Positions 1 through 64,000 of a stretch of DNA of 64,000 nucleotides are shown piece after piece. Numbering within the stretch: the first letter of the stretch is position 1; each line of letters starts with the position of its first letter. The stretch lies in NCBI GenBank assembly GCA_030651305.1, contig JAUSCI010000006.1, forward strand, positions 1-64,000, read 5' to 3'. The notes beneath the pieces are model-generated. The model had not been told where the DNA came from. It made no database searches and was given only the letters and a program-made list of their open reading frames with translations. The stretch comes from Sulfuritalea sp. (GTDB lineage: Bacteria > Pseudomonadota > Gammaproteobacteria > Burkholderiales > Rhodocyclaceae). Both the position numbers and the translations under genes were made by a program.

Positions 1-176
1 TCGCTTTGAGGCAGCCCGAGGCTAAAATGATCCCCCGACTTTCCCACCGCGCCGCCCGCCTACGGTCTAGAGGGACCTTCGGCAGGCCGCACCGTGGAAA
101 AGTCTCTTCCCGCCTCACACACAGAATTTCTGACACCCCCGCCGTCCGAGATGTCCGAGATTGTCATTCCAGGTGA
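1..176. other. Left-edge non-coding stretch
   Basis: I see no gene I can support here on either strand. A short open frame from the ATG at 27 gives an arginine-rich peptide with no recognisable motif. The stretch precedes the accessory nucleotidyltransferase/DUF262 pair and may hold its promoter, but I see no convincing -35/-10 pair. Confidence 0.4.
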
Positions 177-233
177 ATGGTGGCAGGATGCGGCCTAATA
201 TTGCAATCTGACGGCATCATTACCATTTCACCG

Positions 234-812
234 ATGACACGCGAAGTAGTTATTGAATCACTGCGGAACGATACACCCACCGCGTTCGTTGAAAACTATT
301 TCTTCGACCGCATTCCTGCAATATTTGGCGGCGATAGAGATCGGTTTGTCGCTTGGAAACGCACGCTGGCAGAGAAGATCGAGGTGGACCCCGCGTGCAT
401 AACATTCGTTGGGAGCGCCGCTGCAGGTGCGAGCCTGAATCCATCGAAGAATTTCAAGCCATTCGACGAAGCATCTGACGTCGATGTCGCGGTAATCTCG
501 CCACACCACTTCGCAGTGGGGTGGCGCTACCTACGGATGAACAGCGTTCGCCGCCTTCGAGTAGATACACGAACACGAATAGCTTGGGATGAGCATGTTC
601 GCCGATACATCTATTGGGGCACCATTGCCACTGACCGACTGCTGGGCGTTCTACCTTTCGGATTGCAGTGGTTGAACGCAACGTCACATATGGCACAACT
701 TTCGCCAACGCTGGGGCGTTCAGTCAACTTACGGATATATGCGGACTACGATTCTCTTCGAGCCTATCAATTGCAGTCCGTAAAGGCACTGCGCGACTCA
801 CTTATTGGGTGA
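234..812 (+). CDS. Nucleotidyltransferase-fold protein, first gene of accessory pair
   Basis: The roughly 192-residue protein is of unknown specific function. It carries the signature of the minimal nucleotidyltransferase superfamily: a glycine-serine pair (G60-S61 in VGSAAAG), then the acidic pair D82 and D84 in SDVDVAVIS. A third acidic residue was not located with confidence. I chose the ATG at 234; an ATG at 177 would add 19 residues that look non-conserved. The stop at 812 lies four bases before the ATG of the DUF262 gene, so the two are probably one operon. Base composition looks more AT-rich than the sox genes downstream, which suggests transfer. It could be an antitoxin-type or nucleotide-modifying enzyme. 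Confidence 0.6.
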   Translation: MTREVVIESLRNDTPTAFVENYFFDRIPAIFGGDRDRFVAWKRTLAEKIEVDPACITFVGSAAAGASLNPSKNFKPFDEASDVDVAVISPHHFAVGWRYLRMNSVRRLRVDTRTRIAWDEHVRRYIYWGTIATDRLLGVLPFGLQWLNATSHMAQLSPTLGRSVNLRIYADYDSLRAYQLQSVKALRDSLIG

Positions 813-816
813 AAAC

Positions 817-1854
817 ATGCAACGCTACCTAAACACGACACAAAGAACTGTTGTTTGGTTCAAGAAGGCATTCGAAGCCGGTGACATCGTCGTCAAAGCA
901 CCGTTCCAGCGCAATCCTGTTTGGTCCGACCGGCAGAAGAGCGCTCTTATCGACACCATACTGCTTGAGTACCCAATTCCCGAGCTTTACATGCAGGAAC
1001 TAACAGATGCAAGCGGTGGCCAGACCCACGTAGTTGTCGATGGACAGCAACGCATACGTGCAGTACTTTCGTTTGTAGCGGGAGACCTTGAGCTTGACGA
1101 AGAAAGCCCTCATTGGCCGGGGCTTGCTTTCGATGATTTGTCACCGGCTGATCGGAAAAAACTATTTGAATACAACTTCGTTGTTCGCCTGCTTCCGGAA
1201 ATGCCAGATGAAGAGCTGCGAGCAATCTTTCAGCGAATCAACCGGAACACGGTTGTACTCAACACCCAGGAGCTAAGGCATGCCACGTATTGGGGGCCTT
1301 TCATCAAACTTATGGAAGAGCTTGCAGACCTCGAATTCTGGAGTTATGCCAGCCTATTCTCAGCAAACGACCGTCGTCGGATGCTTGACGTGGAGTTCAT
1401 AAGCGAAATCGCAGTTGCCGTCCTAAACGGACTTCAGAACAAAAAGAAAAATCTTGAGGAATTCTACCAACAGTACGAGACAAACTTTGAAGAGGCCGAG
1501 CATCTCAAGAGTCTTTTCATCAAGGTGCTTGGCGAAATCGAACAGGTTCTTCCAGGGCTGACAAAAACTCGCTGGCGGAAAAAATCCGATTTCTATTCGT
1601 TATTCCTTAAGCTTTCGCAACACGCCACCGAATTCCCGCTTGCGGCTGAGTCCCGCAATGCGTTGTCCAACGCACTGCTTGAATTCGCATCTGAAGTTGA
1701 CGCCGTCATTAGCGAAACCGTACCGACTGAAGCCGTCGCCGCAGATGTTCAAACCTACGTTAAGAACGTCGAACGAGCGGCTTCTGACTTAGGGAGCCGA
1801 AAGGCCCGTGAGAATGCCTTAGCCAACAGATTAGTTACGATCTTCCCGAAATAA
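817..1854 (+). CDS. DUF262 (GmrSD N-terminal-like) protein
   Basis: The 345-residue protein has the DUF262/ParB-like nuclease motifs near its N terminus: FQRNPVW at residues 30-36 and DGQQR at 75-79. The first is the usual family opening and the second the characteristic core motif. The rest is helical and rich in charged residues. I use the ATG at 817, six bases after a GGGTGA that can act as a ribosome-binding site; a TTG at 805 is possible. DUF262 domains occur in the GmrSD type IV restriction enzyme and other phage-defence proteins. No DUF1524 HNH half is visible here, so this is a stand-alone DUF262. Partner: the nucleotidyltransferase-fold gene just upstream. Confidence 0.75.
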   Translation: MQRYLNTTQRTVVWFKKAFEAGDIVVKAPFQRNPVWSDRQKSALIDTILLEYPIPELYMQELTDASGGQTHVVVDGQQRIRAVLSFVAGDLELDEESPHWPGLAFDDLSPADRKKLFEYNFVVRLLPEMPDEELRAIFQRINRNTVVLNTQELRHATYWGPFIKLMEELADLEFWSYASLFSANDRRRMLDVEFISEIAVAVLNGLQNKKKNLEEFYQQYETNFEEAEHLKSLFIKVLGEIEQVLPGLTKTRWRKKSDFYSLFLKLSQHATEFPLAAESRNALSNALLEFASEVDAVISETVPTEAVAADVQTYVKNVERAASDLGSRKARENALANRLVTIFPK

Positions 1855-1992
1855 GGCTAACCAAAACTCAAGCTATGACTTGCGAGACTTTAAAGATAAG
1901 AATTTTGGGGCCAGGTTCGCACTTATTCGCCGTTGCCGAACGAGTAGCCGTCCCGCCAGCGCCGACTTTTGCTCGCCAGCCGGCTACTGTGC

Positions 1993-2118
1993 GTCGCTGA
2001 AACTTTGCAGCGCGAAGGCGAGGGCGAACATGCCGTGGTGCATCTGATCGCCAGGCGCCTGTTCGATCACAGAGAATTGCTCGGGCGACTAGTGACGACG
2101 AGTCGGGATTTTTGCTGA
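1993..2118 (+). pseudogene. dnaE2: Remnant of error-prone DNA polymerase DnaE2 (C terminus only)
   Basis: Read in one frame, these bases encode the typical last 41 residues of DnaE2, including VVHLIARRLFDH, ELLGRL and the terminal SRDF-type ending before TGA at 2116-2118. Upstream, the frame soon leaves recognisable sequence and no polymerase domain is present in the window, so this is the tail of a deleted gene. The nucleotidyltransferase/DUF262 pair lies directly upstream, where the body of dnaE2 would be expected, so the pair may have replaced it. The match is from memory of the family C terminus and is short. Confidence 0.6.
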
Positions 2119-2143
2119 GAGCCGTGATCAGGACATCCGCGAT

Positions 2144-3679
2144 TCAGCGTGTAAAGCGCTTGTCGCCCGGCGCGGCCAGCAGCTCTCGCAACCGCGTCTT
2201 CAGCACCTTGCCGGTGTTGTTCTTCGGCAATGAATCGATCATCACATAGCGCTTGGGCCGCTTGAAGCGGGCGATGTTGTCCAGGCACAGGGCGTCGAGT
2301 TCGGCGCTGTCGGGCGCTTGCCCGCGGGCAACGATGAAGGCGATCACGATCTCGCCCCATTCGGCATCGGCCTGGCCCACCACCGAGACCTCACTCACTG
2401 CCGGATGCCGCAACAGTACTTCCTCGACTTCGCGTGGGTAGATGTTCGAGCCGCCGGAAATGATGACGTCCTTGCTGCGGTCCTTCAGCGTCAGGAAGCC
2501 ATCCTCGTCCATGCTGCCGACATCACCGGTATGCAGCCAGCCATTGCGCAAGGTTTCGGCGCTGGCACCGGGATTGTTCCAGTAGCCGGCCATCACCGTG
2601 TCGCCGCGGACCAGGATTTCGCGGATCTCGCCGGCGGGCAGCGGCCGGTCGTCGGCATCGGCGACCCTGACCTCGACGCCGGTGAAGGCATGGCCGACCG
2701 AGGCCAGGCGTTGTTCGTAGCGCGGATGCGCGGTGTCCGCATGAAGGGCCTTGTCGAGGCAGGTGATGGTCATCGGCGATTCACCCTGGCCGTAGATCTG
2801 CACCAGCTTGCAGCCGAAACGCCGCAGCGCCGCTTTGCAGTCGGCCAGGTACATCGGACCGCCGCCATAGACGATGGTCTTGAGTCCGGAAGTATCGGCA
2901 GCGCCGGGGTGATCGACCAGGCGTTTGACCATGGTCGGCGCGGCGAACATCGTGACGCCGTGGTGCGCCTGCAGCAATGCGTAAATTTCGGCCGGGTCGA
3001 AGCCGCCCGATTCGGGCACCACATTCACGCCGGCACGGGCGACGTGGGGCAGCATGTAAAAGCCCGAACCGTGCGACATCGGTGCGGCGTGGATGATGGC
3101 GTCGCCGGGGGCAATCGTGTCGACGTCGGACAAATAGTTGAGGATCGCCGCCATCGCATTGCGATGGGTCAGGGTCACGCCCTTGGGCCGGCCGGTGGTG
3201 CCGCTGGTATAGAACAGCCAGGCCGCATCGTCGGCCAGGCGCGGCGCAATAGGCATCGGCTCTGCGGTGAAAAGCCGCGCATATTGCGGCCCGTCGACGT
3301 CGATCACTTCTTCCACGCCGGCAACGGCGAGCGGGGCCAGCGCCGGGTAGAGGTCTGCGGTGGCGAAGCACAGGCGCGCGCCGCTGTCGGCGAGGATGAA
3401 TTCCAGCTCCTTCGGGTGCAGTTTGGCGTTGATCGGCACCACGGCCAGGCCGGCGTGCCAGCAGGCGAACATCAGCTCGACGTACTGCGGGCAGTTCTTC
3501 ATCACCAGGGCGACGCGGTCGCCGGGTTTCAGCCGAGCCGCCAGCCCGGCGGCAAGGCGGCCGACGCGCGCCGCCAACTCGGCATAGCTCGCCAGCAGGC
3601 GCGTGCCATGGGCCAGCGCGGGTCGTTGCGGGTGCACGTGCGCAGCACGCAAAAGCAGCTGGGCGATGTTTATGCTCAT
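2144..3679 (-). CDS. AMP-dependent acyl-CoA synthetase (fatty-acid CoA ligase type)
   Basis: The 511-residue ANL-superfamily enzyme should activate a carboxylic acid with ATP and join it to CoA in the cytoplasm. The ATP-binding P-loop is FYTSGTTGRPKGVT; later come the YGQGES motif, WLHTGDVG and a C-terminal lysine loop in PKNNTGKVLK. The length is typical. The start chosen is the ATG at 3679 (MSINIAQLLL); the frame is open a further 14 codons but that extension is not family-like. The substrate cannot be read from sequence; medium or long-chain fatty acid, or an aromatic acid, are options. It reads on the same strand as the sox genes but is separated from them by the small zinc-ribbon gene. 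Confidence 0.85.
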   Translation of the reverse strand: MSINIAQLLLRAAHVHPQRPALAHGTRLLASYAELAARVGRLAAGLAARLKPGDRVALVMKNCPQYVELMFACWHAGLAVVPINAKLHPKELEFILADSGARLCFATADLYPALAPLAVAGVEEVIDVDGPQYARLFTAEPMPIAPRLADDAAWLFYTSGTTGRPKGVTLTHRNAMAAILNYLSDVDTIAPGDAIIHAAPMSHGSGFYMLPHVARAGVNVVPESGGFDPAEIYALLQAHHGVTMFAAPTMVKRLVDHPGAADTSGLKTIVYGGGPMYLADCKAALRRFGCKLVQIYGQGESPMTITCLDKALHADTAHPRYEQRLASVGHAFTGVEVRVADADDRPLPAGEIREILVRGDTVMAGYWNNPGASAETLRNGWLHTGDVGSMDEDGFLTLKDRSKDVIISGGSNIYPREVEEVLLRHPAVSEVSVVGQADAEWGEIVIAFIVARGQAPDSAELDALCLDNIARFKRPKRYVMIDSLPKNNTGKVLKTRLRELLAAPGDKRFTR

Positions 3680-3775
3680 GGGCCGGAATGTAGCAAATTT
3701 CCGTGGGAGTTCGTCCTGCATCGCTGAACGCGTCCGCGGAACGAGCGGGCAAGAGGCGCAACAACCTGAACGATA

Positions 3776-3988
3776 TTACGCAGACACTCCGCCATCTGAC
3801 CCGTCCGCATTGCGCCACATCATGTTTTTCATGGTGCAGTTAACCACCTGCCCGCATGAGGGACAGGTGGCCTGCAGCCCTTCCGCGATGGCGCTTTCGA
3901 GAGACTCCAGGTCCCGGAACGCCACGGGGCAGGCGAAGATGGCGCGGCAGTGGCCGCATCTGATTCTTACGTCCGAAATTGCGGTCAT
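3776..3988 (-). CDS. Small zinc-ribbon-like protein
   Basis: The 70-residue protein has two CxxC pairs, CGHC near residue 11 and CPSC near residue 42, spaced as in a small zinc ribbon. A third cysteine follows in VVNC. No further domain is present and I do not recognise a named family. The ATG at 3988 is preceded by an AAGGAAG ribosome-binding site about ten bases upstream; a longer frame to 4141 overlaps soxB in an unlikely way. It lies 47 bases downstream of soxB on the same strand and could be its last co-transcribed gene. A regulatory or metal-handling role would be pure inference. Confidence 0.6.
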   Translation of the reverse strand: MTAISDVRIRCGHCRAIFACPVAFRDLESLESAIAEGLQATCPSCGQVVNCTMKNMMWRNADGSDGGVSA

Positions 3989-4035
3989 GACGTGGGTGGC
4001 TTCCTTCTTTCTTGCAGTTTTTCGCAACCGGCAAT

Positions 4036-5754
4036 TCAGGCGATGCCCGGATTGCCCTTCATGCCGATCAGCTTTGGCACATTGACTTTGCGCGTGCTGA
4101 CGGTCTTCTTGTCTTTCAGCCAGCGGCCAACAACGTCCCACACCGGTTCCCCGGTCGCCGAGGGATCCACCGGCGCCCAGCCGGCCACCTTGTAAATCTT
4201 GTCCGCCACCATCGGTCTGTCATGGAGGCGCATGTCTGAAATGCGGCTGCCCGCCCTGGCATTCGGGTCGCAGCTGTAGCTCATGCCGCCAACGCGCACC
4301 ATGTCGCCGCCCTGCTGGTAATAGGGGTCGGGGTTGTAGAGGTTGTCGGCGATGTCTTCGAGGATTTCCTTGACGCGCTCGCCCTTCATCTCGTTCAGGG
4401 TCGAGGCGGGATAGGTGATCGCGGTCTGGTCCATCAGGTGTTCGAAGGTGATCGCGCTGCCCGGCAGCAGTGTGGTGCCCCAACGGAAGCCAGGCGAGAA
4501 GCCGATGTCGGCGCCCCTGACTTCCATGATGGCATCGAGAATCAACTGATCCCAACTGCCGTTGAAATTGCCGCGCCGGTAGAGCAGGCCTTCGGTAACG
4601 GCGAGTTTCTCTTCCAGTTTCGCCTTGTGCGGGGCGCGTACCTTGTCGATGTAGCTGGCCATTTCGATGTCGGCCGGCAGCAGATTGGAGAAGATCGGCA
4701 ACAGCTTGTAACGGAAATCCTGAACCTTGCCGCCGCGCACGTCGAAATCGAGTACGGCGAGGAACTTGCCGTTGGAGCCGGCATTGGTAACCAGTGTCTG
4801 GCCACCGGCATTCTTTACGGTGATCGGCCGCGGTACGCCGTCATGGGTGTGGCCGCCGAGGATGGCATCGATGCCGGTGACGCGGGTGGCCATCTTGAGG
4901 TCGACATCCATGCCGTTGTGCGAGAGGACGACGACGACCTTGGCGCCCTTGGCGCGCACCTCGTCGACCATCTTCTGCATGTTCTCGTCCTGGATGCCGA
5001 AAGTCCAGTCGGCCATCATGTAGCGAGGGTTGGCGATCGGCGTGTAGGGAAAGGCCTGGCCGATGACCGCGATTTGCACGCCGTTCATCTCGCGCATCGC
5101 GTAGGGCGGGAATACCGGGTCGCCGAAGTCGGTGGTTTTGATGTTCTGGGCGAGAAACTCGATCCTGCCCTTCAGATCCTTGTCGACGATTTCCTGCACA
5201 CGCTTGTCGCCGAGGGTGAATTCCCAGTGCGCCGACATCATGTCTACGCCGAGCAACTTGCAGGCATCGACCATGTCCTGTCCCTTGCTCCACAAGGCGG
5301 TGGCGGAGCCCTGCCAGGTATCGCCGCCGTCGAGCAGCAGCGCGCCGGGGCGCCCCGCACGCAAGCGCTTGGCCAGCGTGGCCAGATGCGCAAAGCCGCC
5401 GACCTTGCCGTAGGTCTTGGCGGCCTGGGTGAAATCGAGATAGGTAAAGGCGTGCGCCTCGCGCGTGCCGGGCTTGATGTTGAAAGCCCTGAGCAGGTGC
5501 TCGCCGACCAGATGCGGTGCCTTGCCCAGCGCCGTGCCGATGCCGAGATTGACGCTCGGTTCGCGGAACCAGATCGGCAGCAGTTGCGCGTGGCAATCGG
5601 TGAAATGCATGAAATGCACGTTGCCGAACTTCGGCAGGTCGTAAAGCGCGTCGGCATTTCCCGCGGCGAGCAACGGGCGGGCGTCCAGCGCCGCGCCGGC
5701 CACCGAGGCGGCGGCCAGCATTTGCAGAAATTCGCGGCGGTTCATCGAGGACAT
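4036..5754 (-). CDS. soxB: SoxB thiosulfohydrolase
   Basis: The 572-residue periplasmic dimanganese hydrolase releases sulfate from the sulfone group carried on the SoxY cysteine. The N terminus has a Tat-type signal (NRREFLQ followed by a hydrophobic stretch). Metal-site motifs of the 5'-nucleotidase-like phosphoesterase fold are visible: HFTDCHAQLLP, DGGDTWQG, HNGMD and GGHTHDG. The length matches SoxB. I chose ATG 5754 because AAGAGG lies seven bases upstream; ATG 5745 is also possible. It follows soxX, but with a 110-bp gap holding two hairpins, one a terminator, so soxB may be transcribed at a different level from soxYZAX. No soxCD is visible in the window. Confidence 0.95.
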   Translation of the reverse strand: MSSMNRREFLQMLAAASVAGAALDARPLLAAGNADALYDLPKFGNVHFMHFTDCHAQLLPIWFREPSVNLGIGTALGKAPHLVGEHLLRAFNIKPGTREAHAFTYLDFTQAAKTYGKVGGFAHLATLAKRLRAGRPGALLLDGGDTWQGSATALWSKGQDMVDACKLLGVDMMSAHWEFTLGDKRVQEIVDKDLKGRIEFLAQNIKTTDFGDPVFPPYAMREMNGVQIAVIGQAFPYTPIANPRYMMADWTFGIQDENMQKMVDEVRAKGAKVVVVLSHNGMDVDLKMATRVTGIDAILGGHTHDGVPRPITVKNAGGQTLVTNAGSNGKFLAVLDFDVRGGKVQDFRYKLLPIFSNLLPADIEMASYIDKVRAPHKAKLEEKLAVTEGLLYRRGNFNGSWDQLILDAIMEVRGADIGFSPGFRWGTTLLPGSAITFEHLMDQTAITYPASTLNEMKGERVKEILEDIADNLYNPDPYYQQGGDMVRVGGMSYSCDPNARAGSRISDMRLHDRPMVADKIYKVAGWAPVDPSATGEPVWDVVGRWLKDKKTVSTRKVNVPKLIGMKGNPGIA

Positions 5755-5794
5755 CGTGATACCTCTTGCGGAGGAAATCCCACCGGGGGATACC

Positions 5795-5818
5795 GTCCCC
5801 GGCTCGAACGCCGGGGAC
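5795..5818 (-). other. Hairpin in soxB 5' leader
   Basis: The arms GTCCCCGGC (5795-5803) and GCCGGGGAC (5810-5818) pair perfectly over 9 bp with a 6-base loop. The hairpin lies between the soxX-soxB terminator and the soxB ribosome-binding site, with no U-run after it. It could protect the 5' end of a soxB mRNA, or form part of an attenuator with the terminator. Confidence 0.5.
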
Positions 5819-5820
5819 AT

Positions 5821-5846
5821 AAAAAAGCCTGACCGAGATCAGGCTT
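5821..5846 (-). terminator. Rho-independent terminator between soxX and soxB
   Basis: Read on the minus strand, arms AAGCCTGA and TCAGGCTT (8 bp, 6-base loop) are followed by a run of Us. It lies immediately downstream of soxX and before soxB, inside what is otherwise one sox gene series. It should end, fully or partly, transcripts starting before soxY. Confidence 0.75.
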
Positions 5847-5864
5847 GGGGAGCGAACATAAGTC

Positions 5865-6476
5865 CTATTTGTTTGCCGGCGACTCGGGATCGAGCAGCAG
5901 GGCGACCAGATCCTTGATCTGCTTTTCGCCCAGCGCGCCGATATGGCCGAAGCGCGGCATGTCCGAACAGAGGTTGTAGGCCTTGGCGTTGTATATTTTC
6001 GAATACACGTATTTCTGAATATCCGGTTGGGTGCCGCGCAGCTTGAGGAACTGATACAAGCTTGGCCCGATGGTGCCGAATGAAGTTTCTTTCGGACTGA
6101 TCTGGTGGCAGTTGTAGCAGTTGCCGCCTACCGGCAGGCCGGGCTTGTCGGACCAGGTAAAGCCACGACCGCTCTGTGCCAGCTTCTCGCCGGCCTTCCA
6201 GTCGCCCATCAGCTTGCCATCGGCCGGATACTTGACGTCGGCCAACTGGTCAGCTTCCATTGCCCTGCCGACGCCTTCTGGCGGTTTGTTGCCGGTGCGA
6301 TTGCAGACGGCCTGCAAGCCGTCTTCGGCGAGGCGGTCGATGGATGCCTGGCCTCTCGGCTGGAAGTCCTTCTTGATGACTGCGATGGCCTTGGCGCGAT
6401 AGTCGCCTTCCGCGGCGGCCGGCAGGGCAATCATGAGGAGGGTGGCCATGGCGGCCGGCATAATATTGTTTTTCAT
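5865..6476 (-). CDS. soxX: SoxX monohaem cytochrome c
   Basis: The 203-residue periplasmic cytochrome is one half of SoxAX, which couples thiosulfate to the SoxY cysteine. A hydrophobic signal peptide covers about residues 1-22. The single haem site is CYNCH at 120-124, followed by GTIGPSLYQF and a methionine region (SDMPRFGH) that should supply the distal ligand. The C-terminal helix motif EKQIKDLVALLLDP is typical of SoxX. The gene is 13 bases downstream of soxA. A terminator follows it. Confidence 0.93.
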   Translation of the reverse strand: MKNNIMPAAMATLLMIALPAAAEGDYRAKAIAVIKKDFQPRGQASIDRLAEDGLQAVCNRTGNKPPEGVGRAMEADQLADVKYPADGKLMGDWKAGEKLAQSGRGFTWSDKPGLPVGGNCYNCHQISPKETSFGTIGPSLYQFLKLRGTQPDIQKYVYSKIYNAKAYNLCSDMPRFGHIGALGEKQIKDLVALLLDPESPANK

Positions 6477-6489
6477 GTCTGTCTCCCTG

Positions 6490-7353
6490 TTAGCGCTTGA
6501 TGCCCGGGCCTTTGTAGACCTGGCCGTTGGCGTTGCCGATCATGTAGGTCAGCAGGTATGCGACCGCGTCGGAGGCGTACTTCGGTTCCGGGAAACGCTG
6601 CTGGCGGAAGCAATCGCCCATGCGCCACTGGTGGGTGAGCATCACGCCGCCGGTCATGCGATAGCCCGGCCAGCCCTGGACGCCCTTCATCGCGCCGGCA
6701 GGCGTGCTGAGGTTGGGCAGGTTCTGCATGCGGATGCGCTTGCCGTCAGTGCCGTGGCAGGTGTTGCAGGAAAAGTCGTAGGGGCCGGCGCGATAGGCTG
6801 CAATTTCCTTGCCGATTTCCCAGGCTTCACGCACCTTCGGCTCCTTGAGCGGCACGGCGATCTTCATGTTGCGCGAATGGCCGGCGACATAGGTCACCAG
6901 GTTGGTGATGTCGGGCGTGAAATTGGCATTGGCAAATGGCTTCTTGGCGATGTCGTCGAACTTGAATCCTTGCTTTTCGACCATGCACCAGACGATGCGG
7001 CGTTCGGCATCCATTACGGCATCGGCATCGGCGAAGTAGCGCGGCATCTTCACATAGGCGCCATCGATCTTGCCGACTCCCTGACCGAGGTCGCAGCTTT
7101 CGGCCAGCGCGACATTCTTCGGGCCGCGTTTGGTCTTCCACTGTTCTTCACCCTTCATTTCAAAGAGTTCGGCCGGATTGCTGTCCTCCATCTCGGCGCG
7201 AAACTTCTCGAACTCAATGGTTGCGGCGTCTTTTGCTTCGACCACCGGCGCGGTTTGGGCTGCGGGTTTCGCGACCGGCTTTTTGGGCGTCTGGGCGAAT
7301 GCACCACCCATGATCACGATGGCGCAGAGCGCGCCGATGAGGTTTTGTTTCAT
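6490..7353 (-). CDS. soxA: SoxA, monohaem form of the SoxAX subunit
   Basis: The 287-residue periplasmic cytochrome has a signal peptide ending near residue 20. Only one haem motif is present, CNTCH at 196-200. The N-terminal domain keeps cysteines C87 and C123 where diheme SoxA proteins bind a second haem, so this belongs to the monohaem class, probably with a disulfide at that place. C248 in MGDCFRQQR matches the cysteine that becomes the persulfide haem ligand. It lies between soxZ and soxX in the usual YZAX order. Confidence 0.94.
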   Translation of the reverse strand: MKQNLIGALCAIVIMGGAFAQTPKKPVAKPAAQTAPVVEAKDAATIEFEKFRAEMEDSNPAELFEMKGEEQWKTKRGPKNVALAESCDLGQGVGKIDGAYVKMPRYFADADAVMDAERRIVWCMVEKQGFKFDDIAKKPFANANFTPDITNLVTYVAGHSRNMKIAVPLKEPKVREAWEIGKEIAAYRAGPYDFSCNTCHGTDGKRIRMQNLPNLSTPAGAMKGVQGWPGYRMTGGVMLTHQWRMGDCFRQQRFPEPKYASDAVAYLLTYMIGNANGQVYKGPGIKR

Positions 7354-7419
7354 AGTCTCCTCCTGTCAAGGAATGGGGCGGGTGTGGCCCGCACCGGTTT
7401 TTATTTGTGGATCAAAAAG

Positions 7420-7731
7420 TCAGGCAATGGCTGCTTCGTCGGTTCTTTTGTCTCCCTTGTTGTCTACCCAATTGACCACGACTTTGTCGCCGACTTTGGC
7501 GCCCTTCATCTTGAAGCCGAACACCGGGTTACGCGACACGGAAGTGCCGACAAGGCCTTCTACGACCTTCTTGCCGCCGACCTCGACCGTCATTGTCTGA
7601 ATGAAATGGGGGGGCACCGCGTTGCCGGCAGCGTCCTTGCGCTGGCCGGTTTCCATGGGATGGGCCATCAGGATGCGAATTTCTGCGACATCGCCCTTCA
7701 TCGTTGCACGAATCTTCATCGGATCTGCCAT
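7420..7731 (-). CDS. soxZ: SoxZ sulfur-carrier partner
   Basis: The 103-residue protein has the immunoglobulin-like SoxZ fold, with the family pattern AHPMETGQRKDAAGN and IPPHFIQ-type strands. It has no signal peptide of its own and is expected to be exported bound to SoxY by the Tat route. It starts 30 bases after the soxY stop and is followed by soxA. It forms the SoxYZ carrier on which thiosulfate is oxidised. Confidence 0.95.
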   Translation of the reverse strand: MADPMKIRATMKGDVAEIRILMAHPMETGQRKDAAGNAVPPHFIQTMTVEVGGKKVVEGLVGTSVSRNPVFGFKMKGAKVGDKVVVNWVDNKGDKRTDEAAIA

Positions 7732-7761
7732 GGCGTATTCCTCCTTATCTTTGTTTTTGGA

Positions 7762-8232
7762 TCAGCCGCCGCAGCCGCCGACGGTAACCTTGACTTCCTT
7801 TTGCGCGGTATAGAACTTGCCGTCCGCTTTCGCGATCGCCTTGACCAGGGACGTCTGGCCCATTTTGAGGCGTGCCGAAACTTCCGGCAGGGCGCCGTTG
7901 GCAAAATCGAAAGACGCGGAAAGCGGCTGTGGGTTCTTTTCGACCAGAATCCAGATCGAACTGGTGTTGGGAATGTTGCTCACGACATCCACCGGCACCA
8001 CGGCCCCATTTTCAGCTATGTCCGGAACCCTCAGGATCAGGTCCTTGCTGTTGCTTGGTGCGCCGGCGCCTATGCTCTTTAGCGCGCCTGCCGTGTCCTT
8101 CGCTTCGAAGGCGGCCTTGTTCCACTCGGCTGCCAGTACTTGCTCCGGGCGCAGGGCGCCGGCGGCGATCAGGCCGGCCAGCACGCCACTGGCGGTAGCG
8201 CTTTTGAGTACCGTTCTGCGGGTTGTGTTCAT
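7762..8232 (-). CDS. soxY: SoxY sulfur-carrier protein
   Basis: The 156-residue protein begins with a twin-arginine signal (NTTRRTVLKSATASG) and ends in GGCGG, the flexible tail whose cysteine (C154) carries the sulfur intermediates. It is the first gene of the soxYZAX series on the minus strand, transcribed away from the rhodanese gene. The start at 8232 is supported by the signal peptide and by a GGAGAAA-type ribosome-binding site upstream. Confidence 0.96.
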   Translation of the reverse strand: MNTTRRTVLKSATASGVLAGLIAAGALRPEQVLAAEWNKAAFEAKDTAGALKSIGAGAPSNSKDLILRVPDIAENGAVVPVDVVSNIPNTSSIWILVEKNPQPLSASFDFANGALPEVSARLKMGQTSLVKAIAKADGKFYTAQKEVKVTVGGCGG

Positions 8233-8582
8233 GGGGTGACTTTCTCCTCTGGTCGTGTTTTATTGCTCAGGTTTATATTGTTCAGACTAGCATAGCGCAT
8301 TCTTTCCGGCTTTTCCCGGCTTGGCAAATCACCTGTCGTAATGAGGAAATCAAGGGACCTGATTCAGCGCGGCCCGATGTCTCGAATTTCCCCGTCGGCA
8401 AACCAGGCAGATCCTTGTTCAAGAACATCGCATTGGCAATTGATCGGTCAATCAAAACATTTGATTCGCGTTTCGACAGCGCGAAGTTACATAGTATCCG
8501 GCGCCGGACAAAAACACACAAAGCGGCGGCGTCTCACGCATTCGCCTTGCCGTGTCGCATTTATAAACCAAGGAGGACATCA
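8233..8582. promoter_or_regulatory. Divergent control region between soxY and rhodanese gene
   Basis: These 350 bases hold no gene I can support. They separate soxY (leftward) from the rhodanese gene (rightward), so promoters for both should lie here. Two direct repeats sit near soxY: TATTGCTCAG at 8261-8270 and TATTGTTCAG at 8276-8285, 15 bases apart, which would fit a regulator binding one helix face. A TTGAT...ATCAA dyad occurs near 8440. AGGAGG at about 8570 is the ribosome-binding site of the rhodanese gene. Confidence 0.45.
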
Positions 8583-9038
8583 ATGGACATCATCAAGCGC
8601 GCACTCATCACTCTCGTCAGCAGCGGATTTCTGTTTGTCGCCGGCAACGCGCTGGCCCAGGAAACACCCACTGCGGCGCCTGCCGGGGTCAGGCTGGTCG
8701 AGGCCAAGGCGGTGCAGGACCTGCAAGCCAAGGGCGCGGTGCTGATCGACAGCCGCAAGGCCGCCGAGTTTGCCGAGGCCACCATCAAGGGCGCCATCTC
8801 GGTACCCTATGATCCAGAGAAGAGCGCAAAGGATGTGAACTTCGATGCGGCCCAGGACAAGTACGACATGGGCAAGATTGCCGACAAGAACAAGGACTAC
8901 GTCGTGTTCTGCAATTCGGGCACCTGCTGGAAGTCCTACAAGGCGGCTGTCATGATGGCCAAGGCCGGCTACAAGAACGTGCATTGGTATCGTAACGGCG
9001 TTCCCGACTGGAAGGCGCGCAAACTGCCGATGGAATAA
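8583..9038 (+). CDS. Periplasmic rhodanese-like sulfurtransferase
   Basis: The 151-residue protein has a cleavable signal peptide (hydrophobic to ALAQ near residue 23) and one rhodanese domain. The substrate-pocket region LIDSRKAAEF and the active loop FCNSGTCWKS are clear; the first cysteine of that loop is the expected persulfide carrier. The start is fixed by AGGAGG eight bases before ATG 8583. It is divergent from soxYZAX and followed by its own terminator, so it is probably a single-gene transcript. A role in handling sulfane sulfur from Sox reactions is inferred from position. Confidence 0.85.
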   Translation: MDIIKRALITLVSSGFLFVAGNALAQETPTAAPAGVRLVEAKAVQDLQAKGAVLIDSRKAAEFAEATIKGAISVPYDPEKSAKDVNFDAAQDKYDMGKIADKNKDYVVFCNSGTCWKSYKAAVMMAKAGYKNVHWYRNGVPDWKARKLPME

Positions 9039-9065
9039 GTTTCTGTGTCATTCCGTCCATAGACA

Positions 9066-9097
9066 CCAGAGGCGTCCCGCGCGCCTCTGGCGTTTTT
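9066..9097 (+). terminator. Terminator after rhodanese gene
   Basis: CCAGAGGCG (9066-9074) pairs with CGCCTCTGG (9082-9090), a 9-bp perfect stem with a 7-base loop, followed by five Ts. Confidence 0.85.
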
Positions 9098-9173
9098 ATG
9101 TTCGCGGCGCCCCGCCGCGGACGGTAACCCCTGGTGGGATTGGTTCTCAACAAGCGGCAGAGGAGGAACAGGC

Positions 9174-10928
9174 ATGGTCTATACAAGAAAGTCGCCCGCG
9201 CTATTCATCATCGGTCTGGTGATGCTGCTGTGGGGCTGGCTCAACGCCAGCGGTAACATTGATGGCATACAGCAGTATTTTCAAAAGAGCGCGTACTCCG
9301 ACCACATGAAGGTCAAGGAGAAGTTCGACGCTGAATTCCGCGTTGCCACCGAGATGGCGGCGGCGGAAAGCAAGCCGGCGCCGGAGATGAAGATGCCGCG
9401 TTCAAAGTTCGACGAGGCCAAGGCCTTCCAGACGAAGATGTGCTACATCTTCGGTGGCGTTGCGACCCTGCTCGGCCTGCTGATCATGGTGTGGACGCCG
9501 AAGGAGGGCAATCTCGACTATTACCTGTCGATCTTTCCCGGCATGGCCTACATCCTGATGATCGCCTTTCTCGTGCGCTGGGGCCTGGATCCGATGTTCG
9601 GAAACTGGGGCAAGGCAGCACAACCGACGCTGGGCTGGAACTTTGCCAGCATCTTCAACCTCAACTACGTGGTGCTGGGCATCGTCATCGGCATCGTCAT
9701 TGTCAACGTCTTCAAGATTCCGGACTGGGCAGCCAACGGCGTGCGCACCGCACGCTTCTTTCTCAAGACCGGCGTCATCCTGCTCGGCGCGCTCTACAGC
9801 GCGACCGAACTGGCGCAGCTCGGTGCGATATCCGTGGTGATGATCGGCGTTTTCGTGCTCGGCTCGATCGGCGTTGTCTTGTATATGGGCAGGCGCATGA
9901 ACACCGGCAACTCGATGACCGCGGTGCTCGCCTCGGGCGTGGGTGTCTGCGGCGTCTCGGCGGCGGTGGCGGCGGCGCCGGTGGTCAATGCCAAGGCGGC
10001 TGAAATCGCCTACACCATCGGCACCATCCTGGTCTGGGGCGTCGGCTGCATGTTCCTCTTCCCGACCGTCGGCCACATGCTTGGCATGGGTCCGGTGCAG
10101 TTCGGCGCCTGGGCCGGTACCGGCATCCTCAATTCGGCGCAGGTCGCCGGCGCGGCGCTGGCCTTCGATCCGCACGGCATAGAGACGCTGAAGGTCGCCG
10201 AGATATTCAACATCACCCGCGTGCTGTTCCTGCCCATCGTTGTGCTCTGGCTCGCCACCTGGTATGTCAAGCACGAGGTCGGCGCGGAGAAGGTCGATCT
10301 CGGCAAGGTACTGTTCGCCAAGTTCCCGGTGTTCGTGCTCGGTTTCATCCTGATGTTCCTGCTCTCGACCCTGGGTGCGTTCACGCCGTCCGGCCACTAC
10401 CAGGGCAAGTACTTCAGCAGCGAGCAAATCAAGGAAGACAAGTTGCTCAAGGGCAAGGAGACCAGGGCCATTGAGAGCGAGCTGGCGCGCCTGAAGGAGC
10501 CTGCCGGCGCCAAGCAACTGCAGGATTTCTTCACCGAGAAGGCGATCAACATCGGCCAGCGTCATGCGACCCCGGAGGACGCCCACAAGGGTCTGGCCGA
10601 ACTGATCGCCAACAAGAAAATGACCACTCGCGACCAGGAGAGGCTGCTCAAGGCGGTCGGCAAGATGAAAGGTCTCGATGCAGTCACCGCGAACGCCATC
10701 GACAAGGCAAGCAAGGCGGCCTACCACAGTTCGAAAACGATCGGCGCTTTCCGCGATTGGCTGGCCTGGTTGTTCTCCATCGGCCTGATCGGCCTTGGCA
10801 TGCAGATCACCATGGCCGCGCTGAAACAGGCCGGCGGCACACCGCTGATCATCGGCGGCGTGGTGGGCACGGCCAAGGCGGTCGGCTCGCTGATCGTGGT
10901 GCTGCTATTCGTCAAAGAATTCATTTAG
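9174..10928 (+). CDS. Enlarged YeiH/UPF0324-family membrane transporter (putative sulfite/sulfate exporter)
   Basis: The 584-residue polytopic membrane protein contains the UPF0324 core, for example FFLKTGVILLGAL, ASGVGVCGVSAAVAAAP and NITRVLFLPIVVLW. Usual members are about 350 residues. This one has an extra N-terminal segment (a membrane helix plus a charged loop, residues about 1-90) and a charged, helical, non-membrane insertion of about 120 residues (about 405-520) before the last two helices. The start is supported by GAGGAGG before ATG 9174. Family members are annotated as putative sulfate exporters, and the sox and rhodanese neighbours favour a sulfur oxyanion, but the substrate is inference. 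A 42-residue membrane protein follows 11 bases later. Confidence 0.8.
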   Translation: MVYTRKSPALFIIGLVMLLWGWLNASGNIDGIQQYFQKSAYSDHMKVKEKFDAEFRVATEMAAAESKPAPEMKMPRSKFDEAKAFQTKMCYIFGGVATLLGLLIMVWTPKEGNLDYYLSIFPGMAYILMIAFLVRWGLDPMFGNWGKAAQPTLGWNFASIFNLNYVVLGIVIGIVIVNVFKIPDWAANGVRTARFFLKTGVILLGALYSATELAQLGAISVVMIGVFVLGSIGVVLYMGRRMNTGNSMTAVLASGVGVCGVSAAVAAAPVVNAKAAEIAYTIGTILVWGVGCMFLFPTVGHMLGMGPVQFGAWAGTGILNSAQVAGAALAFDPHGIETLKVAEIFNITRVLFLPIVVLWLATWYVKHEVGAEKVDLGKVLFAKFPVFVLGFILMFLLSTLGAFTPSGHYQGKYFSSEQIKEDKLLKGKETRAIESELARLKEPAGAKQLQDFFTEKAINIGQRHATPEDAHKGLAELIANKKMTTRDQERLLKAVGKMKGLDAVTANAIDKASKAAYHSSKTIGAFRDWLAWLFSIGLIGLGMQITMAALKQAGGTPLIIGGVVGTAKAVGSLIVVLLFVKEFI

Positions 10929-10939
10929 GGAGACAGATC

Positions 10940-11068
10940 ATGTCGGAACAAAAATTCGAGCGCGGCACCAGCCTGTCGATTTTCGTCAGCGACCGCAGGG
11001 AAGACATCGGTTCGCTGATCTTCGCACTGCTGATCGCCATCGGCATCGTCCTGGTCGTCGGCAAGTAA
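10940..11068 (+). CDS. 42-residue single-span membrane protein
   Basis: This small gene begins at ATG 10940, nine bases after a GGGAGA ribosome-binding site and 11 bases after the transporter stop. The product has a polar N terminus (about 22 residues) and one hydrophobic helix (SLIFALLIAIGIVLVVGK). A strong terminator follows. I do not recognise the family. Position, spacing and a single membrane helix suggest a small subunit or stabiliser of the preceding transporter. Confidence 0.65.
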   Translation: MSEQKFERGTSLSIFVSDRREDIGSLIFALLIAIGIVLVVGK

Positions 11069-11090
11069 GTCGCTTGCTCATGCAACACCG

Positions 11091-11121
11091 GCCCCGTCCC
11101 GTTCAGCGGGGCGGGGCTTTT
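11091..11121 (+). terminator. Terminator after YeiH-like operon
   Basis: GCCCCGTCCCG (11091-11101) pairs with CGGGGCGGGGC (11107-11117) over 11 bp with one G-U pair, a 5-base loop and TTTT after it. It ends the transporter/small-protein transcript. Confidence 0.85.
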
Positions 11122-11133
11122 CAATGTTCTCTT

Positions 11134-11598
11134 ATGAAAACACCACTCAAGCTGCTGCTTTGCCACCACGGTACAACCGGTGCCAGGCGCGCCGAGGAAC
11201 TCGCCCATGAGCTTGCCGTGCCGGGCACCACAACCCTTGTCCATTGCCTCGTGGTGCCCGAATTCTGGGCCGGCATGCAGGGCGACGACTGGCTCAACAA
11301 CGCATCGACACGCGACGCCTTCGGCGACTACGTCGAAAACATGCTGGAGAACGACGCGAAACGAGAACTGGTCGCGGTCGCGTCGCGCTGCAAGGAACGC
11401 GGGCTGGCCTACGAATCCGTGATGCGCTTCGGTAATCCGGCCGAAACAGCGCTCGCCGTCGCCGGCGAAATCGGCGTCGATCTGGTCGTCATCGGTTCGC
11501 CGCGGCAGAAGGGCGAGGAGGGCCTCAATTCGCGCATGGAACTCGAAAAATTGGTGCGCGGCCTCACGTGTCCGCTGTTGATCGCCCCGCATCCGTGA
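11134..11598 (+). CDS. Universal stress protein (UspA family)
   Basis: The 154-residue cytoplasmic protein has a Usp-like Rossmann fold: an initial strand (LKLLLCHHGTTGA), a C-terminal VDLVVIGSPRQKG nucleotide-loop region and the closing CPLLIAP. The start at 11134 (MKTPLKLLL) is the family-like one; a longer frame from 11074 runs through the upstream terminator. The next gene overlaps its stop by four bases (GTGA), so the two are translationally coupled. Confidence 0.8.
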   Translation: MKTPLKLLLCHHGTTGARRAEELAHELAVPGTTTLVHCLVVPEFWAGMQGDDWLNNASTRDAFGDYVENMLENDAKRELVAVASRCKERGLAYESVMRFGNPAETALAVAGEIGVDLVVIGSPRQKGEEGLNSRMELEKLVRGLTCPLLIAPHP

Positions 11599-12224
11599 GC
11601 GAGGAGCCGGCAGTAACGGCCGGCACGGACACCGCGCAAGAGGATATCGCCCGCGCCGAGACCCGGGTTCCGATCGATGCCGACGCCATGTTCGAGTTCG
11701 TCTCGGATGTCGAGCGGCTGTTGCGCCTCAATCCTCACCTCGCCATCGAAACCTGGCAGCACCTGCCGGATGGCATTTGCTTCGCTGCGCTCAACGAGAT
11801 GACCGGACGGCGTATCGAGACAGTGATCCGCGTCGAGGCGACGCAGGCAACGCACAGCATCGTCCTGCGCTACGCCAATGGCCTCAAGCGCGCAACGAAG
11901 CTGATGGTGGAAAGCGGAGAAGGCAAAGGCTGCCGCCTCGTCGTTACCGAGCACTACCCGGTCATCGCAGATGCGCGGGATCCGCGCGTCGCCGAAGTCG
12001 ATCGCAGCCTGATTCCCTGGGTCAACGCCATTCGCAGCCATCTGCTCGGCGGCGAACGCTGGGGCTGGCTGCCAGGCTATGCCTGGTGGGCCGGTCGCTT
12101 CATGCCGGGAATGCTGCCGCGCCAGCGTCGCATCGTGCGCATGATCGTCTGGGTCAGCGTGCTCGAATTCGTCGCATTCCTGTTGGTCGCGGCAATCTTC
12201 TGGGCGGAGCAGCGGGGCGGCTGA
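11595..12224 (+). CDS. SRPBCC-fold protein with C-terminal membrane helix
   Basis: The roughly 209-residue protein starts at a GTG that overlaps the Usp stop codon (GTGA). The first 150 residues resemble the START/polyketide-cyclase SRPBCC fold (RVPIDADAMFEFVSDVERLLRLNP is the typical opening). The last 30 residues form a hydrophobic helix (VWVSVLEFVAFLLVAAIFW) that would anchor it in the membrane. The ligand is unknown. It is coupled to the stress protein and convergent with kup. Confidence 0.6.
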   Translation: MSEEPAVTAGTDTAQEDIARAETRVPIDADAMFEFVSDVERLLRLNPHLAIETWQHLPDGICFAALNEMTGRRIETVIRVEATQATHSIVLRYANGLKRATKLMVESGEGKGCRLVVTEHYPVIADARDPRVAEVDRSLIPWVNAIRSHLLGGERWGWLPGYAWWAGRFMPGMLPRQRRIVRMIVWVSVLEFVAFLLVAAIFWAEQRGG

Positions 12225-12251
12225 AAAGACAGGACATGAACCGGACCTGGA

Positions 12252-14147
12252 TCAAAGCTCGATCTGGGTGCCGAGTTCAACGACGCGATTGGTCGGGAGT
12301 TTGAAGAAGTCGGTCGCCGAACTGGCGTTGCGGAACATCCACATGAACAGTATCTGGCGCCACAGGGTCATGGCCGGCACCCGGTTGGGAACGATGGTTT
12401 CGCGGCCAAGAAAGAACGACGTTTCCATCATTTCGATCGGTGCCATGCCGTGCTCGGCGCAATGCTGCAGCGCCAGTGGAATGTTGGGATCGTCCTTGAA
12501 GCCGTAATTCAGGACGACGCAGTAGAAGCCTTCGCTAAGCGGTTTGACCCGAATACGCTCGGATTCGTCGACATGGGGAATGTCTTCCATGTTGACGTTG
12601 AGCAGGATGATCCGCTTGTGCAGTACTTTGTTGTGCAGCATGTTGTGCAGCATTGCCCGCGGCACACCATCGGGACGCGTGGTCATGAAGATGCCAGTGC
12701 CTTCCACCCGGTGCGGGCCACCGTACTGCAGGCTGGAGATGAAGGCGTCAAGCGGGATTGAATCCTGCTGCAGTTTCTCGTAGAGCAGGGTGCGGCCACG
12801 CTTCCAGGTGGCGAACAGGGTGAATATGCCGAGGCCGAGCGCCAGCGGAAACCAGCCGCCATCGAGTACCTTGATCAGGTTTGCGGAGAAGAATGCAAAG
12901 TCGACCACCAGGAACAGCGCGAGAAACAGGCCGGCCTGCAGCCAGTTCCAGTTCCACAGGGCGCGTACCACGACAAAGGCCAGCAAGGTATCGATCATCA
13001 TGGTCAAGGTGACTGCGATGCCGTAGGCGGAGGCCAAGTTCGACGATGACTTGAAGCCGAGGACAAGGATGATCACGGCCAGCAGCAACAGCCAGTTGAT
13101 GTTGGGAACATAAATTTGCCCCTTTTCGCGTTCCGAGGTGAACTTGACCGGGATTCGCGGACAGTAGCCAAGCTGCATGGCCTGGCTGGTGAGCGAGAAC
13201 GCGCCTGAGATCACCGCTTGCGAGGCGATGACGGTGGCGGCTGTCGCCAGGCCGACCATGGGATAGAGCAGTCCATCCGGAACCAGCATGAAGAACGGGC
13301 TCTTCACCGCTGCCGGGTTATCCAGGATCAACGCACCCTGGCCGAGGTAATTCAGGTAGAGGCAGGGAAAGACATACCCCAGCCAGGCCCACTTGATCGG
13401 CCGCCGGCCGAAATGACCCATGTCGGCATACAGCGCCTCGCCTCCGGTGATCGCCAGCACGACCGCGCCCAGGGCGAGATAGGCGTGAGAGCGGTTCTCC
13501 AGGAAGAAGTGCACTGCATACCACGGGTTTATGGCGGCGATTACGTCGGGATGCCTGAGGATATTCCACGCACCAAGTAGGCCGAGGGTACCGAACCAGA
13601 ACAGCATTACGGGGCCGAACAAGGCGCCGACGCTGGCCGTGCCTCGCGGCTGAAAGAAGAAAAGGCCGCAGAGGACAAGTACGGTGATGGGCACGACATA
13701 AGGCTTGAACATCGGTGTCGCGACTTCCAGCCCTTCGACAGCCGAAAGCACCGACATTGCCGGGGTGATTACCGCATCGCCGTAAAACAGCCCGGCACCG
13801 AAGATGCCCAATATCGACAGCAGCCACAACATGCCCGGCCCGGCGCCGCGGGTGCGCAGGGCGAGCGATGTCAGGGCCATTATTCCGCCTTCGCCGCGGT
13901 TGTCGGCGCGCATGATGAACATTACATACTTGAGCGAGACCGTTATGGTCAGCGCCCAGAAAATCAGCGAGAGAATGCCCAGCAGATTATCCGGCGATAC
14001 CGCAACGGCATGAGGACCGTTGAAGACTTCCCTCATGGTGTACAGCGGGCTGGTGCCGATATCGCCGTAAACCACGCCCATTGCAGCTATTGAAACAGCG
14101 GCGAGGCGGGGTTTTGGCGGATCGTCGGTATTGTTGCTCTGCACCAT
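12252..14147 (-). CDS. kup: Kup low-affinity potassium transporter
   Basis: The 631-residue inner-membrane protein of the KUP/HAK/KT family imports potassium, probably with protons. The N-terminal GVVYGDIGTSPLYTMREVF signature is clear, followed by about 12 membrane helices and a C-terminal cytoplasmic domain (MLHNMLHNKVLHKR onward). Length is normal for the family. I chose ATG 14147 (MVQSNN) instead of the open frame to 14180. It is convergent with the SRPBCC gene. Confidence 0.94.
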   Translation of the reverse strand: MVQSNNTDDPPKPRLAAVSIAAMGVVYGDIGTSPLYTMREVFNGPHAVAVSPDNLLGILSLIFWALTITVSLKYVMFIMRADNRGEGGIMALTSLALRTRGAGPGMLWLLSILGIFGAGLFYGDAVITPAMSVLSAVEGLEVATPMFKPYVVPITVLVLCGLFFFQPRGTASVGALFGPVMLFWFGTLGLLGAWNILRHPDVIAAINPWYAVHFFLENRSHAYLALGAVVLAITGGEALYADMGHFGRRPIKWAWLGYVFPCLYLNYLGQGALILDNPAAVKSPFFMLVPDGLLYPMVGLATAATVIASQAVISGAFSLTSQAMQLGYCPRIPVKFTSEREKGQIYVPNINWLLLLAVIILVLGFKSSSNLASAYGIAVTLTMMIDTLLAFVVVRALWNWNWLQAGLFLALFLVVDFAFFSANLIKVLDGGWFPLALGLGIFTLFATWKRGRTLLYEKLQQDSIPLDAFISSLQYGGPHRVEGTGIFMTTRPDGVPRAMLHNMLHNKVLHKRIILLNVNMEDIPHVDESERIRVKPLSEGFYCVVLNYGFKDDPNIPLALQHCAEHGMAPIEMMETSFFLGRETIVPNRVPAMTLWRQILFMWMFRNASSATDFFKLPTNRVVELGTQIEL

Positions 14148-14165
14148 CGATGAATTATAGGCGCA

Positions 14166-14194
14166 TTGTGGGACGCTCAACTTTGTCGGATAAT
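14166..14194 (+). promoter_or_regulatory. Promoter of tRNA-Leu
   Basis: TTGTGG (14166-14171) and GATAAT (14189-14194) are separated by 17 bases, a sigma70-like arrangement. Initiation would fall near 14201, about 37 bases before the tRNA. The -35 lies next to the kup start on the opposite strand. Confidence 0.6.
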
Positions 14195-14237
14195 GCGCGC
14201 CTCGCGCAGCATGAATTGGAGTGCTGCGACATCCCGG

Positions 14238-14322
14238 GCCGGGGTGACGGAATCGGTAGACGTAGCGGTCTCAAACACCGCCGCCGCAAGGCATGGGGAT
14301 TCGACTTCCCCCCCCGGCACCA
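14238..14322 (+). tRNA. tRNA-Leu (CAA anticodon)
   Basis: The acceptor arms GCCGGGG (14238-14244) and CCCCGGC (14312-14318) pair, and ACCA is encoded at 14319-14322. The anticodon arm reads GCGGT CTCAAAC ACCGC, giving anticodon CAA. A long variable arm follows and the T arm is GGGGA TTCGACT TCCCC. The 85-base length fits a class II leucine tRNA reading UUG. Confidence 0.95.
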
Positions 14323-14479
14323 AACCTTTTGTGGACGCCAATGTCCGCGTGATGTCGTCGCGGGTGGTGGGGATGGTATTTCTGGGGGGGTAGCAGACGT
14401 CATGCCGGAACCAGAATTGGCGAATTCCGGATTACACTTGGCTGTCTGGGCACGTGTTCAGTCTTGCGGAGGGAGTGTT

Positions 14480-15181
14480 GTGATTTCGCCGAATGCCGGA
14501 GTTTCTGTGACCATCCTGCGGGCGCTGCCGATCTTCGAGATGCTCGACGACGACAGTCTCCAGCCGCTGACTCGTGTGGCCATGCTGCGTAAAATTCCCC
14601 GGCATACCGTTGTGCTGAGTGCGGGAGACCGTACCGACAACATCTATTTCGTTCTTTCAGGCGCCTTGAAGGTGCAGGTGAGTGACGAGGAAGGGCGCGA
14701 GGTCATTCTCTCGATGCTCGGGCCGGGGGAACTATTTGGCGAAATGGGGGTGCTTGACGATCACCCGCGCTCGGCGACAGTTCTCGCGGTGGAGTCAAGC
14801 GAAGTGGTGGTGATGGGGAAGGAGCATTTCAAGCAATGCCTGGCGGCGAATCCCGACGTATCCCTTTTCATCATGCGCAATCTGACCAGGCGTTTGCGGT
14901 TGGCCGACCGCAACATTGAAAGCTTGGCGTTACTCGATGTCTATGGGCGCGTTGCACGCCTGTTGCTGGAGGCCGCGGAGACGGTCGACGGGCGAAAGGT
15001 GGTCACGCGCAAAGTTACCAAACAGGACATCGCGAAGATGATCGGCGCTTCGCGAGAGATGGTCAGTCGCGTAATGCGCGATCTCACTGCCCAAGGGCTT
15101 ATCCACGAGCAGGACGGCCAGCTGATTCTGGTTGATCTGGCGGCATTCAGGAGGCATGGCGACGTCGATGCAACCGCCTGA
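14480..15181 (+). CDS. Crp/Fnr-family transcriptional regulator
   Basis: The 233-residue protein has an N-terminal cyclic-nucleotide-binding-like domain (about residues 15-130, with GALKVQVSDEEGREV and GELFGEMGVL) and a C-terminal winged helix with the recognition helix in KQDIAKMIGASREMVSRVM. No N-terminal cysteine cluster of the Fnr type is present, so it is more Crp-like. I chose GTG 14480, six bases after GGAGGG; an open frame from 14081 runs across the tRNA and is not coding. The ligand and targets are unknown. queA begins 15 bases after its stop. Confidence 0.85.
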   Translation: MISPNAGVSVTILRALPIFEMLDDDSLQPLTRVAMLRKIPRHTVVLSAGDRTDNIYFVLSGALKVQVSDEEGREVILSMLGPGELFGEMGVLDDHPRSATVLAVESSEVVVMGKEHFKQCLAANPDVSLFIMRNLTRRLRLADRNIESLALLDVYGRVARLLLEAAETVDGRKVVTRKVTKQDIAKMIGASREMVSRVMRDLTAQGLIHEQDGQLILVDLAAFRRHGDVDATA

Positions 15182-15196
15182 GCATCTACGCACCGC

Positions 15197-17337
<2,141 letters not shown>

Positions 17338-17373
17338 TTCGTCGGTTAAGTCCGACATTCATGGAGAGTCATA

Positions 17374-17715
17374 GTGCTGATTTCAAATGCTTACGCGCAG
17401 GCGGCCGGCGGCGCCGCCGATCCGATGGGTGGCCTGATGGGCATGTTGCCCATCCTGCTGATGTTTGTCGTGCTGTGGTTCGTCATGATCCGGCCGCAGA
17501 TGAAAAAGGCCAAGGAACAGCAGAAGATGGTCAGCGAACTGGCCAAGGGCGATGAAGTGATTACCCAGGGCGGCATCGCCGGGCGCATTGCCAAGGTGGG
17601 CGAAAACTACCTGAGCCTCGAAGTGGCCGAAGCCAAGGATGGCCCGGTGGTGATTACCGTGCAGAAAAGCGCCGTGGGTGCACTGTTGCCCAAGGGCACA
17701 TTGAAGAACCTGTGA
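17374..17715 (+). CDS. yajC: YajC, Sec translocon accessory protein
   Basis: The 113-residue inner-membrane protein has one membrane helix (LMGMLPILLMFVVLWFVMIR) followed by RPQMKKAKEQQKM and a small soluble domain. It associates with SecDF. Translation starts at GTG 17374. A TATAAT at 17333-17338, inside the end of tgt, could start a yajC-secDF transcript, although no good -35 is visible. Confidence 0.92.
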   Translation: MLISNAYAQAAGGAADPMGGLMGMLPILLMFVVLWFVMIRPQMKKAKEQQKMVSELAKGDEVITQGGIAGRIAKVGENYLSLEVAEAKDGPVVITVQKSAVGALLPKGTLKNL

Positions 17716-17796
17716 AACGTGAAATGTGAAATGTGAAGCGGCAAGGCAAGGCGCCTGTTGTTTTTGCGTTTCACTTTTCACGTTTCACTTTTCACG
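17712..17796. repeat. Inverted clusters of GTGAAA units between yajC and secD
   Basis: Starting on the yajC stop codon, four GTGAA(A) units in about 28 bases (17712-17740) are mirrored by TTTCAC units at 17768-17796. RNA could fold into a long, imperfect hairpin around a short G/C-rich loop. It lies just before the secD start at 17806, so it could slow or protect the transcript or affect secD translation. Confidence 0.65.
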
Positions 17797-17805
17797 GCCT
17801 GACAA

Positions 17806-19683
17806 ATGAATCGTTATCCCCTCTGGAAAAACATCACGGTGCTGGTCGCCGTGGTGCTTGGACTGCTCTACACTTTGCCCAACTTTTTCGGCGAAGCGCC
17901 GGCCGTGCAGGTGGCCAGCGTCAAGTCGACGCACAAGGTTGATGCCAAACTGATGGCCCAGGTGCAGGACGCGCTCAAGGCAGCAGCCATCGTCCCGCAA
18001 GGTATCGTGCTCGACCTGAACAGCGTGCGCGTGCGCCTGGCAGACACCGATACCCAACTCAAGGCCAGGGACGTCGTCGAGAAGGCGCTCAATCCCGTTG
18101 CCGCCGATGCGACCTACAGTGTGGCGCTGAACCTGGTATCGAATTCGCCCAATTGGCTGACCGGCATCCACGCCTTGCCGATGTATCTCGGCCTCGATCT
18201 GCGCGGTGGAGTGCATTTCCTGTTGCAGGTGGATATGAAGGGCGCGCTGACCAAGCGTCTGGATTCGATCAGCGCCGATTTGCGCAGCCTGATGCGCGAC
18301 AAGAACATCCGTCACGGCGGCATCGGCCGCGAAGGACAGAGTGTGGCGATTCGCTTCCGCGAGGCGGATACGCGTGAGAAGGCGCGCGTCGCCCTGGCGG
18401 ATAACCAACCCGATCTTGAGCTGCTGGACGCGCAGGAGGGTCCGGATTTCAAGCTCGTGGCGACGCTCAAGCCGGCGGCGCAGAAGCGCATCCAGGAATT
18501 CGCGGTCAAGCAGAACATCACCACCCTGCACAATCGCATCAACGAACTCGGCGTCGCCGAACCGGTCATTCAGCAGCAGGGTGCGGATCGCATCGTGGTG
18601 CAATTGCCGGGGGTCCAGGATACGGCCAAGGCCAAGGATATTCTCGGTCGCACGGCGACGCTGGAAGTGCGCATGGTCGATGACGAAGCCAGCGCCAATC
18701 CGGGCATCATGGAGCAGGCGGCGCGCGGCCAGCCGCCGCCCGGCACTGAATATTATGTCGAGCGCGGCGGGCGCGGCCTGCTATTGAAGAAGCAGGTGGT
18801 GCTGACCGGCGAGCGTTTGACCGATGCCCAACCCGGCTTCGACAACCAGACCCAGGAGGCGGCGGTGCATTTGTCGCTTGATTCAGCCGGGGCAAGAATC
18901 TTCAAGGATCTGACACGCGACAACGTCGGCAAGCGCATGGCGATTTTGCTGATCGAAAAGGGGAAGGGCGAGGTGGTGACCGCGCCGGTGATCCGCACCG
19001 AGATTGGTGGTGGCCGCGTCCAGATTTCAGGCCGCATGAGCACCATGGAAGCCAACGATGTGGCGCTGCTGCTGCGGGCCGGGTCACTGGCGGCGCCGAT
19101 GGAAATCATAGAGGAGCGCACCATCGGCCCGAGCCTCGGTGCAGACAACATCGCCAAGGGTTTCAACTCGACGCTGTGGGGCTTTGCTGCCATTGCCACC
19201 TTCATGATGGCCTATTATCTGCTGTTCGGCGTGGTGTCCGTGGTGGCACTGTCAGCCAACATGCTGCTGCTGGTGGCCCTACTGTCCCTGCTGCAGGCGA
19301 CCTTGACCTTGCCCGGCATTGCTGCCATCGCACTGGCACTGGGCATGGCCATCGACTCGAATGTGCTGATCAATGAACGCGTGCGTGAGGAACTGCGTAA
19401 CGGCAGCACGCCGCAGGCCGCCATCACGGCGGGCTACGAGCGTGCCTGGGCGACGATTCTCGATTCCAACGTGACCACGCTGATCGTCGGCATCGCTCTG
19501 CTGATTTTCGGTTCCGGTCCGATCCGTGGGTTCGCTGTGGTGCATTGCCTCGGCATTCTGACGTCGCTGTTCAGTTCCGTGGTCCTGTCGCGCGCAGTGG
19601 TCAATTTGATCTACGGTCGCCGCCGCAAACTGGAAGCGCTCAGCATAGGCCAGATCTGGAAGCCCGGCCTCGCTACCAAATAA
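17806..19683 (+). CDS. secD: SecD, protein-export membrane protein
   Basis: The 625-residue inner-membrane protein works with SecF to use the proton gradient late in protein export. It has one N-terminal helix, a large periplasmic domain beginning with YLGLDLRGGVHFLLQVD, and five C-terminal helices with the family motif ALGMAIDSNVLINERVREE. Length is normal. secF starts 16 bases downstream. Confidence 0.96.
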   Translation: MNRYPLWKNITVLVAVVLGLLYTLPNFFGEAPAVQVASVKSTHKVDAKLMAQVQDALKAAAIVPQGIVLDLNSVRVRLADTDTQLKARDVVEKALNPVAADATYSVALNLVSNSPNWLTGIHALPMYLGLDLRGGVHFLLQVDMKGALTKRLDSISADLRSLMRDKNIRHGGIGREGQSVAIRFREADTREKARVALADNQPDLELLDAQEGPDFKLVATLKPAAQKRIQEFAVKQNITTLHNRINELGVAEPVIQQQGADRIVVQLPGVQDTAKAKDILGRTATLEVRMVDDEASANPGIMEQAARGQPPPGTEYYVERGGRGLLLKKQVVLTGERLTDAQPGFDNQTQEAAVHLSLDSAGARIFKDLTRDNVGKRMAILLIEKGKGEVVTAPVIRTEIGGGRVQISGRMSTMEANDVALLLRAGSLAAPMEIIEERTIGPSLGADNIAKGFNSTLWGFAAIATFMMAYYLLFGVVSVVALSANMLLLVALLSLLQATLTLPGIAAIALALGMAIDSNVLINERVREELRNGSTPQAAITAGYERAWATILDSNVTTLIVGIALLIFGSGPIRGFAVVHCLGILTSLFSSVVLSRAVVNLIYGRRRKLEALSIGQIWKPGLATK

Positions 19684-19699
19684 GGGAACAGGACTCGCA

Positions 19700-20650
19700 A
19701 TGGAATTCTTCCGCATCAGAAAAGACATCCCCTTCATGCGCCATGCGCTGGTGTTCAACGTCATATCGTTGCTCACTTTCCTGCTGGCGGTTTTTTTCCT
19801 GGCCAACAGGGGACTTCATTTTTCCATCGAGTTCACCGGCGGCACTCTGCTCGAAGTGAATTACGCGCAGGCGCCGGATCTCGAGAAGTTGCGCAAGCAG
19901 ATGGAGATGGATGGTTTTACCGACACCCAGATACAGAATTTCGGTTCCTCGCGCGACGTGCTGATCCGCGTGCCTTTGTCGAAGGACGCCGAAACTTCCA
20001 AGGTGGGCGATCGCGTCATGGCCTCGCTGGCGAAAGTCGGCGCTGGCGGTACGGCGGCGATCGCCGCCCCGACCCTGAAGCGAGTCGAATTTGTCGGCCC
20101 GCAGGTGGGCAAGGAACTGGCGTCGGATGGGGCGATGGCGTTGCTGCTGGTGGTATGCGGCATCGTGCTGTATCTGGCGATGCGTTTCGAATGGCGCTTT
20201 GCCATCTCGGCCATCATCGCCAACCTGCACGACGTGGTGATCATCCTCGGCTTCTTCGCGCTGTTCCAGTGGGAGTTTTCTCTTCCCGTACTGGCGGCGG
20301 TGCTGGCGGTGCTGGGCTATTCGGTCAACGAGTCGGTGGTGGTGTTCGACCGGGTGCGCGAAACCTTCAAGAAAAAACGCGGCCTGACAACTCCCCAAGT
20401 TCTTGATCACGCCATCACCAGCACCATTTCGCGCACCATCATCACTCACGGCTGTACGCAGATGATGGTGACGTCGATGCTGATTTTCGGCGGTCCGGCA
20501 CTGCACTACTTTGCGCTGGCCCTGACCATCGGCATTTTGTTCGGCATCTATTCCTCCGTCCTGGTGGCCAGTCCGCTGGTGATGTGGATGGGCGTTTCCC
20601 GCGAACAGTTCATCCAGGTCAAGGTCGAAAAACAGGAAGCCGTGGTCTGA
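19700..20650 (+). CDS. secF: SecF, protein-export membrane protein
   Basis: The 316-residue partner of SecD has one N-terminal helix, a periplasmic part containing GLHFSIEFTGGTLLEV, and a membrane block with VLGYSVNESVVVFDRVRE, the SecF version of the SecD motif. It ends the queA-tgt-yajC-secD-secF series and is convergent with the DUF2322 gene. A GC-rich palindrome, CCTCCGCGCGGAGG, lies just after the stop but lacks a T-run. Confidence 0.96.
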   Translation: MEFFRIRKDIPFMRHALVFNVISLLTFLLAVFFLANRGLHFSIEFTGGTLLEVNYAQAPDLEKLRKQMEMDGFTDTQIQNFGSSRDVLIRVPLSKDAETSKVGDRVMASLAKVGAGGTAAIAAPTLKRVEFVGPQVGKELASDGAMALLLVVCGIVLYLAMRFEWRFAISAIIANLHDVVIILGFFALFQWEFSLPVLAAVLAVLGYSVNESVVVFDRVRETFKKKRGLTTPQVLDHAITSTISRTIITHGCTQMMVTSMLIFGGPALHYFALALTIGILFGIYSSVLVASPLVMWMGVSREQFIQVKVEKQEAVV

Positions 20651-20701
20651 CGCATTGCGCCTCCGCGCGGAGGACTGCCGACGCGAGCCCGGCGAGACCG
20701 G

Positions 20702-21031
20702 CTATTCGGTTGCCGTGGCGAAGACGTGTTTTACGCGCAGAAGGCCCTTGTCTTCCGCGGCCAGTGTTAGCAGGCGGTCGATATTGGGATGCTTGCCCGG
20801 ATTTTGGCGCGCGTCGTCGGTATGCTCGGCATAAAGTTCGATGCCTTTCCGGGCCGCCTCCGCGGTGATCGCGCCGTAGATTTGTGCGAGATGGTTGTAG
20901 ATCGACAGCGAGCCGGCTTGTCCCGGCTTGTTTTCTATGGTGGCGGCAACCACACCGTCGCTATCGAGCAACTGGATTGCCGCGAGGTGCGAGATGCGCG
21001 GAAGTTGCTTGAGGTTGTCGGCAAAAGCCAT
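20702..21031 (-). CDS. DUF2322 family protein
   Basis: The 109-residue soluble protein resembles the DUF2322 family of betaproteobacteria, with an N-terminal FADNLKQLPRISHLAAIQLLD and a central SIYNHLAQIYGAI. Its function is not known. It follows purB with one base between stop and start and is likely co-transcribed with it. Confidence 0.65.
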   Translation of the reverse strand: MAFADNLKQLPRISHLAAIQLLDSDGVVAATIENKPGQAGSLSIYNHLAQIYGAITAEAARKGIELYAEHTDDARQNPGKHPNIDRLLTLAAEDKGLLRVKHVFATATE

Positions 21032-21032
21032 C

Positions 21033-22463
<1,431 letters not shown>

Positions 22464-22560
22464 TTAGCACGCAGGCCCGCACTGCCAGATCACCAGTCCG
22501 AGGTCGGCGCAGGGTCGCATGCTATAGTTTCGCTGTCCAAGATTTTTGTGATTTGACGAA

Positions 22561-23169
22561 ATGAAACTGATCGGTTCTCTTACCAGTCCCTATGTCCGCA
22601 AGATCCGTATCGTGCTTGCGGAAAAGAAGATCGATTTCGATCTGGTTCTCGATTCACCGTGGGCGGAGGGGAACCAGGTGGTGGCGGTCAATCCGTTGGG
22701 CAAGGTTCCGGTGCTGGTACTGGACGACGAGAGCCCCCTCTACGATTCACGCGTAATCGCCGAGTATCTGGATACCGTAGCCCCGAACAATCGCCTGATT
22801 CCCGCATCCGGAAGGGAGCGCATCAGTGTCAAGCGTTGGGAGGCTCTGGCGGATGGCGTTCTCGATGCGGCAGTAGCGGCGTTCCTCGAGTCGAGACGCC
22901 CCGATGGCGAGCGCAGTCCCTCGTGGATTGAACGCCAGCGCGACAAGACTATACGGGCGCTGCGGGTCATGTCCGATGATTTGGGGGAGCAGTCGTGGTG
23001 TCACGGCAACAGCCTGTCGCTGGCGGATATTTCGGCTGGATGTGCCTTGGGCTATATTTCTTTCCGGCTTGGCGACATCCGCTGGACCGAGCAATACCCC
23101 AATCTGGCCCACCTTTACGAGAAACTCATGCAGCGTCCCGCGTTTGCTGAAACCGTGCCGCAGGCTTAG
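22561..23169 (+). CDS. Glutathione S-transferase family protein
   Basis: The 202-residue protein has an N-terminal thioredoxin-like domain (GSLTSPYVRKIRIVLAEK, with the family VPVLVLDD and DSRVIAEYL motifs) and a C-terminal helical domain (SLADISAGCALGY). The serine/tyrosine near the start, in TSPYVRK, is where the GST active residue lies. It resembles the YibF-type GSTs. Its TAG stop shares bases with the stop of the convergent gene. Confidence 0.85.
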   Translation: MKLIGSLTSPYVRKIRIVLAEKKIDFDLVLDSPWAEGNQVVAVNPLGKVPVLVLDDESPLYDSRVIAEYLDTVAPNNRLIPASGRERISVKRWEALADGVLDAAVAAFLESRRPDGERSPSWIERQRDKTIRALRVMSDDLGEQSWCHGNSLSLADISAGCALGYISFRLGDIRWTEQYPNLAHLYEKLMQRPAFAETVPQA

Positions 23170-23555
23170 CTATTTTTCAAGATCTCGGACTGGGCGGCGC
23201 TGCCATCGAGACGAGCGATTAGACGCGGTAGCAGGTTTTTTTCGGCTTGATGAGTGAGTTCTCCCATCAATTGATCGGCCAGTCCGTCCGTTACCTTGAG
23301 GACCGCTTGGGGCAATTCCTCATCCAGCCAGCGCGAAAGCTCCTCGCGCAGGGCGTCGAGATGCTGTTGCATGTGCGGCGGTGCGGTCGCCAGCGCGGCT
23401 TCGTGTTCCGTGACGATGTCGGTAAGAACAGGTAGATCATCGTCGGTCGCAGCGGTCTCTGTGGCCAGTGTCGGAGATCCGGCAACAAATACCCGGGTGC
23501 GTCGAATCAGCGCATCGGCCTTGCGCAGGAGGTCCACCGTATCGTCGTCAGCCAT
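23166..23555 (-). CDS. Small helical protein downstream of holC, unknown function
   Basis: The 129-residue, acidic, largely helical protein has no signal or membrane segment. Its start (ADDDTVDLLRKADALIRR) and end (GELTHQAEKNLLPRL) resemble hypothetical proteins next to holC in betaproteobacteria. It is the last gene of pepA-holC on the minus strand, three bases after the holC stop. I cannot assign a function. Confidence 0.6.
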   Translation of the reverse strand: MADDDTVDLLRKADALIRRTRVFVAGSPTLATETAATDDDLPVLTDIVTEHEAALATAPPHMQQHLDALREELSRWLDEELPQAVLKVTDGLADQLMGELTHQAEKNLLPRLIARLDGSAAQSEILKNS

Positions 23556-23558
23556 CTT

Positions 23559-23984
23559 CTAAATGCTCCCCGATATATCGCGGGCTTCCAGCGGATAGCC
23601 ACGCTCGCGATAAAAGCGGAAGCGCTCACGGCCAGGCAGCCTGTCGCCATCTTCAACGCTGATGATTTCGACCAATTGCCGAAAGCGGCTGAAACCGGGC
23701 GGGATCTCGTCCGACAGATTCAACAGGCAGTTGTCATGCAGGGGGCTGTCTAGATCCGATGCGAGAACGATCGGACTCTCGCCAGCCAATTTGTCGTCGG
23801 CCCGGCAGTGAGGCGTAAAGCCGGTTGCCGGGTGCATCCACAACAAGCGGTCGAGTTGCTCACTGCGTTCGCCCGTCGGTACGTATACCAGCACCGGTCT
23901 CGCTTCCATGCTTGAGTTCGCGAGCCACGCGGCGATTGCCTGGAGTCGGTCGCGCGCGCCATGGAGGAAGGTTATTTGGGTCAT
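23559..23984 (-). CDS. holC: HolC, DNA polymerase III chi subunit
   Basis: The 141-residue protein fits the chi subunit, which links the clamp loader to single-strand binding protein. The opening [14 protein letters not shown], the central PVLVYVP and the basic C terminus ([14 protein letters not shown]) are typical. I chose ATG 23984, whose ATGA overlaps the pepA stop. The pepA-holC order is common in proteobacteria and supports the call. Confidence 0.85.
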
Positions 23985-25504
23985 CCGCGCTTCCGCTTGC
24001 CGGTGGGCTTCTTGGTGTGAATCGCGCGATCCATCAGGAAATGGGCGAGCAAGGGTACGGGACGTCCGGTTGCCCCCTTTTCCTTCCCCGAGCGCCACGC
24101 AGTACCGGCGATGTCCAGATGAGCCCAGTGATACTTGTCCGTGAAGCGGGCGAGGAAGCACGCGGCCGTTATGGTACCCGCCGGCCGACCGCCGATATTT
24201 GCCATATCGGCAAAGTTGCTCTTGAGCTGTTCCTGATAGTCATCCCACAGGGGCATTTGCCAGGCACGGTCATAGGAGTCATGTCCGGCATCGAGCAATT
24301 CCTTCGCGAGGCCCTCATTGTTGGCGAGCAGGCCGGTGGCCACGTGCCCGAGTGCGATCACGCAGGCGCCCGTCAGCGTGGCGATATCAACCACGCACTC
24401 CGGTTCAAAACGCTCGACATAGGTGAGCGTGTCGCAAAGTATCAGCCGACCTTCGGCATCGGTGTTGAGGATCTCGACCGTCTGGCCCGACATCGAGGTG
24501 ATTACGTCGCCTGGTTTGGTGGCGCCTCCGCCTGGCATGTTTTCCGTAGACGGGATGACGCCGATGAGATTGAGGGGTAGCTTCATCAGGGCAGCCGCCT
24601 TGAGTGTTCCCAAGACGCTGGCGGCACCGCACATGTCATACTTCATTTCATCCATTTCCGGTCCCGGCTTGAGTGAAATGCCGCCGGAATCGAAGGTGAT
24701 GCCCTTGCCGACCAATACCACCGGCTTTGTTCCGGAGACGCCTCCGGCGTGGCGCAGGACGATGAATTTGGGTGGCTCATGCGAGCCTCTGGCGACGGAA
24801 AGCAAGGTGTTCATGCCGAGCTTTTCCATATCGGTGCGCTCAAGAATATCGACACTTAAGCTGTAGGTCTTGGCGAGTTGTCGCGCCTGGTCGGCGAGAT
24901 AGGTCGGCGTGCAGATGTTGCCAGGCAGATTGCCGAGATCCTTGGCCAGTTCCACCCCTGCCGCAATCGCCAGTCCTTCCGCCAGCGCTTTTTCCGCGAT
25001 CGCCAGTTCATTGCGGCGGGTGACGCAGAATGTCAGCTTTCTCAAAGGGCGGCGCACTTCTTCCTTCTTTGATTTGAGGCGATCAAACCGGTAAAGCGTT
25101 TCCTGAACGATCAGCGCGGCCTGACGAATCTTCCAGGCAACATCCCGCTTCTTGACAGGCAACTCCGTCAGGTAGAGGGTGCCGTCGAAGCCGCCGGTTT
25201 CATTGAGTTGTCGAACAGCGGTCGCCAGCGCGGCGCGGTATTCCTTTTCTCTGAATTCCTTCTCTTTGCCGAGTCCTACCAGCATGACGCGATCCGCCTC
25301 GACGCCGGGAACTCCATGCAGCAACAGGTTGGTGCCGGCCTTGCCCTCCATGTCGCCACGACGCAGGATATCGCTGAGAAACTGGTTAGCTGCGGTATCG
25401 ATCACCTCCGCTGGCGCAGAAAGCTTTCTCGGCTCGAAGACACCGACCACAACGCAAGCGCTGCGCTGCTTTTCCGGGCTTCCGCTTTTTATGCTAAATT
25501 CCAA
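23981..25504 (-). CDS. pepA: PepA, cytosol (leucyl) aminopeptidase
   Basis: The 507-residue M17 metallopeptidase removes N-terminal residues; in some bacteria it also binds DNA. The family signature NTDAEGRL and the metal/lysine region [15 protein letters not shown] are present. Translation appears to start at TTG 25504, seven bases after an AGGAG ribosome-binding site; no in-frame ATG fits. The last four bases overlap the holC start. It is divergent from lptF. Confidence 0.96.
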
Positions 25505-25624
25505 AATGCTCTCCTTGTGGATTGCGGGAAATGGCAGAAACTGATCGGTTTCGGGTAATTTCTGTTCGCACCTCGATTATTCCCCAAGTTTTCACTAAAA
25601 GTCAAAGCAGACACCCTTTACACG

Positions 25625-26707
25625 ATGATTTTTCAGCGCGCCGCAATTCGCGAGTTCACGCATACCGCGGCGGGGGTTTTCGTTGCTCTCTTTGCCATCC
25701 TGATGACTACCCAGCTAATTCGCCTGCTGGGAGATGCGGCAGGTGGAAAACTAGCGTCTGAAGCTGTCATTGCCCTTCTCGGCTTTCGCGCTATCAGCTA
25801 CCTGCCGGTGATGCTTTCCCTGACGCTTTTTGTTGCCGTGCTGATGACCCTGTCGCGCTGGTATCGCGATTCCGAAATGGTTGTCTGGCTGGCTTCCGGC
25901 ATTCCTTTGACCGCATGGATCAAGCCGGTACTGAAGTTTGTCGGGGCGCCCGTGGTCGTGATCGCGATTCTTTCATTGTTGCTGGCGCCCTGGGCGACGC
26001 AGAAGAGTGAGGCCTACCGTCAGAGCATGGACCAGCGCGATGACGTCGCGCGCGTATCGCCGGGCGCTTTCAATGAGTCGGGAGCAGCTGACCGGGTGTT
26101 TTTCGTCGAGAGCATGGCCGGCGAGGAAGGGATGGTGAAGAACGTTTTCATCAGTTCCATTCAGCAGGGTCGCCTGGGCGTGATGGCGACGGCGCAAGGC
26201 CATACGGAGACAACGCCCAATGGCGACCGCTTTCTTGTTCTTGATCGCGGCCGACGTTATGAAGGTACGGCTGGCACTGCAGAGTATCGGGTGATGGAAT
26301 TTGATCGCTATGCCCTGCGGATTGAAACCAAGGAGGCCCGTGGCTTTGACGAGTCGCCGCGCACCAAGCCGTTGTGGGAACTTGTAAGGGATCCGCAGCC
26401 GGCATATCTGGCCGAGCTTCTCTGGCGTCTCGGTTTGCCGCTTGCTGCCCTTAACCTGGCCGTACTGGCCATTCCGCTGTCTTTCGTCAATCCGCGCGCC
26501 GGTCGCACCAACAACCTGATTTTTGCCCTGCTCACCTACATGGTCTATAGCAATTTGCTCAGCGTCAGTCAGGCATGGGTTGCTCAAGGAAAATTGCGTT
26601 TCGAGATAGGTGTCTGGGCGGTGCATGTCGGTATGTTCCTGCTTCTTGTAGTGTTGTTTTATCGGCGGCAGAATCCTCTGGCGTGGGGAAAAGTACGATG
26701 GCGCTGA
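25625..26707 (+). CDS. lptF: LptF, lipopolysaccharide export permease subunit
   Basis: The 360-residue inner-membrane protein pairs with LptG and the LptB ATPase to lift lipopolysaccharide from the inner membrane. Six helices flank a periplasmic beta-jellyroll domain (about residues 125-245). The first helix region (FQRAAIREFTHTAAGVFVAL) matches LptF. Its stop lies ten bases inside lptG, so the two are coupled. Confidence 0.93.
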   Translation: MIFQRAAIREFTHTAAGVFVALFAILMTTQLIRLLGDAAGGKLASEAVIALLGFRAISYLPVMLSLTLFVAVLMTLSRWYRDSEMVVWLASGIPLTAWIKPVLKFVGAPVVVIAILSLLLAPWATQKSEAYRQSMDQRDDVARVSPGAFNESGAADRVFFVESMAGEEGMVKNVFISSIQQGRLGVMATAQGHTETTPNGDRFLVLDRGRRYEGTAGTAEYRVMEFDRYALRIETKEARGFDESPRTKPLWELVRDPQPAYLAELLWRLGLPLAALNLAVLAIPLSFVNPRAGRTNNLIFALLTYMVYSNLLSVSQAWVAQGKLRFEIGVWAVHVGMFLLLVVLFYRRQNPLAWGKVRWR

Positions 26708-27777
26708 AGGTATATGAGCGCCATCTGGCGCGGGAGATCTATGCGTCTACGGCCTTGGTATTGACGGCATTCCTGATGCTGTTTGCCTTCTTCGATCTGA
26801 TCCATGAACTCGAGAGCATAGGCAAGGGCGATTATCAGCTTCAGCATGCGCTGGGCTATGTAGCGCTGACCTTGCCAGGCCGCCTGTATGAACTGTTTCC
26901 GATCGGTGTGCTGATCGGCACACTTTATGCGCTTACGGTACTCGCGCGTCACTCCGAGATTACCGTACTGCGTGCCGCCGGCCTCTCTACCCGCGAACTG
27001 CTGGGCACATTGGCGAAGATCGGACTGGTATTCGTCGGCTTGACGCTGCTCGTCGGCGAATTTGTTTCCCCACCAGCCGAGCGGGCAGCCCAACAACTCA
27101 GGCTCAAGGCAATGGGTTCACTGGTGGCCCAGGAATTTCGGTCCGGTCTTTGGGTCAGGGATGAGCACGCGTTTGTGAATGTTCGCGAAGTGCTCCCTGA
27201 TGCTTCTCTGCAGAATGTGCGCGTATTTGAGTTCGATGACCGGTTTCAGCTGTTGTCGATCAGCCAGGCCGAGCGCGGACGCTATCTTTCTGGCGGTACC
27301 TGGTCGCTTGAAGGTGTGGTTCGCACTGTATTTTCGGGGGATGCGGCAAGAGTGGAACGATATGGCGAACTCAATTGGAAATCGGCACTCAATCCTGATC
27401 TGCTCGCCGTGTTATTGGTAGTTCCCGAGCGCATGTCGCTGGTCAATTTATATCTCTATATACGCCACCTGAGTGGAAACCAGCAGAAGACCGGCCGTTA
27501 CGACATAGCAATGTGGAAAAAGTTGTTCTATCCGCTCGCCGCATTGGTGATGATGGCCCTGGCTTTGCCGTTTGCCTATATGCAGGATCGCATGGGAGCG
27601 GTCAGCATTAGGGTATTTGCCGGCATCATGCTGGGTATTGGCTTCCACATGTTGAACGGACTGTTTTCGAGTCTCGGCGCAATCAACAGTTGGCCGCCCT
27701 TCTTTTCCGCGATTACGCCGAGCGTGCTTTTCTTGATGACGGCCGCCGGAATGATATGGTGGGTTGAGCGACGCTGA
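26698..27777 (+). CDS. lptG: LptG, lipopolysaccharide export permease subunit
   Basis: The 359-residue partner of LptF has the same six-helix layout with a periplasmic domain between helices 3 and 4. The start MALKVYERHLAREIYAS at ATG 26698 is the family-like one, overlapping the lptF end by ten bases. The loop after helix 3 carries PPAERAAQQLRLKAM. It is convergent with the RDD gene. Confidence 0.93.
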   Translation: MALKVYERHLAREIYASTALVLTAFLMLFAFFDLIHELESIGKGDYQLQHALGYVALTLPGRLYELFPIGVLIGTLYALTVLARHSEITVLRAAGLSTRELLGTLAKIGLVFVGLTLLVGEFVSPPAERAAQQLRLKAMGSLVAQEFRSGLWVRDEHAFVNVREVLPDASLQNVRVFEFDDRFQLLSISQAERGRYLSGGTWSLEGVVRTVFSGDAARVERYGELNWKSALNPDLLAVLLVVPERMSLVNLYLYIRHLSGNQQKTGRYDIAMWKKLFYPLAALVMMALALPFAYMQDRMGAVSIRVFAGIMLGIGFHMLNGLFSSLGAINSWPPFFSAITPSVLFLMTAAGMIWWVERR

Positions 27778-27796
27778 TTGGCGTGACCAGGTTCTG

Positions 27797-28237
27797 TCAG
27801 TCGCGCTTGAACACCAACCGGGTGCCGGCTAGCCGGTCATGAAGGAATTGGCGGTCGCGATCGAACAGTGCCCAGAACACTCCCGCACCGAGATAGATGA
27901 CGCTGGGCCAGGCCAGAAGATAACGCAGCGCCAAGCGCGCCAGAGATGGTTGCGCACCGTTGGGGGTTGACAGCCTGATCTTCCACGTCTGCATCGCCAA
28001 TGTCTGTCCACCGTGATGCCAGGACCAGATGAAATAAGCACCAAGTACCACAAATACATGGCTAATCAACACCCAGCCCGGAAAAACGATGCCGAACCCC
28101 ATCCCTACGGCAAGATGCGGCAGCATGAAGCCTACGGCAAGCACACCCAGCAATAGCAGGCTCTCGTAGGTCATGCTGGCTATGCGGCGACCAAGGCTTG
28201 GCAGTTGAGCCGCAGAAGCGGCGGCGGAGGCTGACAT
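27797..28237 (-). CDS. RDD-family membrane protein
   Basis: The 146-residue protein has an N-terminal GRRIASMTYESLLLLGVL segment, three membrane helices and the late RDRQFLHDRLAGTRLVF motif, all typical of RDD proteins. The function is not established; transport of small ions has been proposed for some relatives. It is the last gene of the sigma factor-DUF3619-DUF3106-RDD series and starts 12 bases after DUF3106. Confidence 0.8.
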   Translation of the reverse strand: MSASAAASAAQLPSLGRRIASMTYESLLLLGVLAVGFMLPHLAVGMGFGIVFPGWVLISHVFVVLGAYFIWSWHHGGQTLAMQTWKIRLSTPNGAQPSLARLALRYLLAWPSVIYLGAGVFWALFDRDRQFLHDRLAGTRLVFKRD

Positions 28238-28249
28238 GGCTTTTGGCGT

Positions 28250-28780
28250 TCAGCGCGGGGTCACTTGGGCGGCTGGGGTCGGACTATTCGTTGCGGTTTG
28301 TGGCTTGGGGGTCGCAACGGCCTGCTTTGAAGGTGCAGGGCGTGGGGTGGGCTTCTGGGTTGCCTCGGCTTTCAGCCGGATCTTCTCGCTTTCCGGCAGC
28401 TCTTTGTATTCCTGCCACTTCAGCTTGACCGCCTCCTTCTTTTCTGGCGGATCCTTTCGCAGCAACTTGTAGTTGTCCCTGGCGCGCTTGCGCTCTTCCG
28501 GTGTGAGTTTGGCCCAATCAGTCATCCGCCGCTGCATGCGGGCCTGCTCATCGGGGCTCAAGGACTTGTAACGCTGGACAATACCGAGCCACTTCTTTCG
28601 GTGGAAGCCGTTCATCTTGTCCCACTCGGTGGAAAGTGGCGCGAGAACCCGCTTCTGCTCGGCGTTTAGCTCAGTCCAAGACGGCTGTGACAGCGGAGGA
28701 GGGACAATGACTGCATGGCCAGATGGAGAGGCCAGCCAAAGCGCTACTGCGAGGATGAGTCCGAAGCGCGCTCGAGCCAT
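28250..28780 (-). CDS. DUF3106 secreted protein
   Basis: The 176-residue protein has a signal peptide ending near residue 23. The body repeats short helical motifs of the DUF3106 type: LNAEQKRVLAPLSTEWD, LSPDEQARMQRRMTDWAKL and LTPEERKRARDNYKLL. The tail is rich in proline, alanine and threonine. Related families include Spy/CpxP-like periplasmic sensors, so a stress-sensing role is an inference. It overlaps the DUF3619 gene by 37 bases. Confidence 0.75.
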   Translation of the reverse strand: MARARFGLILAVALWLASPSGHAVIVPPPLSQPSWTELNAEQKRVLAPLSTEWDKMNGFHRKKWLGIVQRYKSLSPDEQARMQRRMTDWAKLTPEERKRARDNYKLLRKDPPEKKEAVKLKWQEYKELPESEKIRLKAEATQKPTPRPAPSKQAVATPKPQTATNSPTPAAQVTPR

Positions 28781-29130
28781 GCGTGGAAGCCTCGATCAAG
28801 ATAAGCGGAAGGGGGCAGTTCGTCGGCAAGGAGGGCGCTGTCGATTTCCTCATACTCCTGAGCCTGTTCAAAGGCATTCCAGTAGTACGTACCCATCGCG
28901 CCGATGCTCAGGGCCATGACGGCAAGCAGGTTACGGGCGTTGGAAAAAAACGCAAGCTCCACGGTATGTCCGATTCCGGCAATGCGCAAACCTCTCACAG
29001 GCACTGACTGGAGATTCAAGGCGGCTTGACGGGCCTGATGGAGGCGCACGGCCACATTCCGGTCAAGGGCATCAACACCCTGATTGAGAATCTGCCTTGC
29101 TTTATAGCCGAATTCAGTATCTTCTTTCAT
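28744..29130 (-). CDS. DUF3619 single-span protein, candidate anti-sigma factor
   Basis: The 128-residue protein starts KEDTEFGYKARQILNQGVD, has one membrane helix near residues 68-86 (NLLAVMALSIGAMGTYYW), and an acidic tail. This matches DUF3619. Its ATG overlaps the sigma factor stop (ATGA). A cytosolic N terminus, one helix and a coupled ECF sigma gene together suggest an anti-sigma factor. That role is inferred from context. Confidence 0.75.
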   Translation of the reverse strand: MKEDTEFGYKARQILNQGVDALDRNVAVRLHQARQAALNLQSVPVRGLRIAGIGHTVELAFFSNARNLLAVMALSIGAMGTYYWNAFEQAQEYEEIDSALLADELPPSAYLDRGFHAWLERASDSSSQ

Positions 29131-29690
29131 AGCTCTATGCCTTTCGCCCTGAGTGCTGTAGCCAGAGTATGGGTGGCGCGCGAACAATGCGTCTTCACGC
29201 TGCCTTCCGAACAACCCATCGCCACCGCCGTTTCGGCAATATCCATTTCCTCCCAATAACGCATAAGGAAGGCTTCGCGTTGACGCGGCGGCAGCTTCTC
29301 GATCTCTTTTTCAATGACACCAAGGAGTTGCGATCGCTCCAGTTGCCGGTGCGGTGGCGCCAAGCCTTCTGACTCAGTTTGTGCAGCATAAGTTTCAAGC
29401 GGATCGGCATCTTCATCATCGTTGGGAGAAAGCGACGACAGCAGGGTTGTCCACATGGACCTGACCTTGGATCGCCGATAGCTGTCCCGGATCGCGTTTT
29501 GCAGGATTCTCTGGAACAGCATAGGCCATTCCGCAACCGGACGCGCACCGTATTTTTCCGCGAGTCTCATCATCGCGTCCTGGACGATGTCCAGCGCGGT
29601 CTCCTCGTTACGAATGGCGAACATGGCCTGTTTGAAGGCGCGTCGCTCTATGCCGGCAAGGAAATTTGAAAGTTCGGTTCGGGAACTCAG
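29127..29690 (-). CDS. ECF-type RNA polymerase sigma factor, apparent CTG start
   Basis: The protein has sigma-2 (DIVQDAMMRLAEKYG, then MLFQRILQNAIRDSYRR) and sigma-4 (LPPRQREAFLMRYWEE...MGCSEGSVKTHCSR) regions. The first ATG is 29624, but the 22 codons before it read SSRTELSNFLAGIERRAFKQ, the normal start of this sigma group. Between that stretch and the upstream stop no ATG, GTG or TTG occurs; a CTG at 29690 follows CAGGAG by six bases. I therefore place the start there (187 residues). It heads the sigma-DUF3619-DUF3106-RDD series. Confidence 0.8.
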   Translation of the reverse strand: MSSRTELSNFLAGIERRAFKQAMFAIRNEETALDIVQDAMMRLAEKYGARPVAEWPMLFQRILQNAIRDSYRRSKVRSMWTTLLSSLSPNDDEDADPLETYAAQTESEGLAPPHRQLERSQLLGVIEKEIEKLPPRQREAFLMRYWEEMDIAETAVAMGCSEGSVKTHCSRATHTLATALRAKGIEL

Positions 29691-29788
29691 GGGTGGCTCC
29701 TGCCAGCGATCAGCAGCTTTCCGGTACGAAGTTCAGACTATATCCGCAAGCGATGCCGTCTCCGGCGGGAGTATCAAAGACATAAATC

Positions 29789-29817
29789 TTGACCATTCGC
29801 GGACGAGTCAGTAAGGT
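29789..29817 (+). promoter_or_regulatory. Promoter candidate for ilvBHC
   Basis: TTGACC (29789-29794) and TAAGGT (29812-29817) are 17 bases apart, 38 bases before the ilvB start. The short distance leaves no room for a classical leader-peptide attenuator. Confidence 0.5.
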
Positions 29818-29854
29818 TATACGTTTCACTCGAAAAGTGTAACAGGTGTAATCA

Positions 29855-31567
29855 ATGCAGCTAACTGGCGCAGAAATTGTAATGAGGTGCCTGCATGAGG
29901 AAAAGGTCGAATACGTATTCGGCTATCCCGGCGGCTCGGTTCTCTATATTTACGACGAACTCTTCAAGCAGGACAAATTCAAGCATGTCCTGGTTCGTCA
30001 TGAGCAGGCGGCTGTCCATGCGGCGGATGCCTATTCGAGATCTTCCAACAAGATAGGCGTCTGCCTGGTTACTTCGGGGCCAGGCGTGACAAATGCCGTG
30101 ACGGGGATTGCCACGGCGCACATGGATTCCGTTCCGATAGTGATCATCAGCGGGCAGGTCCCCACCGCCTACATCGGGCAGGACGCCTTTCAGGAATGCG
30201 ATACGGTGGGCATCACCCGGCCCTGCGTCAAGCACAATTTCCTGGTCAAGGATGTCAAGGATCTGGCAATAACCCTTAAGAAGGCTTTCTACATCGCCAA
30301 GACCGGCCGCCCCGGTCCGGTCTTGGTTGATATTCCGAAAGACATTACGAATCAGAAGTGCGAGTTCGAATATCCCAAGACGATCACCATGCGGTCCTAT
30401 AACCCGGTGCTCAAGGGACACAGCGGACAGATCAAGAAGGCGGTGCAGATGCTGCTGGAGGCCAAGCGGCCGATGATTTATGCCGGTGGCGGGGTCATTC
30501 TCTCCGATGCGGCCGAAAGGCTGACAAAGCTTGCCCGCCGTCTGGGGTATCCGGTGACCAATACCTTGATGGGTTTGGGGGGCTATCCGGCGACCGACAA
30601 GCAATCGCTCGGAATGTTGGGCATGCATGGCACCTATGAGGCCAACATGGCCATGCAGAATTGTGATGTCCTGATAGCCGTCGGAGCCCGATTCGATGAT
30701 CGCGTGATTGGCAATCCGGCGAATTTTTCGGCAGTTCCGCGCAAGATCATTCACATTGACATAGACCCGTCCTCGATTTCCAAGCGAGTCAAGGTCGATG
30801 TGCCCATTGTCGGCAATCTGCCGGATGTGCTCGACGAAATCCAAAAGCTTCTGGAAGCCTCGGCTGGCGTACCTGATCCGAAAGCGCTCGCCGCCTGGTG
30901 GAAGCAGATCGATGAATGGCGTGGCAAAAAATCGCTCAAGTACAAGCAGGGCAAGGAAGTCATCATGCCCCAGTACGTAATAGAGAAACTCTACGAGGTC
31001 ACTGGCGGCGATGCCTACATCACCTCCGACGTCGGTCAGCACCAGATGTGGGCGGCGCAATACTATAAATTTGACAAACCCCGGCGCTGGATCAATTCGG
31101 GTGGTCTGGGTACCATGGGTGTCGGTCTGCCTTATGCAATGGGCGTACGTTTCGCCAACCCGAAAGCGACGGTCGCATGCGTAACGGGTGAGGGCTCGAT
31201 TCAGATGAATATTCAGGAGCTATCGACGGCCAAACAGTTTCGTCTGCCGATCAAGATCATCAATCTCAACAACCGCTATTTGGGCATGGTGCGTCAGTGG
31301 CAGCAGATGTTCCACGGCAACCGTTACGCTGAATCCTATTGGGACGCTTTGCCCGACTTCGTCAAGTTGGCAGAAGCCTACGGGCATGTCGGGATGAAAA
31401 TCGAGCGTCCGGCCGATGTTGAGCCGGCATTGCGCGAAGCCTTCAGTGCAAAGCACAAGAACGACCTCGTTTTCATGGACTTCCTCACTGATCAGACGGC
31501 TAACGTGTATCCAATGATCGCAGCCGGCAAGGGGTTGTCGGAAATGATTCTGGCCGAGGAACTGTAA
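29855..31567 (+). CDS. ilvB: IlvB, acetolactate synthase large subunit
   Basis: The 570-residue thiamine-diphosphate enzyme condenses pyruvate with pyruvate or 2-oxobutyrate, the first common step of valine, leucine and isoleucine synthesis. The N-terminal YVFGYPGGSVLYIYDEL, the FAD-region and the cofactor-binding block GEGSIQMNIQELSTA with NNRYLGMVRQWQ are clear. It is followed two bases later by its regulatory subunit gene. Confidence 0.97.
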   Translation: MQLTGAEIVMRCLHEEKVEYVFGYPGGSVLYIYDELFKQDKFKHVLVRHEQAAVHAADAYSRSSNKIGVCLVTSGPGVTNAVTGIATAHMDSVPIVIISGQVPTAYIGQDAFQECDTVGITRPCVKHNFLVKDVKDLAITLKKAFYIAKTGRPGPVLVDIPKDITNQKCEFEYPKTITMRSYNPVLKGHSGQIKKAVQMLLEAKRPMIYAGGGVILSDAAERLTKLARRLGYPVTNTLMGLGGYPATDKQSLGMLGMHGTYEANMAMQNCDVLIAVGARFDDRVIGNPANFSAVPRKIIHIDIDPSSISKRVKVDVPIVGNLPDVLDEIQKLLEASAGVPDPKALAAWWKQIDEWRGKKSLKYKQGKEVIMPQYVIEKLYEVTGGDAYITSDVGQHQMWAAQYYKFDKPRRWINSGGLGTMGVGLPYAMGVRFANPKATVACVTGEGSIQMNIQELSTAKQFRLPIKIINLNNRYLGMVRQWQQMFHGNRYAESYWDALPDFVKLAEAYGHVGMKIERPADVEPALREAFSAKHKNDLVFMDFLTDQTANVYPMIAAGKGLSEMILAEEL

Positions 31568-31569
31568 GC

Positions 31570-32061
31570 ATGCGACACATCATTTCCATTCTTATCGAAA
31601 ACGAGGCCGGCGCGCTGTCCCGTGTCTCCGGTCTGTTCTCCGCACGCGCTTTCAACATCGAGTCGCTGACGGTCGCGCCGACGGAAGACGCTTCCCTTTC
31701 CCGCATGACCATCGTCAGCACGGGTTCTGACGATGTCATCGAGCAGATCACCAAACAGCTCAACAAGCTGATAGACGTCGTCAAGGTGGTGGATCTGTCC
31801 GAGGCCGCGCATATCGAACGCGAACTGATGCTGGTGAAGGTGCGTGCCGCCGGCAAGGATCGTGAAGAGATGAAGCGCATTGCGGATATTTTTCGCGGAC
31901 GCATCATCGATGTCACGGATTCGACCTATGTCATCGAACTGACCGGCAACGGCTCCAAGCTGGACGCCTTCCTCGAAGCCATTGACCGCACACTGATCCT
32001 CGAAACCGTTCGCACAGGAGTGTCCGGGATCGGGCGTGGCGATCGAATTCTCAAAGTTTGA
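31570..32061 (+). CDS. ilvH: IlvH, acetolactate synthase regulatory subunit
   Basis: The 163-residue protein has an N-terminal ACT domain (RHIISILIENEAGALSRVSG) that senses valine, and a C-terminal domain with GRIIDVTDSTYVIELTG. It binds and activates IlvB. It lies between ilvB and ilvC in one operon. Confidence 0.96.
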   Translation: MRHIISILIENEAGALSRVSGLFSARAFNIESLTVAPTEDASLSRMTIVSTGSDDVIEQITKQLNKLIDVVKVVDLSEAAHIERELMLVKVRAAGKDREEMKRIADIFRGRIIDVTDSTYVIELTGNGSKLDAFLEAIDRTLILETVRTGVSGIGRGDRILKV

Positions 32062-32084
32062 CCTCTGAAACTACAGAAAGCTAA

Positions 32085-33110
<1,026 letters not shown>

Positions 33111-33128
33111 TTCCAGCACCGCGCTTAT

Positions 33129-33162
33129 GCGGGCGCCGCATCTCGGCGCCCGCTGTTGTTTC
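33129..33162 (+). terminator. Terminator after ilvC
   Basis: GCGGGCGCCG (33129-33138) pairs with CGGCGCCCGC (33144-33153), 10 bp with a 5-base loop, followed by TGTTGTTT. The U-run is interrupted, so read-through to pssA is possible. Confidence 0.7.
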
Positions 33163-33299
33163 TGGACGAAAGTGCTGTCACGGTTTTGATATTCGAGCGG
33201 ACAACGACATCGGTCGCTGGTCTTTCCTGAGCAGTTAGAATAGGACTCGCCTTCCACTTCTTCCGGACCATGCCGCCCATCCTACCTCGCAAGGCGTTG

Positions 33300-34037
33300 A
33301 TGAATCCCGAGTTGCGTCGGCGCGGCATTTATGTGCTGCCCAACCTGCTGACGACCGCTGGCCTGTTCGCCGGCTTTTACGCCATTGTCCAGGCCATGAC
33401 CGGGCGCTTCGAGCACGCGGCGGTGGCGATATTCATCGCCATGGTATTCGACGGCCTCGATGGTCGCGTGGCCCGCATGACCCGGACCCAGAGCGCTTTC
33501 GGCGCAGAGTACGACTCGTTGTGTGACATGGTTTCGTTTGGCGCCGCTCCGGCATTGGTTGCGTTCGAATGGGCGATGAAGGGCATGGGCAAGTGGGGCT
33601 GGATAGCTGCTTTTGTCTATTGCGCGGGTGCTGCGCTGCGCCTGGCTCGTTTCAACACCAATCTCGGCGTGGTGGACAAGCACTATTTTCAGGGCTTGCC
33701 GAGTCCGGCTGCGGCAGCGCTGGTGGCAGGCTTTGTCTGGATCATCAACGACCTCAACATTTCCGGAGAAGATGTGCGCTGGTACGCTTTTGCTCTGACG
33801 CTTTTTGCCGGCATCACCATGGTCAGTACTCTGCGCTACTGGAGTGGCAAGGACATCAACCTGCGGCGCAGTGTGCCTTTCATGGTGCTTCCCGCCATCG
33901 TCCTTGGCTATGCGCTGGTGTCGTCTTATCCGCCCGGCGTTCTGTTCGCGTTGTTTCTGGCGTATGCCCTGTCGGGCTATGTCATGGCGGCATGGAATTG
34001 GCGCGGCAGGCGCAAATCTGTTGCGCGGCCGGAATAA
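33300..34037 (+). CDS. pssA: PssA, CDP-diacylglycerol-serine O-phosphatidyltransferase
   Basis: The roughly 245-residue inner-membrane enzyme makes phosphatidylserine. The CDP-alcohol phosphotransferase motif is FDGLDGRVARMTR followed by GAEYDSLCD. Several membrane helices follow. Start choice: ATG 33300 (MNPELRRRGIYVLPN) gives the family-typical N terminus; ATG 33270 would add ten residues. The ilv-pssA-leuA order is conserved in many betaproteobacteria. Confidence 0.92.
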   Translation: MNPELRRRGIYVLPNLLTTAGLFAGFYAIVQAMTGRFEHAAVAIFIAMVFDGLDGRVARMTRTQSAFGAEYDSLCDMVSFGAAPALVAFEWAMKGMGKWGWIAAFVYCAGAALRLARFNTNLGVVDKHYFQGLPSPAAAALVAGFVWIINDLNISGEDVRWYAFALTLFAGITMVSTLRYWSGKDINLRRSVPFMVLPAIVLGYALVSSYPPGVLFALFLAYALSGYVMAAWNWRGRRKSVARPE

Positions 34038-34056
34038 AATCTTTATAGTGTTATCC

Positions 34057-34167
34057 ATGTTTGCGACATTCATCGTTTCCGCACTATTTCTTGCACTCTC
34101 AGGCGCGCTGATCGCTCGTCTGCCGCTGCGCGCGAAGCTGCTTCCGCTGCTGCGCTGCGCGCGCTAA
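34057..34167 (+). CDS. Leucine-rich leader peptide candidate upstream of leuA
   Basis: This 36-codon open frame begins at ATG 34057. Ten of its 36 codons encode leucine, with a dense end KLLPLLRCAR just before the TAA. It lies about 150 bases before leuA. Leucine-codon runs in a short upstream frame are the mark of transcription attenuation by leucyl-tRNA supply. No strong ribosome-binding site is visible, and I have not found a textbook antiterminator pair, so the call is moderate. Confidence 0.45.
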   Translation: MFATFIVSALFLALSGALIARLPLRAKLLPLLRCAR

Positions 34168-34318
34168 ATATACCCCCCCCCCACAATCCGGTTGTACATA
34201 GTGTCTGCCCTGCAAGGGGCGGTATTAACCATTTTTTTGTCTTAGTTTCGGCTGCCGCGCTTAACACCAGCATGGCCGATGTTGGCCGCCACAGAAGCCA
34301 TTCTTCCAGGAGATAACC
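34168..34318 (+). promoter_or_regulatory. leuA leader with C10 tract and candidate attenuator
   Basis: After the leader peptide stop there is a run of ten Cs at 34173-34182. A short hairpin, GCCCT/GGGGC with a GCAA-type loop, follows near 34206-34219. About ten bases later come seven Ts (near 34232), giving a weak terminator-like layout. The leuA ribosome-binding site AGGAGA is just before 34319. Confidence 0.4.
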
Positions 34319-35840
34319 ATGTCCAAGGAACAGTTGATCATTTTCGATACCACTTTGCGCGACGGCGAACAGAGCCCCGGCGCTTCCATGAGCAAGGAGG
34401 AAAAGCTGCGGATTGCGCGTCAGCTTGAGCGGATGCGTGTGGATGTCATTGAAGCAGGCTTTCCTGCTGCGTCAAATGGCGATTTTGAGGCAGTGAAGGC
34501 GATCGCCGAGGCGATCAAGGATTCCACGGTTTGCGGCCTGGCGCGCACCAGCGAAGCCGATGTGCGACGGGCCGGCGAGGCGATCAGGCCGGCCAGATCC
34601 GGCCGCATCCATACGTTCATCGCGACCAGTCCTATTCATATGGAAAAGAAGTTGCGCATGACGCCGGATCAGGTCGTCGAAGCGGCGATTGCTGCAGTAA
34701 AGCTTGCACGCCAGTACACCGACGATGTCGAATTTTCCGCAGAAGATGCCGTCCGTTCGGACTTCGATTTTCTGTGCCGCGTTTTCGATGCCGTCATCAA
34801 GGCGGGCGCCACCACCATCAATGTCCCCGACACGGTCGGCTACAGCCTTCCCGAGGTCTGGGGCGAGCGTATGCGCAGTTTGATCGAGACCGTCGCTGGC
34901 GCCGACAAGGTGATCTGGTCGACTCATTGCCACAATGACCTCGGCCTCGCCGTTGCCAACTCGCTGTCTGCAGTGCTGGCCGGGGCGCGTCAGGTTGAGT
35001 GCACCATCAACGGTCTTGGCGAGCGCGCCGGCAATGCTTCTCTGGAAGAGGTAGTGATGGCCGTGCGCACTCGCGGTGACCTGTTCAGCTGCGACACGCG
35101 CATCGATGCCACGCAGATCGTGCCGGCTTCGAAACTGGTTTCGCAAATCACCGGCTACACGGTCCAGCCGAACAAGGCGGTGGTTGGTGCCAACGCGTTT
35201 TCCCATGAGTCCGGTATCCACCAGGATGGCGTATTGAAGCACCGCGAGACCTACGAAATCATGCGTGCCGAAGATGTGGGCTGGGCCACCAACCGGCTGA
35301 CTCTGGGCAAACTCTCGGGCCGTAGCGCGTTCAAGACGCGATTGACGGAACTCGGCATCGAATTGCCGAGCGAAGAGGCCCTCAACCTGGCTTTCGCGCA
35401 CTTCAAGGAACTTGCCGACAAGAAGCGCGAAATTTTCGACGAAGACATTTTCGCCATCATCGGCGACGAAGTGGTGGCGCCTGAAAATGAGCACTATCGC
35501 CTGGTCTCGTCGATGTTTCACTCGGAAACCGGCGAAGCGCCGCTGGCGCGCCTGACGCTTTCTGCGGGGGGTGCTGAGCGGCATGCTGAGTCAAGCGGCA
35601 GCGGTCCGGTCGACGCCACTTTCAAGGCAATTGAAAGCGTTGCCGCTAGCGGCTCGGAACTTCTGCTCTATTCGGTAAATGCCATCACCACTGGCACGGA
35701 CGCGCAGGGCGAGGTGACAGTGCGTTTGTCAAGAGACGGGCGGATTGTGAACGGCCAGGGCGCCGATACGGATATCGTGGTCGCGTCGGCCAAGGCTTAT
35801 CTAAATGCGCTCAACAAGCTGTGCTCCGGCCAGGAAAAGC

Positions 35841-35857
<17 letters not shown>
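34319..35857 (+). CDS. leuA: LeuA, 2-isopropylmalate synthase
   Basis: The 512-residue enzyme condenses acetyl-CoA with 2-oxoisovalerate, the first step committed to leucine. The HMGL-like barrel opens with [18 protein letters not shown] and includes the metal-binding [12 protein letters not shown]. The C-terminal LeuA allosteric domain starts around residue 390. Its stop overlaps the convergent DUF2069 gene by 17 bases. Confidence 0.97.
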
Positions 35858-36832
<975 letters not shown>

Positions 36833-36836
36833 TTAT

Positions 36837-37658
36837 ATGTGGCTCCTGGCACCCCTTCGGCTGATCGTGCGCACGGCACGCCGGTTTCACCGCGAGCATT
36901 GCGTGCAGACTGCCGCTGCGCTTTCGTTTGCCACTCTGGTTGGCCTGGTGCCGATGATTGCGGTGGCGTTTTCGCTGATTTCGCTCTTGCCCGTCGGTGC
37001 TGGTCTCGGTTTGGCACTGGAGAAGTTCCTTCTTGCCAATCTGCTGCCGGACAAGGCCGGCATCATCATTGCAAAATACATCGGCCAGTTTGCCTCTCGC
37101 GCCGGACGGGTGACCTTCTTCGGCATAGCGGGGCTTGCGGCGACGGCATTGATACAGATGCTGACCATCGAGCGGGCTTTCAACCATATATGGCAGGTCA
37201 AATCCAGCCGTCCCCTGTTGCGACGCCTGGCCATGCATAGCCTGGCGCTGTTGCTCGGGCCGCTGGTATTTGGGGCCAGTCTTGCGGCGATTTCATATGT
37301 TGCCGGCGTGTCGCTTGGCTTCGTCGCTGAGTCGTATTGGGTGAGTACTTTCGTGATCCGCGGTTTGCTGCCCTTCGCGTTCATGACCGCCCTGTTCGGC
37401 CTGCTCTATTGGGCGGTGCCCAACAAGCCGGTGAAGGCTTGGCATGCGGCCTTTGGCGGAGCGATGGCCGCTTTGGGCTTTGACGGCCTGCAGAAACTAT
37501 TCACGCTCTATATAGCCGCCGGATTCAGTGTGAACGCGGTGGTTTATGGCGCCTTCTCCGCAATCCCGGTATTTCTGGTCTGGCTTTATACATCATGGAG
37601 CGTGATTCTGGGCGGCGCACTGCTGGTCGCCGAATTACCCCAATCCACTCGCGCCTAA
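36837..37658 (+). CDS. YihY/UPF0761 family inner-membrane protein
   Basis: The roughly 273-residue protein has six membrane helices and the family marks TAAALSFATLVGLVPMIAV, TIERAFNHIWQV and the closing AIPVFLVWLYTSWSVILGGA. Older annotations call it ribonuclease BN, which is not supported for this family. A TAGAAT (-10-like) at 36823-36828 precedes ATG 36837; ATG 36813 is the alternative and overlaps the wrbA start region. Its stop shares bases with the convergent gene. Confidence 0.85.
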   Translation: MWLLAPLRLIVRTARRFHREHCVQTAAALSFATLVGLVPMIAVAFSLISLLPVGAGLGLALEKFLLANLLPDKAGIIIAKYIGQFASRAGRVTFFGIAGLAATALIQMLTIERAFNHIWQVKSSRPLLRRLAMHSLALLLGPLVFGASLAAISYVAGVSLGFVAESYWVSTFVIRGLLPFAFMTALFGLLYWAVPNKPVKAWHAAFGGAMAALGFDGLQKLFTLYIAAGFSVNAVVYGAFSAIPVFLVWLYTSWSVILGGALLVAELPQSTRA

Positions 37659-39169
37659 CGGGCCGTCGCGTTGCGAATGAATTCGAAGACTTCGATGCTG
37701 GACGTTTCGATGAGACTCCGGTGCGGCATGCATTCGACGATCTGCAAACGGGCGTCTTGTTCCTGCAACAACGTAAACGGACGCGCGTTGTAGTCGCCCC
37801 GCACCGTTAGAATCGCTTCACTGCGGCCGAGAGCCGGCAAGGCTGGCAGCAGCAGCGCAGGTATCGGCGGCTCGGGCTTGCTGGTGGCCACGGCCTGTAT
37901 CCGTATCGGTTGTGCCGAAGGTGCCAGTACTTCCAGCCCCATTTCGATATGGCTGCTGTCGTTGCTGCGAGCCCAGCGCACAAGGCAGATCTGCCAGGCA
38001 GCGCCGGCACCGGTGCGCAAACCTACTGCGCAACCGGGCACGATGCCGGTAACCTTGCCGACGACATGCACGATCGCATAGCCCAAAGGGCTTTCGTTAT
38101 GGAGCGTCCAATCGCTGTAGGTCAGATCGCAGTCGCCGGATTCAGGCTCCTGTGCCGAGCCACTCGCCAGAGCGGTCCACAAGGTACTCAGTTGCGTACA
38201 GACCTCTACCGGCAGGGTTTGAGGACGGCGATTGAAGCTTCGCCGTCGCGGCGCAGCCCAGCATTGGCGCGCTCGTTCCAGGGCATTGCGGTAGTCGGCG
38301 CCAGCGGCCTGCAATGGCAGACCGAGGGACAAGGGCGGCACGCCGTCGTTCAACTGGTCGAGATGCCGTGCAGCCAGATCGGCAAGTTCGCCAAACCGGA
38401 AATAGAGGCATAGCCCGCCTTCCGGCTGGAGGCGCGCGAGGGGTATCGGCGGCTGGTCAAGATTGGCATCGAGCCAGAACCAGTCTCCCGCCGCCTCGGG
38501 GCGAATCATGTCAATTCGGGTGATTGCGGCGTGAGTTTCGAGATAGTCCGCAAGGAAAGCGATCTCGCGTGGCGCGAGCCCTTCGGGTTGTGCTGCCATC
38601 AGCGCCAGCATTGCCTTGAAGCGCGCATCGATCGCGGTGATTTCGGCGGGAAGGGTCGCTGTCGGGTCGACCGATTCGTGGGCACGATGATAGAGCGCCT
38701 GGGCGTTGTGCCAGAAGTTGATTGGCGTGGGAGTCGCAATCAGCGCGGTGGCGATGAGTTGCCGCGACAGGTTGATGATTCCTTGCAGGCAAATTTGCGC
38801 TGTGCTGCGATGGATGCGGGCCAATTCCTGCGGGTTTGCTTGCCCGGCCATCTTTAGCCAGGTTTCACACAGTTCTGCACGCAAGCCTATCAAGTCATGG
38901 GCAACCGTGCCGAGGTGAATCGGCAACGGCAGTTTGATGTCGAGCAATTTTGGCGTGAGCGCATCGTCGATACGTCCAGCGCGCTGCTGGAGCAGTTCGT
39001 CTATTTTAAGGCGATGCAGAATCGGAAGTCCCAGCGAACCAATCGCGGCAATGTGCTTGCGCAAGGGCATCAGATCGAGCAACGGATCGTCCTGCAGCGG
39101 TTCGGCGAGCCAATCCAGTGCTTGCTTTAGCGGTATGGGCGGCGGCGGCGGGGTCTTCTTGCGGCGCAT
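37655..39169 (-). CDS. Large protein with C-terminal PilZ-like domain
   Basis: The 504-residue soluble protein has a proline-rich start (KKTPPPPPIPLKQ), then a helical region of about 330 residues. The C-terminal part looks like an atypical PilZ domain: WTLHNESPLGYAI, then VGLRTGAGAAWQICLVRWAR and MGLEVLAP. Classical PilZ has an RxxxR pair before this; I cannot locate one with confidence, so cyclic-di-GMP binding is not certain. Similar proteins in betaproteobacteria are hypothetical. It is divergent from pyrF. Confidence 0.55.
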   Translation of the reverse strand: MRRKKTPPPPPIPLKQALDWLAEPLQDDPLLDLMPLRKHIAAIGSLGLPILHRLKIDELLQQRAGRIDDALTPKLLDIKLPLPIHLGTVAHDLIGLRAELCETWLKMAGQANPQELARIHRSTAQICLQGIINLSRQLIATALIATPTPINFWHNAQALYHRAHESVDPTATLPAEITAIDARFKAMLALMAAQPEGLAPREIAFLADYLETHAAITRIDMIRPEAAGDWFWLDANLDQPPIPLARLQPEGGLCLYFRFGELADLAARHLDQLNDGVPPLSLGLPLQAAGADYRNALERARQCWAAPRRRSFNRRPQTLPVEVCTQLSTLWTALASGSAQEPESGDCDLTYSDWTLHNESPLGYAIVHVVGKVTGIVPGCAVGLRTGAGAAWQICLVRWARSNDSSHIEMGLEVLAPSAQPIRIQAVATSKPEPPIPALLLPALPALGRSEAILTVRGDYNARPFTLLQEQDARLQIVECMPHRSLIETSSIEVFEFIRNATAR

Positions 39170-39252
39170 GATGAGCTTAACGGCCGGGAACGAATTGTGA
39201 TTCTAGTAGAATCCGGTCGCCTTTTCTCTTGTTGCGATGCGAGGAATCCGAA

Positions 39253-39987
39253 ATGACCAGCCTGCTCTCCGCCAAGCCGATTGATCCGCAGGATCGATTG
39301 ATTGTTGCCCTCGATCTCCCGGACGTTGAGGCGGCGCGTGCCCTGGTTACTGAACTGGGAGATGCGGTGGTCTTCTACAAGATCGGGCTGGAACTGTTCA
39401 TGACCGGCGGCTATTTTGATCTGCTTCACTGGTTGGTGAGTGAGGGCAAAAAGGTGTTCGTAGACCTGAAGTTCTTCGATGTCCCCGAAACCGTGCGTTC
39501 CGCGGTGCGAGCCCTGGCAGGCAGCGGCGCGACATTTGCGACCATTCATGGCAATCAGGCCATTATGGAAGCGGCGGTGAAAGACAAGGGCAATCTGAAG
39601 ATTTTGGCCGTCACGGTACTGACCAGTCTTGATCGCGGTGATCTGGACGATCTCGGATTCTCCTGCGACGTCGAAAAGCTTGTGCTTTCGCGCGCACGCC
39701 GCGCGTTGGCGGCCGGTGTGGATGGCATTGTTTCGTCCGGTCTTGAGGCGCCCATGATTCGGCGCGAACTCGGCGACAAACTGATGGTGGTTACCCCGGG
39801 CATTCGACCTGTCGAGAACAAGCCGGTTGACGATCAGAAACGTACCGTCGATGTTGCCCAGGCTTTCAGGAACGGTGCCGACTACATTGTGGTTGGCCGG
39901 CCCATCCGCCAAGCGGCAAATCCGCGTCGGGCGGCAATAGGCATACAGCAGACCATTCGCCAGGTGTTTTTCCCGTCCGGCGGGTGA
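39253..39987 (+). CDS. pyrF: PyrF, orotidine 5'-phosphate decarboxylase
   Basis: The 244-residue TIM-barrel enzyme makes UMP. The active-site signature FVDLKFFDVPETV carries the catalytic lysine and aspartate, and VTPGIRPVENK with VVGRPIRQA bind the phosphate. The ATG at 39253 is preceded by GAGG; the frame is open eight codons more but without a better site. A TAGAAT at 39207-39212 may be its -10. It is convergent with mutS. Confidence 0.96.
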   Translation: MTSLLSAKPIDPQDRLIVALDLPDVEAARALVTELGDAVVFYKIGLELFMTGGYFDLLHWLVSEGKKVFVDLKFFDVPETVRSAVRALAGSGATFATIHGNQAIMEAAVKDKGNLKILAVTVLTSLDRGDLDDLGFSCDVEKLVLSRARRALAAGVDGIVSSGLEAPMIRRELGDKLMVVTPGIRPVENKPVDDQKRTVDVAQAFRNGADYIVVGRPIRQAANPRRAAIGIQQTIRQVFFPSGG

Positions 39988-40046
39988 CGCAGCGGGCCAG
40001 CCGGCAGAGTCACGGCGGCCAATAACCCAATGCTACGAGGACCGTC

Positions 40047-42626
40047 TTACGACTTGACCAGCTTGATCAATTGGTAGAGCGTTTCCAGCGCCTCGCGCGG
40101 GCTGAGTTCGTCCGGGTTGAGATCGCGCAGGGCATCGAGCGCCGGATGCGGCGGTTCGGGCAGCGGCGGCGCGCTGGCGAACAGATCGGGCTGGGTCAGC
40201 GAACCGACTTCGCGGTTTTCCAGCAGCGACAGGCGCCGCCGCGCTTCGCGCACCACGGCGGGCGGCATGCCGGCCAGCGCGGCAACCTGCACACCATAGC
40301 TTTGCGAGGCCGGGCCTTCCTCGACCGCATGCAGAAATACGATCTTGTGGCCATGCTCGACTGCGTCGAGGTGGACGTTGGCGCACACGGGGTAATCCTG
40401 TGCCAGCCGCGTCAATTCGAAATAATGCGTCGAGAATAATGTCCAGGCGCGGTTCTTCTCGATCAGATGGCGGGCGATGGCAAAGGCCAGCGCGACGCCG
40501 TCGAAGGTCGAGGTGCCACGACCGATTTCGTCCATCAGCACCAGCGACTGGTCGGTCGCGCCGTTGAGTATTGCCGCGGCCTCGGTCATTTCGACCATGA
40601 ATGTGGAGCGTCCCGAGGCGAGATCATCCGATGCGCCGATGCGCGTGTAGATCGCATCGATCGGCCCCAGCCGGCAACGCGCGGCGGGCACGAAGCTGCC
40701 GCAGTGAGCGAGCAGTACGATCAGCGCCGCCTGACGCATGTAGGTCGATTTGCCGCCCATGTTGGGGCCGGTGATCAGCAGCATGCGGCGCGCCGGCGAG
40801 AGACGGGTGTCGTTGGCGATAAAGCTGTCGATTTGTCTTTCGACGACAGGATGACGGCCGTCCTCGATCTCGATCGCGGCCTCGTCGCAAAACTCCGGCT
40901 GGCGGTAATCGTGGCGCACGGCGGCCGTGGCAAAGGCGGTCAGGCCATCGAGTTCGGCAATGGCGCGGGCGATGCGCTGCAGAACCGGAATGTGGATCGC
41001 CAGCGCGGCCAGCAGTTCTTCCCAGAGCTGCTTCTCCAGCGCCAGTGCACGTTCGTTGGCCGACAGCGCCTTGTCCTCGAAACTCTTCAACTCCGGCGTG
41101 ATGTAGCGTTCGGCGTTCTTCAGCGTCTGGCGACGGCGATAGTCGTCGGGAATCTTTTCGACATTGGCGTGGGTGACCTCGATGTAGAAGCCATGCACCT
41201 TGTTGAACTCGACCTTGAGATTACTGATGCCGCTGCGTTCGCGTTCGCGGGCTTCGAGTTCGATCAGGAAGGCGCCGCAGTTGTGCTGGATTGCCCGCAA
41301 TTCGTCGAGGTGGGCGTTGTATCCCGGCGCGATGACGCCGCCTTCGCGAATCAGCGCGGCAGGTTCCACAGTAACGGCTTCGGTCAGCAGGCTGACGCAG
41401 GCTTGTGGGGTGGCCAGTGCGTCGGCCAGTTCGTTGAGCCGTGTCGCCGTACCGTCAGCGCCGACTCTTGTGCGAATGCTGTCGAGGCGGGCGAGGCTGT
41501 CGCGCAGCGAGGACAGGTCGCGCGGTCGGGTGCTCTTCAGGGCGATGCGGGCGGTGATGCGGTCAATGTCGGCGAAGCCGGACAAGGCTTTCGCCAGCGC
41601 GGCGAACGGCCCGTTGCCGGCCTCGCCGATCAGTGCGGCGACAGCTTCGTGGCGCGCGCGGGGAATGCTGCGCTCGGTTAGCGGGTGATGCAGGCAGTGG
41701 CGCAGCCAGCGCGAACCCATGCTGGTGGCACAGGTGTCGAGCAGCGAAAGCAGGGTTGGACTCGCTTCGCCGCGCAGGGTTTCGGAGATTTCAAGGTTGC
41801 GCCGGGTGGCAGCATCGAGTCGCAGAAAGCTGCCTTCGCGTTCCACGATCAGTTGAGTGACGTGGGCCAGCGCCTGCAACTGCGTCGCCTGTGCATAGCG
41901 GTAGAGCGCACCGGCGGCGGCCAACGCCAGTTCTTCGTCATGCACACCGAAGCCGGCCAGGTCGCGGCTGCCGAAGTGCTCGGCCAGAGCGTGCGCGGCG
42001 GCACGGGTGTCGAAATGCCAATCGGGTAGATGCTGGCTGACGGCGCGGCTTTCCGGCAAGCCCGAGCGCAGGCCGTCGGGCAACAGCAATTCGGCCGGAC
42101 GCAGGCGCTCGAAGTGCGAGGGGAGGGCGTCGAGCGAGGTTTCCAGCAGGCGCAGGTCGCCGTTGGCGAGGTTGAGCCAGGCCAGCCCCGCGCGCTGGCG
42201 GTCGATGGTCAGTGCCAGCAGCAGGCTGTCGCTGCGGTCGTCGAGCAGGTTGGCGTCGGTCAGCGTGCCGGGCGTGACGATGCGCGTCACCGCGCGTTCC
42301 ACCGGGCCCTTGGCCAGCGCCGGGTCGCCGATCTGTTCGCAGATCGCCACGGAGACGCCGAGCTTGACGAGCTTGGCCAGGTAGCCGTCGACCGCGTGGT
42401 AGGGAATGCCGGCCATGGCGATGGGCTTGCCGGCCGACTGGCCGCGCGCGGTCAGCGTGATGTCGAGCAGGCGCGCGGCCTGCTGGGCATCCTCGTAGAA
42501 CAGTTCGTAAAAATCCCCCATGCGGAAGAACAGCAGCTTGTCCGCATGCTCCGCCTTGGCGCGCAGCCATTGCTGCATGACGGGAGTGTGCGCCGCCAGT
42601 TCGGTGGCAGATCTGGCTTGGGGCAT
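40047..42626 (-). CDS. mutS: MutS, DNA mismatch-recognition ATPase
   Basis: The 859-residue protein recognises mismatches and starts repair. Domain I has the mismatch-reading FYELFYEDA; the ABC-type ATPase has Walker [17 protein letters not shown], signature region [11 protein letters not shown] and Walker [17 protein letters not shown]. The C-terminal helices end in a short tail. I use ATG 42626; a GTG at 42647 lies inside vapC. With either start there is no room for an independent promoter region after vapC. Confidence 0.96.
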
Positions 42627-42628
42627 GG

Positions 42629-43051
42629 TCAGTGCGTCTGTAGCCACTGATCTGGCGTGAACACTTCCGCTACGCCACGGGCGCGTTCGAGCATTTCTGC
42701 GTCCAGGGTAATCAAGGGCACCCTGCGGGTGGCGGCAAGGGCGACATAGACGGCATCGGCGCCGCGCAAACGGAAACGCATGGCAATGGACGCGGCTTCT
42801 CCTCCCAGCACCACATCAATGCTCGATTGCTCGATCCAGGTCTCAGTCAGCAGAAATTGCCTGATGGCCGGAGCGACCTCGGTTGAATCACTGCGCCGCG
42901 CAATGGTTCCGACTACTTCCGCCAGCGTCAGCGTGGGCAGGATCACGCTCTGGCGCAACTCTGCAAGCTGTCTGACCAATTCTATGGACCGGAGATGATG
43001 AGGTTCGCGTGCCATGAATGCCGCAATCCACACGCAGGCATCGACGACCAT
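42629..43051 (-). CDS. vapC: VapC-type PIN-domain toxin
   Basis: The 140-residue PIN-domain protein has the acidic residues of the family: D4 ([11 protein letters not shown]), E44 (LAEVVG), D99 ([10 protein letters not shown]) and D116 (ITLDAEM). These form the RNase metal site. Its start codon shares one base with the antitoxin stop (TGATG). It ends two bases before the mutS start. The toxin reads as intact. Confidence 0.85.
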
Positions 43052-43314
43052 CAGCCGCGCCTTTGCTCGCGAATTGCCGCGACGGCGTCCGGCTCGCCCT
43101 GCCAGTGTTGGGTGACCAGTGCCGACAGTCGATCCAACTCGCGGTTGAACGATTCGATCTCTTGCTGTTTATCACCAGTTGGCGCCGTGGCGTCAGCGCC
43201 GACTTCCCGGCGCAAGAGGTTGGTCAGCCAGTCCTTCATGCTCAACCCTTGCAAGGCCGCAGTGGCCTTGGCCCGGCGGAAGAGGTCATCGGGCATTTCG
43301 ATGGTAGTTTTCAT
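43051..43314 (-). CDS. vapB: Ribbon-helix-helix antitoxin (VapB-like)
   Basis: The 87-residue protein starts KTTIEMPDDLFRRAKATAA, a ribbon-helix-helix DNA-binding domain, followed by a charged tail that would bind the toxin. It sits upstream of the PIN gene with a one-base overlap, the usual antitoxin-first order. One copy of the dispersed AGTCGGCGCT motif lies inside it. Confidence 0.82.
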   Translation of the reverse strand: MKTTIEMPDDLFRRAKATAALQGLSMKDWLTNLLRREVGADATAPTGDKQQEIESFNRELDRLSALVTQHWQGEPDAVAAIREQRRG

Positions 43315-43326
43315 TTCTGGGCCTCC

Positions 43327-43342
43327 GTAAATATGGGTTTAC
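43327..43342. promoter_or_regulatory. Possible vapBC operator
   Basis: GTAAA (43327-43331) and TTTAC (43338-43342) form a small dyad 13-28 bases before the vapB start, where autoregulating antitoxins usually bind. The arms are short. Confidence 0.3.
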
Positions 43343-43421
43343 GGGATTTATGGTATTCCCATGCCAGCAATAATTCAATCCGGAGTGTCGGACAGTGCTT
43401 GCTGCCGACATCGGGCTCGGG

Positions 43422-44228
43422 TCAGGCCTTGAGTTTTGCGGTCAGATGCGGTGCGATGAGTTGCAGCAATTGCGAAAATATCTTCGGATTGCCGCCGATG
43501 ATGTTGCCAGTCTTCATGTAGTTGCCTTCGCCGGACAGATCGCCCACCAGGCCTCCGGCTTCGGTGATCAGAAGGCTGCCGGCGGCCATGTCCCAGGGCG
43601 ACAGGCCGAGCTCCCAGAAGCCGTCCATGCGGCCGCAGGCGACCCAGGCCAGATCCAGCGCGGCGGCGCCGGGGCGGCGCATGCCGGCGGTCCTTTGCGC
43701 CACCTCGCGGAAAATCGCCAAGTAGGCATCGATGTGATCGAACATGCGATACGGGAAGCCGGTGCCGATCAACGCTTCATCGAGCTTGACGCGCTTGGCG
43801 ACGCGGATGCGCTTTTCATTGACGAAGGCGCCACCGCCCTTGCTGGCGGTGAAGATTTCATTGCGATTGGGGTCGTACACCACGGCCTGCGTCAGTACCC
43901 CCTTGTGCGCCAGGCCAATGGAGATGGCATATTGCGGCAGGCCGTGAATGAAATTGGTGGTGCCGTCAAGCGGATCGATGATCCACTGGTATTCGCTGTC
44001 CGCACTGGTGCCGGCCAGCCCCGACTCCTCTGCTAAAATTCCATAGGACGGATAAGCCTCGCGCAACACGTCCAGGATCGCGGCTTCCGCGGCGCGGTCG
44101 ACCTCCGTTACGTAGTCGCTCTGCTGCTTGACATCGATCCTGAGTTTGTCGACGTCGAGACTGGCGCGGTTGATGATCGTGCCGGCGCGACGCGCGGCTT
44201 TGACGGCAATATTCAGCGTGGGATGCAT
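43422..44228 (-). CDS. suhB: SuhB, inositol-1-monophosphatase family
   Basis: The 268-residue magnesium-dependent phosphatase has the motif [15 protein letters not shown] and the later [27 protein letters not shown] supplies another metal ligand. In enterobacteria SuhB also acts in rRNA transcription. It is divergent from trmJ, with 64 bases between the starts. Confidence 0.95.
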
Positions 44229-44292
44229 GGATTTTTAAGGCGGGGCAAGCCGCAGGGGCGCATGTTGCGCGGGAAGTGCGCAATTCTAAACT

Positions 44293-45060
44293 ATGAACAC
44301 CGAGCCAATACCCGCCACCGTCACGCTTGATCGCATCCGCGTCGTCCTCTCCCACCCCAGCCATCCGGGCAACATCGGCGCGGCGGCGCGGGCGATGAAG
44401 ACTATGGGCTTGTCGCGTCTGGTGTTGGTCAATCCAAAAGCCTTCCCCGATGTGCAGGCCGATGCCATGGCGACCGGCGCCACCGATCTGCTGGTGCAGG
44501 CCGAGGTCGTCTCTTCGCTGGCGGAGGCCCTGAGCGGCACCGTGCTGGCCATGGCCATGACGGCGCGCCGCCGGGAGCTGGCGGTACCCGCGCTGTGGGC
44601 CCGCGACGGCGCGGCGGAACTGGTGACGATGGCGGCTACCGGTGATGTCGCGCTGGTATTCGGCAACGAGACATCGGGGTTGTCCAACGATGAACTGGCG
44701 ATGTGCCGGCGCTGGGCGATGATTCCGGTAAATGCAGAGTTCAGCTCACTCAACCTGGCGGCGGCGGTGCAGGTAATGTGCTACGAACTGCGGCTGGCGA
44801 CGCTTGATCCGGGCCTGCCACCGGCGATTTCCGGCGCCGGCGAAATCGCCAGTCATGATGAGGTGGAGCGCTTGATCGCGCATATCGAGCGGGCCGCCCT
44901 GTCCAGCGAGTTCCTCGATCCGGCCAGCCCGAAACGTTTCGTTCCTCGCCTGCGGCGCCTGTTTTCCCGTGCCGCGCCAGAGAAGGAGGAGGTTGCCATC
45001 TTGCGCGGGCTGTTTGCCGCACTGGAAAAAGCCGCATCAAACCCAATTTGCAGGAAGTAA
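44293..45060 (+). CDS. trmJ: TrmJ, tRNA (cytidine/uridine-2'-O-)methyltransferase
   Basis: The 255-residue SPOUT methyltransferase modifies position 32 of tRNAs. The opening VVLSHPSHPGNIGAAARAMK, the SAM-knot strand VALVFGNETSGLSNDEL and MIPVNAEFSSLNLAAAVQ are family marks. It begins the trmJ-cysE-iscR-isc gene order often seen near Isc operons. Confidence 0.95.
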   Translation: MNTEPIPATVTLDRIRVVLSHPSHPGNIGAAARAMKTMGLSRLVLVNPKAFPDVQADAMATGATDLLVQAEVVSSLAEALSGTVLAMAMTARRRELAVPALWARDGAAELVTMAATGDVALVFGNETSGLSNDELAMCRRWAMIPVNAEFSSLNLAAAVQVMCYELRLATLDPGLPPAISGAGEIASHDEVERLIAHIERAALSSEFLDPASPKRFVPRLRRLFSRAAPEKEEVAILRGLFAALEKAASNPICRK

Positions 45061-45128
45061 ATGCAAATAAAACTTGACCCTGACGCCAGGTCTTTCTACC
45101 ATTTCAGCAAATACTAATAGATTCCTCC

Positions 45129-45881
45129 ATGTTCTCTCGTCTGCGTGAAGATATTTCCTGCGTTTTTGAACGCGACCCCGCCGCCCGTTCGACGTGGGAG
45201 GTGCTGACTTGCTATCCCGGCTTCCATGCCCTGACGCTGCACCGTTTTTCGCACTGGCTGTGGGGCGTTCGGTTGCGCTGGCTGGCGCGATTTCTGTCGC
45301 ATTTCACGCGCTTGATCAGCGGCATCGAGATTCATCCGGGCGCCACCATCGGGCGCCGGGTGTTCATCGACCATGGCATGGGCGTGGTCATCGGCGAGAC
45401 GGCGGTGATCGAGGATGAGTGCACGCTGTATCACGGCGTCACGCTGGGCGGCACGTCATGGAACAAGGGCAGGCGACATCCGACTCTGGAGCGCGGCGTG
45501 GTGATCGGTGCCGGGGCCAAGGTGCTGGGGCCGATAACCTTGGGCAAAGGCGCCAAGGTCGGATCGAATGCCGTGGTGGTGCGTGACGTTCCTGCCGGCG
45601 CGACTGCGGTGGGTATTCCGGCGCGCATCGTCGAAGACAAGAATGAGATCGACCGTGAAGTCAAGGCCGGCCAGATGGGCTTCTCCGCCTATGCCGTAAC
45701 GCGCAACGAGGACGATCCGTTGGCGCAGGCGATTCACGGGCTGCTCAATCATGCCGTGGAAACCGACCGGCGCTTCGAAGCCCTGCTCAAGACCATGGCT
45801 AGGTCAGGGGTATCGCTTGAGGACGACGTGGCGACGGCCGACAAGTTTGACCCGAACTATCTGTCGAAAATAGTAGACTAA
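45129..45881 (+). CDS. cysE: CysE, serine O-acetyltransferase
   Basis: The 250-residue enzyme makes O-acetylserine for cysteine synthesis. The left-handed beta-helix is visible in hexapeptides such as [23 protein letters not shown] (shortened), and the catalytic histidine regions [13 protein letters not shown] and [12 protein letters not shown] are present. Placement directly before iscR links cysteine supply to Fe-S assembly. Confidence 0.95.
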
Positions 45882-45897
45882 AAAGATCGGGATGCCT

Positions 45898-45922
45898 ATA
45901 CTTGATAAAAATGCTCAGGTAT
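45898..45922 (+). promoter_or_regulatory. Type 1 IscR operator / iscR promoter
   Basis: ATACTTGA (45898-45905) and TCAGGTAT (45915-45922) form a dyad with a 9-base centre. This fits the type 1 IscR site, where Fe-S IscR represses its own operon. It lies 47 bases before the iscR start and contains TTGATA as a possible -35. Confidence 0.6.
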
Positions 45923-45968
45923 TGTTCCTGATGCGTTTCTCAACCGTATTACCCGACGGAGAATAAAC

Positions 45969-46460
45969 ATGAGACTGACGACCAAAGGACGTTTTGCAGT
46001 AACCGCAATGATCGATCTCGCCCTGCGCCAGCACAATGGCCCGGTCACCCTCGCGGGTATCAGCGAGCGGCAGAAGATTTCCCTTTCATATCTTGAGCAA
46101 TTGTTCGGCAAATTGCGTCGGCGTCAGCTTGTCTCCAGTGTGCGTGGACCGGGCGGCGGCTATTGTCTGGCGCAACCGCTGGAAGCCATTTCGGTTTCCA
46201 CCATCATCCATGCCGTCGACGAGTCGCTGGATGCAACCAATTGCGGCGGCAAGGGTACTTGTGCGGAAGACCTGCGTCCCTGCATGACTCATGAATTGTG
46301 GACCAGCCTGAATGAAAAGATGTTCGAGTACCTCAATTCGGTCAGCTTGGCCGAACTCGTGGCTCAGCAACGGGAGAAGAGCGGTGCCGCCGCCGTGCTG
46401 CACGACGAACGTCCGCTGCGTCGCGTGCGTCGTCCGGCCGAGGAACTCATCGCTGCCTGA
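45969..46460 (+). CDS. iscR: IscR, Fe-S regulator of the isc operon
   Basis: The 163-residue Rrf2 protein begins [20 protein letters not shown] with a winged helix whose recognition part is [20 protein letters not shown]. The three cluster cysteines are in the stretch [18 protein letters not shown], with the histidine ligand nearby. It should repress the operon when loaded with a [2Fe-2S] cluster. Confidence 0.96.
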
Positions 46461-46489
46461 CAGCTCCCGAAAAGAGTCCGGACCGCGCC

Positions 46490-47647
46490 ATGTTCTCCCC
46501 CGTCTATTTCGACCACAACGCCACCACGCCGCTGGATCCGCGCGTGCTGGAAGGCATGCTGCCGTATCTTGCGGCGCAGTACGGCAATGCCTCCAGTCGT
46601 CACGAATACGGCCGTGCGGCGCGGCGTGCGATCGACGAGGCGCGGCAGCGCGTGGCCTTTGCGGTGGGAGCGCATCCGACGGAAGTGGTGTTTACCAGCG
46701 GCGGTTCGGAAGCCAACAATCTTTTCATCAAGGGTGCGGCCGCTTGCCTTGCGCCGGGGCTGGTGGCGATCTCCGCCATTGAACATCCCTGCGTGCGTGA
46801 GCCGGCAAAAGCTTTGCGACGCGCCAGCTGGAGATTGAGAGAGATCGCTGTCGATGACAATTGCCGTGTCGCCAGCGCCGACTTTCAGGCGGTACTGGAA
46901 GAAAAGCCGGCGCTTGTTTCCGTCATGCTGGCCAACAATGAAACCGGTGCCGTACAAGACATAAGCACTCTTGCCGCGCAGGCCAGGTCGACACGGGCAT
47001 GGTTTCACACCGACGCGGTGCAGGCTTTCGGCAAACGTCCGGTGAACTTTCGTGCCTTCAACGACGCCGGCGTGCATGCCTTGACGCTTTCCGCGCACAA
47101 GCTGGGCGGGCCGAAGGGCGCAGGCGCGCTGGTAGTCGACAAGCGTGTCGAACTGCAGCCGCTGATCGCCGGGGGCGGCCATGAACGCGGTCTGCGCTCC
47201 GGCACCGAGAACGTCGCGGCGATTGTCGGTTTCGGCCTCGCCGCCGAACTGGCGATGGCCCGGCTCGATACGCGTCAAACACAGCTCGCGGCCTTGCGTA
47301 CGGAACTTGAGGCCGGACTTGTGGCGCAGGGTGCGACGATATTCGCCGGCGCTGCCGAGCGCCTGCCGAATACAAGCTACTTTGCCTTCGCCGGCATCGA
47401 TGGCGAAACGCTGGTCGGCAAGCTTGATCGCGCCGGGTTTGCCGTGGCGGCCGGGGCCGCCTGTTCCAGCGCCAATCCGGAGCCCTCGCATGTGCTGCTG
47501 GCGATGGGCGTCGCACCGTCGCTGGCGCGCGGCGCCGTGCGGGTGAGTTTTGGCGCGGACAATACCGTTTCGCAGGTGCGTGATTTTTTCACTGCACTGA
47601 ACACTACAATCGTGCAACTCAAGGGTCTCACGGCCCTGGCAAGCTGA
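46490..47647 (+). CDS. Second cysteine desulfurase (class V aminotransferase) before iscS
   Basis: The 385-residue NifS/IscS-family enzyme binds PLP through the lysine in [12 protein letters not shown]. The sulfur-accepting loop [14 protein letters not shown] carries the active cysteine, but it is shorter and differently worded than in IscS downstream. The two adjacent genes are clearly diverged paralogues: they differ along most of their length. It follows iscR by 29 bases and precedes iscS by 16, so it is part of the same operon. Confidence 0.88.
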
Positions 47648-47663
47648 CCTGGAGAAATTTGCA

Positions 47664-48875
47664 ATGAAACTGCCGGTGTACCTCGACTATTCCGCTACCA
47701 CGCCGGTTGATCCGCGCGTCGCGGCGAAGATGATTCCCTGGCTGACCGAGCATTTCGGCAACCCGGCCTCGCGTTCCCACTCCTATGGTTGGGAAGCCGA
47801 GAAGGCCGTCGAAGAGGCGCGCGAAGAAGTGGCCGCCCTGGTCGGTGCCGACGCCAAGGAAATCATCTGGACCTCGGGCGCCACGGAATCCAACAATCTG
47901 GCGATCAAGGGCGCTGCGCATTTTTACGCCGCGACCAAGGGCAAGCACATCATCACCGTATCCACCGAGCACAAGGCGGTGTTGGACACGGTCAAGGAAC
48001 TCGAACGCCAGGGCTTCGAGGCGACCTACCTGGTACCCCAGGACAACGGGCTGATTACCGTCGAACAGTTCAGGGCGGCGCTGCGGCCCGATACCGTGGT
48101 GGCTTCGGTGATGGCGGTGAACAACGAGATCGGCGTGATCCAGCCGCTGGCCGAGATTGGCGAGCTATGCCGCGAAAAAGGTGTGATCTTCCACGTCGAT
48201 GCAGCGCAGGCCACCGGCAAGATGCCGATCGATCTGGCTGCGCTGAAGGTGGACCTGATGTCCTTCTGCGCGCACAAGACCTATGGCCCCAAGGGCATCG
48301 GCGCGCTGTACGTCAGGCGTAAGCCGCGCATCCGGCTGGAAGCGCAGATGCATGGCGGCGGCCACGAGCGCGGCATGCGTTCGGGTACTTTGCCAACCCA
48401 CCAGATCGTCGGCATGGGCGAATGCTTCCGCTTGGCGCGCGTCGAAATGGCCACCGAAAACGAACGCATCCGCATGCTGCGCGACAGGTTGCTCAAGGGT
48501 CTGCTCGACATCGAGGAAACCTATGTCAATGGCGACATCGAGCAGCGCGTGCCGCACAACCTGAATGTCAGCTTCAACTTTGTCGAAGGCGAGTCGCTGA
48601 TCATGGCGATCAAGGACATCGCCGTGTCGAGCGGCTCGGCATGCACTTCGGCCAGTCTCGAACCCTCCTATGTGCTGCGTTCGCTGGGACGCTCCGACGA
48701 ACTGGCGCACAGTTCGATTCGCTTTACCCTCGGTCGTTTCACGACCGAAGAAGAAATCGATTTCACGATCAAGCTGCTGCACGACAAACTGGGCAAACTG
48801 CGCGAACTTTCCCCGCTTTGGGAAATGTTCAAGGACGGCGTTGATCTCAACAGCGTCCATTGGGCTGCACATTGA
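47664..48875 (+). CDS. iscS: IscS, cysteine desulfurase
   Basis: The 403-residue enzyme takes sulfur from cysteine for Fe-S clusters, thiolated tRNA and other uses. PLP binds at the lysine of [15 protein letters not shown]. The mobile loop [18 protein letters not shown] holds the active cysteine and is the IscS form. The C terminus reaches the usual [12 protein letters not shown]. Its TGA stop lies inside a strong hairpin. Confidence 0.97.
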
Positions 48876-48903
48876 TGCGGTAGGCCGCATCAATGTGCAG
48901 CCC
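48862..48903 (+). other. 19-bp perfect hairpin on the iscS stop codon
   Basis: GGGCTGCACATTGATGCGG (48862-48880) pairs fully with the bases 48885-48903, with the 4-base loop TAGG. The iscS stop at 48873-48875 is within the left arm, so ribosomes finishing iscS must open it. A T-run is lacking, so it is not a simple terminator. It separates iscRS-type genes from iscUA-hscBA in the mRNA. Confidence 0.8.
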
Positions 48904-48933
48904 TTTGGGCAAAATGAACTACCCACCCCCCGA

Positions 48934-48954
48934 CCCCCGCCCCGAGGGCGGGGG
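48934..48954 (+). other. GC hairpin between iscS and iscU
   Basis: CCCCCGCCC (48934-48942) pairs with GGGCGGGGG (48946-48954), 9 bp of G-C pairs with a 3-base loop, 30 bases after the large hairpin. It looks like a repeat-type intergenic hairpin and precedes the iscU ribosome-binding site AGGAG. Confidence 0.65.
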
Positions 48955-48986
48955 CGACTAGTAAGAAATACTTTAGGAGTAGCATC

Positions 48987-49370
48987 ATGGCATATAGCGA
49001 AAAAGTACTGGATCACTACGAAAACCCGCGCAACGTCGGTTCCTTTGCCAAGGACGATGACGGCATCGCGACCGGCATGGTCGGCGCACCGGCCTGCGGC
49101 GACGTCATGAAATTGCAGATCAAGGTCGGCAAGGACGGTGTCATTGAAGACGCCAAGTTCAAGACCTATGGCTGCGGCTCGGCGATTGCCTCGTCGTCGC
49201 TGGTGACCGAATGGGTCAAGGGCAAGACGCTGGACCAAGCGCTGGAGATCAAGAACACCCATATCGCGGAAGAGCTCGCGTTGCCGCCGGTCAAGATTCA
49301 CTGCTCGATCCTCGCCGAGGATGCGATCAAGGCCGCCGTGGCCGATTACAGAAAGAAACAGGGAGCTTGA
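48987..49370 (+). CDS. iscU: IscU, Fe-S scaffold protein
   Basis: The 127-residue scaffold has its three cluster cysteines in [25 protein letters not shown] and [11 protein letters not shown]. The HscA-recognition motif LPPVK precedes the last cysteine. The AGGAG ribosome-binding site is close to ATG 48987. Confidence 0.97.
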
Positions 49371-49372
49371 CT

Positions 49373-49774
49373 ATGTCCGCCTGCACCACACCCGATGCCA
49401 CCGTCACGCCTCAGGTTCCGCCTGCAACCTGGCAGGGCAGCGAGAGCGCCAGTCCGGTGACCCTCAGCGCGCGCGCCGCCGACCACATCGCCAAATACAT
49501 CGCCAAGCGCGGCAAGGGCATCGGCATTCGTCTCGGCGTCAAGACCTCGGGTTGCTCGGGAATGGCCTACAAGCTGGAATTCGCCGATGCGGCGGAGCCG
49601 GAAGATCACATCTTCGATAGCAATGGCATCAAGGTGCTGGTCGATCCCAGGAGCCTGCCTTACCTGGCCGGTACCGAACTCGACTATGCGCGCGAGGGCC
49701 TAAACGAGGGCTTCAAGTTCAACAACCCGAACGTCAAGGATGCCTGCGGTTGCGGCGAATCGTTCAACACTTGA
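49373..49774 (+). CDS. iscA: IscA, A-type Fe-S carrier
   Basis: The 133-residue protein has the A-type cysteines in [11 protein letters not shown] and the closing ACGCGESF. An N-terminal extension of about 27 residues ([19 protein letters not shown] and on) precedes the core, longer than in E. coli IscA. ATG 49373 follows AGGGAG. It is two bases after iscU. Confidence 0.92.
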
Positions 49775-49781
49775 ATCGCTG

Positions 49782-50324
49782 ATGACCACGTTTGACCTCA
49801 ATTTCGCCGCCGACCATTTCACGCTGTTTGGCCTGCCGCGTGTACAGGCGCTCGATCTGGGCAACCTCGAAAATTGCTTTCGCGACATTCAGGCCCAGGT
49901 GCATCCGGACAAGCACGCGCATGCCGCTGACGCCGACCGGCGTCTGGCCATGCAGTGGTCGACGCGGATCAATGAGGCGTTCCAGACGCTCAAGTCGCCG
50001 GGCAAGCGCGCCCGCTATCTGCTGGCATTGCTCGGACATGATCCGCAGATAGAAAGCAACACGACGATGCCCGTGGAATTTCTGATGAGTCAGATGGATT
50101 TGCGTGAAGCCGTGATGGAAGCCCGGGCGGCATCTGACGAAGAAAAGCTGGAGGCCGTCAGGTTGACTCTGTTGAACGAAATCAGGGCGGACTACGAACG
50201 GCTTGCCGGGTTGATCGATGTCACCAGGGATTTCACCGCGGCGGCCAGTCTGGTGCGACAACTGATGTTTCAGGAAAAACTGCTCAACGAAATCGACGAC
50301 GCGCTCGAAGCCGTCACTGCGTAG
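49782..50324 (+). CDS. hscB: HscB, J-type co-chaperone
   Basis: The 180-residue co-chaperone delivers IscU to HscA. The J-domain HPD is in AQVHPDKHAHAA, and the C-terminal three-helix IscU-binding domain follows (MDLREAVMEARAASDEEKL). It starts seven bases after iscA. Confidence 0.94.
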   Translation: MTTFDLNFAADHFTLFGLPRVQALDLGNLENCFRDIQAQVHPDKHAHAADADRRLAMQWSTRINEAFQTLKSPGKRARYLLALLGHDPQIESNTTMPVEFLMSQMDLREAVMEARAASDEEKLEAVRLTLLNEIRADYERLAGLIDVTRDFTAAASLVRQLMFQEKLLNEIDDALEAVTA

Positions 50325-50333
50325 AATCAGAAT

Positions 50334-52202
50334 ATGGCACTTCTTCAGATTGCGGAGCCGGGAGACTCCGCCGCCCCGCACGAACATCGTCTTGCGGTCG
50401 GCATTGATCTAGGCACCACCAACTCTTTGGTCGCTACCGTCAGGAGCGGCATGAGCGTGGTGCTCAACGACGTGCGCGGGAGGCCGCTGCTGCCCTCGGT
50501 GGTCCGCTATGACGTCGACGGCAGCGTTGAAGTGGGCTACGGCGCGGAAGCCAGGCAGTCCATCGATCCCAAGAACACCATACTTTCGGTAAAGCGCTTC
50601 ATGGGCCGTGGGCGGCACGATATCGCCCACATCGAAACCCTGCCCTATGATTTCGTCGATGCAGAAGGCATGGTCAAGCTGAAGACCATTGCCGGCGTAA
50701 AGAGTCCGGTCGAGATCTCGGCGGAAATCCTGAAGACGGTACGCAATCGGGCCGAAGCGTCGCTGGGTGGCGAACTGACCGGTGCCGTGATCACCGTGCC
50801 GGCCTATTTTGACGACGCCCAGCGTCAGGCCACCAAGGATGCCGCGCGCCTCGCCGGCCTGAATGTGTTGCGCCTGTTGAATGAACCGACGGCCGCCGCC
50901 ATTGCCTATGGCCTGGACAATTCGGTTGAGGGTATCTACGCCGTGTTCGACCTCGGTGGCGGCACCTTCGATATCTCGATCCTGCGTCTGTCGAAAGGCG
51001 TCTTCGAGGTCATGGCGACCGGAGGCGACTCAGCCCTGGGCGGTGATGATTTTGACCACCGCATCTTCTGCTGGATCATCGAACAGGCGAAGCTGGCGCC
51101 GCTGTCGCCGCAGGACGCGCGGCTGCTGCAAATGCGTGCCCGTGAAGCCAAGGAGCAGTTGTCCCAGCACGGCCAGGCACCGATCACGGTCAAACTCGGC
51201 AGCGGCGAATACGTTGATCTGGTGCTGACTACCGAGATATTTACCGAGATCTCCCGCACCCTGGTGCAGAAGACCATCGCGCCGAGCAAGAAGGCGCTGC
51301 GCGACGCTGGCCTGACGGTGGCCGATGTACGCGGTGTGGTGATGGTGGGCGGTTCGACGCGGATGCCGCAAGTGCAGCACGCGGTGGCTGAGCTTTTCAG
51401 GCAGGAACCGCTCAACAATCTGGACCCGGACAAGGTCGTGGCGCTTGGCGCGGCGATCCAGGCCAACCTGCTGGCCGGTAACCGCGCCGCCGGCGATGAC
51501 TGGCTGCTGCTCGACGTGATCCCTCTGTCGCTGGGTCTGGAGACGATGGGCGGCCTGGTGGAAAAGGTCATTCCGCGCAACTCGACCATTCCGGTTGCGC
51601 GCGCACAGGAATTCACCACCTTTAAGGATGGTCAGACGGCGATGGCGATCCAGGTAGTACAGGGCGAACGCGAACTGGTCTCCGACTGCCGCAGCTTGGC
51701 ACGGTTCGAATTGCGCGGAATACCGCCCATGGTGGCGGGTGCCGCGCGCATTCGCGTTACTTTCCAGGTCGATGCGGACGGGCTGCTCTCCGTCACGGCG
51801 CGCGAACAGACCAGCGGCCGCGAGGCACACATCGAGGTCAAGCCGGCCTACGGCCTGAGCGATGGTGAAATTGCGGGCATGCTCAAGGACAGTTTCAGCC
51901 ACGCCGGTGATGACGCCTTTCGCCGTGCCTTGCGCGAGGCGCAGGTGGAGTCGCAGCGTTTGATCGAGGCGACCCAGTCGGCGCTCGACGATGCCGCAGA
52001 CCTGCTGTCCATCCTGGAGCGTGCGCATATCGATGCCGCAGTGGCCAAATTGCAAAGCGTGATGACTGGTGACGATCGCCGCGCCATTGACGGCGCCATG
52101 CAAGCCTTGAGCGCCGCCACCAACGAATTTGCCGCGCGGCGCATGAACCAGAGCGTGAGGCGTGCGCTCGCCGGACGAAATATCGACCAGATATCACCAT
52201 GA
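50334..52202 (+). CDS. hscA: HscA, Hsp70-type chaperone of the Isc system
   Basis: The 622-residue Hsp70 releases clusters from IscU using ATP. The nucleotide-binding domain has [27 protein letters not shown] and [14 protein letters not shown]; the substrate-binding domain starts near residue 390. Its last bases overlap the fdx start (ATGA). Confidence 0.96.
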
Positions 52203-52543
52203 CGCAGATCATTGTTCTACCCCATGTCGAGTTGTGTCCCGATGGCGCGGTCATCGATGTCGCGCCGGGAACGTCGCTCTGCGATGCGCTGCTCGGCAAC
52301 GATATCGAGATCGAGCATGCCTGCGAGAAATCCTGTGCCTGCACCACCTGCCATGTCGTCGTGCGCGAGGGTTTCAATTCGCTCGCGGCGGCCGAGGACA
52401 TCGAGGAGGATCTGCTCGACAAGGCCTGGGGCCTGGAGCCCAACTCGCGTCTTTCCTGCCAGGCTCTTGTTGGCCAGGTTCCCCTGGTGATAGAGATTCC
52501 GAAGTACACCATCAACATGGTCAAGGAAGGGCACAAGAAATGA
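52199..52543 (+). CDS. fdx: Isc-type [2Fe-2S] ferredoxin
   Basis: The 114-residue adrenodoxin-like ferredoxin has the cysteine set C-x5-C-x2-C in [16 protein letters not shown] and the fourth cysteine in LSCQALV. It donates electrons during cluster assembly. The start overlaps hscA and its stop overlaps iscX. Confidence 0.96.
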
Positions 52544-52734
52544 AGTGGACCGACAGCCTTGAAATTGCCATGGCACTTGCCGAAGCGCACCCGGAAGTGG
52601 ATCCGACTCGCATCAATTTTGTCGACCTGATGGACTGGGTCATGGCGCTGCCGGGCTTCGAGGAAAACGAGAATCACTGCGGCGAAAAGAAGCTCGAAGC
52701 GATTCAGCAGGCGTGGATCGACGAGTTGGAGTAG
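52540..52734 (+). CDS. iscX: IscX, small acidic Isc regulator
   Basis: The 64-residue acidic protein reads [20 protein letters not shown] and LMDWVMALPGFEEN, as in IscX/YfhJ. It binds IscS and ferrous iron in characterised relatives. Its ATG overlaps the fdx stop; it is the last isc gene here. Confidence 0.93.
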   Translation: MKWTDSLEIAMALAEAHPEVDPTRINFVDLMDWVMALPGFEENENHCGEKKLEAIQQAWIDELE

Positions 52735-52737
52735 TCG

Positions 52738-53511
52738 ATGCTGGTCGACACCCACTGTCATCTGGATGTCGCCGAGTTTGATGGCGACCGGGCTGCGGTG
52801 GCGGATGCGGCAACGCAGGCCGGGGTAGGGCGGATCGTGGTGCCTTCGATAGAGCGTGCCAATTTCGGCGCAGTCGCTTCGGTTTGCCGCGATTATTCCG
52901 GCTGCGTTGCGGCCTATGGAATTCATCCGATGTACGTGGACGGTGCCATGGAGGCGGACCTCGATGCCCTGCGAGAAACAGTTCTGCGCGAACATCCCGT
53001 GGCTGTAGGCGAGATTGGTCTCGATCGATTCGTCGAGCCGCGTGACGATCGGCGGCAGGAGTTCTATTTCGAATCCCAATTGGAGATCGCTCGCGATGCG
53101 AAATTGCCGGTGCTGTTGCATGTTCGACGTGCCATCGATCAGGTGCTGAAAGCTTTGCGGCATTGTCGCGTGTCCGGCGGAATTGCCCATGCGTTCAACG
53201 GCAGCCGGCAGCAAGCCGACGAATTCATCAAGCTCGGTTTCAAACTGGGTTTCGGCGGAGCGATGACCTTTCCACGCGCCAGCCGCATCCGCGAACTTGC
53301 CGCGACCTTGCCGCTCGATGCCATCGTGCTGGAAACCGATGCACCGGATATTCCGCCCGAGTGGCGAGTCGGCGCTCGCAACACGCCGGACCAACTGCCA
53401 CGCATTGCGCAGGTGCTTGCCAGTTTGCGTGGAATTACAGTACAAGAGCTTGCCGAGGCCACTACGGCCAATGCCGCCGCGGTGCTTCCCGCGCTGGCCA
53501 GGATTCACTAG
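52738..53511 (+). CDS. TatD-family metal-dependent hydrolase
   Basis: The 257-residue TIM-barrel protein begins [15 protein letters not shown], whose HxH binds metal. Other ligands fall in [24 protein letters not shown] and [11 protein letters not shown]. Many relatives are DNases. It starts three bases after iscX, possibly read from the isc operon. Confidence 0.88.
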
Positions 53512-53557
53512 AATCGACTACAGCTTCCCCCCAACCCACCTCAATCAGGAGCTACCC

Positions 53558-54061
53558 ATGAGTACAACCATAAGCCTGCGCGGCACCCCCGTTCGCGTTG
53601 ATGGCGACCTTCCCGCCGCCGGAGCCAAGGCCCCGGACTTCAAACTGACCAGCGCGGCGCTGGCCGATGTCTCGCTCAAGGACTTTGCCGGCAAGCGCAA
53701 GGTAATGAATATTTACCCAAGTATCGATACCCCGACCTGCGCCACCTCGACGCGCAAGTTCAACGAAGCCGCCGGAGATATGGCGAACACTGTCGTACTC
53801 TGCGTTTCAGGAGATCTGCCCTTCGCCGCCAAGCGCTTCTGCGAACTGGAGGGCCTGAAGAACGTCGCTCACCTGTCCACCTTCCGCCATCCGGAGTTTC
53901 TAAAGGCTTGGGGTGTGGCCATGGCCGACGGACCGCTGGCCGGACTTACGGCCCGCGCCGTGGTGGTACTCGACGAGAACGACAAGGTGATCCACAGCGA
54001 AATGGTGCCGGAGATTGCGCAGGAGCCAAACTACGCGGCAGCGCTGAAGTCGCTGGGCTGA
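53558..54061 (+). CDS. tpx: Tpx, atypical 2-Cys thiol peroxidase
   Basis: The 167-residue periplasm-lacking peroxidase has the peroxidatic cysteine in [17 protein letters not shown] and the resolving one in FAAKRFCE. It reduces hydroperoxides with thioredoxin. AGGAG precedes ATG 53558. A strong terminator follows, after one copy of the dispersed 10-mer. Confidence 0.95.
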
Positions 54062-54083
54062 CGGGTGCAGGCGCCGTATCGTC

Positions 54084-54093
54084 AGCGCCGACT
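54084..54093. repeat. Representative copy of the dispersed AGTCGGCGCT motif
   Basis: This decamer (minus orientation here) also occurs at 1958-1967, 16000-16009, 20035-20044, 41457-41466, 43195-43204, 46874-46883, 53367-53376 and 56604-56613, with one-mismatch copies at 38293-38302 and 57373-57382. Flanks agree further: most copies read close to GAAAGTCGGCGCTSRCG. Three full copies are outside genes although little of the window is non-coding. Confidence 0.7.
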
Positions 54094-54101
54094 CTTGAAA
54101 A

Positions 54102-54134
54102 ACAAACGGGAGCTTCGGCTCCCGTTTGTCTTTT
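54102..54134 (+). terminator. Terminator after tpx
   Basis: ACAAACGGGAGC (54102-54113) and GCTCCCGTTTGT (54118-54129) pair fully over 12 bp around a TTCG tetraloop, then CTTTT. The same AACGGGAGC stem recurs near 57391 and 59216. Confidence 0.9.
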
Positions 54135-54176
54135 GCGCTGCGAGTCGCTGAGGTTTTGATTGGATCGCTTACGGCC

Positions 54177-54253
54177 TTGGATTCAACCGGTGGATGCAAC
54201 ACACTAGAAACTGCGTAAGCAGACGGAGTGTTGCATCCACCGGTTGAATCCAA
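54177..54253. mobile_element. 77-bp miniature element with 26-bp terminal inverted repeats (IS30-like ends)
   Basis: The ends TTGGATTCAACC...ATGCAACAC and their reverse complement at the right form perfect inverted repeats around a 25-base centre. GGCC stands on both sides (54173-54176 and 54254-54257) and could be a target duplication, although it is itself palindromic, so the repeat reads as 30 bp. From memory, GATTCAA near the edge and GCAACA inward resemble IS30-family ends. No transposase is present, so it would depend on another copy. It marks the left border of the accessory island. Confidence 0.6.
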
Positions 54254-54465
54254 GGCCAAGAGTTGCGTTCGACAATTTTCTCCAAGCGGACCGCCGCACC
54301 AAGTCTCTCAAACAGCCCATCGTCATCTGTCCGTACTATCATTACGTATGCGGACAGGCAACTTGAGTGCATCCATAATGAATCCGTTGGTTACAGCGGC
54401 CCGACATGTTCTGCGATTATCAATATGCGGACTAGTAGGCTCGTTGGACAACTGTTAGGTTGCGT

Positions 54466-55395
54466 ATGGAACGTGGCACCAATAAAGCGAAGATGCACCA
54501 CTTCGTTCCTCGCTCCTATCTCGCTCGCTTCGCAGACGATCAAGGATTTGTTCACGTGTACGACCGCAACACGCGAAGCCTTCGAAGGCAGCGCCCTAAA
54601 AATGTAATGAAGATCAACTCATACTACCGCCAAGAGTGGGCTCCCGAGGGAGTTGACCCGAACATCATGGAAATGATGCTCGGTGAATGGTTGGAAGCCG
54701 AAGCCAAGGGAGCTATTGATCGACTAATAGAAGCACCCGCTCAACTAACCGACGACGATACAGCAAACCTCATGGCTTACATTGAGTTGCAACGGACTCG
54801 CGTCCCGAGGCAAGCGGCAACGGCCAAAGCGCTCATGCGGGCCACCATTCTGCGTATAGCCCCGCCAGCTGCGGTCAAAGCAATAACATCAGGTGAGGTG
54901 CAGCTGAAAATCAAGGACTCTGCTCGCTTTGACTACATGCGCATGATGGTTGGTATGCTATCTCCATGGTTTGGCCGGATGGAATGGGAAGTGTTTGAGG
55001 CAGATGGCGGAGCGTCGTTCATCGCAACGGATAGCCCAGTCTCGTTCTACAACTCATCTATCCTGCCGCCAGCCGAGGCCGGGATTGGATTGGCCGGAAC
55101 AATGGTCTTCTTCCCGCTCAGTTCGCGGCACACGCTCGTGATGCGCCATCCCGAGTACAGTCAGATTGGCGCCGCTTCCCCGCTCGATGTTCTTCCTACG
55201 CCCAAGCATGAGGATGGTCAGATACCAATCATTCATGGAGCGATATGGAGCCGCGAAGTCGTGGACAACTTCAATTGGAAGTTGGTGCAGCTATCTTCGC
55301 GGTTGATCGTTGCGGAAAGCTCGGAGGTGCTGAGCCGGTGCATCAGCAAAAAGGGGGAGTCAATCCCATCAGTCAACATTGGCGCTGCACGATGA
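54466..55395 (+). CDS. DUF4238 domain protein
   Basis: The 309-residue protein opens with MHHFVPRSYLARFAD close to its N terminus and HVYDRNTRSLRRQRPKNV, the DUF4238 pattern (HHxxPxxYLxxFA). The HHxxP part looks like a possible catalytic or metal site but no activity is established. ATG 54466 follows TTAGG; a TTG six bases earlier is possible. Composition is less GC-rich than the isc genes. It lies between the miniature element and the nuclease-like gene, so acquisition is likely. Confidence 0.7.
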   Translation: MERGTNKAKMHHFVPRSYLARFADDQGFVHVYDRNTRSLRRQRPKNVMKINSYYRQEWAPEGVDPNIMEMMLGEWLEAEAKGAIDRLIEAPAQLTDDDTANLMAYIELQRTRVPRQAATAKALMRATILRIAPPAAVKAITSGEVQLKIKDSARFDYMRMMVGMLSPWFGRMEWEVFEADGGASFIATDSPVSFYNSSILPPAEAGIGLAGTMVFFPLSSRHTLVMRHPEYSQIGAASPLDVLPTPKHEDGQIPIIHGAIWSREVVDNFNWKLVQLSSRLIVAESSEVLSRCISKKGESIPSVNIGAAR

Positions 55396-55441
55396 TGTCG
55401 CGCAGCGTCGGTTGCTTTGAACATTAGGGCTCAGCGCATCT

Positions 55442-56440
55442 GTGGCTATATCTCTCGAAGATCGTTTTATCCAGTTCATAATGTCGATTCCCGGGACGGA
55501 ACTGATTGATGCAATCGACCTACCAAAGGATTCGACGAAGAGGCGAAAAGCAGACTTTCTTCTTGAAAATCGCCGCATCGTTGTTGAGTTGAAAACTCTT
55601 ACCGTCGATACCTCGCACAAGATCGACGTCGAGGTTGAAAAGCACCGCCAGAGAGATGATTTTCCGCTCTTCTATGGGAAAGCGGACTTTCGCAAGGTAA
55701 TGTCTCACCTGTCAGATGGCGAGCAAATCTATCGACGTACCTTCGGAGCAATTACGAGGTCTGTCGAAGACGCAGTCCGCTCGGCAGAGGAGCAAATTTC
55801 CCATACGCGCCATGTGCTAAATCTTCAGAACTCTGTTGGCATACTAGTGATCCTCAATGAATCAGTTGAGCTACTTAGCCCGGATGTCGTTGGCTACAAG
55901 GTCGCCAACCTTATGCGTCGTAGTCGTACCGGCAACTCCACGTCCGAAAAACTCGATTTTGCGTGGCTACTATTCGAGAGTCATTCGCTTAGCACATCAT
56001 CCGGCTTTCAAGCCTTTCCCAGTATGCTGATCGAGGGGGAAGGGGCGATCAACTTTCCGTGGTTCAGCGATTTTCACTATAGCCTTCACCAGCGATGGGC
56101 TGAACACAATGGAGCACAGTTCGTTGACGGCGGAAGTCCGAATCCAGAGGAGATCCAGTTTACGTCGGCGCTCGGACTATCTGAACCCGAGCCAACTCAC
56201 ATGCGCCGGCAAGAGCTATGGCAGAGACAGTACGATGCCAAGCCTCATTTGCGCCATTTGAGTGATGCAGATTTACTTGAGTATGGAAAAGAGTTACTGA
56301 CGCGGCTCGCACCACATTTCTTGAAAGGCGGGCATGGATTTGTTCGTGAGGTAGTTATGCCACAAATGGAAGAGTTCACCTGCTTCTTGCAGGAAGCAAA
56401 CCACCGCGGGCTCGATCTTCGCAACATTCCTAAGCCCTAA
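55442..56440 (+). CDS. PD-(D/E)XK-like putative nuclease
   Basis: The 332-residue protein starts at GTG 55442. Residues about 34-53 read KADFLLENRRIVVELKTL, an acidic residue in a strand followed by ExK, the core of the PD-(D/E)XK nuclease fold. No helicase or specificity domain is seen; the C-terminal half carries no recognisable motif. It follows the DUF4238 gene by 47 bases and may be co-transcribed. Function is inferred only from the motif. Confidence 0.55.
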   Translation: MAISLEDRFIQFIMSIPGTELIDAIDLPKDSTKRRKADFLLENRRIVVELKTLTVDTSHKIDVEVEKHRQRDDFPLFYGKADFRKVMSHLSDGEQIYRRTFGAITRSVEDAVRSAEEQISHTRHVLNLQNSVGILVILNESVELLSPDVVGYKVANLMRRSRTGNSTSEKLDFAWLLFESHSLSTSSGFQAFPSMLIEGEGAINFPWFSDFHYSLHQRWAEHNGAQFVDGGSPNPEEIQFTSALGLSEPEPTHMRRQELWQRQYDAKPHLRHLSDADLLEYGKELLTRLAPHFLKGGHGFVREVVMPQMEEFTCFLQEANHRGLDLRNIPKP

Positions 56441-56797
56441 TCCATTGTAGCAGGGGGCGCTGCGCGATAAAGCCGCGCCGCGCTTCTGAACTCAGATGTG
56501 AATGTCCGTTCTTTTAGCCGGCCTACTTCCGCTTTGGGCACGAAGCGGCATGATGGTCGCCAGTGGATCAAAGGGGGAGAATTGAATTGGCATAGCGGTT
56601 GAAAGTCGGCGCTCGCGACACGGCAATAGTCTGTCGGTGGAAGTAAAGAACCCGCCTCACTCGCCGCTGCGGGTCGCCGCCGGATAAGAGGAGGGCTGCT
56701 GATGCGGCTCTTCTTTTATCCGCTGAAAGGAAAGGAATAGAGGGCAGACCACGGTTTCCCCGCTAGCTTTCCGAATTACCGGGGGTACAATTAACCG
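56441..56797. other. Non-coding stretch with hairpin at 56681-56722
   Basis: No gene is supported here. One copy of the dispersed decamer is at 56604-56613. CGGATAAGAGGAG (56681-56693) pairs with CTTCTTTTATCCG (56710-56722) over 13 positions, two of them G-U in plus-strand RNA, around a 16-base loop. The brnT start lies 75 bases on, so its promoter is expected near 56730-56790. Confidence 0.45.
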
Positions 56798-57034
56798 ATG
56801 TTGATCGAGTTCGATTCCGCAAAGCGCGAGAAAACCCTGCTCGACTGCGGTCTGGATTTTGCGGATGCTCCGAAGATATTCGCCGGCCAACATTTCACGT
56901 TGGCGGATGAGCGTGTCGACTATGGTAAGGAACGCTTTGTCTCTGTCGGTCGGCTGGTTGAGCGAGTCGTGGTGCTGACGTGGACGCCCCGTGGCGAGGT
57001 TCGCCGCATTATTTCGATGCCGGTATGCCAATGA
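56798..57034 (+). pseudogene. brnT: BrnT toxin with C-terminal frameshift
   Basis: Residues 1-72 match BrnT: FDSAKREKTLLDCGLDFADA, then DYGKERFVSVG and VVLTWTPRGEVRRIISM. After RRIISM the frame ends PVCQ and stops at 57034. Removing one C at 57020-57021 restores RYANEREKARYTQYLD and a stop at 57071, the normal BrnT ending (90 residues). So a one-base insertion truncates the toxin by about 12 residues. The missing part includes a conserved basic helix end. The stop overlaps the BrnA start (ATGA). A sequencing error is the simplest alternative. Confidence 0.75.
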
Positions 57035-57300
57035 GCGCGAAAAAGCCCGTTACACCCAGTACCTTGATTGACCCCGACGACGCTCCGGAACTGACGGAGG
57101 CATGGTTCCAGCGGGCCGATCTGCATGAGGGCGAGAAACTGCTGCGCCGTGGCCGTCCTCCGGCGGAGGTCACCAAGACTCCGATCAAACTTCGGCTCGA
57201 CCCGGATATCATCGATGCGTTCAAAGCCAGCGGACGAGGCTGGCAAACGCGTATGAACGACGCCCTGCGGGATTGGTTGAAATTACATTCCGCCGTCTGA
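57031..57300 (+). CDS. brnA: BrnA antitoxin
   Basis: The 89-residue ribbon-helix-helix protein carries the family block LTEAWFQRADLHEGEKLLRRGRP and ends RLDPDIIDAFKASGRGW...MNDALRDWLK. It neutralises BrnT and represses the operon in relatives. It is intact, in contrast to the toxin. ATG 57031 overlaps the truncated brnT stop. Confidence 0.88.
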   Translation: MSAKKPVTPSTLIDPDDAPELTEAWFQRADLHEGEKLLRRGRPPAEVTKTPIKLRLDPDIIDAFKASGRGWQTRMNDALRDWLKLHSAV

Positions 57301-57390
57301 CTCATCGAACGCCAGACGGGCTTGATGCGCAGGGCACCGCAGCCGGTCGGACCGATCAATCGCCGTCCCGCTGGCGCCGACTTTCCAAAA

Positions 57391-57421
57391 ACAAACGAGT
57401 GCCGTCGGCTCCCGTTTGTTT
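57391..57421 (+). terminator. Terminator-like hairpin after brnA
   Basis: ACAAACGAGTGCC (57391-57403) pairs imperfectly with GGCTCCCGTTTGT (57407-57419), followed by TTT. A one-mismatch copy of the dispersed decamer lies 9 bases before it, as at the tpx terminator. The rest of 57301-57575 holds nothing I can name. Confidence 0.55.
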
Positions 57422-57575
57422 TGCGGAGGTGGGCAGCACGGGGATTACGTGGTCCGATATGGATCGCAAAATGCAGTCGGTCCGCCACTCTGCGTGTATG
57501 CTAGCGCCCTATATTCCGACACGCTGCACGTCGCTCACTTATGCGCACACGACGCGACAGAAGACTATATTGCTC

Positions 57576-57722
57576 ATGTCCGGTTCCACATTCACTGATT
57601 CCATCGCCGAAGACGCTCACCTCGCCAGAGTCCAAGCGCTTGGCTACGCGGTGCCGCAAGGCCCGGATATTGCAGCCGGCGAGCAGGATGCGGAGCGCGT
57701 CGCAGCGGAGTCCGCGCCATGA
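57576..57722 (+). CDS. Small 48-residue frame coupled to the AlbA/ATPase gene
   Basis: ATG 57576 opens a 48-codon frame (SGSTFTDSIAEDAHLARVQA and on) whose stop overlaps the next start as ATGA. The peptide is acidic, soluble and unlike anything I know. The overlap supports real translation; the lack of a clear ribosome-binding site weakens it. Confidence 0.4.
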   Translation: MSGSTFTDSIAEDAHLARVQALGYAVPQGPDIAAGEQDAERVAAESAP

Positions 57723-59167
57723 CTCCGGACCAGATCGCCGCCTTTGCCGCGTCCGGCGAGTCCGAAACGCTGGAGTTCAAGAAATCTACCGCCGAGAAGG
57801 ATCGCGCCTGCCGCACACTCTGCGCCTTCGCCAACGGTCAGGGCGGGCGCTTGTTGTTCGGGGTCGCTCCGTCCGGGAAGCTGACCGGCCAAACCGTTGC
57901 CGACCGCACGCTGGAGGAACTGGCCCAGGAGTTTCAGGGTTTCGAGCCGCCGCTGTTTCCCTTGGTGGAGCGGGTCGGCATCGGGGCAGAGCGCGAAGTG
58001 CTGGTGCTGACCGTGGCGCGGGTTGCGCGGGCGCCGGTGGCGTTTCGCGGCGTGGCCTATGAGCGGGTGCTGAATACCACGCGGACGATGCCGCGCGAGA
58101 CTTATCAACGTCTGCTGCTGGAGGAAATGCACGCGACCGAGCGTTGGGAGAATCAGCCCGCCGAGGGTTGGGATGTCTCGCGGCTGGACAGTCGCGAAAT
58201 GGTGCTGACGCTGGAGGAATCCATCCGCCGCGGCCGCATCGACGACCCCGGCACGCGCGAGCCGATGGAAATCCTGCGCGGGCTGGGGCTGCTGGTGGGC
58301 GGCAATCGTCTGTCGCGCGCCGCCGTGGCGCTGTTCTGCAAGGACGAGGAGCAACAGCCGGACTTTCCGCAGTTGCTGCTCAAGGTGGCGCGATTCAAGG
58401 GTGTGAACCGCGACGAGTTTCTCGACAACCGGCAGTTCCACGGCAACGCCTTTGCCCTGATGCGCCGCGCGGAACGCTTCCTGATCGAATCGCTGCCCGT
58501 CGCCGGGCGCATCGTGCCCGGCCGCATGGATCGCGAGGATACGCCGCTACTGCCGGTGGAAGCGTTGCGCGAGGCGCTGGCCAATGCCTTCGTGCATCGC
58601 GACTACGCCATCGGCGGCGGTTCGGTCGGGGTGGCGCTGTACGACGACCGCCTGGAAATCATTTCCATCGGTGACTTGCACTTCGGCCTGACGCCCGAGG
58701 CGCTATTCCGCGAACACGAGTCGAAGCCGTGGAACCCCATGATCGCTCGCACTTTCTATCGGCGCGGCATCATCGAGACCTGGGGGCGCGGCACGCTGAA
58801 GATCGCCCGCTTGATGCGGGACGCCGGGCATGAGGCGCCGACAGTGGCCTTGCGCCAAGGGGCGGTGATCGTGACCTTCGGATTGCCGGGGAAAACGACG
58901 GAGAAAACGATGGGGAAACGACGGGGAAACGACAGGGAAACGCCCCAGAAAACGCTCCAGGAAACGCTCCAGGAAACGCCCCGGAAGTTGCCGGAAACCA
59001 TACTTCAACTACTGCGGGGGCAGCCCGAACTGTCCAGTGGACAGATAGCGCTGCTACTCGGTAAGTCCGAAAGTGCCGTGAAACGTGCCACCAGAAAACT
59101 CAGGGAAACGGGTCGCCTGACGCGTATCGGTCCGGACAAGGGCGGGTACTGGAAGGTGATCGAGTGA
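57719..59167 (+). CDS. AlbA_2/Schlafen-type putative ATP-binding protein
   Basis: The 482-residue protein begins with an AlbA_2 domain (SGESETLEFKKSTAEK, then CAFANGQGGRLLFGV). A HATPase_c_4-like region follows (LPVEALREALANAFVHRDYAIGG and RGIIETWGRGTLKIARLM). The C terminus is a winged helix (LSSGQIALLLGKSESAVKRA). Such proteins are often called transcriptional regulators or ATP-dependent helicases, without firm function. A 12-bp repeat forms the linker at about residues 391-421. Confidence 0.8.
   Translation: MTPDQIAAFAASGESETLEFKKSTAEKDRACRTLCAFANGQGGRLLFGVAPSGKLTGQTVADRTLEELAQEFQGFEPPLFPLVERVGIGAEREVLVLTVARVARAPVAFRGVAYERVLNTTRTMPRETYQRLLLEEMHATERWENQPAEGWDVSRLDSREMVLTLEESIRRGRIDDPGTREPMEILRGLGLLVGGNRLSRAAVALFCKDEEQQPDFPQLLLKVARFKGVNRDEFLDNRQFHGNAFALMRRAERFLIESLPVAGRIVPGRMDREDTPLLPVEALREALANAFVHRDYAIGGGSVGVALYDDRLEIISIGDLHFGLTPEALFREHESKPWNPMIARTFYRRGIIETWGRGTLKIARLMRDAGHEAPTVALRQGAVIVTFGLPGKTTEKTMGKRRGNDRETPQKTLQETLQETPRKLPETILQLLRGQPELSSGQIALLLGKSESAVKRATRKLRETGRLTRIGPDKGGYWKVIE
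58889..58982. repeat. Slipped 11/12-bp repeat in the linker of the AlbA protein
   Basis: About eight GGAAACG-led units follow each other. Later ones are 12 bp (GGAAACGCTCCA type), but two near 58913-58935 are 11 bp. The short units move the frame, so the middle reads GKRRGNDR while both sides read TEKT and ETPQ/ETLQ. The whole stays open. Confidence 0.8.
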
Positions 59168-59215
59168 GCGGCTTCACCGAATCCGTCGTCGAAAACGCCG
59201 CCCTCGCTTTCCAAG

Positions 59216-59244
59216 AAAAACGGGAGCCGCGGCTCCCGTTTTTT
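59216..59244. terminator. Bidirectional terminator between AlbA gene and typA
   Basis: Bases 59216-59243 form a perfect 28-base palindrome with AAAAACGGGAGCC at the left, giving As and Ts at both edges. It ends transcripts from both convergent genes; the typA stop is at its right edge. Confidence 0.85.
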
Positions 59245-61057
59245 ACGCCGACGCCTTGTTGGCGCGCTTGCGTTCGATTTCCGTGAGGAAGCGCTTGCGC
59301 AGGCGGATCGACTTGGGGGTGATTTCAACCAGTTCGTCGTCGGCGATGAATTCGACGGCCGATTCGAGCGTCATCAGGATCGGCGGCACCAGGCGCACGG
59401 CTTCGTCGGTGCCCGACGAGCGCACGTTGGTCAGCTGCTTGCCCTTGATCGGGTTCACCACCAGGTCGTTGTCGCGGCTATGGATACCGATGATGATGCC
59501 TTCATAGAGCGGGTCGCCGTGACTGACGAACATGCGACCGCGATCCTGCAACTTCCATAGGGCATAGGCTACCGCGGCGCCGTTGTCCTGCGAAATCAGC
59601 ACGCCGTTGCGGCGTTCGGCCATGGTGCCGGCAACCGGACCGTAGTCGTCGAAAATATGGCTGGCCATGCCGGTGCCACGGGTCGATGTCAGGAATTCGC
59701 CCTGAAAGCCGATCAGGCCGCGGGCAGGGATGCGGTATTCAAGCCGGACCCGGCCTTTGGCGTCTGATTCCATGTTCAGCAATTCGCCGCGCCGACGGCC
59801 AAGCTCTTCCATGACGCTGCCTTGATGATCGTTTTCGATATCGACGGTCAGCAGTTCGTAGGGCTCGCACTTTTCGCCGTTGATTTCCTTGAACAGTACG
59901 CGCGGACGCGATACCGCCAGTTCGTAGCCTTCGCGGCGCATGGTTTCGAGCAGGATGGTCAGGTGCAATTCGCCGCGGCCGGAGACCAGGAATACATCGG
60001 CATCTTCCGTGTCCTCGACGCGCAAGGCGACGTTGGCCATCAGTTCCTTCTGCAGGCGTTCGCGAATCTGGCGGCTGGTAACGTATTTGCCTTCCTTGCC
60101 GGCCAGCGGCGAGGTGTTGACCTGGAAGTTCATGGTCAGTGTCGGCTCGTCCACCACCAGCGGCGGCATGCCGACGGGCGCTGCCGGGTCGCAGATGGTG
60201 ACGCCGATGCCGACCTGCTCGATGCCGGTCACCAGCACGATGTCGCCGGCTTCCGCCTCGGTCATCTGTTCGCGCTCGAGACCGGTGAACATCATGATCT
60301 GGGCGATCTTCGACTTGCCCTTGTTTTCGTCGCCGTACATTACGGCGACTTCCTGGCCGGCCCTCATGCGGCCCTGCTTGATGCGGCCGATGCCGATGCG
60401 GCCGACATAGCTGTTGTAATCGATGGAGCAGATCTGCAACTGCAGCGGCTTGTCCGCGTCGACGTCGGGCTGCGGCGTGTGCTTGATGATGGCCTCGTAA
60501 AGCGGGCGCATATCGGTGCCCGGCTTGCTGGCATCGAGCATGGCGAAGCCATTCAGCGCCGAGGCGAAGACGACGGGGAAATCGAGTTGTTCTTCGGTGG
60601 CGCCGAGTTTGTCGAACAGATCGAAGGTGTGGCTGATGACCCAGTCGGGCCGGGCGCCCGGCCGGTCGATCTTGTTCACCACCACGATCGGCTTCAGACC
60701 CAAAGCCAGCGCCTTGCGCGTGACAAAACGGGTTTGCGGCATCGGTCCTTCGACCGCGTCGACCAGCAGCAGCACGCCATCGACCATCGACAATACGCGC
60801 TCGACTTCGCCGCCGAAGTCGGCGTGTCCGGGGGTATCGACGATGTTGATATGAACGCCTTCATAGTCGATGGCGCAGTTCTTCGACAGAATGGTGATCC
60901 CGCGCTCTTTTTCGAGATCGTTGGAATCCATGACCCGCTCGGTAACAGCCTGGTGGGCGGCGAAGGTGCCGGACTGACGCAGCAACTGGTCGACCAGGGT
61001 GGTCTTGCCGTGGTCAACGTGGGCGATTATGGCGCTGTTTCTGAGGGCGCGGGACAT
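59243..61057 (-). CDS. typA: TypA/BipA ribosome-associated GTPase
   Basis: The 604-residue translational GTPase has G1 AHVDHGKTT, the G2 region ERGITILS, G3 [11 protein letters not shown] and G4 NKID, then EF-G-like domains III and V and the BipA-specific C-terminal domain ([15 protein letters not shown]). It acts in ribosome assembly and stress. I chose ATG 61057 ([11 protein letters not shown]). It is divergent from the phosphorylase gene. Confidence 0.96.
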
Positions 61058-61148
61058 AGGGTCGTTTGGCTGTTGGTGCAGTGCGAAAAAAGCCGACCAT
61101 TCTATCACGCTGAGGCCTGTTTTCCGATTGAATTTTCAGGGGATTTTT

Positions 61149-61886
61149 ATGCTCGGCATCATAGGCGGCAGCGGCTTGACCCAACTGGCCAATCTGGATG
61201 TGTCGCATCGGGAGATCGTGCGCACGCCCTACGGCGATCCTTCGGGCCCGCTGACCTTCGGCTGCATCGCTGGTCAGGATGTGGTTTTTATCGCCCGTCA
61301 TGGCTACGGCCACACCATTCCGCCCCATCTGGTGAATTACCGCGCCAACATTCATGCGTTGGAAACCTCCGGCGTGACGCAGATCATTTCGGTGGCATCG
61401 GTCGGCGGCATTCGTGGCGATCTTGGTCCCGGCTCGCTGGTCGCACCGGATCAGATCATCGACTACACATGGGGGCGCGAGACGACCTTTCAGTCCGGCG
61501 ACGGCGGCCCCGTGGTACATGTGGATTTCACCGAGCCTTACGATGCGACGGTGCGCAAGCTGTTGCTCGATGTGTCGCGCGGGATCGGCGAAGCAGTGAT
61601 TGACGGCGCGGTGTATGCCACCATGCAAGGGCCGCGACTGGAAACGGCGGCGGAGATTGATCGTTTGCAGGGTGACGGTGCAGACATTGTCGGCATGACC
61701 GGCATGCCGGAGGCCGGGCTGGCGCGCGAACTGGACCTGCCCTACGCGGCGCTGTGCGTGGTGTCCAACTGGGCGGCCGGACGCGCCGATTCGGCCCACG
61801 GCATCAAGTTCGGCGACATTGAAGCGGCGCTGCACCTGGCCATGGCGCGCGTGCGCCGGATCATCGAAGGAGTTTGCGCGGCATGA
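61149..61886 (+). CDS. S-methyl-5'-thioadenosine/thioinosine phosphorylase
   Basis: The 245-residue purine phosphorylase of the MTAP family opens LGIIGGSGL, with [20 protein letters not shown] and [15 protein letters not shown] as substrate-site motifs. The [19 protein letters not shown] stretch is the region that reads the purine. Some relatives use methylthioinosine, which I cannot settle. def follows eight bases later. Confidence 0.85.
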
Positions 61887-61893
61887 TTCCGGC

Positions 61894-62427
61894 ATGATTC
61901 GCGAGGTCCTGCGCATGGGCGACCCGCGCCTGCTACGCGTGGCGCAGCCGGTGACGACGTTCGCCACACCGCACTTGGCAGCGTTGCTGCAAGACATGCG
62001 CGACACCATGGCGCAACTTGATGGCGCCGGCCTCGCCGCACCGCAGATCGGGGTTGACCTGCGCGTGGTGATCTTCGGCGGTTTCTCCAATCCACGCTAT
62101 CCGGATGCGCCCGCGGTCCCCGACACGGTGCTGATCAATCCGGAACTGGAGCCGCTTTCGGATGAAGAGGAAGAAGCCTGGGAGGGATGTCTTTCCGTGC
62201 CCGGATTACGCGGCTGGGTGCCGCGCCGGAGACACCTGCGTTACGCCGGCTTCGATGAAACCGGCCAGCGTTTCGAGCGCACCGTCGAGGGCTTTCACGC
62301 GCGGGTGGTGCAGCACGAATGCGACCATCTCGATGGCGTCCTGTACCCGATGCGAATCAGGGACCTGACTCGCTTCGGTTTTGTACAAGAACTGTTCGGC
62401 GACCAGGCGCCACCGCAACCCGACTAG
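61894..62427 (+). CDS. def: Peptide deformylase
   Basis: The 177-residue metalloenzyme removes formyl groups from new proteins. All three motifs are present: [19 protein letters not shown] (cysteine ligand) and QHECDHLDG (HExxH-type). It may be a second, type-divergent deformylase of this organism; no fmt gene is adjacent. Its stop overlaps the convergent gene. Confidence 0.93.
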
Positions 62428-64000
62428 GCGCCAGGCACTGCCTCGCCACGCAGGTGCGCCGCGCGCAGCCGCGCCTCGGTATAGCGGACGAGCGCTCGCG
62501 TTGCGCGCTCGCTGGAGCGGAAGACGCAGACGCCCTGTTCCATCAGCTGGTCGGCCATCGGGTCGAACAGCGGGCCGCCGTCAATGAAGCTGACGATGGG
62601 TTTCGGACAGGAGGCGACCAGCGCCGGCAGCGTCTGGACGATGCTCTCCGGACTGTCGATGTCGAAGCCCGGTCGCGCGCTCTTCTTTAGTGACCTGACC
62701 ACGGGCGAGGTCGGATCGAGTCCGACGACTACGGAGTCGACGTCCGGCTCGGCGGCCATGGCCTCGGTGCAAAGCAGGTGAACCTCGTCGTCCGCCGCCG
62801 GGTTGATGTCGAACGGGTTCCTGACTTCCATCAGCGCATCGAGCTTCTTGGACTTCAGGATCGCCATCAGCCGTTCCCTGGTCGATGGTCCGATCGTAGC
62901 CAGAGACATGGAGAAATCGCCCACCTGGATGCTGTCGCCGATGGCTACCGTGTCGTAGCCCGCGCCGGCCAAGGCGCCGAGTCGCTTGCCGCGGACGACC
63001 TTCTTGCTCAGGCAATCCGAGATGTAGAACAGGTCGCTGAACTCACTGACGTCGGTCGCGATCAGCGCGCCGGCCTGCGTTAGCACGGACAGGCATACCT
63101 CGTAGTCGCCGGCGATCGAGGCCGTGTGGCCCATTGCGGCCTGCTTGCCGGCGACGGACTGTCCGGCCTTGTAAATGACGACCTGCTTGCCGGCAAGGGT
63201 CGCCTTGCGCACGGCCCGCGCCAGGGCCAGCCCGTCGAGGTCCTTGAATCCTTCGACGTATGCCCCGATCACGTGGATGTCCGGGTTGGCTGCGAAGCTC
63301 TCGACCATGTCGCCGTGCGTGATGTCGTTCTGGTTGCCCAGGGCGACCATGTAGGCCGGGTCCAGCCACGCGTTCTTGCTGAGCCGCGTGACCAGGAAGG
63401 CGCCACTCTGGCTGATGAGCGCCGAAGTGCGTTGTGCCTTCTTCTGGGTTCTCGGCAGGCGTTCCTCGGGAATGAACCAGGAATCGTAGTTGCCGGGGTG
63501 CGAGATGATGCCCAGGCAGTTCGCGCCGACGAATACCGGTCCGCGGCCTGTAGTCCGCCGGGCGTCGTCGATCGTTTCCAGCATCCGCCGCGCAGGCTCC
63601 CTGCTCGCCTCGGTTTCCCCCATTCCACCGGGGATCAACAGCACAGATTCCACGGCGTCGGTCCTGATCACCTCGTCGATGATTCCGAAGGCGACATCGG
63701 CGGTAACCGCGAGGATCAGCAGGTCCAGCTTCCCCTCTAGCGCCCCCAGGCTCGGTGCGCAGCGCACGCCATCGACTTCCTGGCCGTCGGGATTGATGAC
63801 GCGCAGCTGCGACTTGTCATAACCGGATGCGATGATGTTCTTCAGGGTGATACGGCCGAAGTTCATGCGCGTGGCGGACGCACCGATGATTCCGATCGAA
63901 GCCGGGTGCAGCAGCTTGTCGATCTTGCCCTGAGGCCGCGGCGGGCGGACGACTTGCGGCCGGCCGATGCGGCACAATCCGTCGAGCGCGACGAGCGAGC
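62424..64000 (-). CDS. NDP-forming acyl-CoA synthetase-like protein, 5' end outside window
   Basis: The reading frame stays open to the window edge, so the gene is incomplete at its start. The visible part begins with a CoA-binding domain ([20 protein letters not shown]) and continues with succinyl-CoA-ligase-like domains ([30 protein letters not shown]). The residues at the edge ([14 protein letters not shown]) resemble the end of an ATP-grasp domain, suggesting a fused ATP-grasp N terminus. The acid substrate is unknown. Confidence 0.75.

Follow-up and report, generated by a model that had tools for sequence, protein, structure and literature searches.

A 26-bp bipartite repeat of Sulfuritalea genomes as a probable DNA uptake sequence

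The genome of Sulfuritalea sp. (assembly GCA_030651305.1) carries a 26-bp element, RARAGTCGGCGCTGGCGRNACGGCGA, in both orientations, and this repeat is probably a DNA uptake sequence (probability about 0.7). Its consensus consists of two GC-rich modules and has no AT tracts. A preliminary description of the window, that is, the whole 64,000-nucleotide stretch analyzed here (contig JAUSCI010000006.1, positions 1 to 64,000), had pointed out a repeated decamer and compared it to DNA uptake sequences, with a regulator site or a terminator-linked repeat as the alternative. The nine exact copies reported there are all present, and a tenth, at 51976 on the plus strand, had been overlooked. It was expected that well under one copy would occur by chance; indeed, the 10 copies compare with a mean of 0.26 and a maximum of 2 in 100 dinucleotide shuffles of the window. 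The decamer is the core of the element, since the agreement of the flanks is genuine and extends further than had been noted, to a unit of about 26 bp. Of the two reported one-mismatch copies, the one at 57373 scores 31.8 bits and counts as a full site; the other, at 38293, has no right module and is unlisted at 12 bits or more. Of the genes named around the copies, queA, secF, mutS, an aminotransferase class-V gene of desulfurase type and tatD agree with Pfam. The sites listed with a 31-column model at 12 bits or more, together with queA and the tenth decamer, are as follows.

1945..1970, minus strand: 26-bp element, 37.2 bits; follows the GmrSD_N gene and is called intergenic
15197-16228: queA (Pfam)
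15997..16022, plus strand: 26-bp element, 39.1 bits; within queA, encoding KVGAGETA
20032..20057, plus strand: 26-bp element, 40.1 bits; within secF
41444..41469, minus strand: 26-bp element, 39.0 bits; within mutS
43182..43207, minus strand: 26-bp element, 30.0 bits; intergenic (simple gene caller)
46861..46886, minus strand: 26-bp element, 39.6 bits; within the aminotransferase class-V (desulfurase-type) gene
51976..51985, plus strand: exact decamer with no right module, in an Hsp70-family gene; unlisted at 12 bits or more
53364..53389, plus strand: weak element, 20.6 bits; within tatD, decamer exact, right module poor
54071..54096, minus strand: 26-bp element, 39.4 bits; intergenic (simple gene caller)
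56601..56626, plus strand: 26-bp element, 33.2 bits; intergenic (simple gene caller)
57360..57385, minus strand: 26-bp element, 31.8 bits, core AGTCGGCGCC; intergenic (simple gene caller)

The decamer at 51976..51985 is probably a chance match and no element. A 21-kb stretch of the window without sites contains housekeeping genes, which was counted against the uptake reading.

In the whole genome the decamer occurs 469 times (210 forward and 259 reverse), well above chance and 13-fold more often than the control, the same word reversed, with its 35 copies (19 + 16). The 210/259 split is a mild imbalance in a fragmented assembly whose contig orientation is arbitrary; in the closed genome G002 the decamer is distributed 274/277 by strand. 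Sites were further analyzed in 781 kb sampled out of the 3.9 Mb of the genome, where 145 sites reach the cut-off of 16 bits; a Markov control yields none, and neither does a scan with the reversed matrix. This corresponds to a density of 186 per Mb by the model. The near-identical 26-bp units in this sample form a sharp class, and both modules of the element stay together across genome-wide sites.

Codon usage or base composition may produce repeated words, and most same-strand genic copies do lie in one frame, 50 of 58 sharing the codon phase V-G-A-G-x-T-A. However, synonymous shuffling leaves 4.7 coding decamers (sd 2.3) versus the 73 observed, the sites occur in both orientations and in non-coding DNA, and the dialect change described below reaches every site class. 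An artifact of this kind, which had been named as something that could undo the observation, is thus already contradicted and its probability is negligible. The simple gene caller places 101 of the 145 sites in genes, 43 between genes and 1 at an edge, and it calls about 17% of the DNA non-coding, so that intergenic sites are enriched about 1.8-fold. This enrichment speaks for a regulator binding site or a transcription terminator, but the majority of sites called genic speaks against both. In addition, the single pair of sites less than 150 bp apart is not inverted, the unit folds no better than its shuffles (z of -0.49 and 0.40), and terminator-like matches between 41001 and 58000 of the window are at the chance level (17 vs 16.5 expected). 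The alternatives of the preliminary description therefore fit poorly. As a general explanation they are contradicted and extremely unlikely, although some intergenic copies could have been co-opted.

How the sites arose can be seen where they are alignable. Within the queA site there is no gap against any of the six outgroup loci aligned; in two of these, a difference of 1-2 codons lies some four codons upstream of the site. When homologues with less than 35% identity or an E-value above 1e-15 were left out, nine proteins of this genome had an outgroup homologue spanning the site, and 5 of the 9 were ungapped there, while 4 were gapped. The site in a phage PAPS reductase is likewise ungapped against the one distant relative covering it. 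Thus, in alignable cases, the sites came about by substitution and not by insertion. REP and MITE repeats, by comparison, are inserted and usually palindromic. A mobile or repetitive element of that sort would agree with the sharp class of near-identical units, with a 36-bp insertion that interrupts the unit at locus L093, and with one of the nine alignments (L015_15505), in which 11 residues are missing over the site and which is readable as an insertion. Because the alignments at queA, in five of the nine proteins and in the phage gene show gap-free codon replacement, insertion is disfavored; the single codon phase of most same-strand genic sites and a hairpin no stronger than chance also argue against it, and we regard a mobile element as very unlikely.

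The distribution of the repeat was followed in the genus, taken as Sulfuritalea and kin (31 genomes), and in 30 other members of the family or order. As proposed, relatives were counted: the decamer is enriched in 30 of the 31 and clearly so in none of the 30. Members of this Sulfuritalea-like clade are known mostly from metagenomes. The most copies (665) were found in G005, which is 99% complete, and the exception is the basal genome G016, whose sites are few and degraded. Sites are kept at orthologous places; of the 24 genus loci of queA, 22 have a strong site. A dialect, AGTTGGCGCT (AGTT), is present in three of the 31 genomes, G001, G015 and G027, with 407, 483 and 504 copies, and these form one clade in a tree of one protein, Tex. 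Of 26 sites in non-coding DNA or at an edge, 24 show the AGTT change. A third dialect was sought in G025, and none was seen in 103 kb.

The motif is also found on viral contigs. At least 120 stretches of such contigs, selected by a 22-mer pattern and thus subject to selection bias, carry it, versus 1 for the reversed pattern; a selection bias likewise applies to the set of at least 116 named stretches, chosen by a perfect 26-mer, one of which comes from a named strain of Sulfurisoma sediminicola. Among 20 proteins from six motif-selected viral stretches, 15 match PHROGs. As the calls of the simple gene caller extend over 65% of the viral stretches, the split of phage sites into genic and intergenic was not used. 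The T-dialect pattern gave no matches in the viral contigs. One candidate in a phage tail-protein gene (L339 9688, 20 bits) was rejected as a genuine site and is probably a chance near-match, since homologues without the site read VGTGRTAT-like there.

Neighboring sites lie 59 times on the same and 61 times on the opposite strand, which bears out the strand neutrality claimed earlier. Their mean spacing is 5.1 kb, and gaps below 1 kb are rarer than by chance (13 observed vs 23.9, sd 3.9). This shortage was counted for the uptake reading. The gaps have a coefficient of variation of 0.86, only weakly below the random value of 0.99 (sd 0.10), and this was counted against the uptake reading. Chromosome-organizing or segregation sites are of several kinds, such as matS, KOPS, Chi and parS. 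A site of this type would be in line with the genome-wide occurrence, the joint retention of both modules and the shortage of short gaps. However, KOPS and Chi are at odds with the lack of local strand bias, and sites of any of these kinds with the presence of the motif on viral contigs, with a genus member, G016, in which it is not enriched, and with its limitation to one genus among the genomes searched. A chromosome-organizing role is quite improbable.

The search for competence genes, which had been suggested, gave a divided answer: most genomes have ComEC, DprA and PilQ, but ComEA was found in no motif-rich genome. ComEC was found in 30 of the 31 genus genomes, PilQ over cut-off in 22 of 23 and DprA in 20 of 23; G005 has no DprA match above cut-off. 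Among the 30 genus genomes that bear the motif, PF12836 detected ComEA in none, and TIGR00426, which was applied to 22 of them, gave no match either. The only genus genome with ComEA-like proteins is the motif-poor G016, which has two small secreted-looking HHH proteins (160 and 209 aa) with a ComEA-like layout, and this is the reverse of what simple competence predicts. Pilins of PF16732 (ComP_DUS) are present in 30 of the 31 genus genomes and also in most of the order, and they single out no receptor. The types of operon with pilin-like ORFs in 21 stretches are patchy, and by eye none follows motif presence or dialect; for this reason no receptor is named. A literature search on Sulfuritalea and natural transformation found no paper.

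The repeat may instead be an intracellular self-mark: a nuclease or defense complex would spare DNA carrying the 26-mer, and chromosome and phages would be selected to carry it. The viral stretches, the rarity of short gaps and the failure to find ComEA in motif bearers would all suit such a mark. On the other hand, decay as in G016 would hardly be tolerable if unmarked hosts die, a switch as in the AGTT clade would pass through unmarked DNA, and presence in phages has a precedent in USS, which build up in Pasteurellacean phages according to PMC6776037. We consider a self-mark unlikely.

The uptake-sequence interpretation is supported, and most of the tests proposed in the preliminary description favor it. 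For this interpretation we infer a receptor, an uptake bias and a drive. A surface DNA receptor, probably in the competence type IV pilus, would prefer the tag, so that DNA of kin is taken up. Alleles resembling the tag by chance would be taken up and recombined more often, and the tag would accumulate via point mutation, in both orientations, wherever genes tolerate it. Phages living as prophages would gain it likewise. A change in receptor preference would shift the sites together, as in the AGTT dialect, and loss of the preference would let them decay, as in G016 and perhaps G021 and G025.

PMC12616744 (2025) states that sequence-specific uptake is known from two families only. From the genomic pattern we infer uptake itself, and the best reading of the Sulfuritalea tag is a third, independently evolved DNA-uptake sequence. 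The fuller proposal, on which we would put roughly even odds, is a third independent system for sequence-specific uptake of self-DNA, evolved in environmental Betaproteobacteria that form a genus-wide clade. Its tag would be bipartite and 26 bp long, its receptor would be new, its periplasmic step would lack a recognizable ComEA, and it would have its own dialect and phages carrying the tag. If this is true, one genus would offer a third independent case with both a dialect switch and a motif-poor basal genome, and the drive model and receptor choice would become testable by comparison. It would also mean that bacteria of the environment can strongly prefer the DNA of their kin, and the tag could serve as a host marker for viral contigs.

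Several known systems can be compared with the element. HIP1 of cyanobacteria is a short palindrome that is over-represented genome-wide, in and out of genes; the Sulfuritalea unit shares the genome-wide excess but is 26 bp long, non-palindromic and with a dialect. Chi and KOPS are short over-represented words of about 5-8 bp that are polar along the chromosome arm, unlike the 26-bp unit, which has no local strand bias. The DUS of Neisseriaceae are closer: in PMC3630211 they are described as over-represented 10-mers, with hundreds to thousands of copies and dialects by clade, and over-representation, clade dialects and a betaproteobacterial host are common to both. However, the Sulfuritalea consensus is unlike the DUS 12-mer. 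DUS have a conserved CTG, which is also in the Sulfuritalea unit, perhaps by chance. DUS are 10-12 bp long and read by the minor pilin ComP, whereas the Sulfuritalea unit has about 26 bp and two modules; its sites also differ in having no inverted pairs and in bearers in which ComEA was not found. The site density is below that of both DUS and USS, which was counted against the uptake reading. The USS of Pasteurellaceae belong to another class of bacteria. For them, PMC7811141 gives a mean spacing of about 1 kb and a GCGG core with AT tracts; the Sulfuritalea sites are 5.1 kb apart, and the unit is GC-rich and bipartite without AT tracts. The same paper describes an origin by point mutation and a core with flanking segments, the full-length motif in an uptake model being about 31 bp. 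The Sulfuritalea element is like USS in its point-mutation origin and its orientation bias within genes (for USS, PMC2346458), its presence on viral contigs may correspond to the accumulation of USS in phages, and its two-module unit resembles their core and flanking segments.

The decamer AGTCGGCGCT, the core of a two-module element, has 10 copies in the window where 0.26 would be expected, and the excess over chance first proposed from the window itself extends to the whole 3.9-Mb genome of this Sulfuritalea sp. (469 copies, 210 and 259 by strand, vs. 35 of the reversed word). In a 781-kb sample of this genome, it is the most over-represented of the 10-mers with at least 12 occurrences, with 109 copies against 8.4 under a Markov model. 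The flanks had also been described as agreeing, and indeed aligned copies (67 instances, 464 kb) define a unit roughly 26 bp long, RARAGTCGGCGCTGGCGRNACGGCGA. A scoring matrix of 31 columns (33 bits) containing this unit finds 145 sites of at least 16 bits, the site threshold, in the 781 kb, and none in Markov sequence or with the reversed matrix. Site scores are bimodal: 117 exceed 30 bits, and the range of 4 to 16 bits holds 27 matches, where the Markov control has 38 and the reversed matrix gives 18. The sites contain 103 of the 109 decamers. Since just six left halves of at least 15 bits lack the full unit in the sample, the two modules stay joined. Extrapolation from the sampled density suggests about 720 sites in the whole genome. 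Further repeated words, TGTGTCCTCTG-like (12–13 copies) and TTTCACGTTTCA-like (12–15 copies), were seen in stretches of this genome.

Copies both in and between genes, on either strand, were a central point of the preliminary description, and this picture holds. By a simple gene caller, 101 sites are genic, 43 intergenic and one lies at a gene edge, where coding sequence makes up 83% of the DNA; adjacent sites are on the same strand in 59 cases and on opposite strands in 61. Same-strand genic sites mostly use a single codon phase, read as VGAGxTA (50/58), and 42 of the 43 opposite-strand ones use two (23 and 19). Codon use alone fails to explain the copies, because synonymous shuffling leaves 4.7 decamers (sd 2.3) of the 73 observed. 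Gaps shorter than 1 kb are rarer than at random (13 vs. 23.9, sd 3.9); a weaker sign of evenness is the coefficient of variation of the gaps, 0.86 vs. 0.99 (sd 0.10). A single pair of sites is spaced by less than 150 bp, and its orientation is not inverted. The unit does not fold better than shuffled sequences, and a scan of 17 kb yields about as many terminator-like matches as chance would. The longest site-free stretch of the window (20060–41440, 21.4 kb) carries housekeeping genes of purB, pepA, lptFG, ilvB, ilvC and leuA type (Pfam), so a lack of sites does not simply mark foreign DNA. Two loci in the window are possible defense or mobile islands:

805–1854: GmrSD_N gene (restriction-type)
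57719–59167: Schlafen AlbA_2 gene

GC content dips to about 0.52 at 1–2000 and to 0.53 at 54001–56000.

Conservation at orthologous places is clear in queA, where the site scores at least 29.8 bits in 22 of 24 loci of the genus (Sulfuritalea and its kin, 31 genomes); it is weak in one genome, G016, and absent in another, G021. In the six outgroup loci compared, out of 15 outgroup matches, no gap falls inside the site, and two show a difference of one or two codons about four codons upstream. The residues are VGAGETALF in the genus and AGSADTALF-like in the outgroup; given this gap-free alignment with other residues, the codons were replaced. A second, weaker and oppositely oriented site lies about 285–294 bp away in 11 of the 24 queA loci (L176, L179, L180, L183–L185, L187–L190, L194). 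Beyond queA, 576 kb of outgroup DNA supplies a homologue spanning the site for 9 of the 101 element-bearing proteins of the genome; five are gap-free there and four are gapped in variable stretches. One of these four, L015_15505, has a homologue without 11 residues over the site, a case that by itself could be read as insertion. Counterparts of 24 sites were found in stretches from named records; 16 score as sites and seven are gapped, and mean identity is 0.87 at the site (ungapped ones) and 0.73 in the flanks, a comparison biased toward shared sites because these stretches were selected for a perfect unit. In 13 other stretches with the common AGTC version (C form), two of three counterparts score as sites. 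One counterpart stretch (L093, 7244) holds a unit with 36 extra bp between its modules, and its counterpart in the Sulfuritalea sp. genome is intact.

The decamer is enriched in 30 of the 31 genus genomes. In six family genomes of other genera and 24 order genomes of other families, the count never exceeds 41 and does not clearly surpass the controls, the largest ratio being 6 vs. 1 (G042). A draw of 369 genomes across the class, with the Sulfuritalea sp. genome as its only genus member, gave 217 copies of a 22-mer form in that genome, one and two in two others, and none in the rest. In named records, at least 116 stretches have the perfect 26-mer. The matches listed are mostly labeled, as the records give it, Sulfuritalea, Sulfurisoma, Rhodocyclales/Rhodocyclaceae or uncultured beta, and a few Rugosibacter, Sulfurimicrobium, Burkholderiaceae, Betaproteobacteria, Proteobacteria or Gammaproteobacteria; NCBI places Sulfuritalea in the Sterolibacteriaceae.

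Three genomes, G001, G015 and G027, use an AGTT version (T form), AGTTGGCGCT, with 407, 483 and 504 copies against 4 to 26 in the other 28. Their C form is down to 95, 114 and 92, yet still two to three times control. T stands at 75 of 84 sites in 462 kb of these genomes and, in the gene-called part, in every class (non-coding or edge 24/26, opposite-strand 16/19, same-strand 30/34); aligned sites of the Sulfuritalea sp. genome show C changed to T in 5/5. A tree built from Tex proteins, with 18 genus and five sister-genus rows, unites the three in one clade (96/94). The earliest genus branch is the unenriched G016 (decamer 43 vs. control 45), which retains a sparse tail of weak sites and still scores at three of nine aligned sites. 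Its low copy number could be the ancestral state, but loss of sites is the simpler reading. The sisters G021 and G025 have low counts, 124 and 170, and G025 has six sites of at least 16 bits in 103 kb. Unrelated to the element is a REP-like word, TGTGGGAGCGGC, in the sister genus (G034 L281–L290, 37 copies in 200 kb); in G001 (L271–L280), GAGGATTGAAAC and GGCCCGCGAGGG words recur in a CRISPR-array-like block of some 49 repeats.

The 22-mer is also found in at least 120 stretches of IMG/VR viral contigs, vs. one for the reversed pattern; the T form alone has no match there. The 120 viral stretches listed form 80 clusters, and none matches the sampled DNA of the presumed hosts over 200 bp by blastn. 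Among 20 proteins from six of them, 15 match PHROGs families, including tail fibre J, head, tail, integrase, ParB and methyltransferase, and five match nothing. Beyond one site per stretch, 62 extra sites in 1.08 Mb give 58 per Mb, against 147 in named stretches of presumed hosts treated likewise. A PAPS reductase encoded by a phage has the site in place of other residues, and its alignment to L475, the sole one of three more distant relatives covering the site, is gap-free there. The predicted proteins of viral L334 and L414 are alike in the element and the 12 residues before it and differ after it, as if sequence had been switched at the element. According to passages of PMC6776037, USS (the Pasteurellacean uptake signal sequence) accumulates in Pasteurellacean phages, and for this reason the motif in viral contigs is not counted against uptake.

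Competence genes, which the preliminary description proposed to look for, were recovered in part. ComEC is present in 30/31 genus genomes, and DprA and PilQ are above cut-off in 20/23 and 22/23; the exceptions for DprA are G001, G005 and G013. Its lack in G005 weighs against uptake, because this genome is 99% complete and richest in decamers (665). PF12836 was searched in all 31 genomes (23 + 8) and TIGR00426 in 23, and no ComEA was found in the 30 motif bearers, whose HHH_3 matches (PF12836) lie only in long ORFs of 546–1061 aa. Most of these ORFs are of Tex length, and the two long HHH_3 ORFs scanned (one each from G001 and G016) are Tex. Only G016 has three smaller HHH_3 ORFs: one is GspK (T2SSK domains), and the others, 160 and 209 aa long, are HHH paralogues that look secreted and have a ComEA-like layout (L529 660–1142, L532 1420–2049). 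Thus, this layout tracks the motif-poor genome and not the motif-rich ones. The sister genus G034 has a 223-aa ComEA-like ORF with a weaker T2SSK match. Either ComEA has diverged or been replaced in motif bearers, or the motif does not serve canonical transformation. Pilins with PF16732 (ComP_DUS) occur in 30/31 genus genomes and likewise in most of the order; pilin operons show no visible tracking of the motif.

The uptake-like reading first suggested from the window remains the most likely one, and we regard the 26-bp element as a putative DNA uptake sequence with a probability of roughly 0.7. By its letters, the element is neither USS nor the neisserial DNA uptake sequence (DUS). HIP1, Chi, KOPS, matS and REP/MITE were also compared. 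Neisseriaceae and Pasteurellaceae are named as the only families known for such uptake in parts of PMC12616744 (2025) and, similarly, of PMC7811141; sections of PMC3630211 and PMC2346458 also served the comparison. In the open-licence literature, preprints excluded, no paper was found on Sulfuritalea with uptake sequences or natural transformation, on Rhodocyclales with uptake sequences or on the 14-mer itself, and none among the matches listed names Rhodocyclaceae; an earlier report may exist elsewhere. Unlike DUS and USS, the element has a lower density, lacks inverted pairs and raises the ComEA question. It resembles them in being abundant, in lying in either orientation both within and between genes, in arising by substitution, in having few short gaps, and in showing a dialect and copies in viral contigs.
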